A stretch of DNA of 64,000 nucleotides, taken from contig CM061141.1 in the NCBI GenBank assembly GCA_030789695.1, positions 272,025,655-272,089,654 of the forward strand, written 5' to 3'. The position numbers and the translations under genes were made by a program. The stretch comes from Scilla litardierei. Lineage: Eukaryota > Streptophyta > Magnoliopsida > Asparagales > Asparagaceae. Below are positions 1 to 64,000 of the stretch, piece after piece. How positions within the stretch are numbered: the stretch's first letter is position 1; the number at the start of each line of letters is the position of its first letter. Under the pieces are notes generated by a model. That model ran no database searches and was not told the DNA's origin. It was given only the letters and a program-made list of their open reading frames with translations.

Positions 1-1426
1 TCACAATGGAGTGGCGACGATGATCTCATGGTCGTTCGATATGTCGAAGTCGAAGACGAGACACAGGTGATCATTGAAGAATGAGTTCACTGAACGACCC
101 CACAAGAGTTATCATATGGTTAACATTAACTAATCTGTCAATGATAACTCTCAGTGATGATAGGCAAGTTGGTCCATAGACTTGAGGTCATTGTATGAAC
201 CTGTGCGTGAACGGTGTCACTTAGATCTCTGACCTAGCTTTGAGGCAAGGCCTGTCGAAAGGTCTTTGGTTGGGTGACACTTGAAGCGTGCGAGGAGAGT
301 AATTACCAAGAATGGATTCGTCTCTCCCATTTATGGGGAGTTAGTGTCGTACATGTTAGTTTGGTCTTTAGTAAAAACACGGGCCAGATTATGTTGGAAG
401 AAGTCCAATATTATTTGAGTAAAGATCGACGAAGACTAACCGGTTTCGAGCTATCGAGGTTGACAGTTGACCATACCTTAGGCTTGGCTAAGCGACATAT
501 TTATGACGAATGGACTAAAACTGTGGTATTCATCACGGACACAGTCAGAGTGATCCCGACGACACTTTAGTCAATTGGTCATTCATGTAATTATAATGCC
601 AAACAGGGACGACACCTGCTGCTCGTGGTCACTGTCGTCTAGGGGTTTCGAGATTTTACCTGTAGTAGGGTTAGGATGTATGGTCTCAAACCGAGTAGGA
701 TTTGTGCAATTAAGGAGGAGTGCACTCGGTTGCACGTGAATAATTAGTGTAACAAAGGGTTTGTGATAATAAAGTCTAAAATAATACATCAGATGTATGT
801 GAATTAATTATGTCGTAAAAGGTTTGTAATATAGGCTAAAAGATATTAATGATATGGGATTATTGCATATGAAGCAAATAAATTAAATATGTCGCAAAAG
901 GTTTGCAAACATATTTTAGATCACATATGATGCGGTACGCACAAACGCATAGAAAAGATCCATTCGACAAAACGGGGGTCCAGGAACGGGGTCCAGGAAT
1001 GTCCTGGACCGACTGCAAAAGCTTGGGTCTGGTGCAACCCATTAGGGAATGTCATCCCACTTAGCTAGGGTTTACCCTAGTCAAAAACGGCTGGAAATTT
1101 CCAGATTATGTTTGGAAAGGGGTCAACTTTGTGGACGCATTTGTGGGGTTAAACGACCTCGAAATTGCACAAAGTTTTTTTCTATGCGTTCACCATGTAA
1201 AGTCATTCGAAACGACATATTGTATACCTTCGAGGGATCACTGGTGAGGAAGAAACAATTGCTCAATGGAAGAATGAATCTGGACTTAAATCTGTCCAGA
1301 TTCAGCTTTCTGCAGTTTTCGGGCCAACTTTAAGAGGACATTTGAGGGGTCAAACGACGTCAGAATTGAGCCTCGTTTGTTTCTAAGCATTCACTATTTA
1401 GTGCTCTTCGATTTAATATATGATAT
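1..1426 (+). mobile_element. Element H: first part of a plus-strand LTR, split by F
   Basis: This stretch is the reverse complement of a diverged version of the F and B LTRs. Shared landmarks read in opposite orientation include the block around 440-560, the block around 600-760 with the pyrimidine-rich/ATG-poor spacer, and the runs 'gcaaaaggtttgc' near 890. It continues at 20204, where the rest of the same LTR (TATA box to 3' end) is found. Between the two halves lies F, so H was the target of F. The start of H lies left of the window. No coding capacity is seen; the ORFs here are short and unrelated to any family. The element is old, judging by its divergence from F and B. Confidence 0.75.
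990..1010. repeat. Palindrome of the H LTR
   Basis: GGTCCAGGA and TCCTGGACC flank the trinucleotide ATG, giving a perfect 9-bp inverted repeat, with a further direct copy of GGTCCAGGAA just upstream. It occupies the position in the H LTR where F and B have longer GC-rich palindrome arrays. Confidence 0.7.
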
Positions 1427-1999
1427 TGAAGGGTTTCGATGGACCTACATGGCATAAAATCTATGCCCGTCTTACGTCAGACAGACGATAGAATCAGAAA
1501 ATAGCAGCGGAAAAATAATAACCTTAAACATTTTAATGAATGCCCTAAGGACATCATTAACCCTAGCCAGCAAATCTACTATCTTGGGGTGGGTCTGACC
1601 AACCCCAAAGATAGATCTAAACTACTTCAATAATATATGAAAGAATAGATAAAGTGACATACCTGGAACTTCGTTTCCACAGAATACGAAGCGTCGTTTT
1701 CAGCAACTTTCTTTCGCTCCCGAAGCAAGCCGCCTCTGTGCCACCAAGACTGGAACACCCGAAGCGAGCAAACACCGTGCCTCCGAGCCAATCACTCGTC
1801 GAAGAAATTTTCACTTGAGTACGATCCACGTCAAAGACTTTGGATCTAATCCAAACCTCCTCATCGTCTTGCTCGAATGTGAACGGAGGAATGTAAGATA
1901 TTAAGGAGGAGGGAATAATTTAAGTCTCGGCTCGAGCGTGCTCAAAACTTTTAGGAGCTACTCGAATCTGAAGACAAATTTTCCAAGGGGGTTAGCCCC

Positions 2000-2010
2000 T
2001 ATTTATATAG
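2000..2010 (-). promoter_or_regulatory. TATA box of the F 3' LTR
   Basis: CTATATAAAT on the minus strand, embedded in the near-palindrome CCCTATTTATATAGGG. The same site occurs in the 5' LTR at 18236-18245 and in B at 49809-49820, so it is conserved across the F/B group. Confidence 0.6.
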
Positions 2011-2329
2011 GGAGCCAGACCCCGTCCTCATCTCACAAGCAATGTGGGACTAAATGATTTTAGGGGGAAAAATTAAGTTAGTTTGCCTTATACTAAGGCT
2101 AAACTTCAACTAATTTCCCTCCCTCACCATTGAGCTTCGCAATTGATATAACCTATCAAATGGAAGGGCACTGAATGGTAAACGCATAGAAACAAATGGC
2201 GCTGCAATCTGACTTCCTTTGACCCCTCAAATGATATCTCAAAGTTGGGCAAAACCCCACATTTGGCTGAAATTCGCACCTGTCATTTGAGAAATTAGGG
2301 TTTCAGCATCCTGGGCCCACCATGGGTCC

Positions 2330-2600
2330 CACCCACGGGTCTGGACACGCCCAAATCGGTGGCTGGGCACCCGTTCTGGTGCATCCAGACCCGCCTGCTT
2401 AAGCGGGCGGCTGGGGCGCCGACTGGAGCGGGTTGAAAGCGTGCTAGACCTACCCGCCTGGCCTGGCGGGCATGCGTCCGCCTATTTGGGCGGGCCAGGC
2501 CCTCCCGCCTGAGCTAGGCGGGCTATCTGAGCCCATGCAGGCTGGGCTAGCCCAGCCCGCTTGGGGTACGCTGGCTAGCCCAGCCTAAGTGGATTGGGCT
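2330..2600. repeat. GC-rich palindrome array in the F 3' LTR
   Basis: A run of short inverted motifs built on CCCGCC/GGCGGG and CCAGCCC/GGGCTGG, far richer in G and C than the rest of the LTR. The homologous block in the 5' LTR is at 18545-18905 with a different arrangement of units, so the array turns over faster than its flanks. Confidence 0.75.
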
Positions 2601-3930
2601 GGGCCAGAACTGGGCAAAAGCCTAGTTATGCCCTTTATACCCTTAATAAGAGCTTTTACGCTCCATTTTAGCTTCGATTTGAGCGCAGGTTTTTCCTGAC
2701 TTTCATGAAAAAAATCCTCTTCATTTCTATGCATCATTTTGTTTAAAATATTCCCGTTAACACTTCACGATATGTCTTAAACCCTTTTGCATCATATGCA
2801 ATAATCCCTTATAGCATTCTCCTAATTCTTATATCGCAAACCTTTTGCGACACTATTAATTTTCATTAAATATAGACTTAATGCCCCAAACTCTTTGTGA
2901 CTAAATTATTCCCGTGCACCCGAGTGCACTCCTCCTTAATACTTCCTACTACTAAGACGCAAATCCTACTCGGTGTAAGACCCTACAGTCTGACCCTACT
3001 ATAGGTTGAGGCTCAAACCCCCGAGACGACAGTGATCAAGAGCAGCAGGTGTCGTCCTTGTTTTGGCATCATAATTACGTGATTGACCCATTGACAAAAG
3101 TGTCGTCGGGATCACTCTGACTGTGTCCATGATGAATACCATAGTTTTAGTCCCTTCATCAAAGCTATGTCACTTCATAGCTTAGGGTATGGTAAATTGT
3201 CAATCCTACTAGCTAGCACTGGTCAGTATGCTCCGGTCTTTGGTACATTCATGTTGTACTTCCTACAACATACACTGGTCGAGGTTTGGCACCAAGAATC
3301 ATACTGAGCCTGTGACACTAACTTCCCATGGACGAAAAAGACGAATCCTGTCTTGATCACTACTTACCTCGTATGTTTCAAGTGTCACCCAACCTAAGAC
3401 CTTTCAACGAGTGAAGACTCAAGGCTAGATCATAGATCTAAGCGACAATGTTCACGCACAGATTCATCCAACGACCTCAAATTTTAAGGACAACTTGCCT
3501 ATCATCACTAGAGAGTTATCAATGACAGTTTAGTTAATGTTAATCATTTGTAACTCTTTATTCGGCCGTTCAGTGGACACATTCTCCAATGAGCACCTGT
3601 GTCTTGTCTCCAACTTCGCCAGGACGAATGATTATGAGATCATCATCACCCTTTAGGTTAAGACAAAGATACAATGGTCTGTCTGATGTGCCGATATCCT
3701 ATTCTCGACACATCTACGACCATGAACGCTTTAAGACTCAAGTTCCTATCAGTCATTCACCTCCCATAATCAAGATCTCCATTTAGATACGTGTGTGACC
3801 TTACTTTAAGCCTAAGGAAATTATCTAAGTATTTAAAACCATTTTATTCATACTATGATAATTAGTACCATTTATATTCGAACTAGATGTCTTCTCGATA
3901 AATTCCCTCGAGGGCACATATCTTGCTTCA

Positions 3931-3944
3931 TCTCCCACTTGCAC
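3931..3944 (-). other. F polypurine tract
   Basis: On the minus strand GTGCAAGTGGGAGA abuts the 3' LTR, as expected for the plus-strand primer. B has the same sequence at 51724-51737. Confidence 0.75.
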
Positions 3945-5380
3945 TCAGGCTATTTATCTCAGTATCTCATACTGCTATAACATAATAATCTCTAATGACG
4001 TTCATATGTCAGCCTAAAAATGGACCTGCCAAAACATATCTATTATGCAGTATTAAGAAGTCCTTTAACTATACACCTTTAATCACACGGGGGGTGATTT
4101 CATGAAAACGTCTTCGGATCTCATCCAATAACCTTTCGTCTTCTGTATAGCTAACGATTAGCATATACTACTATTGTATAAGATTTATCATTTCATACTA
4201 GTCAGTCATACCATATCATATTCCAATAATCATGTGTCATTTCTGTCCAACACATTAATGACACCAAATATTCTATATCTCTGACATAAACAAAACCTTT
4301 TTGATTGTATTTCATCTATAGATGTTCTATAACTTGGAAATTTTCATGGCCCATAATGGAACTAAGCATTATGCAAGCTACCACTGACTTTGAGAACTTA
4401 CTGGTCATACTACTTCAACCTGACTTTCTAAATCTCATTTAGAACATTGATTATTAAGTATAACTAGCCCATTTGTGCTGAATGAGTTAAAACGGAATGG
4501 GCTTGTGTTAGGTTGGTTGACGAATATGTTACATCAAGATCCGTTCATAGGAGCATTGATGATAACTTACTCAATCATAACTACCAACACATTCTATTCC
4601 TATATCTACATTAATCTTCTTACTTGAAGTTTCACGTGGATCCAAACAAGGACTTATCTCGTGTGCACATTATAAACATCGCATATGTGCCAAACAATGA
4701 CTCGTTACTTTAGATTTGGTTAAATAAATACTGGCTGCTCTTGTCAATCACATCAACTCAGAAACATACACATCAACTCAGAAAGCCATCAGAGTATACA
4801 CATAGAGATGGGTTAATGACTGGAAAATACCCTAACATTTCAGTGTTTTTCACAAAAATACCGTATCATTCATTTGGGACACATTGGTCCCAAACGTTTG
4901 GCAAAATTGACAACGTTGTACCCCTTTTGAGTTTGCCATCAGAAAAGCTTTTCACGTAAGCTTTTCTGACGGAAAACTCAAAAAGGGTATAATGTTGTCA
5001 ATTTTTCCAAACGTTTGGGACCAATGTGTCCCAAAATGAACGATAAGGTATTTTTGTGAGAAACACTGAAACGTTAGGGTATTTTCGAGTCATTTACCCC
5101 ATCAAGATATCAAAATAATGACTTTATTCAAAGAAAATTGTACAAAACTAATTCCTCAAGTGATATTCACTTTAATCATTGTTCAAGCTCACAATGCCTC
5201 ATTTATTCAAAATAAAATTCAAACAACGCCATTGATATCTCTGAAGTCCTTGAGGGCCCCAATAGCAATGATTACTCTATTTGTCGACCGCAACATGAAC
5301 TTCACCCCTCCACAGCTTTAAGCACATATATACAATATACAGATGTTACTTACTTGTATCACATACCACGTCTTTAAGCT
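3945..5380 (-). other. F interior, non-coding 3' part
   Basis: This AT-rich stretch lies between the gag remnant and the polypurine tract, where a copia element would carry integrase, RT and RNase H. I see no conserved motif of these proteins in any frame. A 290-bp MITE is inserted at 4810-5099. Parts near 4080-4680 resemble the non-coding interior of B (for example the stretch after 51724), so this looks like the conserved non-coding body of the family and not decayed pol. Confidence 0.6.
4810..5099. mobile_element. Foldback MITE, probably Mutator-type
   Basis: The two halves are near-perfect inverted repeats of about 140 bp meeting at about 4955 (AAAGCTTTTC facing its complement). The ends read GGGTTAATGACTGG and, inverted, GGGTAAATGACTCG. 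The flanking nonamers CATAGAGAT (4801-4809) and CATCAAGAT (5100-5108) match at 7 of 9 positions, as for a decayed 9-bp target duplication. No coding capacity. The Mutator assignment rests on the 9-bp duplication and GGG termini only. Confidence 0.7.
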
Positions 5381-5845
5381 TTATGGAAAATTCATATACT
5401 CTGTAACAAGATTTGTACCTAAAGTTGAGGCATCACTATGCCCCTTTTTCTCTGCAAGGTAAGTCATGCAGTTCCTTTTCCAGTGTCTAGACTTATGGCA
5501 AGGGAAATACTCAGACTCAGACGACGCCCCTTTCTTCTTCTTCTCCTTCTTGCCCTTTGGTAGGTTGAGGGATCTCCTCTTCTTACCTTTGCCCATGGGC
5601 GGATGAAAAGAAGCAGAGCCGACAACCAACACTGGTGGTTCTTTCTAGATTCTCTCCTCGAACTACCGAAGCATGTTCAGGAGGATAAGGAGTTCCACCT
5701 TAGTGTTCTTCATTATAAAGTTTGTAATAAATGGGCAAAAAGTAGGAGTCAAAGACTTTAGGCAAATTTCAGTGCTCATCTCATGATTAAGGACGAATTC
5801 TAGCTCAGCTGCGTCATCAACAAAATCGATCATCTTGATTATGTG
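5381..5845 (-). pseudogene. gag: F gag remnant, C-terminal part with broken zinc knuckle
   Basis: Minus-strand reading gives a copia-type gag C-terminus: a helical region with NMKN-like and LLNML motifs, two in-frame stops, a basic linker rich in KGKK and KEKKKK, and then a nucleocapsid knuckle written CHKSRHWKRNC. The first Cys spacing of the CX2CX4HX4C knuckle is damaged, although HWKRNC and the following YLAEKK are typical of Tork/Angela-like copia gag. The ORF from 5632 stops at 5381 with no protease after it. At 5845 the gene is cut by G. Its N-terminus is at 16012-16152 on the other side of G, and the middle of the gene is missing. Confidence 0.75.
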
Positions 5846-6677
5846 TGTAGTGACCCTGTGCTTTGAGGAATAAACACTAGAGGGGGGGGGGGGGTGAATA
5901 GTGTTATATAGAATTATAAGGAATTTACGCTAAATCAAACCCTACTTAACCAACAAATGCGGAATATAAGAAATGATCAACAACACAAGCAAGAATGCAA
6001 TGCTAACATGCAATGTACCCTGGTTCGGTGCCACCCAAGTCTTCCCAACTTGTTACCGGTGCCCTACTCCAGCAACACCCGGATCACCTCCGGATACTCT
6101 AGTAAAAACCACTAGAGCTTCCTTTAGCCCACTTGCGGAAACCCGACAAGTGCAATCGACCTACAATCGATGTCCGTGTATCCCACAACCCGGGAACACG
6201 CAAAGTCCTTAATCCCACAACCTGGGACTAAGCACACTCTCACAAATCGAGAGCAAAACGAAATCTTGACTCCCACAACTTGGGATCAAGCCAATCCTCT
6301 CACCACCGTGAGTATACAACAAATATGAAGTATAAAGATTGAAATATAAAACTTCTTACCACAAAATCCTATGCCTTGAGAAATACTTACCAATATGGGG
6401 AAAGAATGGATTTTGAGGAAGATGAGATCACCAAACCCTAGCTCCACCAAGATGAGCAGCAATAGATGGCTAGGGAGAAGTTGGTGACTTGGAATCAAGC
6501 TATTAGCTTAAGAAGCTCACAAGGAATGAGAATCTCTCTTGAGGAATTAGGCTCAAAGAGTAAGAGAGAGATTCTTGTGAGATGAGAGAGCTTGGAAATA
6601 GAGTTGAATGGCTCTTCTCAAAGATGTGAAAATGTCTCTAATTTCAGCCTTGGATCCCTGGTTAGAAGCACTCAAGC

Positions 6678-6685
6678 TTATATAG
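6678..6685 (-). promoter_or_regulatory. TATA box of the G 3' LTR
   Basis: CTATATAAGC on the minus strand, repeated in the 5' LTR at 15194-15201. The palindromic array begins about 60 bp upstream of it. Confidence 0.6.
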
Positions 6686-6744
6686 GGAAGAGAGAAAACG
6701 GTCACAAAAATCGTGGCATTAAATGACCCAACGGCTCTATTCTG

Positions 6745-7395
6745 AAGCTGCTTAATCGGTCTAAGAAGGATCACTGACCGATTAGTTTTGCAACTAGTCG
6801 GTCGGTGAACCTTCTTGGACCGACTAGAAGGAAGACAGCGAAGATTGTGAATTCAAAAGATATAAGAACTAGTCGGTCTAAGAAGAAACATCAACCGACT
6901 AGTTTGACAACTAGTCGATCGGTGAACCTTCTTGCACCGACTAATTAGTCGATAGTGAAATCAAGGATATGAAGAACTAGTCGGTCTAAGAAGAACATCA
7001 ACCGACTAGTTTGATAACTAGTCGGTCGGTGAACCTTCTTGGACCGACTAATTAGTCAACAGTAAAGAAGTCGAATTTCACTAGGAGAACTAGTCGGTTT
7101 GAGAAGTAACACCAACCGACTAGATCGTCATTTAGTCGGTCGATGACCCTTCTTGGACCGACTAATAGGTCAACAAATAGTCTTGAATTGATTAGGATAG
7201 CTAGTCAGTCTGAGAAGAATTTCCAACCGACTAGATCGTCATCTAGTCGGTCGGTGAACCTTCTTGGACCGACTAATTGACCAACAGTGAATGGGCTGAA
7301 TCAAGCAAGGTTATCTAGTTGGTTCAAGAAGGATTTTCAACCGACTAGATTGTCATCTAGTCGGTTGGTTCTTCTACTTGAACCAACTAAGATAC
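6745..7395. repeat. TAGTCGGTC palindrome array in the G 3' LTR
   Basis: About six tandem units of roughly 110-120 bp. Each contains CTAGTCGGTC, a short AAGAAGG/CCTTCTT spacer and the complementary GACCGACTAG, so each unit can fold into alternating hairpins. The unit number differs sharply from the 5' LTR copy at 15265-15530, which has only two to three units. Confidence 0.9.
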
Positions 7396-8063
7396 ATACG
7401 AAGCCGAGAAACGAAGCGATAAGCTACGGGAAAGTTTCTAATGGCTTCTAAGGCAATCCTAGAGATAAGATATGAAAGTTATGAAGTTTTCTAGGCAAGT
7501 ACTACTCAAGGCTTAACATTCTACTAAACCGAAGCTAGAAGACAATAAAAGTAAACACGACAAACCGTCTTCAAGCTTCAACATGGAGAATCTGAATCCC
7601 TTGACTTCATGAATGCTCCTTGAGCTTCAACAAAGCTCCAGTCACAACGATCATGCGTTCTAAGGAAGTCTTGGGACGCCGCTTGAGATGAACAAATTAC
7701 TTTGGTGACGATCTCCATAAATCTTCATGGACTTGAGTCTTTTAGTTGAATGACTTGAGTATCTCCAACATCATAGTCTTCGAAGCTTTTGACTCATCCA
7801 TTCCTTTCTTCTCTTTGGATTGAATCTCCATTCATTTGTTGATGCCATTGGCTTGAGGTTTGAGGTAGCCTTTGAGTTCTTCAAGCCAATGCTTCACCTT
7901 TATTGATCTACCAAGTTCTCCACTTGAAACAACACGTGTAGTCACTTTTGATCTTCTTGAATCTAATTGGTGACTTTTTAGCTAACTGCAATCACAAGAG
8001 TTAGTCACAATGATTTGCGTTTGATCATCATCAAAATCAAGGTGAAGAGTCCAATACTCAACA

Positions 8064-8078
8064 TTCTCCCCCTTTTTG
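8064..8078 (-). other. G polypurine tract
   Basis: On the minus strand CAAAAAGGGGGAGAA lies directly before the 3' LTR start TGTTGAG. Similar purine runs preceded by GCCAAAG or near matches recur through the interior (near 8131, 8354, 8460 and 12053). Confidence 0.8.
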
Positions 8079-11000
8079 ATGATGACAAACCAAATATAAA
8101 CAAAACAAATAATTGTGCATTAAATATATTTACTCCCCCTGTAATGATGCCAATCAAGTTAATATCAATAATCAATAGCATCATTCAGCAGTTAATAGTG
8201 TGTGTACCATATGAGGTTGTGTATATATCGCATGAATGACCAGAATTAATATGCGTACACAATACAAATCATATAGGTGATACGCATCATAAACATGAGC
8301 ATGATTACCAATATATATATGATGTAATCAGTATAAACCAAGGTAATCACCAATGCTCCCCCTGAATCATATACATGAACGATCATACATAAAGTCTATA
8401 TGATTCAAAGTTATTGTTTAATACTCAAAAATTAATAAGCGCTTCCTTTGTTTATTTCTCTCCCCCTTTGGCATTAACAAAAAAACAAACATGGGGGTAT
8501 AGAAACAACAAATGCAACAATAGAGTGGAAAACATTAAGGTATATCAATTGTAAAGTTCGCTAATGTAAAGTTACCAATTGAAAACAAGATATCAAAATA
8601 AAGATATCAATTGCAAGAGTACATATCCAACAACAACTCAACTACCCTCAATTATCACAAAAAGATAAGCAATAAGCATACGTGATAAAAGATTACAATA
8701 GATGCTAACTGTGAAGAGTAGTGTGAGCAGTGTTAGAAAAGTTACAATGCAAAAATCATGACATCACTTGTGAAAGAAAAACAAGTGATCAAATAGTGTC
8801 AAATACCCAAACAAACTCAATTATCACAAAATTTATAACATTAAGCATAATGTGATAGACTGTCTTGTGATACCAATTGTATACTTGGCAAGATATATCA
8901 AGCATAATTTAGTGCATGGAAAACAATTCTATGTTTTCATACAAGCAAATCTATTTAATCAATATAATTGTCGAGCGACGAAGTAAACAAATATGACTAT
9001 GGAAATTCTTAACCATGTGTACAAAGTTATGATATAATAACACACATTAAGTATAATGGTATGAGAAACCAATTGTAGATATATTAAGTCATCTCCAAAA
9101 GTATCTCCAGCTAAACTTCCACAAAGCTTCTCCAAAAGTAAGCATACCAAATATAAGTGAAGTGTGCGATGTGGGGTGACAAGGTGATACAATGAAAATG
9201 AATATCGAATATCTATATCACGCAAAAGTGTTATGCCAAAATAAAGATAGTAAGTTCATAAAACGTATGGCATACACAATTCTAGCACACTAGGATACTA
9301 ATTGAAACAATGTTCAAAAGAACCATAGTACTAGCATGCATTCCAAAATAGATACTCATATAATGAGTCAAAGATAAGCATGGAATGCCATGAGCATAAG
9401 GAAGATAAGCACTATATCATACGCTCAAAACTAGCATCAAACAAGATCATGTAAAGATGATATCCAATATAAATAGTCTAACAATTGTAAATATGGTACC
9501 AAATGTAAATATGATATGTAGAGATGATACCAATTGTAGTCTAACAAAGTATGCAAAGCAGGCAAATCATGACATCACTTGAGAAGGAAACCAAGTGAGC
9601 AAATAGAGACAAGATCTCATCCTAGCTCAATTATCACAAAGGATTCAACATGAGGCATACTGTGACAAAACATCTTTAAAGCAAGGGCATGAAGATAGTC
9701 TACGTTCACAGTCACAAGGTAGGACATAAACGAATAGAGTTATCATGAACATCGCAAGCATGCATACCAATTGTGCGAATAGAATAAAAAGACTTGTGTA
9801 AGCACAATATAATCGGAGGTAGCATCAAAGAAGTCATAGTGCATCAAGATATCTTCATGGAAGAATATCTATGACAGAATATACATATCATCAAACACAA
9901 TACAAAACGTATATGATTCTGTATAGCACAAGTTATCTCTAACATCTCAAAAAAATAGCATAAAATGAGCATGAGATGAGAGAAGACAAAGTGAGAAATA
10001 TAGCTTGAAGATCACTAACTAATATGAATGAATGTTATGTCACTTGTGAAAATATCATACATGATATATTTAGCTATAGACATGAAAGATCTCTTGAATA
10101 AAAATTATAGCTAAGCATCAGTCATGAAGTAATTAAAATGACAAGTAACATACATTGATAACCCCAAATCATATCAATATGTCTCATAAAGATAATCATA
10201 CAAACCATAAGAAAAGTATGAGATGTGTGGTGATACAATGAATAAATATGCATAAAGATCATAAATCATTAATCTTATACATGGCATGAATTATGTATAA
10301 CGTGATGAGGAATAGCATGCCATAAAGAAATGAATCTTAAATGAAAGAATTGAAAAAATTTCAATGAAGGTTAAGATCAATATACTTAATACAGTCTAAT
10401 AAACAAGCAAGCATGTCATACACATCAGCTATTATATCCATAACATATAACAATCTTCACATAGAAGCATGCATGTGAGGAATGCGATGTGTGATGACAA
10501 CGTGTTCCAAAGGTATAAACATCAATAAACGACTAACTAATTCATTAAATAAATTTTATAGCTACCCGGTACATGAGTGGTAATAAGACATATATGACAT
10601 ACATGAACAAGGTAGTCACATAAACAAACAATCTTCATGAGGATGCGACAAGAATGAGCTAATGAAGAAGTATGCTATATTACACAAATCGAATATATTA
10701 AAATACCAATTGTAAACATGGTAGTCAAAACCAATATATTAAAATACCAAGTGTACAAAACACATATTTACAACCATTTAGCTTTCCCTATATGTGTGCA
10801 TCTTCAATGTACCATCCTTTCCTTTGAATTGATCCATCATTTGTAAACCAAGGAGAGTATAGGGTAGGCATCTTGCACAACAATATGACAATTCAACAAT
10901 TGGTGGTATACAAAAACTTTTTGGATCCAATAGGTTAAGGATCAAAATCAAGTAGTCCAATAACCAATCATTTACCAATTATAAATAACACTCATCAATA

Positions 11001-12707
11001 GAAATGCATGACATGCATTAATTGGATTTATTATAATCATGAAAATCATACATATCAGGAATTAACAATTCTCAATCATTAGAAATTAGATATACCTATA
11101 CTAATTATTCTTATGCATATGATTTAGTCAAGCAACATCATTATGAATACACACATCTAATACAATAGTGTGTGCTAGAAAGATTCCTCGTTCAATATGC
11201 ATATGTGCGCAAAATAAACATTCACGGCACAACACATATTGAAGGAAGGCATGAAAAGTAATACCACAAAGAGTGTGCATGAAAAACATAAAGTATTAAG
11301 TTTCAAAACCGAATTTCTCTTTCCCTTTGGCATATCAACAAGATAGGAAGGTGCAAATTGATAATAAATCACCAAGGGTCAGAGAAATCAACTAATCTAT
11401 ATGCACAAACATAATACGAATGAAATGCAATGACATATAGAAGAACATAACATGATAGCAATCGAACTGTCATACTCCCACACAATCATACAAACTATGC
11501 AAACTTGGGAGTAGTGGACGAACTCACATATATATGGATACAAAAAGTAATCATACAAGCATGGTACCCCAAGCAATGAAACGTAATATGAGTCGCATGA
11601 GAATATGTCAATCCTAATATACGATTCTATATGTGTATTCATACCATGCCTAGAAACAATTATAGGAATCCAAAAGATAGTGATTTGGGATTCTTAAGAA
11701 GAGATTGTGTAGTGGCATGAGTAGGAAGTTGGGATGCACGCTTGTGAAGTGGAACATAAATATAAGCGTGTCCCGTGTGTGAAACATGCAAATGAGCATT
11801 AGTTCTAACATGAAATTTTTTAAGCCAAATGTTATAAATAATCCTCGAATAAACATATGAGTAAGGATTATGAATACACAATGCATATCAGTTAAGAATT
11901 TGACACACATGAAATACATAGACATGAATGACATACAAGACACACAATATGCAAACATAGGATATGCATGAGATAGTCTCAAACACAAAGTGACATCTAC
12001 ATGCATTCAACACACATGGATACCAAATGTAAAAATATACTTACACCATTAAGCTCCCCCTACTTTGGTGCATCACCTAAGCACCAACAACTCCATTTGA
12101 ATGAGAATCTTTGCAAATCAAGGAGTTGGTGGGGTTGGTATCCCAAAGTGGATTGAACTTAGAAAACATAATTTTGGTATCCAAAAACCTATTTGGATCC
12201 TATGGGTTAGGCAACAAATTTAAAATACTAAATTCAAATAATTGTAACCCATATCTTAATGTAATCATACATAATATTAATGAAGCATGTACTCATGTTA
12301 CTAAATAAATATATATAACCATATACATGCACGTACCAATTGTACCAAAAGTAAATATGTATATTATAATCCAAACGCATGACATGAATCACATGCAACA
12401 AAAACATGAATATGAGCCAACGCATGTGTTGCATGAAAATATTAAATATTTTAGACATTAAAATCATAAACACAATGATTTACTAATAAACATGCAATGG
12501 AAATCAAATTCAATATGAATTTACATTTCTAACAAACATGAGCATCTAAGACCAAAATGCAAACAAAAGAGTAAATCAATTCTAAACACAAATGCTTTGG
12601 TACCCATAAAATGAATATAAACTCATGGTACCAAGCAATGAAGGGTCAACGGAAACTAACCATTCGAAAACCAAGTCCAAGAAGACCGTGATTTCCCAAC
12701 ATAATCA
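8079..12707 (-). other. G interior, non-coding region downstream of gag
   Basis: This 4.6 kb AT-rich block replaces pol. I find no protease, integrase, RT or RNase H motif. Its most regular feature is the motif ACCAATTGTA and close variants, recurring about ten times (for example near 8529, 8870, 9068, 9487, 9525, 9770, 10704, 12334). A second recurring feature is polypurine-tract-like GGGGGAG on the minus strand (near 8068, 8133, 8356, 8462, 12055). All ORFs here are short and low in complexity. Confidence 0.7.
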
Positions 12708-14342
12708 TCATTCAAAAATAATATCATGAATATAAGATTGCACATACAAATCCTTAGCATGATTACTAGTGTTCTTAGGACCCCAAATAGTGTATGATTT
12801 GGGCATCCTCTTCCTAGTGGTTGCATGCACAAAAGGTTGATCTCTACGTGGTGCATGTGGCATAGGAACATGGGATCTAGCAAGATCATGAGGAAATGTG
12901 TGTGGAACATTGTGTTGTGCTAATGCATGATGATGGGCATATGATACATGGTGTGGTGTTGCATACATAGGTGGATGAATATGAGGTGTGTATGCATGAG
13001 GATGATCATGAGAATAAGCATGCATTTGTGGATGTGATGTGTGATCATAAGCATGTGAAGGTGCATGAGCATGAGTACGTGCATGAGGGTGTCTCAAATG
13101 AGTGTTTGCACGTGCTCGTGGGTGTGGAACATAAAAACCATCATTCGTGTGAACATGTGGAGTAGGAGGTGTGTTCCTACGTGGCATAATATTGGTGTAC
13201 ATGAATGCATGACCCTTCTTTGGAGGTCCACCCAAAGTGGGTTTCATTCCAAAGGAGGGAGGAATAGGAGTGGTGGTTTCTTTAGTAGTAGAACTACACA
13301 AGTTGTTATAGACACCACTCGTGGATGCACCGGAGGATGGCCTCACAAAATCTATATGTACTTCACTATAGGAGGTGCGTGAATTGGATGCACTTGCCTT
13401 AGAATAACCAAGGCCAACACGATGGTTTGCCGGTAGTTGATTCTTTAGCAAATTATCCAAATTGTCCTTTCCCTTATTGAATCTCTCAACAATGGAGGAC
13501 ATGAGCTCATATTTATTCGAAATTGAAGAAATAGTAGCATCCAAGGTGGATGCATGTGTGGTGAGCTTGTGCACTTGGGATTTGAGATCCTCATTCTCAA
13601 TGCCCAAACAAGTGTTTTGAGATTGAAGAGTTTCAATCTCAAGATCGTTACTATCCACAATGGAAACACGATCAAGTTGAGATTTGAGGGACTCCACCTC
13701 ATTTCTCAACATGCCATTTTGAGTAAGCAAACTTGCTTTCTCAATAGCGAGTGTCTCAACAATGGTGTCATTGTTAGAGGTGCTACATGAAGATGTGTTA
13801 GAGAGACTAGCAATCTTATTCTTAGCATCACAATATTTATGCATAAGCTTTTGATATTTATCAAATAATTGCTTAAGTTCAATTTTAAGATCTTCTATTG
13901 TTACCTCTTCATTGTCGCTATCACTTTCACTTGAATCGCTTGATTCGTCACTAGAGTCGTCCTCTCGTGCCATCAAACTCATGAATGAATCTCTTTCATC
14001 ATTGGAGGAAGAACACTCCGAGGTGGACTCTTCTTGCTCCGCTAGCATGTGCCATATTTGATATGCCGTTGTTGCCTTGGACACACGCATAAGAATATCA
14101 TAAGTTAAAAAATCAAGCAAGATACTCGTTACCTCTTCATGTTTCTTCACCAATTCTTTTTGCTCATTAGTCCACTTATGTACGGAAGTGGTAGGTGCGC
14201 GAAAGGGCTTCTCCACAAGCTTCCAATAATCCTCATCGATGGATTGAATATGGGCCTTCATCTTCACACACCAAATTTGATAATTGGGCCCAAGGAGATA
14301 TGGTGGAAAAGGGCATCGTGTGTTGTTGTTGTTGGTTGCCAT
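12708..14342 (-). CDS. gag: G gag, SIRE-like, internally shortened, with a histidine-rich tail
   Basis: An uninterrupted 544-codon frame begins with ATG only 26 nt inside the 5' LTR, overlapping the primer-site region. Residues 10-45 (PPYLLGPNYQIWCVKMKAHI, then WKLVEKP) fit the N-terminal domain of copia gag. After AYQIWHML near residue 104 the frame jumps directly to an acidic Ser/Asp/Glu stretch (about 120-150). It then enters a long coiled-coil region (about 150-310) ending FNKGKDNLDNLL and GLGYSK, as in SIRE-type gag. The central capsid domain usual between these parts, and a zinc knuckle, are absent. Residues about 395-510 are rich in His with Pro and Ala. Gag normally forms the particle; whether this version assembles is unknown. 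An open frame of this length in an element lacking pol is unusual. Confidence 0.8.
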   Translation of the reverse strand: MATNNNNTRCPFPPYLLGPNYQIWCVKMKAHIQSIDEDYWKLVEKPFRAPTTSVHKWTNEQKELVKKHEEVTSILLDFLTYDILMRVSKATTAYQIWHMLAEQEESTSECSSSNDERDSFMSLMAREDDSSDESSDSSESDSDNEEVTIEDLKIELKQLFDKYQKLMHKYCDAKNKIASLSNTSSCSTSNNDTIVETLAIEKASLLTQNGMLRNEVESLKSQLDRVSIVDSNDLEIETLQSQNTCLGIENEDLKSQVHKLTTHASTLDATISSISNKYELMSSIVERFNKGKDNLDNLLKNQLPANHRVGLGYSKASASNSRTSYSEVHIDFVRPSSGASTSGVYNNLCSSTTKETTTPIPPSFGMKPTLGGPPKKGHAFMYTNIMPRRNTPPTPHVHTNDGFYVPHPRARANTHLRHPHARTHAHAPSHAYDHTSHPQMHAYSHDHPHAYTPHIHPPMYATPHHVSYAHHHALAQHNVPHTFPHDLARSHVPMPHAPRRDQPFVHATTRKRMPKSYTIWGPKNTSNHAKDLYVQSYIHDIIFE

Positions 14343-14354
14343 AGCTATTACCTC

Positions 14355-14367
14355 GCTCTGATAACAA
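14355..14367 (-). other. G primer binding site (tRNA-Met-like)
   Basis: TTGTTATCAGAGC on the minus strand, one base inside the 5' LTR. It matches the common plant initiator-Met primer site TGGTATCAGAGC with small differences. Confidence 0.65.
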
Positions 14368-15193
14368 GTGTGGTGACCCTGTGCTATGAGGAATAAACAC
14401 TAGAGGGGGGGTGAATAGTGTTTTATAGAATTATAAGGAATTTACGCCAAATAAAACCCTACTTAACCAACAAATGCAGAATATAAGAAATGATCAACAA
14501 CACAAGCAAGAATGCAATGCTAACATGCAATGTTCCCTGGTTCAGTGTCACCCAAGTCTCCCCGACTTGTTACCGGTGCCCTACTCCAGCAACACCCAGA
14601 TCACCTCCGGATACTCTAGTAAAAACCACTAGAGCTTCCTTTAGCCCACTTGCGGAAAACCCACAAGTGCAATCGACCTACAATCGATGTCCGTGTATCC
14701 CACAACCTGGGAACACGTAAAGTCCTTAATCCCACAACCTGGGACTAAGTACACTCTCACAAACCGAGAGCAAAACGAAATCTTGACTCCCACAACTTGG
14801 GATCAAGCTAATCCTCTCACCACCGTGAGTATACAACAAATATGAAGTATAAAGATTGAAATATAAAACTTCTTACCACAAAATCCTATGCCTTGAGAAA
14901 TACTTACCAATATGGGGCAAGAATGGATTTTAAGGAAGATGAGATCACCAAGCCCTAGCTCTACCAAGATGAGCAGCAATAGATGGCTAGGGAGAAGTTG
15001 GTGACTTTGAATCAAGCTATTAGCTTGAGAAGCTCACAAGGAATGAGAATCTCTCTTGAGGAATTAGGCTCAAAGAGTAAGAGAGAAATTCTTGTGAGAT
15101 GAGAGAGCTTGGAAATAGAGTTGAATGGCTCTTCTCAAAGATGTGAAAATGTTTCTAATTTTAGCCTTGGATCCCTGGTTAGAAGCACTCAGC

Positions 15194-15201
15194 TTATATA
15201 A
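15194..15201 (-). promoter_or_regulatory. TATA box of the G 5' LTR
   Basis: TTATATAAGC on the minus strand, in the same context as 6678-6685. The contracted palindromic array starts about 65 bp upstream. Confidence 0.6.
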
Positions 15202-15264
15202 GGAAGAGAGAAAACGGTCACAAAAATCGTGGCATTAAATGCCCCAACGGCTCTATTCTGAAGC

Positions 15265-15530
15265 TGCTTAATCGGTCTAAGAAGGATCACTGACCGATTA
15301 GTTTTGGAACTAGTCGGTCGGTGAACCTTCTTGGACCGACTAGAAGGAAGACAGCGAAGATAGTGAATTCAAAAGATATAAGAACTAGTTGGTCGGTGAA
15401 CCTTCTTGGACCGACTAATTGACCAACAGTGAATGGGCTGAATCAAGCAAGGATATCTACTCGGTTCAAGAAGGATTTCCAACCGACTAGATCATCATCT
15501 AGTCGGTTGGTTCTTCTACTTGAACCAACT
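15265..15530. repeat. Contracted TAGTCGGTC array in the G 5' LTR
   Basis: Two to three hairpin units remain, against about six in the 3' LTR. The flanks on both sides stay closely similar, so the change is confined to the array. Confidence 0.85.
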
Positions 15531-16011
15531 AAGATACATACGAAGCCGAGAAACGAAGCGATAAGCTACGGGAAAGTTTGTAATGGCTTCTAAGGCAATC
15601 CTAGAGATAAGATATGAAAGTTATGAAGATTTCTAGGCAAGTACTACTCAAACATTCTACTAAACCGAAGCTAGAAGACAATAAAAGTAAACACGACAAA
15701 CCGTCTTCAAAGCTTCAACATGGAGAATCCGAATCCCTTGACTTCATGAATACTCCTTGAGCTTCAACGAAGCTCCAGGCACAACGATCACGCGTCCTGA
15801 GAAAGTCTTGGGACGTCGCTTGAGATGAACAAATTACTTTGGCGACGATCTCTATAAATCTTCATAGACTTGAGTCTTTTAGTTTAATGACTTGAATATC
15901 TCCAACGTCATAGTCTTCGAAGCTTTTGAATCATCCATTCCTTTCTTCTCTTTGGATTGAATCTCCATTCATTTGTTGATGTCATTGGCTTGAGGTTTGA
16001 GGTAGCATTTG

Positions 16012-16152
16012 AGGCTTGTTATGAGCATTTTCTGTTAGTACATAACTGATTCTAGTGAATGAGAGAATCAGTTTAATGTTCCTCAACCAATCGCTATAAT
16101 TGGTTCCATTCAGCACATTCTTCTTGATGATAAACTTAAGTCCTGACTCCAT
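16012..16152 (-). pseudogene. gag: F gag remnant, N-terminal part
   Basis: Minus-strand reading from the ATG at 16152 gives about 47 open codons. They contain NGTNYSDWLRN, a hallmark of the N-terminus of copia gag, followed by LILSFTRISYVL. The frame ends at the boundary with G's truncated LTR. The C-terminal half of the same gene is at 5381-5845. Roughly the middle third of a typical gag is missing, so the G insertion was followed by a deletion at this boundary. The start lies about 1.5 kb downstream of the primer site, a long leader for a copia element. Confidence 0.8.
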
Positions 16153-17625
16153 ACTGCGTTAGCTAGAATTTTGAATTAGCATATGTTCTTAATAATTTAA
16201 AAGGGTTTTATTAAACTATGTTCTCCCATTAATTTAAAGATCTATATAAGCCATAATAATGAACAAATTCATGAAATATTAAAATTTGTGAGAGAGGGAT
16301 CCAATCACCCTCAGCTTCACAACCTTGAGGAGACTCAACAAATTGATTGGCTCTATAATTGGTAGACGAAGTCTTCATCAATCACATAACATATGACTCC
16401 CTATAGGTTTTTGCCCTAGTCACTTATGATCTTGAGGAGACTCAACAAATCATAATGACAAGTCTAGTCGAACCCTTGTTTTCTTGTCTAATCTTAACTT
16501 ACAACGAAACTCGAGGAGACCCGACGCGGCGGCTTAGGTTAAGACTAGACAACATTTTATGTATGATGGAGTCGGTTTCCAGAAGAGATCATGTAACAGC
16601 TTGAAGAGACTCAACAACCATGACTGGCGTCTTTTGGTCTCCTAATCCAAAAACAAGGAGTGCTACGATTAATCATGAAGAAGATTTTAAACATACTAGA
16701 CCAGATGCAATTGATGGTTTCACATAATAACAATTTGCATCTTTGGTTCAGCGGAACACGGCCAGAGATTTGCTAAGCCATGATCATTATCCACAGTCTA
16801 GCTAGGGTGATCCACAACACTAGTCAAAAAACGCTAGACCAGATCATGATCCTTTAAGGATTTGAATAATTTATATGTGTTAACATCGATTTAAAAGGCT
16901 TCATTAAAACTAGTTAATCCTATCAACTAGTTGAATCCTAAAATTCAAAATTATTAGGATTGGTTAATAATATTTATTAGAGTCCTTATCAACTATAAGA
17001 ATTTATAGGTTTCAATGTGCTATCCTAATCATGTATTAGGTATTTAAAATTAAAATTACAACAAATTAAAAATAGCCTTTTTCAAAATTATTATTAGAAT
17101 GATTAAAATAATAATTATTGGAAGGACTGCCCTAATCAGGTATTAGTTATTTAATTTGTTGCAACAACCTTTTAAAGCATAACATGTCCATCTAAAATTT
17201 ATCTCATAAGTTTCAGAAAGTCTTTTAATGGCTATCCTAAGAGTTTTTCTTGAATTATCACATAATATGCAGGAAATAAAAAACCATTAAAATTCACTAA
17301 AATTTTATTACATAAAAAATTAGCATGATTACTAGCCACTTAAAATATCATATAAAATTAAGTTACAACCACTTTAAACAATTATATCATAATTATTAGT
17401 ATGAACAACAACTAAAGTTTATCTCATAAAGTTTAGCAGGCATCTTAAAAGATTTATCACATAAATTTTAAGCATATAAACAGGCAGCTAATATCTTATA
17501 AAGTTAAGTTGCAAAATGACTAACAATTATCTCATAATTATTAAATCCAGACAATTATATTATCAACATGTTTCAAACAAAGATTTTAAGCATTCATATC
17601 CCATGCAGAAATTAGATCAAAGTAA
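16153..17625 (-). other. F 5' leader, non-coding
   Basis: This untranslated region lies between primer site and gag ATG. It contains four copies of a short imperfect palindrome of the type CTTGAGGAGACTCAA (near 16323, 16429, 16511 and 16601). B's leader has the equivalent CTTGAGTGTAGCTCAA at matching places. The rest is AT-rich with no conserved frame. Confidence 0.65.
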
Positions 17626-17643
17626 CCTAGGCTTTGATACCAA
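17626..17643 (-). other. F primer binding site (tRNA-Met)
   Basis: TTGGTATCAAAGCCTAGG on the minus strand directly follows the 5' LTR end. It fits the plant initiator-Met primer site with one change from the TGGTATCAGAGCC of B. Confidence 0.85.
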
Positions 17644-18235
17644 TGAAGGGTTTCGATGGACCCTCAGGGTATAAAATCTATGCCCATCCTACATCAGATG
17701 GACGATAGAATCAGAAAATAGCAGCGGAAAAATAATAACATTAAACATTTTAATGAAACCCTAAAGGACATCATTAATCCTAGCGAGGAAATCTACTATC
17801 TTGAGGTGGATTTGACCAACCCCAAAGATAGATCTAAATTACTGCAATAATATAAGAAACCATTGATAAAATGACATACCCGAAACTTTGTTTCTGAAGA
17901 ATACGAAGCATCATTTTCAGCAACTTTCTTTCGCTCTCCGAAGCAAGCTGCCTCCGCACCTCTAATACTGGACCACCCGAAGTGAGACAACACCGCGCCT
18001 CCAAGCTAATCACCCGCCGAAGAAAGTTTCACTTGAGTACGATCTACGTCAAAGACTTCGGATCTAATCCAAACCTTCTCGTCATCTTGCTACAAGGATG
18101 ATGGAATAATTAAGGAGGAACAGAAGATATTAAGGGGGAGGGAATAATTTTAGTCTCGGCTCGAGCGTGTTCAAAACTTTAAAGAGCTACTTGAATCAGA
18201 GACTTGGGACAAATTTTCCAAGGGGGTCAGCCCCT

Positions 18236-18245
18236 ATTTATATAG
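18236..18245 (-). promoter_or_regulatory. TATA box of the F 5' LTR
   Basis: CTATATAAAT on the minus strand, about 300 bp downstream of the palindromic block in minus-strand reading. Confidence 0.6.
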
Positions 18246-18544
18246 GAAACTAGATCCCCTCCTCATCTCACGAGCAATTTTGGACTAAATAATTTTAGGG
18301 GGAAAAATTAAGTTAGTTTTCCTTACACTAAGGTTAAATTTCAACCATTTTTTCCTCCCTCACCGTTGAGCTTCGTAAGTGATACAACCTATCAAATCGA
18401 AGGGCACTAAACAGTGAACGCATAGAAACAAATAACGCTGCAATCCGACTTCGTTTGACACTCTCAAACGATATCTCAATGTTGGGCAAAACCCACATTT
18501 GGCTGAAATTCACAGCCATCACTTGAAAAATTAGGGTTTCAGCA

Positions 18545-18905
18545 TCCTAGGCCCACCTACGGGTCCCATCCGCGGGTTTGGACATGACTAACTGGGTAGC
18601 CCACCCACCTGGGTGGGTTGGGTGCCCATTCTGTCACGCCCAGACCCGCCTGCCTAGGAGGGCAGGCAGGGTGCCTGCTATGGCGGGCCAGACCCACTTG
18701 AACTGGGCAGGTGGATGGCGCCCACGTGAGCGGGTCAGGCCCGCTCATGCGGGCCCAAGCACCCTACCTGGGCGGGCGGGCACTGACCCATTTGAGCGGG
18801 CCAGGCCTACCCGCCTGAGCTGGGCAGGCTAGAGATGGCCCAGCCCACTCGGGTTGGGTTGGCTAGCCCAGCCCAAGTGGACTGGGCTGGGCCAGAACTG
18901 GGCAA
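18545..18905. repeat. GC-rich palindrome array in the F 5' LTR
   Basis: Repeated CCCGCC, GGGCGGG, GCCCACC/GGTGGG and CCAGCCCA units in both orientations. It corresponds to 2330-2600 but with different unit order and number. Confidence 0.75.
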
Positions 18906-20203
18906 AAGCCCACTTCTGCCCTTTATACCCTTAATAAGAGCTTTTAGGCTCCATTTTAGCTCCGATTTGAGCGCGGTTTTTCCCTGACTTTCATGGAAAA
19001 ATTCTCTTCGTATCTATGCATCATTTTGTTTAAATATTACAGTATACAATTTACGGTATATCTTAAACCCTTTTGCATCATATGCAATAATCTCTTATAG
19101 CATTCTCCTAATGCTTATATCGCAAACCCTTTGCCACACTGGTAATTCCCATTAAATATAGACTTAATGTCACGAACTCTTTGTATATAAATTATTCTCG
19201 TGTACCCGAGTGCACTCCTCCTTAATACTTCCTATTACTAAGATGCAAATCCTACTCGGTGTGAGACCTACAGCCTGACCATACTACATGTTGGGGCTCG
19301 AAACCCCTAGATAATAGTGACCAAGAGCAGCCTGCGTCGTCCTTCTTTTTGCATCATAATTACGTGATTGACCCATTGACATAAGTGTCGTCGGGATCAC
19401 TCTGACTGTGTCTATGATGAATACCATGGTTTTAGTCCCTTTGTCAAAACTATGTCACTGCAATGCTTAGGGTATGGTAAACTGTCAACCCTACTAGCTA
19501 GCACTGGTCAGTATGCTCCGGTCTTTGGTATATTTATGTTGTACTTCCTATAACATACCCCGGCCAAGGTTTTGCACCAAGAACTGTACTGAGATTGTGA
19601 CACTATCGGAAGAGATGAATCCATTCTTGATCACTACTTACCTCGTATTCTTTAAGTGTCACCCAAGCTAAGACATTTCAACAACTGAAGACTCAAGGCT
19701 AGATCATATATCTTAGTGACACCGTTCACGCACAGGTTCGTACAATGACCTTAAGTCTTAAGGACCAACTTGCCTATCATCACTAGAGAGTTATCAATGA
19801 CAGTTTAGTTAATGTTAACCATTTGATAACTCTTTATTGGGTCGTTCAGTGGACTCATTCTCCAATGAGCACTATGTCGTGTCTCCGACTTCACCAGGTC
19901 GAATGATATTAGATCATCAGCACCCTTTAGGTTATGACACAAACACATTGGTCTGTCCGATGTGTCGATATCCTATTCTCGACACATCTATGGACATGAA
20001 CTCTTTAAGACTCAAGTTCATATCTGTCATTCACTTCCCATAATCAAGATCACCATCTAGATACATGTATGACCTTACTTTAAGTCTAAGAAAATTTTTC
20101 AAATGTTTAAAACCATTTTATTCATACTAGGATAATTAATACCATTAATATTCGAACAAGATGTTTTCCGATAAATTGCCTCGAGGGCACATATCTTCCT
20201 TTA

Positions 20204-20941
20204 TGTATCACTTGAGAAGCTCAATTTGAGGGATGAATAATTCGATAAAGTTTGGCCTTCGTGGATGGAAAACTTGAAATTGTTTTTTCCTCCATTAACT
20301 TTAATCCCACATTGCTCGTGAGACGAGGAAGAGGGGCCAGCTCCCATATAAATAGGGGTTAACCCCCTTGAAAACATGCGCCAAGTCTTCGCTTCAGGTA
20401 GCTCCAAAAGGTTTTGGGCACGCCTAAACTTAGACTAATAATTATTCCCTCCTCCTAAATTTTCTCTGTTCGAGTCCTAGCAAGACGAGGAGGAGATTTG
20501 GATCAGATCCAAAGTCTTTGACACGGGTCCTGCTCAAGTGAAACTTTTTTTGGCAAGTGGTTGGCTCGGAAGCACGGTGTTGGCTTGCCTTGGGATGCGG
20601 TTCAGCTCAGGACACGGTTCAGCTTGGAAGTGTCGGCTCACTTCGGGAGGTCAATGAAATGTTGCTGAAAATGACGCTTCATGTTATGCAAAAACGAAGT
20701 TCCGGGTATGGTTTCTTTTACTATGATTTCATATATGTTGAAGTAGTTTAGATCTTTCTTTGTAGTTGGTCAGACCTACCCCAAAGACAGTAGATTTTCC
20801 TGCTTATGGTTCATGAAATGCTTATGGATGTCATTAAATAGTTTAGTGATTATTTTTTCGTTGCCATTTCTGCTTCTATCATCCGTCTGACGTAGGACGT
20901 GCACAGATTTTATGCCCTGTAGGTCTATCAAAACCCAACAC
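20204..20941 (+). mobile_element. Element H: second part of the plus-strand LTR
   Basis: The reverse complement of this stretch matches the F LTR from its TATA region to its TGAAGGG end. For example the 'gatagaagcagaaatggcaacg' type block appears inverted near 20855-20890. It ends with AAAACCCAACA, a plausible CA terminus. No primer site follows at 20942, so H is a solo or 3' LTR inserted in or next to E. Confidence 0.75.
20345..20353 (+). promoter_or_regulatory. TATA box of the H LTR
   Basis: CATATAAATAGGGG on the plus strand, at the position equivalent to the TATA boxes of F and B. Confidence 0.55.
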
Positions 20942-20959
20942 TTGTTACTCGATCCAAGT

Positions 20960-21115
20960 GCCAATGCCATCAGAACACTCAAAAACCACCACATGTTTAA
21001 TTTTCTACTCGACCCGAGTAGTTTAGCTCACTCGGACCGAGTGGTCACTTAAAGATAGGGGCCCGCACAAGTTCTATGCGCCTCGGGTCGAGCTGCTTGC
21101 GCTCGACCTGAGTGC
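20960..21115 (+). repeat. Palindromic array upstream of E ORF1
   Basis: CTACTCGACCCGAGTAG and CACTCGGACCGAGTGG, followed by degenerate CTCGGGTCGAG and CTCGACCTGAG units. The motif is a diverged version of the CACTCGGCCGAGTG palindromes of D. Confidence 0.8.
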
Positions 21116-21123
21116 CTTATAAT
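21116..21123 (+). promoter_or_regulatory. TATA-like site upstream of E ORF1
   Basis: CTTATAAT lies directly after the palindromic array and is followed by a C/T-rich leader. The ORF1 ATG is about 500 bp downstream, close to the spacing at the matching site of D (37421-37432). Confidence 0.5.
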
Positions 21124-21624
21124 GCCCTAACCCCTCTCTTTCTATCTTTCCCTCAAATCTTTCTCGGTTCCAGTCTATCACTCGATTCCTCACCCCCTCA
21201 TCTCAAGCCACCGACGGCAGCCCACATCCACACCCCCCCTCTCCCCTTCTGCCGTCGACAGCAGCCACATCCCCACCCCTTCCCATCTAATTCCATTGGT
21301 TCATCTCTCTCTCTCTCTAAAATTCCCCAATCTTAATAAGTTTAGCTCTAATCTTGATTTATTTCGAAAATTTTCAACTAATCCCTTGATTTCTTTGTGT
21401 TGTGTAGGTTAATCGAGCTTGGGAGACATTGATTTGGGCTTGGAGATTTATTTCAACCAAGCTTGGGGGAGAATTTGCTTTTTAGGCATCGTACGAATCC
21501 ATCGCTTTTTGAACGATCGTTCCGCTTCACGAAACAATTCGGTACATTCGCTCATTGACTCGAGCATATTATTTTCACGCATTTTATTTCGTGTTTGCAC
21601 GTTTACTCGCATCATTTCTTAGCT

Positions 21625-22428
21625 ATGCCGCCTAGAACACGGGGTCGGAAACCCCCGACTAAGAGGCAAAGGACCGACAATGCCGGTGCTTCTTCCTCTC
21701 AGTCGGCACGTGCACGCACACCATGTCTACCCCCACGTGAGCCCACACCCATACTACCCCCACTCCCACTCCCACCCCCACCCTCCCTCCCACCCCTCAG
21801 GGTGCTTTGAAGACCTATGGCACCATGTGTAAGGATGACGCACACCGTCATAAGTTTGAGGCCATATCCAAGCGTCCTATCATCCCTACCAAACTTACTG
21901 ATATCTTTGCCCTTGAGAGTTTAGGGTTGATTGAGGGTGTTTGTAGGCTTTACCGAGCTATAGGTTGGGAAGATTTCTTGTCGATGATGACGAACACTTA
22001 CGTTTGCCTCACCCTAGAGGCGTTGAGTTCTATATTCCGGCTCTTAGATCATGACGTTGAGTTGACCTACGACATGCTCTGAGCCTTCTTTAGCTAGCCT
22101 CCCATCCCCGATCCTGATCTAGCCTTTGCATGGGACATGAATACATCTTATTTTCGTACTGATTTCTTCTGTCTGTAAATCACTTGCATACCCCATTTCA
22201 ACCCTAGCCGATCGAAATCATCATCTATCATACATCCTTGTGTCTGCTACGCTCAGCGCCATTTAGTTACGACCTTATTTTGTGGGCCTGAGCCTGGCAC
22301 CATCTCCACCACTGAGTTGATCCACATGAAGGGGATGACCAGGCCCATCAGACATTATGATGACGGCACACTCCACCCTTATCTCCTTTCTGACACAGTT
22401 CGTTGGCTTTGTGGCCGCCTGCTATCCA
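21625..22428 (+). pseudogene. E ORF1 (Athila ORF1-like), N-terminal part
   Basis: The frame starts MPPRTRGRKPPTKRQRTD, aligned with the MPPRTRPRTRG start of D's ORF1. A Pro/Ser-rich segment follows. After a frameshift near 21808 comes the conserved domain (KFEAISKRPI, GLIEGVCRLYRAIGWEDFL, LTLEALSSIFRLL). A TGA at 22080-22082 and a TAG soon after interrupt it. At 22428 the gene is cut by D, and the rest is at 42868-43436. The family is the Athila ORF1 or env-position gene of unknown function. A possible leader intron ends at about 21408 (TGTGTAG before GTTAATCG). Confidence 0.7.
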
Positions 22429-23470
22429 TGATCGATGCCCCGGTAATTCACATGCAACCGGGGCAAGCGACTCATAGTCTTACCGCAAGCGCACGGTGTA
22501 GTGGTGAGCGGGTATCGAACTCAGGGAGGAACAATGACAATGTCTTCTTCTAATCACCTAGCTATCAAAATGGTCGAAAATGATTTGGGGTGAAATTGTC
22601 ACAATCGTTCGTATATCGATAGAAATATCAATGAAATAAAACGCCTAGGGATAGGGAATCCCCGCTACGAACCGTATCTCATCGTTGTGATTCATAGGTT
22701 ACATCATTGCTAGACTTGAATTTTAGGTGAACTAGTCGCAACTAAATGTAGAACCAAGCTCACGCTCTCGCGCTATTGCCGGTCTATAGAAAACCTAGGT
22801 TAAGGCCCAATCTCTTGCAAACCCTAACCTAAGCTGCTAGCGTGAAGAATGACATCATCGTTCAACCGTATCTCGAGCCCACTCTCGTGCAAACTCGAGC
22901 TACGACCTAGGTTGAGATAGTTCCTACCCGTCCAATCTCTTGCAAACGGGTATTTGTATAGAGATACGATTAAAAACCCTAGTCTTGGTCCAATCTCTTG
23001 CAAACCAATACTAGAAAATTCCAATCGTAAATCTAAATCGAATTTCTAGGGCTTCCTAGACCTAATCTCTTACAAATCCCAATCGATATGAATCCCTAGC
23101 TATCTGTAATAAATCGATTCCAACCTAACCCTAATCAATTCTAGCAAGAATTTTACCAATTCATCACAATTCAGAAATAGGGTTCATAGGGTTCATCCCC
23201 ATGCCCTAAGACGATAAAACTACTCACTAATCATCATGCAATTCATAAGAAATTCAATATAAAAATCAACACAATTCATTGCAATAGAGAAATTATCAAT
23301 AAAAATAGAGTTTTTGACAAGAAAAGAGACAAACCAATGAGAATCCAATAGCATCCAACAAAAATCTCCTTTCTAATCTCTCAAAAAGCCTAAATCTAAT
23401 TACCCAAAAAGCTCTCTAAAAAGGCTGCAAAAAGTATCCAAAAGTTCTTCTAAACTAGGGCAAAAACTGG

Positions 23471-23479
23471 GTTTAAATA
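23471..23479 (-). promoter_or_regulatory. TATA box of the D 3' LTR
   Basis: GTATTTAAAC on the minus strand, about 70 bp downstream of the palindromic array. The 5' LTR has the same site at 42079-42087. Confidence 0.5.
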
Positions 23480-23549
23480 CCCCTCAAAATCGCCCAAAAA
23501 TCGTGACAAAAATGCCCCTGCGCAGCCCAGAAATCGCAGTTTACGCAGC

Positions 23550-23935
23550 AGGCGGGGCGGCTCACTCGGCCGAGTGACAAATGTCACTCGGCCGAGTGAC
23601 AAACCCTGTAAAATTCCAGTAAGTCGGGGGATCTTCGGGATCTTCCTTCGGGAGTGACTCGGCCGAGTGGATTTACTCACTCGGCTGAGGGGCAATTCTT
23701 GCTCGGCTGAGTGGGAATCGTCAAATGCCTGTAATTTTACTGTAAGTCGGCCGTTTTGAAGTGGATTTTCCCATGCCACTCGGGCGAGGGGATTTCCATG
23801 CTCGGCCAAGTGGACTATCTTCACTCGGCCGAGTGCAAGCCTATTTTCTTCTGTTAATGCGTGTGCAGTCTGGTCGGCCGAGTGGTCTTCTTGCTCGGCC
23901 GAGTGGGTGGTTCACTCGGCCGAGTGAGATGCTGC
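23550..23935. repeat. CACTCGGCCGAGTG array in the D 3' LTR
   Basis: About a dozen perfect or near-perfect 14-bp palindromes CACTCGGCCGAGTG separated by 5-60 bp. Variants such as CTCGGCTGAG and CTCGGGCGAG are mixed in. Confidence 0.92.
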
Positions 23936-24232
23936 AGATGCCCAATCTTCGTCTTTTCACTTTCTCGTCGCTCCTACGACGTTCCTTCTTCTCCCACTTG
24001 TCTTCCATCGCCGAATAGCCCTCAAAAGAGCCTTGGGTAACACTCCGGAGTGGGTGCAAATCCTCTTGATCTCAAAATCACTCCAAATCGCTCCATATCT
24101 CCTGAAATACGACAAAAACAAGAAATCGTGAAAAGCATCGTAATATTGTCAAATAATCGTGTAAAACGCGATATGAGCGATCAAAGTGGCATGCAAACAT
24201 GCAGAAAAAGGGTGTAAAATACGGATCGATCA

Positions 24233-24247
24233 AAATCCCCCAAGCTT
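24233..24247 (-). other. D polypurine tract
   Basis: On the minus strand AAGCTTGGGGGATTT abuts the 3' LTR. It is the last of several copies of the AGCTTGGGGGA motif in D. Confidence 0.7.
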
Positions 24248-26144
24248 ACCTCTTACTCGTCCTCGAGGAAGATGAGTAAAAAGCGAGCCCGACGGGCAAA
24301 ATGATGGAAAAGAGGGAAAAATAAAAGAAATAAAAATAAGAATAGAATAGAAAGCGAAGAAGGGGGTGCTAGATCATTTTTCTCAGGACGTGGGTTTTGC
24401 TTACTCATATAGCATACATCGAATATAAAACACACGTCAAAGACTTTTATTTCGATATCATAGTATAATGATGCATTCGATATAGAAAACCCCAAAATAT
24501 CAATATAGCATGAAATATGGAATCATTCTAGGATTAACATCGTCTGAAGCATCTAAAGCGGTATGCATAACCATAGATCACACACTTTTCAATTGAATGC
24601 TTTCTATAAGGAGTATAAGAGATATCACACGATATGGAATAGTAAGAATAGAAAAGTATGGCTTTCATGAAATGAATGCTAAGTGTCGATTTCTGGATTT
24701 CGTGAAACTTTAGCAATCTCACCGAGTATAGAAAATTACTTAGCCTAGGTTGTCATGCACCGTCAAGTAGTCACTCTCTCACACATCATTGGATCCTCTC
24801 CCCCAAGCTTATCCATAAGCGTGGTGGCATAGACAAATCAATATGTACATTCCCCGTTTCTTTTGAAGCTCCAAAAAATAAAGTAAAAATAAAACAAAAG
24901 AGGGAAGAATGAGAGAAAGAGTATGAGATGGGATCGTTATAAACTTCTTTTCTCTTTTCTTTTCTTTTTCTGAACTTTTTTTTTCTCTTTTTTTAAAATA
25001 ACAATATATACATAAGTGATCCCAAATCAAAAGAGAGAAGGATATACAAGAATATTCTTTTTTTTTCTTTTTGATTTTGGGGATTTGGAGCATGAAAATT
25101 AATAGCAGGGGAAATGCCGATAATAGACTTGCTAGGGGGGAATTCACCAATGAATATCAAAGTAGAGAAATGATGCTCAAGATATGTGGAGAAAGAAATA
25201 AATGTATCGCTCGGTTCACTCTATAGGACGTGCACGACAACTTTCAGCAGAGTAATATAATCTACTCAGTTTAATCTCAAAAAGTAAACTAGTCCAGATA
25301 TATCGTCCTAGCAAACATTCAATCAACCTGGAAGTGAAGCGTACAATTCATGCAATAAGAAGTGACATGAGAGAGGAAAGCAGTACTCCAAATATAAGCA
25401 GACAATGCGTGAAGCTTGGTGTGTTCTCTATGAAAGGCATACATATGAATCATCAGACATCAGCTAATAACAGAATTTCATCTATATTCATACGGAAAAA
25501 GAGTGGGTTACTATTTCAAAATGCAAAGCAGGGCATAGCATATGATATCTGAAACAAAACCTATGACGTGACAAAATAGCATGCACATAGAGATAGGCTA
25601 ACACCACGTCATCATCATCACAGAAAAATCATCTCTAGCAAAGGATGAAAGCAACAAAGATAAAAGAAAATAGAACTATATATAATGCAGCACACAAAGA
25701 AAATAAGAAAACGTGATGCATGATAAAAAATGAAAAAGTGGTGAAAATAAGTGCAAAAGTGGAAAGAAAATGTGAGAAATCAAAAATAAAGGGTGGAAAA
25801 AATGAAAAAGTGTGAGAACTCACTCCCCCAAGCTGAAGTGCACCGTGTCCTCAATGTGCAAAGTGTGGCACACTGAGAGACGTGAAGTGGGTGGGGTGGG
25901 TGAGGATGCATGCATGATGAAAAAGAAAAAGAAAAAGAAAGAAAATAAAATATGAATGAATGTGATGCAATGCAGATATAAGTGTCCCCAAAAAGTCTCT
26001 CCCTCACTCCCAAAAAGGTATTAAAAAGATATGATCAGGAAGGCACCAAAATAATACGTGGAGGAGGGGGGAAAATCAATCACCAGGCCCAGGAACAAAC
26101 GGACAGCAAAACGACAAAAAATATCAGAGGCATCAAGAGTGTGC
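24248..26144 (-). other. D 3' untranslated region
   Basis: This non-coding stretch lies between ORF1 and the polypurine tract. It contains two further AGCTTGGGGGA purine motifs on the minus strand (24798-24812 and 25822-25835). The second follows a CATTGAGGACACGGTG block of the type seen in Athila 3' regions. The remainder is low-complexity and AT-rich, with no conserved frame. Confidence 0.65.
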
Positions 26145-27942
26145 CTAAGCTGGTGGTGGCGCTGCACCATCACCATCCTGTGGCGGAGGAGGTGGTGGAG
26201 GTGGTTGGTGTGGTGGCTGCTGGGAGGGTGTGGGTGGCGGGGGCAGACGCGCAAGTATCTGATTCAGGCAATCCTGAATACTGGGAAGGAATGCGATGTG
26301 GGTCTGCACGGAACTGACCGTGGCAGAGAGAGCCCTAAATTCTCCTCGAAGTCCACTAACAGCCCCCTCTAGAGCACGAATGCTCTGAAGTAGAGTGTCA
26401 GGGGGTGGTGGAGCAGAGGGACACACAGGTCGAACAGGTGAGGTACATGACTGTCTCTGGCAGGCAGTGTATAGGACGGGGCCAGCAGGGTAGTGTGGAA
26501 GGGGTGCTGTGCTCGGTAAGTGATGCACAGCCTCGGTGTGAGGCTGGGACGCAGGCTGGGTCGAAGCAGCAACAGTAGTAACAGAGGTGGAAGGCAAAAT
26601 GGGTGACGAGGCAGCATGAGAGGTCGGTGATGCAGAAGTGGGGACATAAGTCATAACACTCTCGGTGAAGACAGCGGCAGTGGAGTCAGAAGGGCCAACG
26701 GCCGGGGTGGCTGTGGACAAAAGTGAGGTCAGGACCGCCACTGCGGCGGTAAAGGAAGTCTCGTCGGTCTCTAAAATGGTGGTGGGACGCTCGGGGCTAA
26801 GAGAGGTGATAGGCTCGACGGACATAGGCTCGGTGGTGGTGGTGGTGGTGGACTCAGCTAACGTGCTCCTGACACTGACAGAAGTGTGGACAGAAGTGTC
26901 GGGAGGTGCAGACAGTGCAGGTGCAGGCTGAGGGATCACGGGGTCAATAGGTGGTGCAGGGGGTGCCTGCTCAGCATCCTCAGCCTCAAGCACGTAGGCA
27001 GCGGGGATAAGGAAATCCATCGCTGGAATCCAGTCCCCGTGGGCCGGTCCAATGTGTGTCCGAGCGAGGCTCGGAAGAACCATGTAGTCAGCACTAAAGG
27101 GACCGTGCAACCACACCCAGTGCCTGTGACCGTGGGGACGAAGCATCTTCATCCGGGCCATAACATCCATCGAAAGTGAAGTGGGGCCCGGAGCTCGACG
27201 CAAGTCGTCAGGTAGGTCCACGTCGGTCATAAGGGCTAGAAGTGTGATCAGACCGCCGCAACAATAGGTGAGCGAGCGCTCACCGAAATGATGATGCGGT
27301 CCAGAAACCAACTAGCGATGTCGATCTCGACGGCGGGGACCAGGTCGTCTCTACCCCCTATCCAGAACCCTAGGACGAGTCATCGCGTAGAGTATGTAGA
27401 GCTCAGGCGTAGACATGGTCCCGGGCTCGTACCTCGCTAAGAAAGTAGTTGCCATGAGGCGCTGTGCAATGCGGAGGCAGGGGTGCAGGATGGCTGAGGC
27501 CTTGGCCCTACTAGGGTCAAAGGCAAGTGGGGATCCCGTGATCCGTGTCCAGAAGGTGGAGGTGTCGAACGACGGGGGTGGGATGTGCATGGGAGCATAG
27601 GCACGGTCAGGGACAGGGACATCGGGCCACTGGAAGAATGCTCAAAGCATGTTGAGAGTGATCTCACACTCTCGGTCCATCAGATGGAATGAGCATCCTC
27701 CAGGGGTCTAGTCAATAGAGCTCAGGACCTCTAGTGTCGGACGGATATAAGTATCCGCCGACACCGACAAAAAATCATTCCATCCCACGTTGTCGTACAA
27801 CGTGAGAAGCCCCTCGAGTACCCCTAGGCGGTCAAGGTCAGTGTGCGAACCTAGAGGGTACTATCGAGTGATGGCAGATACGCTCGAACCTGGCACGGTG
27901 TGTGTCATTTCGAAACGTAATCCCCATCGGCCCGACGGCGGG
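26145..27942 (-). pseudogene. D ORF1 (Athila ORF1-like), main part
   Basis: Reading leftward from the C insertion at 27942, the conserved domain aligns with E's ORF1: GVLEGLLTLYDNVGWNDFL, then LEVLSSI, then a stop and NML-TGA-AFFQWPD. The segment from 27590 has the STPELYILYAM block. From 27311 to 26145 a 388-codon frame covers CCGGLITLLALM, then HGHRHWVWLHGP, then a long Pro/Thr/Ser-rich linker. It ends with a short helical stretch (LRGEFRALSATVSSVQTHIAFLPSIQDCLNQILARL) split by few breaks and a poly-Pro tail. A frameshift lies near 27800, with stops near 27708, 27642 and 27320. The N-terminus is at 36729-36898 beyond C. Function unknown. Confidence 0.72.
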
Positions 27943-28948
27943 TGTCACGCCCCGCTTCCCAAAAACGTGGAGGCGAAGCGTGAGAAGGTCCGCTCAGACT
28001 TGAAGCTACAAAGCTGCAAGTCCGATAAGCGTCGATCAAGTTTAAAACTGCAGGTCCTTGCAATGCTAACGAAACAAAGATAATAATAATTAAATGAGAC
28101 AAAAGAAACATCTCAGAATATCCATAAAATAAGTTTCCAACATCGCAGAAAAGCCATCAGGCTAAAAGGAAGGAGACTAAAGGCCCAAACATGGCCAACA
28201 AAAGTACAAAGTACAAAACAACGGTGCTACGCACCAACAACTAACAAAAGGCCTAAAACAACATAAAGCTCCACAAAGACTCAAAGAATGGTCACCGGGT
28301 CCACCAAAATCCTCCTGGGCAGCCATGGACTCAGACTCAGCGTCAGCAAAACCTCACGTACTCAGCAACGGTCTCTGGCTCAGGTCTAACATGTGACACC
28401 CAAAAGAGCAAGGGGCACATGTCAGCAAGTCTGGAAGACTTGTGCAAGTGAAACTGAAAGTACAAGTAAGAGCAACCTAGCAGTTCTAGTATGAATGCGA
28501 TGACATGGCAGTTTAAAGTATGAGTGCAACAGGTAAAGTAAAGTAAAGTACAGTACGAGCATGGCATGGCATTCACAAGACAAGTACAAGACAAGAAAAG
28601 TAAGCACCTCGTGCACAGAGATTCCGTCTTTTGGCTAGAGTGGCTGTACGGGCCAACTCCTAAGCTCAAGTAACCGTTTATCCCTACCCCTCCACGTGTG
28701 TCGAGCCAGGGCCTTACCCCCGAACTTGGAATGCTCGCTTCTGGACCACGAGCCAGGAAGTGTGTAAACAAGTATGGCGTAGGGGTGCACCTAGCCGGAC
28801 AAGTAGTACTAGGACAAGTATTGTAGCGTGTGCTACGATGCAACAATCAATGCATGGATGACATGGCATGGTAGTTAAAGTAAAGCGTACAGGTAAGGAA
28901 AGTAAACGTGACAGTTTTAGCATGCATGAATGACAAGTTTACTGTTAA

Positions 28949-29014
28949 GATCTAGCTTCGTTGTCAAGCTAGATCATTTAGGTGACGGATCTAGTTTCGT
29001 TGTCAAACTAGATC
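28949..29014. repeat. Two tandem hairpins in the C LTR
   Basis: GATCTAGCTT and AAGCTAGATC flank CGTTGTC at 28949-28975. GATCTAGTTT and AAACTAGATC flank the same CGTTGTC at 28988-29014. The C-to-T change in one arm is matched by a G-to-A change in the other. The same pair occurs at 34931-34996, and single versions occur in A near 45601 and in the solo LTR near 58342. Confidence 0.85.
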
Positions 29015-29479
29015 AAGTAGGCGTCTAGCCAGCTATCATTTCACTGACTAGTCTCTTTTACGCTAAAAGCAAGTAAGTGGCCTAAAAACATGGCCCTACA
29101 CAAGAGTTGGCAAGTTTCACTTGCCTGCAACTATCACGTCAAGAAAACACCGTCCAACGAGTCCAAAGTCACGATTCCTACGTGCACAAGTCCACCGGCC
29201 TACATCCGTTTTATTAATCTTGATTAGTGATTTCTAAAACATTTAAAATACTTTAAAAATACTGATTTTTAGTCTTGATTAGCATGCAATTGGGTTGGGG
29301 GTCCTAGGGGTGCAAAACGTTACCTCAACACGACGCGAAAGCTACACCGGCGTCGGGTAGCGACGCCGGGGGTTGGAATAATAAGATCGCGCTCCAAGTC
29401 CAGATTCCAATTAGATTCCTCGCTGGAATTTCAGAGAAAATAACCCGGGCGACGATTCCAGATTCCAAAGCTCGCACGT

Positions 29480-30110
29480 GCGACGACGGGCTACGACGTG
29501 CGACGACGTCGTACGCGGCAAGTCGTCGAAGAGAACGTACCAAAGTGGGGCCCACAGTAGTCCTAGGGACCTTTGGGGAACCCACAATACCTCTGGAGAA
29601 CTTGGGGGGCCCACGGAGGCAAGTGGTGCGACGGATGCGGGGTTGCGACGAATGGCCGTCGGTCGTACAGCCTCGGTGCGGGGGCTTGGCTCGGTCAGAC
29701 ACGGGGGCGGCGCTGTTGCAACACTTTGGGTCGGTCGCAGCAGCGGGGGCGACGTTTTCCTTCGGTCAGACCGATGGAAATCCTCGGTCAGGCGCTTGGA
29801 AGCGGGGTTGCAGCGCTGCAGCGATGCAACGCTCGGGCGCTCGGTCACAGCGGCGGCTTCCTTCGGTCGGGCACGGAGCTAGCGGGGCGACAGAGCGGGT
29901 CGGTGCGGAGCGAGGCGACCAGGCGGTTCTCTCGGTCAGACCGAGAGGCCCTATCGGTCAAGCGGGGAACGAAGCGGCGGTCGATGGCAGCGGGCGAGGC
30001 GGCCGGTCAGAGCGGGCGGATGCGGGGGTTTTCTTCGGTCGTGCGGGGTACTGAACGTCGCAACGTTGCGACGATTCGTCGCAACGTCCAAAAAGAGTTT
30101 GGAAGAGGCT
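29480..30110. repeat. GC-rich palindromic block of the C LTR
   Basis: Repeated TCGGTC and GGTCGG motifs, the palindromes CTCTCGGTC/GACCGAGAG, and nested GTCGCAACGTTGCGAC near 30058-30085. It is repeated at 35460-36093. In minus-strand reading it lies downstream of the TATA box at 30151-30160, that is, in the transcribed leader, unlike the arrays of the other families. Confidence 0.75.
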
Positions 30111-30150
30111 AGGGCTAATTTCTTTGGAAAATAGGACTTGCTAGGGGTTG

Positions 30151-30160
30151 CTTATATAGT
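30151..30160 (-). promoter_or_regulatory. TATA box of the C 3' LTR
   Basis: ACTATATAAG on the minus strand; the 5' LTR copy is at 36134-36143. Confidence 0.5.
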
Positions 30161-30745
30161 ATAGGTGGGTTGACTTGGTCTAGGGCTAAATCTAATAGGA
30201 TTAGAATTCAAAAAGATTTGAAATTTGAATTTAAACTTCTCCAACCCATTCTAGGATTTGACCTGGTCCAAATGAGCTGGAAATTGGCTCAAAAATTCTT
30301 TAAAACGTTTAAAACTCAAATAAATTTTATTTGGCCGAAATTAATTTAAAAATAAATTATTAAAAATATTATAAAACTTGTAAAAATTATAAAAGTGGTC
30401 AAATGAACTCCAAAAATTATAAAATAAATATCGGGGTGATCGTGACGACGAATGTGAGCTAACTAAGAAGACGGATCTCAAATTCGACGTCGGACGACGA
30501 AACTAAAAATAGAAACGTCTCCCGTCAAAAGTGAAAGTCGTCACGTCTCATCGAGTAAGTTTAAATTGTGGAAAAACGACTCGAGAAGTGTCGTTTCAAG
30601 ATAGTGCCACTATTTAATACTCTCAGAGTCGTTCGCAGCGGCATATCACACAAAAGTGTTCACAAACAAATAAAGTCTAAAGCAAACACGTGCACGGCCA
30701 AAAGCACGTGCACGAACAACGTACGACGAAAAAGTGGTCGTTACA

Positions 30746-30756
30746 TCCTCCCCACC
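30746..30756 (-). other. C polypurine tract
   Basis: GGTGGGGAGGA on the minus strand, directly before the 3' LTR start TGTAACGACC. A has GTTGGGGAGGA at the same place. Confidence 0.85.
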
Positions 30757-30763
30757 TTAGAAT

Positions 30764-30783
30764 AAAGTCCGTCCTCGGACTTT
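30764..30783 (-). other. Hairpin next to the C polypurine tract
   Basis: AAAGTCCG and CGGACTTT flank TCCT, a perfect 8-bp stem. A has AAATTCCG and CGGAATTT around the same TCCT loop at 46928-46947. Confidence 0.85.
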
Positions 30784-33700
30784 CTAATATAGCTAGTCGC
30801 TCTAGTAACTACCCCAAATCAAGTCACATTATATTTCAAACCAAGTATAGTCATTACCAATGCTCATATATGCACTAGGTAGTCAAACATTATTACTACC
30901 AACACGTATATATATATATACACATTCACGTACGTATACACTTATACCTATTATAGTCAGTCAGACTCATACACGTATTTCAATCATATATATAAGCATG
31001 CATCCCTTATATAGCTACTACCTACCTAATCACAAAACAATATTTCAGATACTTATATAATGATAGTTTCACGCTTAGCCATTACAATCATCGCTCTTCC
31101 TCTATGTAGCTACCTATGCACAACCATCAAGGGTACACTACCCTCTAATATTCATCCAATACCAAACATCTCAGCACATATAGTCACACCAGACCATTAT
31201 TAAATCAAGTTCACTATATCTAATATACATTCACCACTACTATAATTTCACAATATATAGTCATTCAATACATGCAAATAGTTCACCATATATTCACATC
31301 ACGTACGGTCCTATAACTATATTTACGGCACGCCACATATACCATAGTCATCATTACCTATAACTAAGCACATACTTACCCGTGCATGGTGCACACCCAT
31401 ACACGCTAACATTTCATTTACATACACCAATCATGCCATTGTATAACTAGCACACATACACACCTAGTTTTAGCTAGCGCACAAGCAAGTCCTTAGTAAT
31501 TAGCTATACCACAAGACCAACACCTATAACTATATACTGGCGTAGCGACCCACAATCATGTGCGTAGCACAACCAGGCACAAACACTCCTATCACTATAC
31601 ATACATCAAGCATTGCTATATTCAAACTACAACATACATTCAATATACTTAGAGTATACTCACTCAAGCTTGAGTGAGACTCAATACACATATCAGAATA
31701 TCCCATATACGTAGCATGACATTCATACATACACCAATACCACTCTAATATTTATATATATGTCTACCAATATAACCATATACATTCCATAGATCAATCA
31801 CACTTAATATTTAGTCCGGTAATACTTACATAGTTCAATCATTTTATACACCATAATAATAGTAATACAGACATCAGCACACATATATTTATAATACCCA
31901 CCCTAGCACAAACATAGCTTTACCAATCATTTTATTTCAACCATTATAAGTATCTCTAACTAATACACTCCATTAGATATTTCAACGCTAGCTCTGATAT
32001 ACACCGGCATCCCTAGTATAGTATAGCTATCCACACAAAAATCTATAATTACTAACGCACAACAACTTCATACTATCACGAATAACTCCGAGTATATATA
32101 TATATATACCACACAATAGGCAAGCACCAATATACTATGGGAATTCTCATTCAAGCTCACGTACCCAGCTTAGGTATGTGCACTACGACACCTCACAGGG
32201 TCCAAGGGCCTACTAAAAACTTAGGGTGGACATAGACATTGACGGCACTAATACCTAAGTAATAGAGGGAGGTCGAAAGCGTGACGAGGGAAGGATCGAT
32301 AAGCACGTGTTCAGATAGGGCGAATGCAAGGAGACAGCTTGGTTGGACGAACATTGGCTCAATGGTGATGTTTAGGTTGAGGGAAAAGGGGATGTGGAGA
32401 TGCTTAAATAGGATACAGAAAAGCAAGTAGGGTGAATAGCATAAGCTAAAATACGCAAGATTGAAAACGGTTGTACTTTAAAATCCTCATCTGAGAAGAA
32501 ATGTTTGGGGATCGATAAAACGAGTTGTTCAAAATAAATCTGAGTCGAATATTTAAAATAATAGAAAATGGCCTATTGGTTTTAAAAATCATTTTAAAAG
32601 GAAGTAAAATCATTTACACGAATATTAAGGACATGGTTTGGAAAATCTATAAGTCAGTAATTTAATATAATATGTTGTCAAAAGTTTTGGAAGGTCGAGA
32701 ATGAAATCAAGTAACGGAAGAATTTAAACTCATATTTAAATGCTTTCTAAACTTTTAGGCTATGGAAGATTTAAAATAATCAATTTTGAAACTTTTTTAG
32801 AAAACCATGGTTTGCCAAAAATGAGAAACTGATTTACAAAAGGTTCTTAATATACGAGCACAACAAGTCCGACAAGGATATAAAAATAATTGAAATTCAA
32901 TTTGGTTTAGAAATTTCTTCTAAAAGCGTGTATGGTGAGCGGAAAGAAAATAGTAGTATCTTAGCATAAGAATTATCAGGATTGAATAGCAAATCTTTAA
33001 AATCAAATCAGGGAGGGTCTAAATCAGGAAGTGGTTATGAAAATAGTACTTTTGCAAAAGTCTGAAGTAGCGAAAACGACGAGTCAAAAACCAACTTGCT
33101 GAAATCTGAAATTCCATGTGACTTGGAAAGTATATTAAAAGTAAACACGAAGTATTATTCAAATGGCATAAATAAGAGGGAAAATTATAAATCGAACTGA
33201 GCAAAATAAAAGTACGGTTCAGAATAAAACTTAATATATGAAAAGACGACATGAGTACGAAAACATAAGCTAGGAAAAATATTATCAGCTAGAGTTCAAA
33301 ATTCCGACAAACGTTTTAAAAAATTTAAATCAACGAAGTAGTATGGGAAAGAGGAACTCGAAGAATACTTTCAGAAGATTCAGGTTTGTAACGGAGAGGG
33401 TCGAAAATTGACGACGATTGTCATGAGGCGATCTCGTGAATCGAGGGAAGGAAATTGGTCAGATGATCAAAACATTCATACGCCTAGGATATGAATCAGA
33501 AGAGGCTACGGGGAAACTCCTACGGTCGACCAACTAAAGATTAGGAACTAGGCGCTAAGACTTCTAAAGGTTAGACGGTAAAGAAATGCGTTCAGCTTGG
33601 TCCGAAATCGATGAACCCAAGAGCGAACGACTAAAGGAAATTCTAGAAGTCTAATATGGTCAGGGGTAGACATGAACCACTAAGGTAACTCCTACGATGA

Positions 33701-33903
33701 TTAAATCAATTGCCAGAAAGGGGGTCTAACTATCAATCAGAGGCCTCTAACTAGCAAGCACAGACATCTAACTAAGTCTTCTCATCACCTAGTGTCCTAA
33801 AAACGACTAAACTCAGGGCTTCTGATTCGGATGTTGCAATTTATTTAATGGACATTCCGTTATTATCGTTGTTCCGTTAATTCGCAATTGCAAGATTGGA
33901 CCT
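30784..33903 (-). other. C interior, non-coding
   Basis: About 3.1 kb without recognisable coding sequence. The left half (to about 32150) is rich in TATA and CATA repeats, with short (AT)n runs at 30907-30919 and 32094-32107. The right half has no evident structure. The last 100 bp before the primer region resembles the equivalent stretch of A (63160-63245). Confidence 0.7.
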
Positions 33904-33924
33904 GCATGGGCCACCAACAAAACC
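33904..33924 (-). other. C putative primer binding region
   Basis: Directly inside the 5' LTR the minus strand reads GGTTTTGTTGGTGGCCCATG, identical to A at 63247-63266. Conservation and position suggest the tRNA primer site, but I could not match it to a particular tRNA. Confidence 0.5.
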
Positions 33925-36728
33925 TGTCACGCCCCGCTTCCCAAAAACGTGGAGGCGAAGCGTGAGAAGGTCCGCTCAGACTTGAAGCTACAAAGCTGCA
34001 AGTCCGATAAGCGTCGATCAAGTTTAAAACTGCAGGTCCTTGCAATGCTAACGAAACAAAGATAATAATAATTAAATGAGACAAAAGAAACATCTCAGAA
34101 TATCCATAAAATAAGTTTCCAACATCGCAGAAAAGCCATCAGGCTAAAAGGAAGGAGACTAAAGGCCCAAACATGGCCAACAAAAGTACAAAGTACAAAA
34201 CAACGGTGCTACGCACCAACAACTAACAAAAGGCCTAAAACAACATAAAGCTCCACAAAGACTCAAAGAATGGTCACCGGGTCCACCAAAATCCTCCTGG
34301 GCAGCCATGGACTCAGACTCAGCGTCAGCAAAACCTCACGTACTCAGCAACGGTCTCTGGCTCAGGTCTAACATGTGACACCCAAAAGAGCAAGGGGCAC
34401 ATGTCAGCAAGTCTGGAAGACTTGTGCAAGTGAAACTGAAAGTACAAGTAAGAGCAACCTAGCAGTTCTAGTATGAATGCGATGACATGGCAGTTTAAAG
34501 TATGAGTGCAACAGGTAAAGTAAAGTAAAGTACAGTACGAGCATGGCATGGCATTCACAAGACAAGTACAAGACAAGAAAAGTAAGCACCTCGTGCACAG
34601 AGATTCCGTCTTTTGGCTAGAGTGGCTGTACGGGCCAACTCCTAAGCTCAAGTAACCGTTTATCCCTACCCCTCCACGTGTGTCGAGCCAGGGCCTTACC
34701 CCCGAACTTGGAATGCTCGCTTCTGGACCACGAGCCAGGAAGTGTGTAAACAAGTATGGCGTAGGGGTGCACCTAGCCGGACAAGTAGTACTAGGACAAG
34801 TATTGTAGCGTGTGCTACGATGCAACAATCAATGCATGGATGACATGGCATGGTAGTTAAAGTAAAGCGTACAGGTAAGGAAAGTAAACGTGACAGTTTT
34901 AGCATGCATGAATGACAAGTTTACTGTTAAGATCTAGCTTCGTTGTCAAGCTAGATCATTTAGGTGACGGATCTAGTTTCGTTGTCAAACTAGATCAAGT
35001 AGGCGTCTAGCCAGCTATCATTTCACTGACTAGTCTCTTTTACGCTAAAAGCAAGTAAGTGGCCTAAAAACATGGCCCTACACAAGAGTTGGCAAGTTTC
35101 ACTTGCCTGCAACTATCACGTCAAGAAAACACCGTCCAACGAGTCCAAAGTCACGATTCCTACGTGCACAAGTCCACCGGCCTACATCCGTTTTATTAAT
35201 CTTGATTAGTGATTTCTAAAACATTTAAAATACTTTAAAAATACTGATTTTTAGTCTTGATTAGCATGCAATTGGGTTGGGGGTCCTAGGGGTGCAAAAC
35301 GTTACCTCAACACGACGCGAAAGCTACACCGGCGTCGGGTAGCGACGCCGGGGGTTGGAATAATAAGATCGCGCTCCAAGTCCAGATTCCAATTAGATTC
35401 CTCGCTGGAATTTCAGAGAAAATAACCCGGGCGACGATTCCAGATTCCAAAGCTCGCACGTGCGACGACGGGCTACGACGTGCGACGACGTCGTACGCGG
35501 CAAGTCGTCGAAGAGAACGTACCAAAGTGGGGCCCACAGTAGTCCTAGGGACCTTTGGGGAACCCACAATACCTCTGGAGAACTTGGGGGGGCCCACAGA
35601 GGCAAGTGGTGCGACGGATGCGGGGTTGCGACGAATGGCCGTCGGTCGTACAGCCTCGGTGCGGGGGCTTGGCTCGGTCAGACACGGGGGCGGCGCTGTT
35701 GCAACACTTTGGGTCGGTCGCAGCAGCGGGGGCGACGTTTTCCTTCGGTCAGACCGATGGAAATCCTCGGTCAGGCGCTTGGAAGCGGGGTTGCAGCGCT
35801 GCAGCGATGCAACGCTCGGGCGCTCGGTCACAGCGGCGGCTTCCTTCGGTCGGGCACGGAGCTAGCGGGGCGACAGAGCGGGTCGGTGCGGAGCGAGGCG
35901 ACCGGGCGGTTCTCTCGGTCAGACCGAGAGGCCCTATCGGTCAAGCGGGGAACGAAGCGGCGGTCGATGGCAGCGGGCGAGGCGGCCGGTCAGAGCGGGC
36001 GGATGCGGGGGTTTTCTTCGGTCGTGCGGGGTACTGAACGTCGCAACGTTGCGACGATTCGTCGCAACGTCCAAAAAGAGTTTGGAAGAGGCTAGGGCTA
36101 ATTTCTTTGGAAAATAGGACTTGCTAGGGGTTGCTTATATAGTATAGGTGGGTTGACTTGGTCTAGGGCTAAATCTAATAGGATTAGAATTCAAAAAGAT
36201 TTGAAATTTGAATTTAAACTTCTCCAACCCATTCTAGGATTTGACCTGGTCCAAATGAGCTGGAAATTGGCTCAAAAATTCTTTAAAACGTTTAAAACTC
36301 AAATAAATTTTATTTGGCCGAAATTAATTTAAAAATAAATTATTAAAAATATTATAAAACTTGTAAAAATTATAAAAGTGGTCAAATGAACTCCAAAAAT
36401 TATAAAATAAATATCGGGGTGATCATGACGACGAATGTGAGCTAACTAAGAAGACGGATCTCAAATTCGACGTCGGACGACGAAACTAAAAATAGAAACG
36501 TCTCCCGTCAAAAGTGAAAGTCGTCACGTCTCATCGAGTAAGTTTAAATTGTGGAAAAACGACTCGAGAAGTGTCGTTTCAAGATAGTGCCACTATTTAA
36601 TACTCTCAGAGTCGTTCGCAGCGGCATATCACACAAAAGTGTTCACAAACAAATAAAGTCTAAAGCAAACACGTGCACGGCCAAAAGCACGTGCACGAAC
36701 AACGTACGACGAAAAAGTGGTCGTTACA
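33925..36728 (-). repeat. C 5' LTR
   Basis: An almost exact copy of 27943-30745, one base longer. One extra G in the run near 35586 accounts for the different frames read in the two copies. Confidence 0.95.
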
Positions 36729-36898
36729 GCGGGAGCGGGTGGAGGGACAGGATCAGCAGGGATAGGCTGTGTAGGTGGTGGTAGCGGTGGCGGGCTAGGT
36801 GGAGGGTAGTCCTCCCTAGCATGAGAGGGACCGGGATCATCGGTCCTCCTCCGCTTGGGTGTGGATCCCCGTGTACGCGGCCTAGTACGCGGCGGCAT
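36729..36898 (-). pseudogene. D ORF1, N-terminal part
   Basis: On the minus strand the ATG at 36898 opens MPPRTRPRTRGSTPKRRRTDD, which aligns with the ORF1 start of E, so this start is preferred over the longer frame reaching 37072. A Pro-rich stretch follows up to the C insertion at 36729. The rest of the gene is at 26145-27942. A possible 3' splice site of a leader intron (TTTGATTTGCAG, then GCTATC) lies at about 37070. Confidence 0.7.
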
Positions 36899-37420
36899 GT
36901 GTGCCGCGAGACGTGTCCCAACTAAATAAAAAATGCGGCGTGCTAAATGATTGAACGCGTGTACCTGAACATGCTGCAAGAGCAATAAGTGGTACGTGCA
37001 AAGAGACGACTCCGCCGTGAAGCTCAAAGCGCGTCCAAAATCTACCCAAAGCTCCCCCAAGATAGCCTGCAAATCAAATGATCAAATCAGCGGATAATAT
37101 TCAATATGTATGGGGGAGATGTGGGATAATAGATAGATATGAAAATTAATTTGGATTTTGGGCTCAACGGGCATACGGATCAAGAGAAACGGGGAGAAAA
37201 TGGGATTTTGGGGCAAAACGAGGTGAACTGAGGCGGTGGAGTCCGGCGCCGGCGAGGGGGATGGCGGCCGATCTTTGGCGTGGGTAGGGGAACTCGGTCG
37301 ACGGTGAAGGGTGGTCGATTCGGGCGAATGGTGAGTCGATTCTGGCGATGGAGTTCAAGTGTCATGCTCGGGCTGAGAATTTGGGGATATTTTGTTTCGA
37401 TTTTCACGCAGCCCGCAGCG

Positions 37421-37432
37421 ATTATATATATG
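37421..37432 (-). promoter_or_regulatory. Internal TATA-like site upstream of D ORF1
   Basis: CATATATATAAT on the minus strand, immediately downstream of the internal palindromic array and about 520 bp ahead of the ORF1 ATG. The layout repeats the array-plus-TATA module of D's own LTR and matches the layout of E. Confidence 0.5.
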
Positions 37433-37436
37433 AATT

Positions 37437-37805
37437 ATTACGACTCGGCCGAGTGACAATGTCACTCGACCGAGTGCGTAAACGAAAAAAAAAAATTTCG
37501 AAAATCTCCTTGCCACTTACGACTCGGCCGAGTGGCTTTGTCTCACTCGGCCGAAGGGAGAAACTCCACTCGGCCGAGTGGCTCTGCCACTCAGCAATTT
37601 TAAGCTAGGAGGGTATCTGTTTCACTCGGTCGAGTGACTAGTCACTCGGCCGAGTGACTAGTCACTCGCCCGAGTGGCAATTAAAACTAAAACTTACAGA
37701 AATTAACAGAGAGTTGGTCTGCAGAAACTTCCCTGATTGGTGTTCCACTCAGCCGAGTGAAATCCTTGCTCGGCCGAGTGGCATATGCTACTCGGTCAAG
37801 TGACA
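37437..37805. repeat. Internal CACTCGGCCGAGTG array of D
   Basis: About ten palindromic units, perfect or with one mismatch, including CACTCGGCCGAGTGACTAGT repeated in tandem near 37635-37675. It lies between the protease and ORF1, well away from both LTRs. Confidence 0.9.
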
Positions 37806-38071
37806 TGCTGTTTTCTGCATCGGCTATCCGTTTTCGCTCTGGTCTCTGTTTTTCTTCCTCCAGTCTGTTTCTTCCTCCTCCTAAGGCCTGAACACGTTCC
37901 TGGAGTGCTTTTCCTTGCCTCGATCATCCTCCATATGATTGATCTCCCTTTCTCCTTCTCATGTCATGAAAAATAGGACCCGTTGTCACGATTTTCATGG
38001 ACAAAAGACTCTAAAAACTAATAAAAGGCTAAACCAAAAATGAAAATCAAAATAAAAACAATGCAAAAACC

Positions 38072-38089
38072 GTCGGGTTGCCTCCCGAC
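38072..38089 (-). other. Hairpin downstream of D protease
   Basis: GTCGGG and CCCGAC flank a six-base loop (TTGCCT, or AGGCAA on the minus strand). It lies just after the end of the protease frame. I recall the same GTCGGGAGGCAACCCGAC-type element near the pol/ORF1 junction of other plant Athila elements, but cannot check this here. Confidence 0.6.
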
Positions 38090-38134
38090 AAGCGCTCGTT
38101 TAAGGTCGTGAGCTCGACCCCTTTAGATATTCGT

Positions 38135-39600
38135 TTAGCTCGCGATATTGGGCGCATACGAGATGCACCCGTCAAACTTGGCGGTAAGGCCGCTCGGATT
38201 TGGGTCGTGATGATCATCGGTCTTCCTCGACGCCTCCTCATCATGGGCAATGTTGAGGGATAAGTCCCCCAAGCTAGAGCTTGTTCCTATCTTCTTCTTG
38301 GCCGGTGACACCGATCTTCCATTCGGTGGAGCTTTCTTCGGATTCTTGGCCTTTGAGAGCTTGCAAAGCTCTCGTATTCTTGCGACATCAGCGTCGCCTT
38401 CATCACCATCCGTGGAGCTATCTGGAGGGTCCTCTAATTTCTCTTCTTCACCCGAAGCTTGGCCTTCTTCGAAGCCGTCGTCATGGAGAGCACCAATAGA
38501 GTGGGGGATCACTTCTTCAATCACTTCATCGAGGAGATTCACATAATCTAACTCCTCGTGATATGGCATATGTTTCATGGCCCGGGGTATGTGAAGCTCG
38601 ACTTCTATGTTCCCGACATTCAAGGATAGAGTTCCTTCACGCACATCGACGATAACACCGACGGTTGCGAGGAACGGGCGTCCAAGTATGAGCAAAGTGT
38701 CGCCCTCTTCCTTGATGTCCATTATGACAAAATCACAAGGCAAGCATATACCCCCCGGTACTTGGAGTGGAATATTCTCTGTGATCCCTACCGGCCTAGT
38801 AATCTGACCGTCCGCAAGTTGAATCCTCATGTCGGTCGGCTTCAAGTCGGTGCCTGTGTTCAATCTCCGGAACATACTAAGGGGCATAAGGCTCACACTA
38901 GCGCCCAAGTCAACTAGAGCTTTTTGCAAAGGGACGCCTCCTAGTGTGCAAGGGATGCGGAAACTCCCGGGATCCTTCAATTTCGCCGGCTCCTTCTCCT
39001 TGCGGGTAAACCAAGTTCCTTGCTCCGCAAGCATGATTTTTTCGTTCCTTTTCTTTCCCGAAATCAAGTCCTTCAAGAACTTCGCGTAAGACGGGATCTC
39101 AAAAATTGCATCTAAGAAAGGAATATTGAGGCTTACTCCCCTCAAGTATTCTAGGAACTTGGCGATCCTTTTCTCCATCTTGGCTCTAGCTAGCCGTTGT
39201 GGAAACGGCACCGGTGGCATGTAGCGGCGCTCATCAAGTGGCTCCACCAATTTAGAATTTCCTCCTTCAATTGGCTCCTTTTTGCTCTCTTCTTCAATCG
39301 CCGTCTCTTTTTCTTCCAAAATTTCCACCACGGGTTGCTTGCTTTGGGTCATAACGGGAGTGGTATCCTTCCCGCCACTTGTTGTAACCGTGACCACTGC
39401 ATTGATGTGTCCGGTGTTGCTCCGTGGATTGGGCTCGGTTGAGCTGGTAATTGTTGGGCGTTCTTGTTGAGCAACGTAAGTTGCTCCGCAAGTTGAGCGA
39501 CGACGGTACTTAGTGACTCTTGCCCCGCCGTCAACTTAGCATTTATCTTTCTTTGCTCCACCATAAATTCCTCCACCCTAGCTTCGTAGTCCGATCGTGG
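38135..39600 (-). pseudogene. D protease region (Athila-like)
   Basis: The main frame, 39397-38135 (420 codons), contains RIAKFLEYLRGVSLNIPFLDAIFEIPSYAKFLKDLI. It continues with the aspartic protease signature ALVDLGASVSLMPLSMF (active-site Asp present, DLGAS form typical of Athila), LADGQITRPVG, and the flap-side motif LLILGRPFLATVGVIVDV. Upstream, 39576-39349 holds the linker between gag and protease (RKINAKLTAGQESL) in another frame, so there are frameshifts near 39390. No reverse transcriptase follows; the frame ends at 38135 and is followed by non-coding DNA. The protease domain itself reads open. Confidence 0.8.
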
Positions 39601-39827
39601 TTGAGCTTGAGGTGGGTTGAGAGCTCTCCAACCTTGGTTGTACCCGGGGGGTCTTATGGTCCCGCTTGTTACCTCGGCGGGTAATTTTGTTGCGGTGGCC
39701 CCCTCGGTTGATATTGAGGTTGTGGTGGTGGAGGCCGAGCTTGAGGAAGTTTTTGTGGCGACGGGTTTAAAGAACCATCATTGTTTGCATATGAAAAGGC
39801 CGGATGGTTTCTAGTGGTCGGGTTAGC

Positions 39828-40894
39828 CTAATATCCAGAGTTCCCCGCGACATATTGTACTTGCTCCAAGGCTCCTTCTCCATTGTCCACTCCTACATAC
39901 ATGGTTTGGGATTGGTCTTGCCAATCACTCATATTGCTTATCGGCGTAGATGTAGAGGGTGCTCCATGGGGCTCAGTGATATATTTCTCCAATCTCTCCA
40001 CCACCTTGTGGAGAGAGTCAAACTTGTTTGAAAGCTCCGCCACGGCCTTGGCCTCATAAATGCTAGTGGGCTTCAAAGAGGACGAAGAATATCCCCGCTC
40101 GTCCCTCCATTGTTGGTTATTTGAGGCCATCTCTTATAACAAGGCCGTAGCTTCATCCGGGGTCTTTGATAGTATGGCTCCATTGGCGGTTGCGTCAATA
40201 ATTTGCTTCGTGCCCGGTTGGAGTCCATTGTAGAAACTGTGAACAAGTTCCCAATCTTCTATACTATGATGGGGGTATTGATGTTGTAAGTCCTTGAAGC
40301 GCTCCCATGCTTCATAGAGGGTTTCTTGCGGTCCTTGCTTAAAGGACATGAGAGCACTCTGTATCTTCACCGTCTTGGAAGGAGGGTAAAATTTGTCAAC
40401 GAAGGCGCTTGCCAACTCATCCCATGTGATGAATGTCCCTTCTGCTTGCGTCCTCAACCAATATAAAGCTTTATCTTTGAGTGTGAAGGAGAAGAGTCGC
40501 AGTCGGATTGCATCAACGGAAACGCCTGGCATTTGGAAGGTGGCGCACTTGGACAAGAAAAGTTGGATGTGGTAATGCGGATTCTCATGGGCATTCCCAT
40601 GAAACGGGTCTTGTTGCATCAATACTACCAATCCCGTTTTAGCTCAAAATTCTTGTCCGCCGCTAGTTCCGGCATGGCGATGGATGATGTGGTGGAAGAA
40701 GTCTTAAGCCGAAGCCTAACTCTAATGGATATGATCCTCGCAATTCGTGCAGCTAGCTCCTCCGGTGTCTCCACACGGTTCATACAACCGTCCTCCATAG
40801 CGTGCCTTCTCTCGGCTCTGATCCTCCTCACGGTACGCTCGATTTTCGGATCAAATAATATTTCCTCGGGGTTCACCGTAGATCTCGTGTACAT
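39828..40894 (-). pseudogene. gag: D gag (Athila-like)
   Basis: Frame 40894-40625 contains ELAARIARIISI and ends near MPELAADKNFELKRDW. After a single-base shift, 40631-40134 carries the capsid domain: AIRLRLFSFTLKDKALYWL, WDELASAFVDKFYPPSKT, ETLYEAWERFKDL, and SFYNGLQPGTKQIIDATANGAI. An in-frame TAA at 40134 precedes SNNQQW and a stretch of KVVERLEKYI (to 39828), closed by a TAG that looks like a mutated CAG. These motifs are typical of Athila gag. A clear zinc knuckle is not seen. Confidence 0.85.
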
Positions 40895-41005
40895 GCAAGG
40901 GAAAACAGAGTTTCAAAGGAAATGTTAGCTCGAATAAGGAGTAAAAAGATAAAAGTAACAAAAGAAAAAGAAGACACTAAGTTAAGAGAATAAAACACTG
41001 TCGCA

Positions 41006-41023
41006 TCCCCGACAACGGCGCCA
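41006..41023 (-). other. D primer binding site (tRNA-Asp)
   Basis: TGGCGCCGTTGTCGGGGA on the minus strand, six bases inside the 5' LTR. It matches the tRNA-Asp primer site usual in Athila and Tat elements, with one difference. Confidence 0.88.
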
Positions 41024-41029
41024 AAAACT

Positions 41030-42862
41030 TGATCGATGCCCCAGTAATGCACACGCAACCGGGACAAGCGACTCGTAGTCTTACCGTAAGTGCACGGCGT
41101 AGTGGCGAGTGGGTATCGAACTCAGGGAGGAACAATGACAGTGTCTTCTTCTAATCACCTAGCTATCAAAATGGTCGAAAATGATTTGGGGTAAAATTGT
41201 CACAATCATTCGTATATCGATAGAAATATCAATGAAATAAAATGCCTAGGGATAGGGAATCCCCGCTACGAACCGTATCTCATCGTTGTGATTCATAGGT
41301 TACATCATTGCTAGACTTGAATTTTAGGTGAACTAGTCGCAACTAAATGTAGAACCAATCTCACGCTCTCGCACTATTGCCGGTCTATAGCAAACCTACG
41401 TTAAGGCCCAATCTCTTGCAAACCCTAACCTAAGCCGCTAGCATGAAGAACGACATCATCGTTCAACCGTATCTCGAGCCCACTCTCGTGCAAACTCAAG
41501 CTACGACCTAGGTTGATATAGTTCCTACCCGTCCAATCTCTTACAAACGGGTATTTGTATATAGATACGATTAAAAACCCTAGTCTTGGTCCACTCTCTT
41601 GCAAACCAATACTAGAAAATTCCAATCGTAAATCTAAATCGAATTTCTAGGGCTTCCTATCAATTGGGACCCAATCTCTTGCAAATCCCAATCGATATGA
41701 ATCCCTAGCTATCCGTAATAAATCGATCCCAACCTAATCCTAATCAATTCTAGCAAGAATTTCACCAATTCATCACAATTCAGAAATAGGGTTCATAGGG
41801 TTCATCCCCATGTCCTAAGACGATAAAACTACTCACTAATCATCATGCAATTCATAAGAAATTCAATAGAAAAATCAACACAATTCATTGCAATAGAGAA
41901 ATTATTAATAAAAATAGAGTTTTTGACAAGAAAAGAGACAAACCAATGAGAATCCAATAGCATCCAACAAAAATCTCCTTTCAAATCTCTCAAAAGCCTA
42001 AATCTAATTATCTAAAAAGCTCTCTAAAAAGGCTGCAAAAAGTATCCAAAAGTTCTTCTAAACTAGGGCAAAAACTGGGTTTAAATACCCCTCAAAATCA
42101 CCCAAAAAATCGTGACAAAAATGCCCCTGCGCAGCCCAGAAATCGCAGTTTACGCAGCAGGCGGGGCGGCTCACTCGGCCGAGGACAAATGTCACTCGGC
42201 CGAGTGACAAATGTCACTCGGCCGAGTGACAAAACCTGTAAAATTCCTGTAAGTCGGGGGATCTTGGGGATCTGCCTTCGGGAGTGACTCGGCCGAGTGG
42301 ATTTACTCACTTGGCCGAGGGGCAATTCTTGCTCGGCCGAGTGGGAATCGTCAAAAGCCTGTAATTTTACAGTAAGTCGGCCGTTTTTGAAGTGGATTTT
42401 CCCATGCCACTCGGGCGAGGGGATTTCCATGCTCGACCGAGTGGACTATCGTCACTCGGCCGAGTGCACGCCTATTTTCTTCTGTTGATGCGTGTCCGGT
42501 CTGGTCGGCCGAGTGGTCTTCTTGCTCGGCTGAGTGGGCGGTTCACTCGGCCGAGTGAGATGCTGCAGATTCCCACTCTTCGTCTTTTTGCTTCCTCGTC
42601 GCTCCTACGACTTCCTTCTTCTCCCACTTGTCTTCCATTGCCGAATAGCCCTCAAAAGAGCCTTGGGTGACACTCCGGGGTGGGTGCAAATCCTCTTGAT
42701 CTCAAAATCACTCCGAATCGCTCCATATCTCCTGAAATACGACAAAAGCAAGAAATCGTTAAAAGCATCGCAATATTGTCGAATAATCGTGAAAAACACG
42801 ATATGAGCGATCAAAGTGGCATGCAAACATGCAGAAAAAGGGTGTAAAATACGGAGCGATCA
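41030..42862 (-). repeat. D 5' LTR
   Basis: A 1.83 kb repeat pairing with 22429-24232. Its palindromic array lies at 42165-42565 and TATA-like GTATTTAAAC at 42079-42087. Differences from the 3' LTR are scattered substitutions and small indels, with an extra palindrome unit near 42190. Confidence 0.93.
42165..42565. repeat. CACTCGGCCGAGTG array in the D 5' LTR
   Basis: The counterpart of 23550-23935, with one additional unit of the 'acaaatgt' spaced palindrome near 42190-42225. In minus-strand reading it ends shortly before the TATA-like site. Confidence 0.9.
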
Positions 42863-42867
42863 ATCCA

Positions 42868-43436
42868 CACCCTCCTCTTCGAAGGAGATATGTTGTGGCA
42901 GTTTCATCACTCTTCTCACCGCCATGCTAGGATTAGATCTTCCAACTGATCTTGCATTGGAGCTTGGGTCCACTACTTTGACGACAGACGTGCTTGCATG
43001 GATGTATTTTATTAGGCCCCAAGGTTGCCGACACTGGATCTATCTTGTGGGTCCCAACCATGAGCAGCACATGATCCTGTCGAGCCCAGATAGAACTCGT
43101 ATTAAGGTGGTTCATTAGGATTGGATTCTTCTCGGTGAGCCTATCCCGGCCATCCGTGATCTTGAGCCTAAGGAAGAGGCTGGTGAGGAGGAGGGAGAGT
43201 ACGATAGTGACTAGTAGGGTGGCAATGAGGGAGAGCCCATAAAGCCATATACCACCACCGCTTCTAATTCAGCTGCATGTACGCCTATTCACGTAGCGAG
43301 CATGTCTATCCCCACATCTGCTAGTGCTCCTACGACTGTACCGATCGTCGACTCTGCTAAGAGTTTCAAGAGAGTAGCCACCACCACTCCTAAGATACCG
43401 TTGCCTGCACCATCATCTATACCACCCATTTTGTAA
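42868..43436 (+). pseudogene. E ORF1, C-terminal part
   Basis: Reading resumes after the D insertion with SFITLLTAMLGLDLPTDLALELGSTTLTTDVLAWM and RPQGCRHWIYLVGP. These align with CCGGLITLLALM and HGHRHWVWLHGP of D. A stop follows VVH at 43116-43118, then DWILLGEPIPAIRDLE and a Ser/Thr/Pro-rich tail ending at TAA 43434-43436. The tail is shorter than D's. Confidence 0.68.
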
Positions 43437-43768
43437 AGGCCGCTTTTCGACCGTTCGTATTTTCTGCGCGTACGACTCTTTTCGTGTGCGTATTTATTTT
43501 TTTCCTCTTCTTGGATCCGGACTATACGATATGAAATGTCGTTGTGACCGTAAGGAAGAGTAGTTATTTGTGGGATTTTTGGTGAACGTCATTTTACGGG
43601 TCGTTCTCCTACAAATCAGGTTTGATTGCATGATCGTCGTAGCTTTAGACGTAGTTGCCGGGTCTTTTATTTTTCTGTTCATTTTCTGTGGACCAAATGC
43701 TCGATTGACCACCGTATCCCTGAGCCTCTCTTCGTCACGGTCGTCCCGATATTTTTTTCGTAATTTTC
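43437..43768 (+). other. E 3' flank, nothing recognised
   Basis: A T-rich stretch after the end of ORF1 with several short runs such as TATTTATTTTTTTCC. I see no LTR, purine tract or conserved frame. Confidence 0.4.
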
Positions 43769-44507
43769 TGACACCCCTAGCCCACCCAGATTACTAATCA
43801 AAATCGAGCCCAATTAGCCTTAATCAATTTGAAATTCAAATCCCTTAATCAAATCTCCAAGAAATCTTACGTATCATATATGGTTAGGCTGCCTATACCC
43901 TCACCCAGATTTTTCCCACTTTGTACCCCCCTCACTCACTCTCTCTCCTAGTCACCCCCTCAACTTATACCCCTTTCAAATACAATTAGCAAACTCCATC
44001 TCTTTTATAACATATCAGACCCAAACCCTATCAAAAACAACATGAACCCATTCTTCGCCGACTTCTCCATATCCCTTGCGCCTCCCTATCACCGGCGGCC
44101 TCCACCAGCACCTCCCCTACTCCGGCAGATCCTCCTCCTCCTTCTCCTCCCTCTCCTCCCCCTCAAGAGCCCCAAAACAGCAACCAAAGAAACTCCAAAC
44201 CGCCAGTTTTCACAGCCTAGATCTGCTGTGCGCGATCGCCGGAAAACGGCCACCACCGTCGCTTTGGTCACCCCCTCCGGTGACCACCACCCTCAATCAA
44301 CTCCTCTCTGACCACCCCGAGCATCTCCAACTCCCCTTACCCTTTTTCCACGTCTCGATCTCTTCGAAAACCCCCTTGGAACATAGATCTAGCCGCAGTT
44401 TTACAGATCTGCGTCACCTCCGGGAAAACCCGCACCCACTGGCCATCCAGCCACCTACGAGAACCACACTACTACCGTTGGACTCCTATCGAAACCCCCT
44501 ACCAACT
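43769..44507 (+). mobile_element. Partial LTR-like sequence I, cut by A
   Basis: It starts TGACACCCCTAGCCC, like many plant gypsy LTRs. It has a TATA-like TTTTATAACA near 43999 and a C/T-rich leader, and it is interrupted by A at 44508 with CAACT as the preceding pentamer. Its remaining part would lie beyond the window. The ORFs 44042-44311 and 44076-44528 show only low-complexity Pro/Leu/Ser composition and are not taken as genes. Confidence 0.4.
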
Positions 44508-45152
44508 TGTCACGACCCGCTTCCCTAAAATGGAGGCGAGATGTGAAAAGGTCCGCACGAGAGTGGAGCTGTGAAGCCCCAAACCTGATAAGCGTCAATA
44601 AAACATAAGCAGGTCCCTGTAACCACAACCGGAACAACAATAATAACACAAGGAGAGACAGAAATAAAATCTCAAATCTCAGAATTTGTCCAACATGAAA
44701 ATTAAGTTCAACATACAGAAAAGCCACCAGGCTAAAAGAAAGAGTCTAAAGGCCCAACACACGGCCAATAAAACAAACACCAACATAGTATAGATGCTAC
44801 GCACCGATAACTAAAAGTAGTCTAAAACAAAAGGGAAAGCTCTACGAGGACACTAAGACTGATCTCCAGTGTCCACGAAGTCCTCGATCAACGCGGGTTC
44901 TGACTCAGCGTCAGCAAACACCACGTCCTCAGCGACAAACTCAGGCTCGGGATCTAACATGTGTCACCCAAAAGAGAAAAGGGGCACATGTCAGCAAGTC
45001 GAAAGACTTGTGCAAGGAAACTGAAAGAAAGGTTAACTAACAACCTAGCAGTTAAAGTATGGTGCATGTCATGGCAAGTATCGTATGTAAGTAACAAGTG
45101 AAGTACAAGTAGCAAGTATCAAGTGGTAGGTGTGACATGTATTGTCAAGTGA

Positions 45153-45266
45153 CAAGTACAAGGGATCACCCACACACATGTGAGCGCCCTATTGCCCGCA
45201 GGCTATATTCAAGTACAAGGGATCACTCACACACAGGCGAGTGCCCTATTACCCGCAGGCTATATT
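45153..45266. repeat. 57-bp tandem duplication in the A LTR
   Basis: Two units starting CAAGTACAAGG at 45153 and 45210, each ending GCAGGCTATATT. The 5' LTR shows the same at about 63913 onward. The solo LTR instead has other tandem units (58590-58820). Confidence 0.8.
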
Positions 45267-46172
45267 GAGTTTGTTTTCTGGACCACGAGCCAGATTTGTA
45301 ATTGGCCTAGGGTTGTGCCCGCAAAACGGGTGCCTATCCGGAACAAGTAGCACTAGTATGTAGCGATGCAACGCAATCACGATGAGTGTTCAAGCATGCA
45401 ATGACATGAGCAGATATTCATGTACCGTTAATTGAATTTAAACATGACAGGCAAAATGCAATGACATGAACAGCTATTCGCGTACCGTTAATTTAAATTA
45501 AACATGGCGGTTAAAGATGCATGGATGACATAAACAGTTAATACGCGTACCGTTAATTGAAATGAAACGTGACATACAAGCATGATGAGGGTGACGGACC
45601 AAGCTTCGTTGTCAAGCTAGGTCAATGGCGTCCAGACGGCTATCCTTTCACCGTCTAGTCTCTTTTACGCTAAAGTAAGGCAATGGCCTAAGACATGGCC
45701 CAAATCAAGAGATGCCAGTTTCACTTGCCTAGCACCGAGGATGACGATCAACGAGGCTGTCACTCAAATGCTAACTACGGAGATGAGATCGCTGCCAAGG
45801 CAAAACAACATTAGAACAACATCCAACCTAGTTTTATTAGGGTTTCACAAAAACACAAATGGGCTATGAGGATATTAAGAGATCGAGTGATTACTGTATC
45901 GGAAGCGGAAGAACGATGCCGAGCAAGCACGGCAATGGAAGAAATGATCCGGGGAACCTAGGGTTCAGATCTGGAATGGATGGGGAAAATCTGGAGAAAT
46001 GGGGTTTTGGGGGTTTTTGGGGGTTTTCCGGTGACCTAGAGGTGGTGGCCGGCCAAAATGGAGAGGGGGAGAGGCTATTGATGAAGGAGGAGGGCTAGGG
46101 TTAGATGGATGATGATTTGGGGAAGAAGGAGGCTCAGGAGAAAGGAAAGAAGAAAAGAAAAACGTTTGGGGG

Positions 46173-46181
46173 GTTTAAATA
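46173..46181 (-). promoter_or_regulatory. TATA-like site of the A 3' LTR
   Basis: CCTATTTAAAC on the minus strand, about 50 bp downstream of the palindromic array. The solo LTR has the clearer TCCTATTTATACC at 57788-57800 in the same setting. Confidence 0.55.
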
Positions 46182-46224
46182 GGAAGTGCTGACGGCTGCC
46201 CAGAAATTAGGGTTTCGACACTAA

Positions 46225-46645
46225 TTAGTCGGTCAACGAGCAACCACTGACCGACTAGTTTGGGAACTAGTCGGTCGGTTGACCAACGCAGACCGACTAA
46301 GTCCAAACAGTAACTCCTGTACAAAAATAGGATTTAGATTTAGTCGGTCAAAGAACAACTACTGACCGACTAGTTTCTCATATAGTCGGTCGACGAACGT
46401 TCTTAGACCGACTAAGAATGAATAGTACTTGGTATCAAAATGACCATAGAGCAAGTCGGTTAAAGAACGATTGCTGACCGACTAGTTTGCAACCTAGTCG
46501 GTCGACAAATATTCTTAGACTGACTAATGATAAACAGTAACTCCTGAGTAATTTACAAAGCCCACTAGTCGGTCCATGAAGGTTTGCCGACCGACTAAAT
46601 CGTCATCTAGTCGGTCGGTTGCCCTTCTTGTACCGGCTAACGTGC
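46225..46645. repeat. TAGTCGGTC palindrome array in the A 3' LTR
   Basis: Four to five units with TTAGTCGGTC and GACCGACTA arms separated by spacers of varying sequence, several followed by AAACAGTAACTCC. The arms equal those in the G LTR, although A is gypsy and G is copia. Confidence 0.9.
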
Positions 46646-46909
46646 ACAGAAAGTTCTGAAATGGAGCGCGAAGCTCCGGGATCGATTCCTAAGACTCTTA
46701 GGCTTGATCTAACAATAAGATATGACCGATATGAATCCCGTCACGAATGACTTACTCCGAAATCGACGATCCTAAGGAAGAAGCTAGAAAATCACGACGA
46801 AACGATCGAAAATGAAAGCTACGGAGACGAAAACCACACATGAGGAGAAAATCCAACAAAACATATATATAATATAAATAACCCAGATACATGAAAACCA
46901 GTCATTACA

Positions 46910-46919
46910 TCCTCCCCAA
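46910..46919 (-). other. A polypurine tract
   Basis: GTTGGGGAGGA on the minus strand abutting the 3' LTR start TGTAATGACT. Confidence 0.85.
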
Positions 46920-46927
46920 CGTGAGAA

Positions 46928-46947
46928 AAATTCCGTCCTCGGAATTT
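46928..46947 (-). other. Hairpin next to the A polypurine tract
   Basis: AAATTCCG and CGGAATTT around TCCT. Compared with C (30764-30783), one stem pair differs on both sides so that pairing is kept. Confidence 0.85.
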
Positions 46948-46955
46948 CCCAACAC

Positions 46956-49144
46956 TCACGTGCCCGGGAACAAAAGTGGGAAACGCTCTCGCATCTCATC
47001 CTCGTTCTCCCAAGTAGAATCTCCAGGCGAGCCGTGTCGCCACATCACCCTCACAAGATTGACAACCTTGTTCCGAAGTGACTTCTGACGCCTGTCCAGA
47101 ATCAGCACTGGCTGCTGGTCATACGTCATATCAGGGCGAACGGTAATCTCCGAGAAATCCACAGCATGAGATGGATCGCTAATGTATCGACGAAGCTACG
47201 ACACATGGAAAACATTGTGAACTCCCTCCAAAGATGGCGGCAAGGCCAAGCGGTAGGCTACCTCACCAACTTTCTCCAGAATGTCAAACGGTACAATGTA
47301 TCGCGGGCTCAACTTCCCTCGCTTCCCAAAGCGAATCACACCACGATTCGGGGAAATCCTCAAGAACACATGGTCGCCCAGCTGAAACTCCAAAGGACGG
47401 CGTTTAGCATCCGCCCAATTCTTAAAATGGTCCTGAGCAATCCTCAATCTCTCCCGAATGTTCCTGACAACATGCACAGCCTCCACAATCATCTCAGGTC
47501 CCAACAGCTCCCTATCGCCAACGTCATCCCAACTCAATGGCGATCGACATTTCCTCCCATAAAGAGCGGCGAAAGGCGCCATGCCAATACTCACCTGGAA
47601 GCTGTTGTTGTACGAAAACTCTACCAGATGTAGATGGTCCTCCCACGAACCCTTGAAATCCAACATGCACGCCCTCAGCATGTCCTCCAAGATCTGAATC
47701 GTCCTCTCGGACTGGCCATCCGTCTGCGGATGGTACGCCGTGCTGAAACTCAGACGCGTACCCAAACTCTTCTGCAAACTCTACCCGAACTGAGATGTGA
47801 ACCTCGTGTCTCTGTCGGACACGGTGCTCACGGGGACTCCATGAAGTCGGACGATCTCCTGCACGATTCACGTTACATCACTATCTAAACTAGGAAAAGG
47901 AAATAAAACGGAGAGCAAAAGAATTTACCTCCATATATCTCCTCGCTAGCGCCTCAGTGGACTGTCCCACTCGGAATGGAATAAAGTGCGCGGATTTGGT
48001 CAATCGATCTACAATCACCCAAATCGCGTCATTCTGCTTCGGACTCCGAGGTAGTCCAGTCACGAAATCCATAGTGATGTGTTGCCATTTCCACTCCGGA
48101 ATCAGAAGCGGTTGCAGCAACCCTGCCGTACGCTGATGCTCCGCCTTCACTTGCTGGCAAACCAAACACTTGGCTACACTCCGAGCCACACTCCTCTTTA
48201 TACCATGCCACTAATAGTTCAGACGAAGATCCTTGTACATCTTGGTCCCACCAGGATGCACAGAATACGGCGAACTATGTGCCTCCACCATCAACTCCTC
48301 TCTGATATCCCCAGCTGGCACACACAACCTGGCTCCAAACCTCAGTGAGCCATCCTCATGAATCAAAAATTCAGTCCGCAGACCGGCTTCCACCTGCTCC
48401 CGAATCTTCACCAGCTTCGGATCCTCAGCCTGGCCAGCCTTGATCCGATCCACAATCGTCGACTGTATCTGCATACACATCAACGAAGAAGCCTCCCCAG
48501 GAAGAACAATCTCCACACCAGACTCGCAAAAATCCTGCTGTAATCTCCACTACGAAGTCAAAATCATCACTGCTGGAAGCCTACTCAGCGCATCAGGAAC
48601 CACATTTACCTTGCCAGGGTGATACCGCAAATCAATCTCATAATCCGCCATGAGCTCCAACCAACGACGCTGTCGCATGTTGAGCTCCTTCTGAGTAAAA
48701 ATATACTTCAAGCTTTTGTGATCGGTGAAGATCTTCACTTTCTCACTCAGCAAGAAGTGCCTCCAAATCTTAATAGCAAACACAACAGTAGCCAACTCCA
48801 AGTCATGCGTCGGGTAATTCTTCTCATGAACCTTGAGCTGACGTGAAGCATAAGCCACAACATGTCCATGCTGATGCAACACATAACCGAGACCCTTGCC
48901 AGAAGCATCACAAAAGATCTCAAATCCACCGTTGCGATCAGGCACAACAAGAATAGGAGCAGTCGTCACTCTCTCCCTCAGAACACCAAAGGCATCCTCA
49001 CAATCACCCGACCAAACAAAAGGTACATCCTTCCGCGTCAATCTGGTCATCGGCTCGGCAATACGGGAAAAGTCCTTAATGAAGCGCCGATAATAACCAG
49101 CAAGCCCCAGGAAACTCCGAATCTCAGACGCTGACTGCGGAACA
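46956..49144 (-). pseudogene. pol: A pol, second part: RNase H, integrase, chromodomain-like tail
   Basis: Reading leftward from the B insertion: the RT connection ([11 protein letters not shown]), then RNase H with [32 protein letters not shown] and VPDALSRL, so its acidic residues are present. Integrase follows, with CLVCQQVKAEHQ of the zinc finger and core motifs MDFVTGLPRS, VSDRDTRF and HPQTDGQSERT, so the DDE residues are also present. Next come a weak GPY/F-like region and, after a stop at 47196, a chromodomain-like tail with NLVRVMWRHG and STWENEDEMRERFP ending at 46956. In-frame stops lie near 48547, 48208, 47778 and 47196. Most look like CAG-to-TAG or TGG-to-TAG changes. The frame changes once, across a candidate 70-nt intron. 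Confidence 0.9.
47859..47928 (-). other. Candidate 70-nt intron in A integrase
   Basis: On the minus strand the segment begins GTAAATTC after ATGGAG, is T-rich in its first half, and ends CGTGCAG before GAGATCGTC. Reading is in one frame before and another after it; leaving out exactly these 70 nt makes them continuous with normal integrase sequence on both sides. It lies between the first and second catalytic Asp. Confidence 0.6.
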
Positions 49145-49808
49145 TGTAGGGAATTCGCGGTCCCTTAGGGCACAAAAACTCTAGTCCCGTCCTAAGTCGG
49201 ACGGAACATAGATACAAAAATCATTTGCAGCGGAAGAAAAACTAGTTAATCTAAATTAACAAGCAGTTAAAACAATTTTAACTTAGCCCTAAGGTCCAAG
49301 ACCCCATGCCAAGATCTATGCCGACTTGGGATGGATCTGACCATCCCAAGAAGGATCTAGCCTACTGTGATTAAACTAAACTAATGCTAATAAAATACTT
49401 TAACCACATACCCGGAATCTCAGCCCTGGAGCAGGCGAGATGTTCCGCGTCGTCTTCCGAGCTGCTCCCGTCCCACGCCGAGCCGCTCCTTGAACCGCTC
49501 CCCGAACCACTCCTCGAACCGCTCCCCGAACCGCTCCTCGAACCGCTCCGCATCCCGAGGCGATCAATCCCCGTGCCGTCGAGCCAACCACGCGCCGAAG
49601 AAATTTTCACACGAGTGAAACCTCCGCCTAGATTTAGGATCCAGAATCCGAACTCCTTCGTGGCTTTGCTAGAGCCCTCAGGAGTAAGGAAGAAATTTAG
49701 GGAGATGAGAAAATATTAATTTAAGCCTAGATCCGAGCGTGCTCCAACATTTACGAGAGCCGCTCAGATCTAGAGCTTGGGACAAGTTTTGAGGAGGGGG
49801 GAGACCCC

Positions 49809-49820
49809 TATTTATATAGG
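49809..49820 (-). promoter_or_regulatory. TATA box of the B 3' LTR
   Basis: CCTATATAAATAGG on the minus strand. In the 5' LTR (56340-56350) the sequence reads GATATAAATAGG, so one base of the box is altered there. Confidence 0.6.
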
Positions 49821-50154
49821 CGGCGGACTCTCCCCTTTTCTCAAAATCTGATGTGGGACTATTAGTTTGAGTTAATTTAAAATCAAGTTAGTTTGCACTT
49901 CACAAAGTGCAAACTTCCGTGAATTTTAACTCCTTCACCGTTGAGCTTCAAGATCGATACAACCTATCAATCCGAAGGGTGTTCAACGGTGAACGCATAG
50001 GAAAAAACCGTTCGTCAATCGGAGTTCGTTTGACCCTCCAATTGAGTGTCCAAAGATCAACCAATGGTTAGTTTTTCGCAAAAACCAGCCGTCAAATCTG
50101 CCATCAAACCTAGGGTTCAGCACCCTAAGGTGGGGCCCAATCTGTGGGCCCCAC

Positions 50155-50430
50155 AGCCTCAAACCCAGGCTGACTGGGCGCCTGCCAGACCTGGGCACGG
50201 GCGCCCAGGTCGGGTACGGGCGCCCAGGCGCCCAGGCGCGGGCGCCCAGGCGGTCGCCTGGGCTCCCAGGCGCCAAGGCGGCCCGCCTGGGCGCAGGCCC
50301 AGGCGCTGGGCGCCTGGGCCTGTGCCCAGGCCTGCCTGCCTGGGTTCCTGGCTCAGCCAAGTCTGGCCAGGCACCCAGGCCAGACTTGTCTGGTCTGGGT
50401 CAGCCTGGGCTGACCCGGTCTGATCTGTTT
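50155..50430. repeat. GGCGCCCAGG palindrome array in the B 3' LTR
   Basis: Dense inverted units of GGGCGCC(C/T) and CCTGGGCGCC in both orientations. The matching block at 56690-56920 in the 5' LTR differs in unit order and is shorter, although the flanks are nearly identical. Confidence 0.88.
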
Positions 50431-51723
50431 GGCTGTTTTGGCTCTAACTTGAGCATCCGGTGTCCGATTTGGACGCCGTTCGAACCTGGGTCTAGACCGG
50501 GACATTCCCGTCTTACCCGTGTATTTTTCCTTACGTTTATTTTATTAAATATTGTATTAAACAATTTAATACACATTTAATCGCTTTTGCATCAAATGCA
50601 AAATAGTCCCTATCTGGGCTTAAATTACCATATTGCATCAAATGCAATTATTCCATCCCTTGCATAAAAAATGCAATTATTCTCCCTAACTAATTTCTAC
50701 CTATTACTAGACGAAGAATCGCACTCTGTGTGAGACCCTACAGCCTGACCCTTACAACAGGTTGGGCTCGAAGCTCTATACGTCAGTGACCACTAGCAGT
50801 GGTTGGCGTCCCTGCTTCCGGAATCATCATTATGTGGTTAACTCATTGACATGAGTATTATCGGGACCACCCTGAATGTTTTCGTGATGAATTCCGTAGT
50901 TATAGTCTTTTCGTCTTAACTATGTCGTGTAGATCAAGTCTAGGGTACGGTCAAAACTGTCAACCCCAATAGCTTGACTCCGGTTAGTTTCGATCGATCT
51001 TCAGTCAATAAATGTTGGACTTCTTCCAACATACTCTGTGCAGAGTTTTTACTAAAGACCGAACTAACTCTACGACACTAACTCCCATTGACCGGGAGAG
51101 ACGAATCCTCTCTTGGTCATTACTCGTCTCGTACGTTTCAAGTGACACCCAATCAAAAAACCTTTCGATGGGCATTGCCTCGAAGCTAGGTCAGTTGATA
51201 TAAGTGGCACCGTTCACGCACAGGTTTGTCAAAATGACCTCAAGTCAAAAGACCAACTATCCTATCATCACTCAGAGTTATCACTGACAGATTGGTCAAT
51301 ATAACCATATGATAACTCTAGTGGATCGTTCAGTGAACTCATTCTAATGAGCACCTATGTCTCGTCTTCAACTTCGCCAAGTCAAGCGATCGTGAGATCA
51401 TCGCCACCGTTAAACGGTGAAGACTAAGACACAATGGTCTATCTGATGTTTCGATATCCTTGTCTCGGAACATCTTCGACCACGAACCATTTTAGACTTA
51501 TGCTACAGACGGTCAAACGTTTCTCCATGATCGAGATACTCATCTCGATACCCGTTTGACCTTGCATAAAGTCTCAGGACTTTACCTAAGTTGATATTTA
51601 ATGTTAACTACATTACAATATAACTTAGATAAATTATTACCAAACAACTTACTGTTATTTCGAACAAGATGTTTGTGCTATTCACACAGGAATAAATGGC
51701 CTCGAGGGCATCATATTCCTACA

Positions 51724-51737
51724 TCTCCCACTTGCAC
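51724..51737 (-). other. B polypurine tract
   Basis: GTGCAAGTGGGAGA on the minus strand, identical to F's. Confidence 0.8.
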
Positions 51738-54700
51738 TCAGGCCCATTTATCTCGGTATCTTATACCGTTTTTACACATAAGTTTTCCCGACTTCATGTG
51801 GTAGAGCCTTCGTGAGTGGATCTGCTAAAACCGTCTACACTATAGACTTAAGGGGTTTCTATGTTCTTGTTAGACCAACCATTTGAATCTCATTCAAATA
51901 ATTCACTTGGTCTTTCGGAATCCATAATATTTTATTTACTTGGATATTATCCAATTCATCGTACCTTACGATAATAATTTTAAATTTGTTAATGGTCATT
52001 TTAAATGGCTCATATTTATTCTTGATAAAGTATCAAACCTTTTGATTACTTTGTCAAAATGTATGTTCCATCCTTTTGATGATTCGCATGTAATTTATAC
52101 GCTCCCACTGACCTTGAAAACTATCTGGCTAATTCATATAAGTCAGTCTGTCTAAATCATATTTAGAAAAACGAACTTATAAGTGAATGCTCCAATTTTC
52201 ATGGTCAACTTAAGCGTTTTACATCGGCTTTGGTCCGAGTAGATCTGTACACATCTGTTGGCGAAACCGGTTTCATCATAATCCGTTTTATAGGAATTAG
52301 GATGAAAAACCGTTCTCGACCAACATGATTGTACTTCACTATTTTCTTTCTGCACCAACCTTTCAACTTAAAGATTTACTTGCAGAAAGTGAGGAAACAT
52401 TTTCCTTGGGTACGTAAACTAAATTCTCAAATTTATTTACGCACACGGACCTATTCTGATTGCATCAAGTTTTAAATCGGAGTTACTACTCCGAATTTTA
52501 TCCCGGAAGTTGACTAAGTCATCATCAGTTATGATGTTTAACTCGACTCTTCGTCTTACGAAATTCGAGTAATTTTACAACTTCCTTACGATTGATTTAA
52601 TGAATATCTTATAGATAATGTTCTCATAGAACATTATCAAAACCTAGGCATTACTATTGGGACTTAACCCAGAGGAAGGACTTAGCTCAGAGTCACTTAC
52701 AATGGATCACACTAAATCTAATTAAGTGTGATTCATACCTTTTAACACACCGATGTGTTAACAGACTTGATCTGAGAGAAAATCACATTTTCTTTTAATT
52801 ACACAAGATTTTATTTAGCTAAGTATTTGACCATTCGATCTAATCGAATCAGTTTAAATACTTTAGTCATTTCGTTCTTTATTTTATCAGTCTTGTGTTT
52901 CATCAAGAACACGTGTCTTAATAAAACATACGAATAACTTATTTTGGTTACTCTAGACTCGGGTACATCAGTATGTACTAGACTGAGTTCGACAACTCAT
53001 TCTCCCACTGTCTCACAGATGGGTTTCGGCCATTGTATCTAAGAGGCTAAGACTCACAAGTGTCCGTAGACTTCATAATACGAGAGGTCAGACCCCTCTT
53101 TATGTGACTTGTGAAGCTTAATCTCTTGATACGACCTAGTCTAATTTTACCATATAAGTTTGCTACTATCTTGTGTATTTATATATTAACATTTAATATA
53201 TATAGTTATTTACAAATTACTTAACACAAAACATTACTTCAGAAGCAATGTGACGACATTCGTCAAAATGTGTTAAACGTCTTTTGTATAACAATTTATT
53301 CCGAAATGTGACATCAAAATATGTCACGTTTTCATTTCCTCCTACTTATGCCTCTACTAATGATAAATTAAACTAACTTTCTCAATTGACTTTCTGAAGT
53401 GCCTTCTTCCTTTTCTAAATCACATTTAGATATCAACATAAATAAATAGATATGCAAGCAACTTATGTATCCAAACGCTTGAGCTTTGCAATCTTGAGTG
53501 TAGCTCAAGAAGTTGCTTGTCTCAAGATCCAGTTGGGATACATAGTCTTGCATCGCTCATGCACTCGTATTCAACTCAAACGGTTTGATCGAATTTTCGA
53601 ACTTTGCGGATCAAAATTGTTTGTCCATACAACCTTGAGGGTAGCTCGACAAGTTGTAGGGAGAAACATACTTTGAATGTCCTATATGTTCAAGCTGCCT
53701 CATATAGAGACGAGTGACATGTAGCTTTAATTTATTTGTTGGACCCAGAACTTAATGAAATCATATTTCTTAAGTCTGTTCTTTAGAAGGTCATTTAATG
53801 TCAACGAGAATATAGTTTTAATTCTATCAATTAGAATTTAACTCGATATTCAATTTAATCAACTTATTGACCAGTTAACTAATTCCAATATTATCAATTG
53901 ATTCTTTCAGTAAACATAGTCTTGCCCTAGTTTTGGCATATGTTCAATATTAAATATAGGTAGATTGGCTTTTATCTATCTATATCCTCCCACTATTTTG
54001 ACGATCGTTTTAAAGCTTAATAACGAACGATTTAATCGAATTAAAATTAATGGGTAAGAGTTCCAATCACCTTGAGTCTAAACAACCTTGAGTGTAGCTC
54101 AACAAGTTGATTGACTCTGCGATCGGAAGATGACTCTTCATCGATCATATCGGATATGACTCTCTTAATCGGTTTTTGCCCCTAGCCATTCGTGATCATG
54201 AGTGTGCTCATCCAAATCACAATGTCTAGTCTAGTTGGACCCTTGTTTTCATGTTTAGCCTGACTTGCCCCTCAGCTCGGTGTATGCACGACACGTCGGT
54301 TTGGGTCAGGTCTTAGACTACATCTAGGCAGACTACATCCTTGACTAAACTTGCGCCGCCGCTCGGTGTATTCACGACAACGTCGATTTGGGTCAAGTCA
54401 AGATGTCATCTTATGTATTTAAGAAGTTGGTTTCTATAAGGTTGCCATGTCACAGCTTGAGTGTATCTCAACAACTGTAACACGGGCCCTATAGTTGCTA
54501 ACCCCTAAAACAAGGAGGGCTACGGCTAATCTTGAAAAAGATCATTAACATATTTTACTTAGATATAGTCCAGGGTGTCATACAATCATGATTCGCGACA
54601 TTGCGGTCCAGCAGAACTCAGCCAGGGAATTGACTAAGCCAGGATCACTATCCCTTAAAGGGTGATCCAGAACTCTTAGCCAAGCACATTGACTGGATCA

Positions 54701-55680
54701 TGGTCCATTGAATGAAGCTTGTCATTTTTGTATGTATGCCATAGACTAAACCGCTTTTATTAACAACTAATTAATCCTATCAACTAGTTGAATCCTTAAA
54801 TTCAAAATTTTAGGATTTGTTTAATAACTTTTATTAAGTCCTTATCAACTATAAGGTTCACGTGCTATCCTAATCGTTATTAGGATTTTAATAAATTTTA
54901 TTAACAACGCTAGAAGCGAAGTCCTTTAATGAAAATTAATTATAACAATTAGAATTGAAAATTCATTTAAAGGACTACCCTAATCAGGAATTAGGTCTTA
55001 TATTGTTGTTAATGTTTTATTGAAACATAGCATGTCATTAAAATTCAAGTAATAAATTTTAATCATTTTTAATGGCTAACCTAAAAGGTTGTCTTGTGTT
55101 ATCAAATACGGGACAAGATTAACAAGCCATTAAAATAAAGCTACACTAATTTTATCAACATAAAATGAAAGTGTATATCTATTTAACAATTAAATAAACT
55201 AAGTTTATCGCATAAACAATTTTTAGACTTTTAAAATCAGTTTTAAAAATATCTTATAAATTTAAAACATTACTTTAAAAATTTTCCATGTTCAAAAATT
55301 TATCATATACAATTTTTAAACATCTAAAACATTTTAAACTTATCGCATAAATTTAAAGCCTTAAAATCAATTTTACAATTTATCACATAAATTTAAAAAC
55401 ACCATTTAAAATTTCCATGCATAAAAAATTTATCATATAAAAAATTTTAGGCATCCAAAATAATTTTAAACTTTTAAAGATTTAAAACTAGTTTTAAAAT
55501 TATCACATAAATTTTAAAACGTTATTTTTAAAAAATTTCAAGTTCAAAAATATCAAAAAGAATTTTTGAACATCTAAAACATTTTTAAAATTTTATCTCA
55601 TAACTTTAAAAACTTTTGAAAAGCATTTAAAAGCATTAACAAGTTTAATGAAATCGCAGTACCTAGATCGACTACGCAAA
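51738..55680 (-). other. B interior, non-coding
   Basis: About 3.9 kb without any gag or pol motif. The part nearest the primer site (53480-54490) contains six or seven imperfect palindromes of the type CTTGAGTGTAGCTCAACAAG (near 53493, 53633, 54087, 54197, 54274, 54360, 54460), as in F's leader. 55150-55640 is a run of A/T-rich AAATTTATC-like repeats. Confidence 0.7.
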
Positions 55681-55697
55681 CCTAGGCTCTGATACCA
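55681..55697 (-). other. B primer binding site (initiator tRNA-Met)
   Basis: TGGTATCAGAGCCTAGG on the minus strand, one base inside the 5' LTR; an exact start to the usual plant initiator-Met site. Confidence 0.9.
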
Positions 55698-57339
55698 CTG
55701 TAGGGAATTCGCGGTCCCTTAGGGCACAAAAACTCTAGTCCCGTCCTAAGTCGGACGGAACATAGACACAAAAATCATTTGCAGCGGAAGAAAAACTAGT
55801 TAATCTAAATTAACAAGCAGTTAAAACAATTTTAACTTAGCCCTAAGGTCCAAGACCCCATGCCAAGATCTATGCCGACTTGGGATGGATCTGACCATCC
55901 CAAGAAGGATCTAGACTACTGCGATTAAACTAAACTAATGCTAATAAAATACTTTAACCACATACCCGGAATCTCAGCCCTGGAGCAGGCGAGATGTTCC
56001 GCGCCGTCTTCCGAGCTGCTCCCGTCCCACGTCGAGCCGCTCCTTGAACCGCTCCCCGAACCGCTCCTCGAACCGATCCGCATCCCGAGGCGATCAATCC
56101 CCATGCCGCCGAGCCAACCACGCGCCGAAGAAAGTTTCACGCGAGTGAAACCTCCGCCTAGATTTAGGATCCAGAATCCGAACTCCTTCGTGGCTTTGCT
56201 AGAGCCCTCAGGAGTAAAGAAGAAATTTAGGGAGATGAGAAAATATTAATTTAAGCCTAGATCCGAGCGTGCTCCAACATTTACGAGAGCCGCTCAGATC
56301 TAAAGCTTGGGACAAGTTTTGAGGAAGGGGGGAGACCCCTATTTATATCGGCGGCGGACTCTCCCCTTTTCTCAAAATCCGATGTGGGACTATTAGTTTT
56401 AATTAATTTAAAATCAAGTTAGTTTGCACTTCACAAAGTGCAAACTTCCGTGAATTTTAACTCCTTCACCGTTGAGCTTTAAGATCGATACAACCTATCA
56501 ATCCGAAGGGTGTTCAACGGTGAACGCATAGGAAAAAACCGTTCGTCAATCGGAGTTCGTTTGACCCTCCAATTGAGTGTCCAAAGATCAGCCAACGGTT
56601 AGTTTTTCGCAAAAACCAGCAGTCAAATCTGCCATCAAACCTAGGGTTCAGCACCCTAAGGTGGGGCCCAATCTGTGGGCCCCACAGCCTTAAACCCAGG
56701 CTGACTGGGCGCCTGCAAGACCTGGGCACGGGTGCCCAGGCGCCCAGGCGCGGGCGCCCAGGTGCCAGCCTGGCGCCAGGCGCCCGGCGGGCGCCCGGCC
56801 CAGGGCGCCTGGGCTCCCAGGCGCCCAGGCCCGCCTGGGCGGCCCGCCTGGGTTCCTGGCTCAGCCAAGTCTGGCCAGGCACCCAGGCCAGACTTGTCTG
56901 GTCTGGGTCAGCCTGGTCTGACCCGGTCTGATCTGTTTGGCTGTTTTGGCTCTAACTTGAGCATCCGGTGTCCGATTTGGACGCCGTTCGAACCTGGGTC
57001 TAGACCGGGACATTCCCGTATTACCCGTGTATTTTTCCTTGCGTTTATTTTATTAAATATTGTAACGACTGCTTTTCATGTATCTGGATTTATTATAATA
57101 TAATATATGTTTTGGTGGATTTTCTCCTCTTGTGTGGTTTTCGTCTCCATAACTTTCATTTTCGATCGATTCGTCGTATTTTCCTCGTTTCTTCCTTAGG
57201 ATTGTCGATTTCGAAGCAAGTCATTTGTGACGGGCTTCATAACGGTCGTATCTTACTATTAGATCAAGCCTAGGAGTCTTAGGAATCGATCCCGGGGCCC
57301 CGCGCTCCGTATCGGTACTTTTGGTGCTTATTAGCCGGT

Positions 57340-57750
57340 GTAAGAAGGGGCACCGACCGACTAGATGACGATCCAGTCGGTCGGCAATCCTTCTCGGACC
57401 GACTAGTTAGCTTTCTAAATTTCTCAGGAGTTACTGTTTATCGTTAGTCGGTCTAAGAACGTTGGTTGACCGACTAGGTTGCAAACTAGTCGGTCGACAA
57501 TGCTTCTTTAACCGACTAACACATCATCTAATTTTAGTATCAGTTACTGTTTACTCTTAGTCGGTCTAAGAACGTTCATCGACCGACTAGATGCTAAACT
57601 AGTCGGTCAGTATTTGTTCATGGACCGACTAAATCTAAATCCTATTTTCGTTCAGAAGTTACTGTTTACACTTAGTCGGTCTGCGTTGGTCGACCGACCG
57701 ACTAGTTGCCAAACTAGTCGGTCAGTGGTTGCTCTTTGACCGACTAATCT
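57340..57750. repeat. TAGTCGGTC array in the solo LTR
   Basis: Eight or more arms of AGTCGGTC and GACCGACT in alternating orientation, ending about 40 bp before the TATA box. Confidence 0.9.
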
Positions 57751-57789
57751 GTGTTAAAACCCTAATTTCTGGGCAGCCGCCAGCCCATC

Positions 57790-57798
57790 CTATTTATA
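57790..57798 (+). promoter_or_regulatory. TATA box of the solo LTR
   Basis: CTATTTATACC on the plus strand, followed by a C-rich leader. Confidence 0.65.
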
Positions 57799-60686
57799 CC
57801 CCTCCCAAACGTTTTCTTCCTCCTCCACTCGACCCAAAACCTTAGTTTCTCCCCCATTGAGCCCCCATCTTCCTCCAAGACCTATTCCTTCATCCCAAGC
57901 CCTAGATTCATCATCTAAACCCTCCATCCACTCATTCTACCTCTCATTTTCCCCAAATCTCCATCAAATCCCCAAAATCCCCCAAAAACCCCAATTCTCC
58001 AAACTTCTCCAATCTTTTCCAGATCTGATCCTAGGGTTCTCCGGAGTGTTTCTTCCGTTTCCTCTCGGTAAGAAATCGACCTCTTGACGTTTTTATATCC
58101 TATTTGTATTTTTATGAAACCCTAATGAAATTTCATGTTGTTTGATGTTTGTTTCCCCATAACAGCGATTTCCCCCGTAGATTAGCATCCGCGAGACGAA
58201 CCTTCGTGATCGTCATTCCCGGTGCTAGGCAAGTGAAACTTGCCACTTATGGTTTAGGCCATGTTTTAGGCCATTTGCTTGTTGTAGGCGTAAAAGAGGC
58301 TAGGTGACGAAATGATACTCGCCTAGGCGTAAATTGGGGAACTAGCTTGACAACGAAGCTAGTCCCGACATATATCATGTTGCACAATTACCATGTCATG
58401 TTTACTTTCCATTAACGGTACGCGAATTAATTGTCATGTCATTGCATACTTTAAGTGCTTCTGTGATTGCGTAGCTTCGCTACAAATGCTTGTGTTCCTG
58501 GCTCGTGTTCCAGAAGCGGGCCATGTGTTGGTTGATAGCCAATGCCCGAATTGCTTGTTTTCGGCTAGGTGCACCCCTACGCCAAATGTTTAAGAATGCG
58601 AGCTCATGTGCGGGGCAACCCCGGCTCACTTGCTGAGCTCATGTGCGAGGACCCTGGCTCCATTACGTGTGGGTATTGGGGGTAAGAGTTAAGCGGCCAA
58701 TCAACTGGGAGTCTGCCCGATCAGCAACTTCAGTGGTAAGGCGTAAACTCTGGGTTTGGGGTAGTGTTAAGCGGCCAATCAGCGTGAATGTGAAACCATT
58801 CAGCTGTAAGGCGTAAACATATACAAACAACGTGAATAGTGAATTGATTGAGCTTGATAGTAGCTTGGCTACTCTTGTCTTGTCCCGATGATTGTTCTCT
58901 GGTACAAATTTTCTTGCCATGTCTTGATTGTGCACTCATGTTATAACTGCCATGTCATGCATACTATAACTGCTAGGTTGCTAGTTGCCTTACCTTCAGT
59001 TTCCTTGCCCAAGTCTTTTAGACTTGCTGACATGTGCCCCTTTACTCTTTTGGGTGACACATGTTAGATCCTGAGCCTGAGTACCTTGTTGAGGACGAGG
59101 TGTTTGCTGACGCCGAGCCCGAGCTTGTGTTTGACGGGGAGTACGTGGACACTGGGGACCAGTCCTAGTGTCTTCGTCGTGTTTTACTTTTGTTTTGACA
59201 GTTGTTTTGTTATCGGTGCGTAGCACCTATACTTTGTTATGTCGTTGCTTTGTTGGCCTTGTTCTGGGCCTTTAGACTCTTTCTTTTAGCCTGGTGGCTT
59301 TTCTGGATGTTGGACTTATTTTCATGTTGGACAATCTATGAGATGTGAGATTTTATTTCAGTCTCTCCTTGTGTTATTATTGTTGTTCCGTTGTGGTTAC
59401 AGGGACCTGCTTATGTTTTATTGACGCTTATCGGGTTTGGGGCTTCACAGCTCCACTCTCGTGCGGACCTTTTCACGTCTCGCCTCCAGTTTAGGGAAGC
59501 GGGTCGTGACAAATATTGTATTAAACAATTTAATACACATTTAATCGCTTTTGCATCAAATGCAAAATAGTCCCTATCTAGGCTTAAATTACCATATTGC
59601 ATCAAATGCAATTATTCCATCCCTTGCATCAAAAATGCAATTATTCTCCCTAACTAATTTCTACCTATTACTAGACGAAGAATCGCACTCTGTGTGAGAC
59701 CCTACAGCTTGACCCTTACAACAGGTTGGGCTCGAAGCCCTATACGGCAGTGACCACTAGCAGTGGTTGCCGTCCCTGCTTCAGGAATCATCATTATGTG
59801 GTTAACTCATTGACATGAGTATTATCGGGACACCCTGACTGTTTCCGTGATGAATCCCGTAGTTATAGTCTTTTTGTCTTAACTATGTCGTGTAGATCAA
59901 GTCTAGGGTACGGTCAAAACTGTCAACCCCAATAACTTGACTCCGGTTAGTTTCGATCGATCTTCAGTCAATAAATGTTGGACTTCTTCCAACATACTCT
60001 GCGTAGAGTTTTTACTAAAGACCGAACTAACTCTACGACACTAACTCCCATTGACCGGGAGAGACGAATCCTCTCTTGGTCATTACTCGCCTCGTACGTT
60101 TCAAGTGACACCCAATCAAAAAACCTTTCGACAGGCATTGCCTCGAAGCTAGGTCAGTTGATATAAGTGGCACCGTTCACGCACAGGTTTGTCAAAATGA
60201 CCTCAAGTCAAAAGACCAACTATCCTATCATCACTCAGAGTTATCACTGACAGATTGGTCAATATAACCATATGATAACTCTAGTGGATCGTTCAGTGAA
60301 CTCATTCTAATGAGCACCTGTGTCTCGTCTTCAACTTCGCCAAGTCAAGCGATCATGAGATCATCGCCACCGCTAAACGGTGAAGACTAAGACACAATGG
60401 TCTATCTGATGTTTCGATATCCTTGTCTCGGAACATCTATGACCACGAACCATTTTAGACTTATGCTACAGACGGTCAAACGTTTCTCCATGATCGAGAT
60501 ACTCATCTCGATACCCGTTTGACCTTGCATAAAGTCTCATGACTTTACCTAAGTTGATATCTAATGTTAACTACATTACAATATAACTTAGATAAATTAT
60601 TACCAAACAGCTTACTGTTATTTCGAACAAGATGTTTGTTCTATTCACACAGGAATAAATGGCCTCGAGGGCATCATATTCCTACA

Positions 60687-61895
60687 GAACAGGCCACTCC
60701 CTGATGGCCCTGATCTTCTCGGGATACACTGAAATACCATCTCCAGTCACCACATACCCGAGAAAAGCAACTCTGTCCAGCCAAAACTCGCACTTCGAAA
60801 ACTTAGCATACAGCCGATGCTTCCTCAAAATCTCCAACACCGTCCTCAAGTGCGATGCATGCTCCTCCTCCGACTTAGAATAGATCAGAATGTCTTCAAT
60901 AAAGATAATGACAAACTTATCTAAAAAGTCATAGAAAATCAGGTTCATCAGATTCATGAAAACTGCGGGTGCATTGGTTACACCGAAAGGCATAACCACA
61001 AACTCGTAGTGTCCATACTTCGTCCTGAACGCTGTCTTCGGAACCTCTTCCTTCTTCACCTTCAACTGGTGGTAACCATTTCTCAAATCCAATTTAGAAA
61101 ACACCCTCGATCCTCCAAGCTGATCAAAAATATCATCGATGCGAGGCAACGGGTATTTATTCTTGATGGTCACCGCATTCAACTCCCGATAGTCCACGCA
61201 CATGCGACGCGAACCATCCTTCTTCTTCACCAGCAGCACCGGTGCTCCCCACGGAGACACACTAGGGTTGATATAACCCTTCTGCATAAGCTCATCCAAC
61301 TACCTACGCAACTCTTCCAACTCTGCTGGCGCCATACGATATGGTGCCTTCGAAATGGGCTGCGCTCCTGGAATAAGATCAATAGAAAATTCCAAAGCCC
61401 GATCAGGTGCCAATCTATACATCTCCTCAGGGAAGACGTCATCAAAATCTCGCACCACAGCTGGCCTCTCCAACTCCATCTGCATAGCCACAACCTCCAC
61501 TGGTCTGGCCCGAAATCTGACAGGACCAAGCGAACTGCTACCACGGCTGAACTCAAACACTGGGTGTCCGGGAATCTCGAACACGACCTTCTTCCTCTGA
61601 CAGTCGATCGTAGCATAGAAGCTCGCAAGCCAGTCTATCCCAAGAACTGCATCGTAGTTGATGATGTCGTGGACAACGAAATCAGCGTAAAGCTCATGTC
61701 CACAAACCACCAATGAGCAAGAATTGCAACCAAGATGCACCGAGACCACGCCATTCCCTGTAACGATATTCCAACTCTTGGAAAGAGGGGACGTTGACAA
61801 GGAATGCTTCTCCACGAAGCTCCGAGAAATAATGCACATCGATGCAGCAGAGTCAAAGAGAACTCGTGCAGGAAATGTGCACACCAAAACCACAC
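60687..61895 (-). pseudogene. pol: A pol, first part: protease and reverse transcriptase
   Basis: The protease starts just after the candidate intron. Its active-site motif reads LFDSAAS, where the usual Gly after Asp-Ser is Ala. A linker leads to a TAG at 61300-61302, in place of a likely CAG. RT follows, with [56 protein letters not shown] and FIEDILIYS. The last motif normally has two Asp after the Ile; here the first, a catalytic residue, is Glu. Reading continues to the insertion of B, which leaves the frame unchanged because insertion plus duplication is a multiple of three. Both altered catalytic motifs argue that this copy was inactive. Confidence 0.9.
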
Positions 61896-62007
61896 CTACA
61901 AACAGTCTAACAATCAAGCCTTAGTCTAGCAACAATCATATGCAAGCAATCAACATAATCTAACAATCAAACATAACTAAGGAAGAAACAGCTAGGAGGG
62001 AAGTTAC
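61896..62007 (-). other. Candidate 112-nt intron between A gag and protease
   Basis: On the minus strand it starts GTAACTTCC after ATCACAG and ends TGTTTGTAG before GTGTGG. The segment is T-rich with several stops. Leaving out exactly these 112 nt links the gag-side frame to the protease frame, with conserved-looking residues on both sides. Confidence 0.65.
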
Positions 62008-63122
62008 CTGTGATAACCTCATCCATGGCCATGCTCTCCTCCTCAGTCATCAGGAAAGCCTGCCCTCTCAGCGGAACAGCCTACTGAAAGGCCTGTCTCT
62101 GTGGAACAAGGGGTGCTCCATGTCCAGCGGGCACAGGAGCTCGCTGCTGCAACGGTTGTACCGCAATAGGTGCCCGTCAAGGCTGCTTCGACTTGGGACA
62201 CTCCTTGATGGTATGGGCAGGATCTCCGCAGACAATACACTGTCCCAGGAACCTCCTACACTGATCCCTGAGGTGCCCGGTCTTGCCGCAGAAATGGCAA
62301 GTCTTCAGAATAGGCCCTCCTGGCCTCTTGAACTGAACATGTTGGATAGGCCTGAATCTAGGTCTAACCGCCGCTCTGACCTGCTCCACAGGCCTCTTCC
62401 CAGCTCCTGAAACATGTCCCTTCCTCTGGCTCAGGTTCAACTCCTGCCTCCTCGCAGTGACCAGAACCTTCTGGTATGTCTCCAGGTCAGAAGAGGTCAC
62501 AAAACTCTGAAGCTCCAAGGCAAGTCCCTGGAGGAACCGCTGAGCTTTCTCATCGGCATCTTGCACCATCTTTGGTGCAAACCGACTGAGCCTCGTGAAC
62601 TCTTGGTGGTACTGATCCACCGACAAACTCCCCTGCTTCAAATCAATGAAGCGCTGCAGCATCACCTGCTTAGCAGCCTTCGGGAAGAACTCTCCATCAA
62701 ATCTGGACTTAAAGGTAGCCCAAACTACCGGCTCCACCAGCATCTTCTCTTCAGCATCCCACCAGTTTCTAGCATTATCCTTCAGCTGCCTCTTAGCCAA
62801 ATCAACACATCCAGCCGGGTTAATCTTCACCATCGCCAGGTTATCCTCAATGTTCCGAATCCACTCATCGACAGCCAGAGGACCCTCAGACCCATCAAAA
62901 TATGCGGGACCCAGCTCCCGGCTCGGAGCGAGGGGCATCCTGGATTGCCTGACCAGCTCGAGCAAGTGGAGCGTTCTGGACTTGCAGGAGCACGCCCTGC
63001 TGCACTTGCATCATCTGAAGCATCCTCCACATCATCTCCCCATTGGTGGGTTCCCGCTCAGGCTCCTCGTCATAAGGGGGCGCACCACTACCACCACCAC
63101 GGGTGAATCGCCTTCCTGCCAT
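62008..63122 (-). pseudogene. gag: A gag
   Basis: The ATG at 63122 opens MAGRRFTRGGGSG and a short helical region. A one-base shift between about 62930 and 62960 moves to the frame of 62965-62177. That frame has the capsid motifs ELGPAYFDG, VDEWIRNIED, RNWWDAEE, FKSRFDGEFFP, LKQGSLSVDQYHQEFTRLSRFAP, and RFLQGL, followed by two zinc knuckles, CHFCGKTGHLRDQC and CIVCGDPAHTIKEC. The frame continues through a TGA at 62177 and a TAG near 62082 to the candidate intron at 62007. Motif order is typical of Tekay/Del gag. Confidence 0.88.
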
Positions 63123-63245
63123 CTAAGGACACAGAAAACGAAACAAATTAGACTCATAGCTTATGACTCGGATGTCGAACTTAGTTTATTGGACATTCTA
63201 ATATTATTATCGTTATTCTGATAATCGCAGTTACAGAAGAGACCT

Positions 63246-63266
63246 GCATGGGCCACCAACAAAACC
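63246..63266 (-). other. A putative primer binding region
   Basis: The minus strand reads GGTTTTGTTGGTGGCCCATG right inside the 5' LTR, the same as in C. The tRNA is not identified. Confidence 0.5.
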
Positions 63267-64000
63267 TGTCACGCCCCGCTTCCCTAAAATGGAGGCGAGA
63301 CGTGAAAAGGTCCACACGAGAGTGGAGCTGTGAAGCCCCAAACCCGATAAGCGTCAATAAAACATAAGCAGGTCCATGTAACCACAAACGGAACACCAAT
63401 AATAACACAAGGAGAGACAGAAATAAAATCTCAAATCTCAGAATTTGTCCAACATGAAAATTAAGTTCAACATCCAGAAAAGCCACCAGGCTAAAAGAAA
63501 GAGTCTAAAGACCTAACACACGACCAACAAAACAAACACCAACATAGTATAGGTGCTACGCACCGATAACTAAAAGTAGTCTAAAACAAAAGGGAAAGCT
63601 CTACGAGGACACTAAGACTGATCTCCAGTGTCCACGAAGTCCTCGATCAACGCGGGTTTTGACTCAGCGTCAGCAAACACCACGTCCTCAGCGACAAACT
63701 CATGCTCGGGATCTAACATGTGTCACCCAAAAGAGAAAAGGGGCACATGTCAGCAAGTCGAAAGACTTGTGCAAGGAAACTGAAAGAAAGGTAAACTAAC
63801 AACCTAGCAGTTAAAGTATGGTGCATGGCATGGCAAGTATCGTATGGAAGTAACAAGTGAAGTACAAGTAGCAAGTATCAAGTGGTAGGTGTGACATGTA
63901 TTGTCAAGTGACAAGTACAAGGGATCACCCACACACATGTGATCGCCCTATTGCCCGCAGGCTGTATTCAAGTACAAGGAATCACTCACACACAGGAAGT
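63267..64000 (-). repeat. A 5' LTR (start only)
   Basis: The first 734 bp of the plus-strand orientation match 44508-45240 with scattered substitutions. The rest lies beyond the window, so A's right target duplication cannot be checked. Confidence 0.9.

Follow-up and report, generated by a model that had tools for sequence, protein, structure and literature searches.

One and the same module of compound palindromes lies upstream of the predicted TATA box in a Ty1/copia element (G) and in a Ty3/gypsy family (element A and a solo LTR), and the A LTR is a mosaic across superfamilies, with a Sirevirus-like U3 and a gypsy (H-like) part downstream of TATA. These observations come from a 64-kb window, i.e., the whole stretch of DNA analyzed, and the cross-superfamily comparison comprises one copia family and one gypsy family only. 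The palindrome blocks are probably U3 enhancer modules for a host DNA-binding factor, with the module of G, A and the solo LTR exchanged between copia and gypsy lineages. The carriers of this module were annotated as follows, all TATA boxes being predictions.

5846..8063, minus strand: G 3' LTR, edges approximate
6684 (near), minus strand: G predicted TATA, CTATATAAG
6753..7389, minus strand: G palindrome array, 6 units at a ~113-bp period; two repeats make up each unit, a compound palindrome of 74 bp (73 bp in one unit)
7408..7485, minus strand: G U3 flank on the upstream side of the array, 70% alike to A 46658-46735 over 80 columns
8066..8085, minus strand: G polypurine tract AGGGGGAG, adjoining the 3' LTR; start of a 12-bp inverted repeat spanning the junction
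12711..14342, minus strand: G gag, copia type (PF14223, E 1.1e-5, 25.4 bits, below the 27-bit cut-off)
14369..16013, minus strand: G 5' LTR, U3 end shorter than in the G 3' LTR
15269-15531, minus strand: G 5' LTR array, 2 full units and one single repeat
44508..46909, minus strand: A 3' LTR, edges approximate
46226..46639, minus strand: A palindrome array, 4 units, colinear with the G array; predicted TATA near 46181
47199-47780: A SH3_Tf2-1
48214-48549: A integrase zinc-binding match, weak, below cut-off
48553-49164: A RNase H
60685..61299, minus strand: A reverse transcriptase (PF00078, E 5.9e-35)
61303-61920: A protease
62180-63010: A gag
57061..59511, plus strand: A-family solo LTR, an insertion within the B 5' LTR
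57332..57746, plus strand: solo LTR palindrome array, 4 units; predicted TATA near 57791

Judged by its sequence features, G has the hallmarks of a Ty1/copia Sirevirus. It carries multiple AGGGGGAG polypurine tracts (PPTs), the terminal one just before the 3' LTR and further copies starting from 8140, 8363, 8467 and 12061, and five of the eight copies of the window lie in the G internal region on the G sense strand. A perfect 12-bp inverted repeat surrounds the PPT/3' LTR junction (from 8085, arms 37 bp apart), a feature described for most, not all, Sireviruses (PMC2829016), and a palindromic repeated motif (RM) with a CGG-CCG core was found upstream of the predicted TATA, CTATATAAG, which is close to the published Sirevirus cTATAA/TAT/AAg (PMC2829016). 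The junction reads AGGGGGAG-AA-TG, not -AT-TG; identity of the combined PPT-LTR site in Sireviruses is given as 95.7%, not 100% (PMC2829016). In the G gag piece no CCHC knuckle was found, a sequence search with gag returned no relative at E 1e-3, and the four further G pieces submitted had no Pfam match. No copia-type coding region was found for A and the solo LTR, the domains of A being of gypsy type (gag, protease, reverse transcriptase, RNase H and SH3_Tf2-1), and A, though carrying the same module, is not a Sirevirus. At E 1e-3 the A reverse transcriptase had at least 7995 relatives, and among the 120 matches listed, most of those that carry a species name are plants; no relative was found in viral contigs.

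The module consists of 74-bp compound palindromes (TAGTCGGTC-14-GACCGACTA, twice) at a ~113-bp period, each unit holding four half-sites, GACCGACTA or its complement, in fixed geometry. When loops of 8–20 bp were allowed, 15 of 15 exact matches had a 14-bp loop (chance expectation 0.00); repeat length was exactly 32 bp in 32 of 33 hand-listed repeats, and paired repeats started 42 bp apart, i.e., ~four helical turns, in 15 of 16 pairs. Unit length was fixed in 15 of 16 units while the spacers varied (34–43 bp; unit-to-unit distance 108–117), and conservation was 1.73 bits per site in arms vs. 0.74 in loops (32 of the 33 repeats used). Full units per copy ranged from 2 to 6, with the two G LTRs differing (6 in the 3' LTR vs. 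2 in the 5' LTR). In Sireviruses the RM cluster is described as a CpG island; the G array had a GC content of 0.42 and a CpG observed/expected ratio of 1.08. A heat-shock-like GAANNTTC was seen at 4 sites in the G loops, counted as 8 since the motif is symmetric, vs. 0.9 expected; as a common loop site it was discarded, being enriched in G only (in A and solo alike the count was 2, a value that 92 and 77 of 500 shuffles reached, respectively). Pattern scans for the palindrome returned 4 viral-contig stretches and at least 118 prokaryote-genome stretches, which we took as chance matches.

The likeness between G and A extends beyond the arms. Outside them, G units and A/solo units had a mean identity of 59.7% (seven of the eight G units used, the 73-bp unit left out) vs. 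25.3% in shuffles (maximum 31.7%). In a tree of the 16 units, G u1–u3 and the distal unit of G5 (suffixes 3 and 5 denote 3' and 5' LTR copies) grouped with the distal A and solo units, with a split support of 96/96. The ~80-bp flank similarity between G and A was reached in 0 of 500 shuffles and the weaker one between the G flank and the solo LTR in 3 of 500; on the TATA side of the array, no flank similarity of G to A/solo was found. When U3 and downstream-of-TATA parts were scored separately across families (40 shuffles per pair), U3 scores were 203 for G-A and 250 for G-solo (shuffle maximum 28), and A-H reached only 23, below its shuffle maximum of 33. Downstream of TATA, A-H scored 401 (shuffle maximum 29), and G-A showed a marginal excess (28 vs. 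27). The A array is unlikely to be a nested G LTR fragment: the solo LTR has the same array in the same place, with flanks ~87% alike. It is very improbable that the G and A arrays converged on one factor's site without exchange. Sireviruses that otherwise have little in common do repeatedly show short CGG-CCG palindromes (PMC2829016, Table 3), and CGGTCAGACCG is present in H too; against this, G and A are alike also in loops, linkers and flank, and the order of distal and proximal unit types is common to both, and we rejected convergence on the flank similarity and the unit comparison.

The remaining LTR families of the window were annotated as follows.

22429..24246, minus strand: D 3' LTR, edges approximate
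23562-23925, minus strand: D 3' LTR array, 6 CTCGGCCGAG sites; predicted TATA near 23479
27354..27641, minus strand: D Athila ORF fragment (PF03078, E 2.2e-6, above cut-off)
37440..37800, minus strand: D internal array, 5 CTCGGCCGAG sites; TATA-like stretch just downstream, near 37430
38138-39535 (within), minus strand: D protease (PF13650)
40137..40643, minus strand: D gag (PF03732, E 2.2e-20)
41030..42863, minus strand: D 5' LTR
42171-42555, minus strand: D 5' LTR array, 7 CTCGGCCGAG sites; predicted TATA near 42087
1427-3928: F partner LTR (F3), weak peak only
17644..20204, minus strand: F 5' LTR, GC-rich palindromes 18600-18899; predicted TATA near 18244
27944..30745, minus strand: H LTR, predicted TATA 30158, no significant upstream array
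49145..51724, minus strand: B 3' LTR, GC-rich palindromes 50130-50416; predicted TATA near 49818
55699 (start): B 5' LTR, array 56661-56924

D combines a Ty3/gypsy gag (PF03732) with an Athila ORF (PF03078); no reverse transcriptase or integrase was found among the nine pieces submitted, and the frame at 26148-27311 had no relative at E 1e-3 in a sequence search. Its internal array is a second copy of the LTR array, with likeness beyond the shared 10-mers (score 73, null maximum 57, 0 of 300), and the Athila ORF fragment lies sense-downstream of it, beyond the H insertion. F is a putative copia element, assigned only by gag matches to copia below the cut-off and by a primer-site motif that we take to be copia-type; B was tentatively classed by its similarity to F, and H, as a presumed gypsy element, by LTR similarity to A.

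A first-pass annotation had placed palindrome arrays just upstream of TATA in nearly every LTR family. Bins of 200 bp were anchored on the predicted TATA, and in each we scored perfect inverted repeats (arm ≥7, loop ≤20) against 30 dinucleotide shuffles; the sample was 12 LTR copies from one 64-kb window. A peak clearly above shuffles was present upstream of TATA in 9 of the 12 copies, while F3 was weak and both H copies failed. Palindromes covered 24–38% of the main upstream bins in G3 (expected 1–3%; z 6.4–11.6), 19–20% in G5 (z 7.0–7.5), 32% in A3 (z 9.1–9.5), 32–34% in the solo LTR (z 8.3 and 26.1), 16–24% in D3 (z 3.9–7.8), 21–26% in D5 (z 8.4–8.5), 22–70% in B3 (z 5.6–8.4), 26–60% in B5 (z 4.9–7.1) and 18–32% in F5 (z 3.8–4.9). 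F3 reached 28% (z 3.2) at the expected place, with a stronger bin (22%, z 6.2) 1.0–1.2 kb upstream, and its coverage was 8.3% over 40–700 bp upstream of TATA vs. 7.2% downstream. The shorter array formerly ascribed to H was not borne out: H3 and H5 failed the shuffle test upstream of TATA (z 2.8 and 2.1), with higher z in downstream bins, the raw coverage being 15.3% upstream vs. 9.0% downstream. H was also rejected as a further array case despite a cluster of 14 CGGTC/GACCG downstream of TATA (~29660-30040), with CGGTCAGACCG twice. Isolated high bins downstream of TATA were seen in the solo LTR (+400, z 6.8) and B5 (+400, z 6.0). With array edges entered by hand, distances from TATA were 69–705 bp in G, 45–458 in A, 45–459 in the solo LTR, 83–468 in D, 356–655 in F5 and 312–598 in B. 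The arrays of F and B thus lie further from TATA than the others.

The seven cases originally named reduce to three independent arrays: that of G, A and the solo LTR, that of D, and that of F and B. A and the solo LTR are members of one family, F is related to B (U3 local score 507 vs. a shuffle maximum of 32), and motifs said to differ by family are one shared array in G, A and solo. The carriers do differ in superfamily, as had been proposed: by their proteins, G is copia, and A and D are gypsy. No single motif is common to all families, as no U3 of D, F, B or H beat shuffles against G, A or solo. Apart from these comparisons, shuffles were exceeded only by the related U3 pairs A-solo and F-B and, marginally, by F-H (31 vs. 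maximum 30). The shared need put forward across families is consequently weaker than stated: only three arrays are independent, copia and gypsy share one of these through descent or exchange, and H is a misfit, which leaves less ground for the same need having been reached independently.

The best reading of the blocks is that of enhancer arrays for a symmetric or dimeric DNA-binding factor: tandem symmetric sites for a host protein, upstream of the core promoter (TATA), would drive element transcription. Template switching or gene conversion would have carried the G/A/solo module, in either direction, between a Sirevirus lineage of Ty1/copia and a lineage of Ty3/gypsy. In D, the second copy of the LTR array lies inside the element and upstream of the Athila ORF, an arrangement also reported for env-bearing Sireviruses. 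For G/A only, DREB/CBF-type AP2 proteins are a candidate factor, since the DRE core ACCGAC is part of the consensus arm. The DRE core is given as G/ACCGAC (PMC4849061), and this DRE/CRT core was found in all three arrays of the module (RCCGAC copies: 21 in G, 17 in A and 18 in solo, vs. ~0.5 expected). Elsewhere, RCCGAC numbered 2 in the D array and 0 in each of the D internal, B and F arrays; as none of the arrays tested in D, F and B holds more than two, a DREB/CBF-type factor cannot serve all families. A bolder proposal, which we put forward tentatively, is that palindromic U3 arrays are portable promoter cassettes traded across superfamilies: a Sirevirus cassette would have moved to a gypsy lineage as an ordered block of several units and been kept by selection, internal copies would drive a second ORF (D), and the families of one genome would compete for or share the same host activator.

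The arrays could instead act as RNA or extruded-DNA hairpins, a reading that we consider unlikely; U3 is transcribed at the 3' end of the genomic RNA, and its fold there could serve packaging, dimerisation or 3'-end control, or be a source of diced small RNAs. Array RNA folds far below dinucleotide shuffles (z −27.9 in G, 20 shuffles; −10.8 in A, −9.3 in D, −13.4 in B and −9.1 in F, 100 shuffles each), but strong folding follows from any palindrome. The small-hairpin arms of 15 of the 16 units had 95.6% of cells paired vs. 94.0% and a covariation score of 0.112 vs. 0.079 (each 0 of 500 shuffles), scores of a kind that relatedness inflates; seven cells were changed on both sides vs. 2.2 (0 of 500), which would fit hairpins as well. 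On the other side, pairs with both-side change numbered 3 vs. 1.5 (35 of 500) and further pair types 7 vs. 7.4 (476 of 500), and a single 32-pair hairpin was dismissed for want of clear covariation (82.1% paired, 74 of 500; score 35 of 500). Nor would hairpins need a constant 14-bp loop and a 42-bp phase. In maize, the palindromes of Sireviruses are reported to be hotspots of small RNAs (PMC5311732, PMC10760457); a study of Arabidopsis reportedly detected no genome-wide link between DCL3-RdDM targets and palindromes (PMC4977677).

That the arrays position nucleosomes or insulate the promoter is a still less probable reading. Its precedent is QuinCent of einkorn wheat, a motif of ~162 bp whose inverted-repeat structure is cryptic; it occupies part of the upstream half of a gypsy LTR and occurs in a copia LTR too (PMC11302176), but the unit and spacer found here (74 bp plus 34–43 bp) are below nucleosome size, and the variable number of full units speaks against it as well. 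Equally improbable, in our judgment, are arrays that are mainly by-products of reverse-transcription slippage, self-complementary DNA being readily duplicated and carried neutrally in U3. Slippage would suit the unequal unit numbers of the two G LTRs and the GC-rich, simple-sequence-like arrays of F and B, with F3 weak; it sits poorly with arms that stay near-identical while loops diverge, with a unit length more constant than the spacers, and with the same arms kept in two superfamilies.

Element families are usually grouped by polymerase type, on the assumption that promoters go along with it. A promoter that is a mosaic of copia and gypsy means that regulatory parts can evolve apart from coding parts, and such mosaics could explain how distant families answer the same host signal. 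The role of the Sirevirus palindromes also becomes more testable, because two unrelated promoters are now seen to carry the same module.

Bousios et al. 2010 (PMC2829016) described palindromes ahead of TATA in Sireviruses and regarded them as specific to that group. As in that account, high-copy palindromes with a CGG-CCG core form clusters ahead of a conserved TATA, within the upper half of the 3' LTR, the published RMs CGGTCAGACCG (Osr8), CGGTCGACCG (Vitis) and TCGGTCYCACCGA (Barbara) share the CGGTC half-site, and extra RM copies upstream of env resemble the D internal array (PMC2829016). In contrast to it, the same module occurs here in the gypsy family A/solo, another palindrome array, with an internal copy, occurs in the Athila-type gypsy D, and the loop of the G/A palindrome measures 14 bp, with two palindromes making up the 74-bp unit; the array starts ~670 bp into the LTR in G and ~270 bp in A, vs. 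200–400 bp for the Sirevirus RM (PMC2829016). This suggests that RM-type arrays are not confined to Sireviruses. The maize Sirevirus clusters (Ji, Opie; Bousios et al. 2016, as cited in PMC5311732 and PMC10760457) likewise form a palindrome-rich, highly variable cis region of the LTR, but their motif differs (CACCGGAC-GTCCGGTG) and comes with small-RNA data. One copia-gypsy sharing of an inverted-repeat LTR motif has been published, namely QuinCent in RLG_Quinta and RLC_Gisela, for which the authors proposed gene conversion (PMC11302176). The G/A/solo module is like it in being an inverted-repeat-rich LTR segment common to a gypsy and a copia family; QuinCent, however, is a single motif tied to nucleosome placement, whereas the module consists of multi-unit short dyads with conserved arms and unit order (PMC11302176).

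The organized palindrome block upstream of the predicted TATA box proved to be common to a copia-type and a gypsy-type family within a nest of plant LTR retrotransposons, designated here by single letters. LTR pairs were obtained by self-comparison of the window and placed by reading the junctions, LTR edges being approximate.

LTRs in the window, with the internal array of D
1427–3928 and 17644–20204: LTRs of F
~5846–8063 and ~14369–16013, sense strand minus: LTRs of G
22429–24246 and 41030–42863: LTRs of D
27944–30745 and 33926–36728: LTRs of H
37440–37800: internal array of D, a second copy of its LTR array, with five CTCGGCCGAG sites
44508–46909: 3' LTR of A
49145–51724, plus a 5' copy from 55699 split by the solo LTR: LTRs of B
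57061–59511: solo LTR, assigned to the A family by self-comparison

The gag of G is of the copia type (Pfam match under the cut-off), and F likewise gave weak copia gag matches below the cut-off; a candidate primer site, which we take to be of the initiator-tRNA type, was read beside 17644 in F. B is similar to F, and the three B pieces submitted returned no retroelement match. D codes for gypsy gag, protease and a piece of an Athila ORF (PF03078), and A carries gypsy gag, protease, reverse transcriptase (RT), RNase H and SH3_Tf2-1 domains. In the H interior, none of the frames listed was open over 94 codons, and a 1-kb stretch there (31001–32000) has strong strand asymmetry (GC skew −0.50). 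Between 49145 and 60686, three layers are nested, with the A-family solo LTR lying within the B 5' LTR and B interrupting the coding sequence of A between its RT and RNase H domains. Inside F, a fold-back of about 290 bp (4810–5099; 89% self-complementary) resembles a MITE or fold-back element, and a poly-G run in the G LTRs is 13 long in one copy (5882–5894) and 7 long in the other (14405–14411).

Perfect inverted repeats were binned from the sequence-predicted TATA box in 12 LTR copies and scored against dinucleotide shuffles; these predicted boxes include those near 6684 (G), 46181 (A), 23479 (D) and 49818 (B). The first-pass annotation had described palindrome arrays just upstream of the TATA box in nearly every LTR family; an upstream peak was indeed found in nine of the 12 copies, while it was weak in the F 3' LTR, and both H copies failed the comparison with shuffles. 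In the nine peaking copies, palindromes made up 14–35% of the sequence 40–700 bp upstream of the TATA box versus 2–8% downstream, and 6.0% outside these LTRs; in H, the corresponding values were 15.3% and 9.0%. The near edge of the array lay 45–84 bp upstream of the TATA box in G, A, the solo LTR and D, and 312–356 bp upstream in B and the F 5' LTR. Among the 32 merged palindrome-dense stretches listed, those beyond the LTR arrays included 55001–55700 (AT-rich), 52551–52900 and 37401–37800, the last being the D internal array. Downstream of the predicted TATA box of H, 14 CGGTC/GACCG motifs cluster at 29660–30040 (12 on one strand and two on the other); this cluster holds CGGTCAGACCG, the published Osr8 repeated motif (RM), twice, a sequence that reads as the Osr10 RM on the opposite strand.

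The arrays of G, A and the solo LTR follow a strict architecture. With gaps of 8–20 bp allowed, exact TAGTCGGTC-gap-GACCGACTA matches occurred 15 times in the window (0 expected), all with a 14-bp gap and all within these arrays. When mismatches were allowed, 33 repeats were listed by hand, leaving out overlapping poorer pairings; 32 of them were 32 bp long and one was 31 bp. They were paired at 42 bp in 15 of 16 pairs (41 bp in one), each pair forming a 74-bp unit whose second half approximates the reverse complement of the first, and the G 5' LTR also holds one unpaired repeat. Units recur at intervals of 108–117 bp in the G 3' LTR, A and the solo LTR. Across the 32 equal-length repeats, information per position amounted to 1.73 bits in the arms and 0.74 bits in the loops.

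Similarity between G and A/solo units extends beyond the arms, since with these excluded mean identity was 59.7% versus 25.3% for shuffled units (the 73-bp G unit left out). A tree of 16 units separated units 1–3 of the G 3' LTR, the distal unit of the G 5' LTR and the first units of A and the solo LTR from the remaining ten (split support 96/96), several deeper forks being poorly supported. G and A/solo therefore have their unit types in one and the same order, suggesting that the block was transferred or inherited with its order intact. Furthermore, a U3 stretch of ~80 bp on the upstream side of the array aligned between G and A at 70% (0 of 500 shuffles), with a weaker signal against the solo LTR (3 of 500), and no similarity to G was detected in the TATA-side flank (158 and 74 of 500 shuffles).

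In pairwise comparisons of the U3 and downstream-of-TATA parts (40 shuffles per test), A and G scored 203 upstream of the TATA box (shuffle maximum 28) and were hardly similar downstream (28 versus 27). Conversely, the LTRs of A and H resembled each other downstream (401 versus 29) and were not similar upstream (23 versus 33). This makes the A LTR a mosaic. The exchange appears to predate the present G and A insertions, because the two arrays are about 70% alike, whereas the G LTR pair is ~95–96% identical in aligned pieces and the compared piece of A 97%. Given that such palindromes are reported in 13 Sireviruses (PMC2829016), and that H is without the array, we infer a direction from Sirevirus (the G side) to gypsy.

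The D arrays are built from a different palindrome, CTCGGCCGAG, with six sites in the 3' LTR and seven in the 5' LTR; shuffling the 3' LTR array and the internal array produced none. Beyond shared 10-mers, the 5' LTR and internal arrays aligned with a score of 73 (null maximum 57; 0 of 300). In the sense order of D, the protease is followed by the internal array and by an open piece (36731–37081) that ends at H and gave no Pfam match; the Athila ORF piece lies on the far side of H, and we infer that both pieces were parts of a single frame. A TATA-like stretch directly after the internal array may be due to chance in this very AT-rich place. A second Athila ORF fragment (22179–22550, plus strand; PF03078, E 9.6e-6, matched part ~22197–22322) sits directly left of the D 3' LTR.

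Sites for a host factor that binds DNA as a dimer or cooperatively would account for the constant loop length and phasing, the conservation of the arms and the location ahead of the TATA box. RCCGAC occurred 21 times in the G array, 17 times in that of A and 18 times in that of the solo LTR (~0.5 expected), and the G/A consensus arm holds the DRE core ACCGAC, although many other motifs could have matched and the correspondence is not seen in D, F or B. The arrays may also act as RNA hairpins rather than purely as DNA-bound sites: array RNA folded strongly and the small-hairpin arms exceeded shuffles in two-sided change on some measures, but on other measures no excess over shuffles was seen.

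With regard to known systems, palindromic repeated motifs upstream of the TATA box are a published feature of Sireviruses that classic Ty1/copia elements are said to lack (PMC2829016), and the internal array of D resembles the extra RM copies that, according to the same source, sit upstream of env in Sireviruses. The one published case of copia–gypsy LTR sharing found in the literature surveyed is QuinCent of einkorn wheat, described in PMC11302176 as an LTR segment with inverted-repeat structure common to a copia and a gypsy family. As far as this literature shows, an RM-type array common, as an ordered block, to a Sirevirus and a gypsy family is new, as is the presence of an array both in the LTR and in the interior of an Athila-type element.
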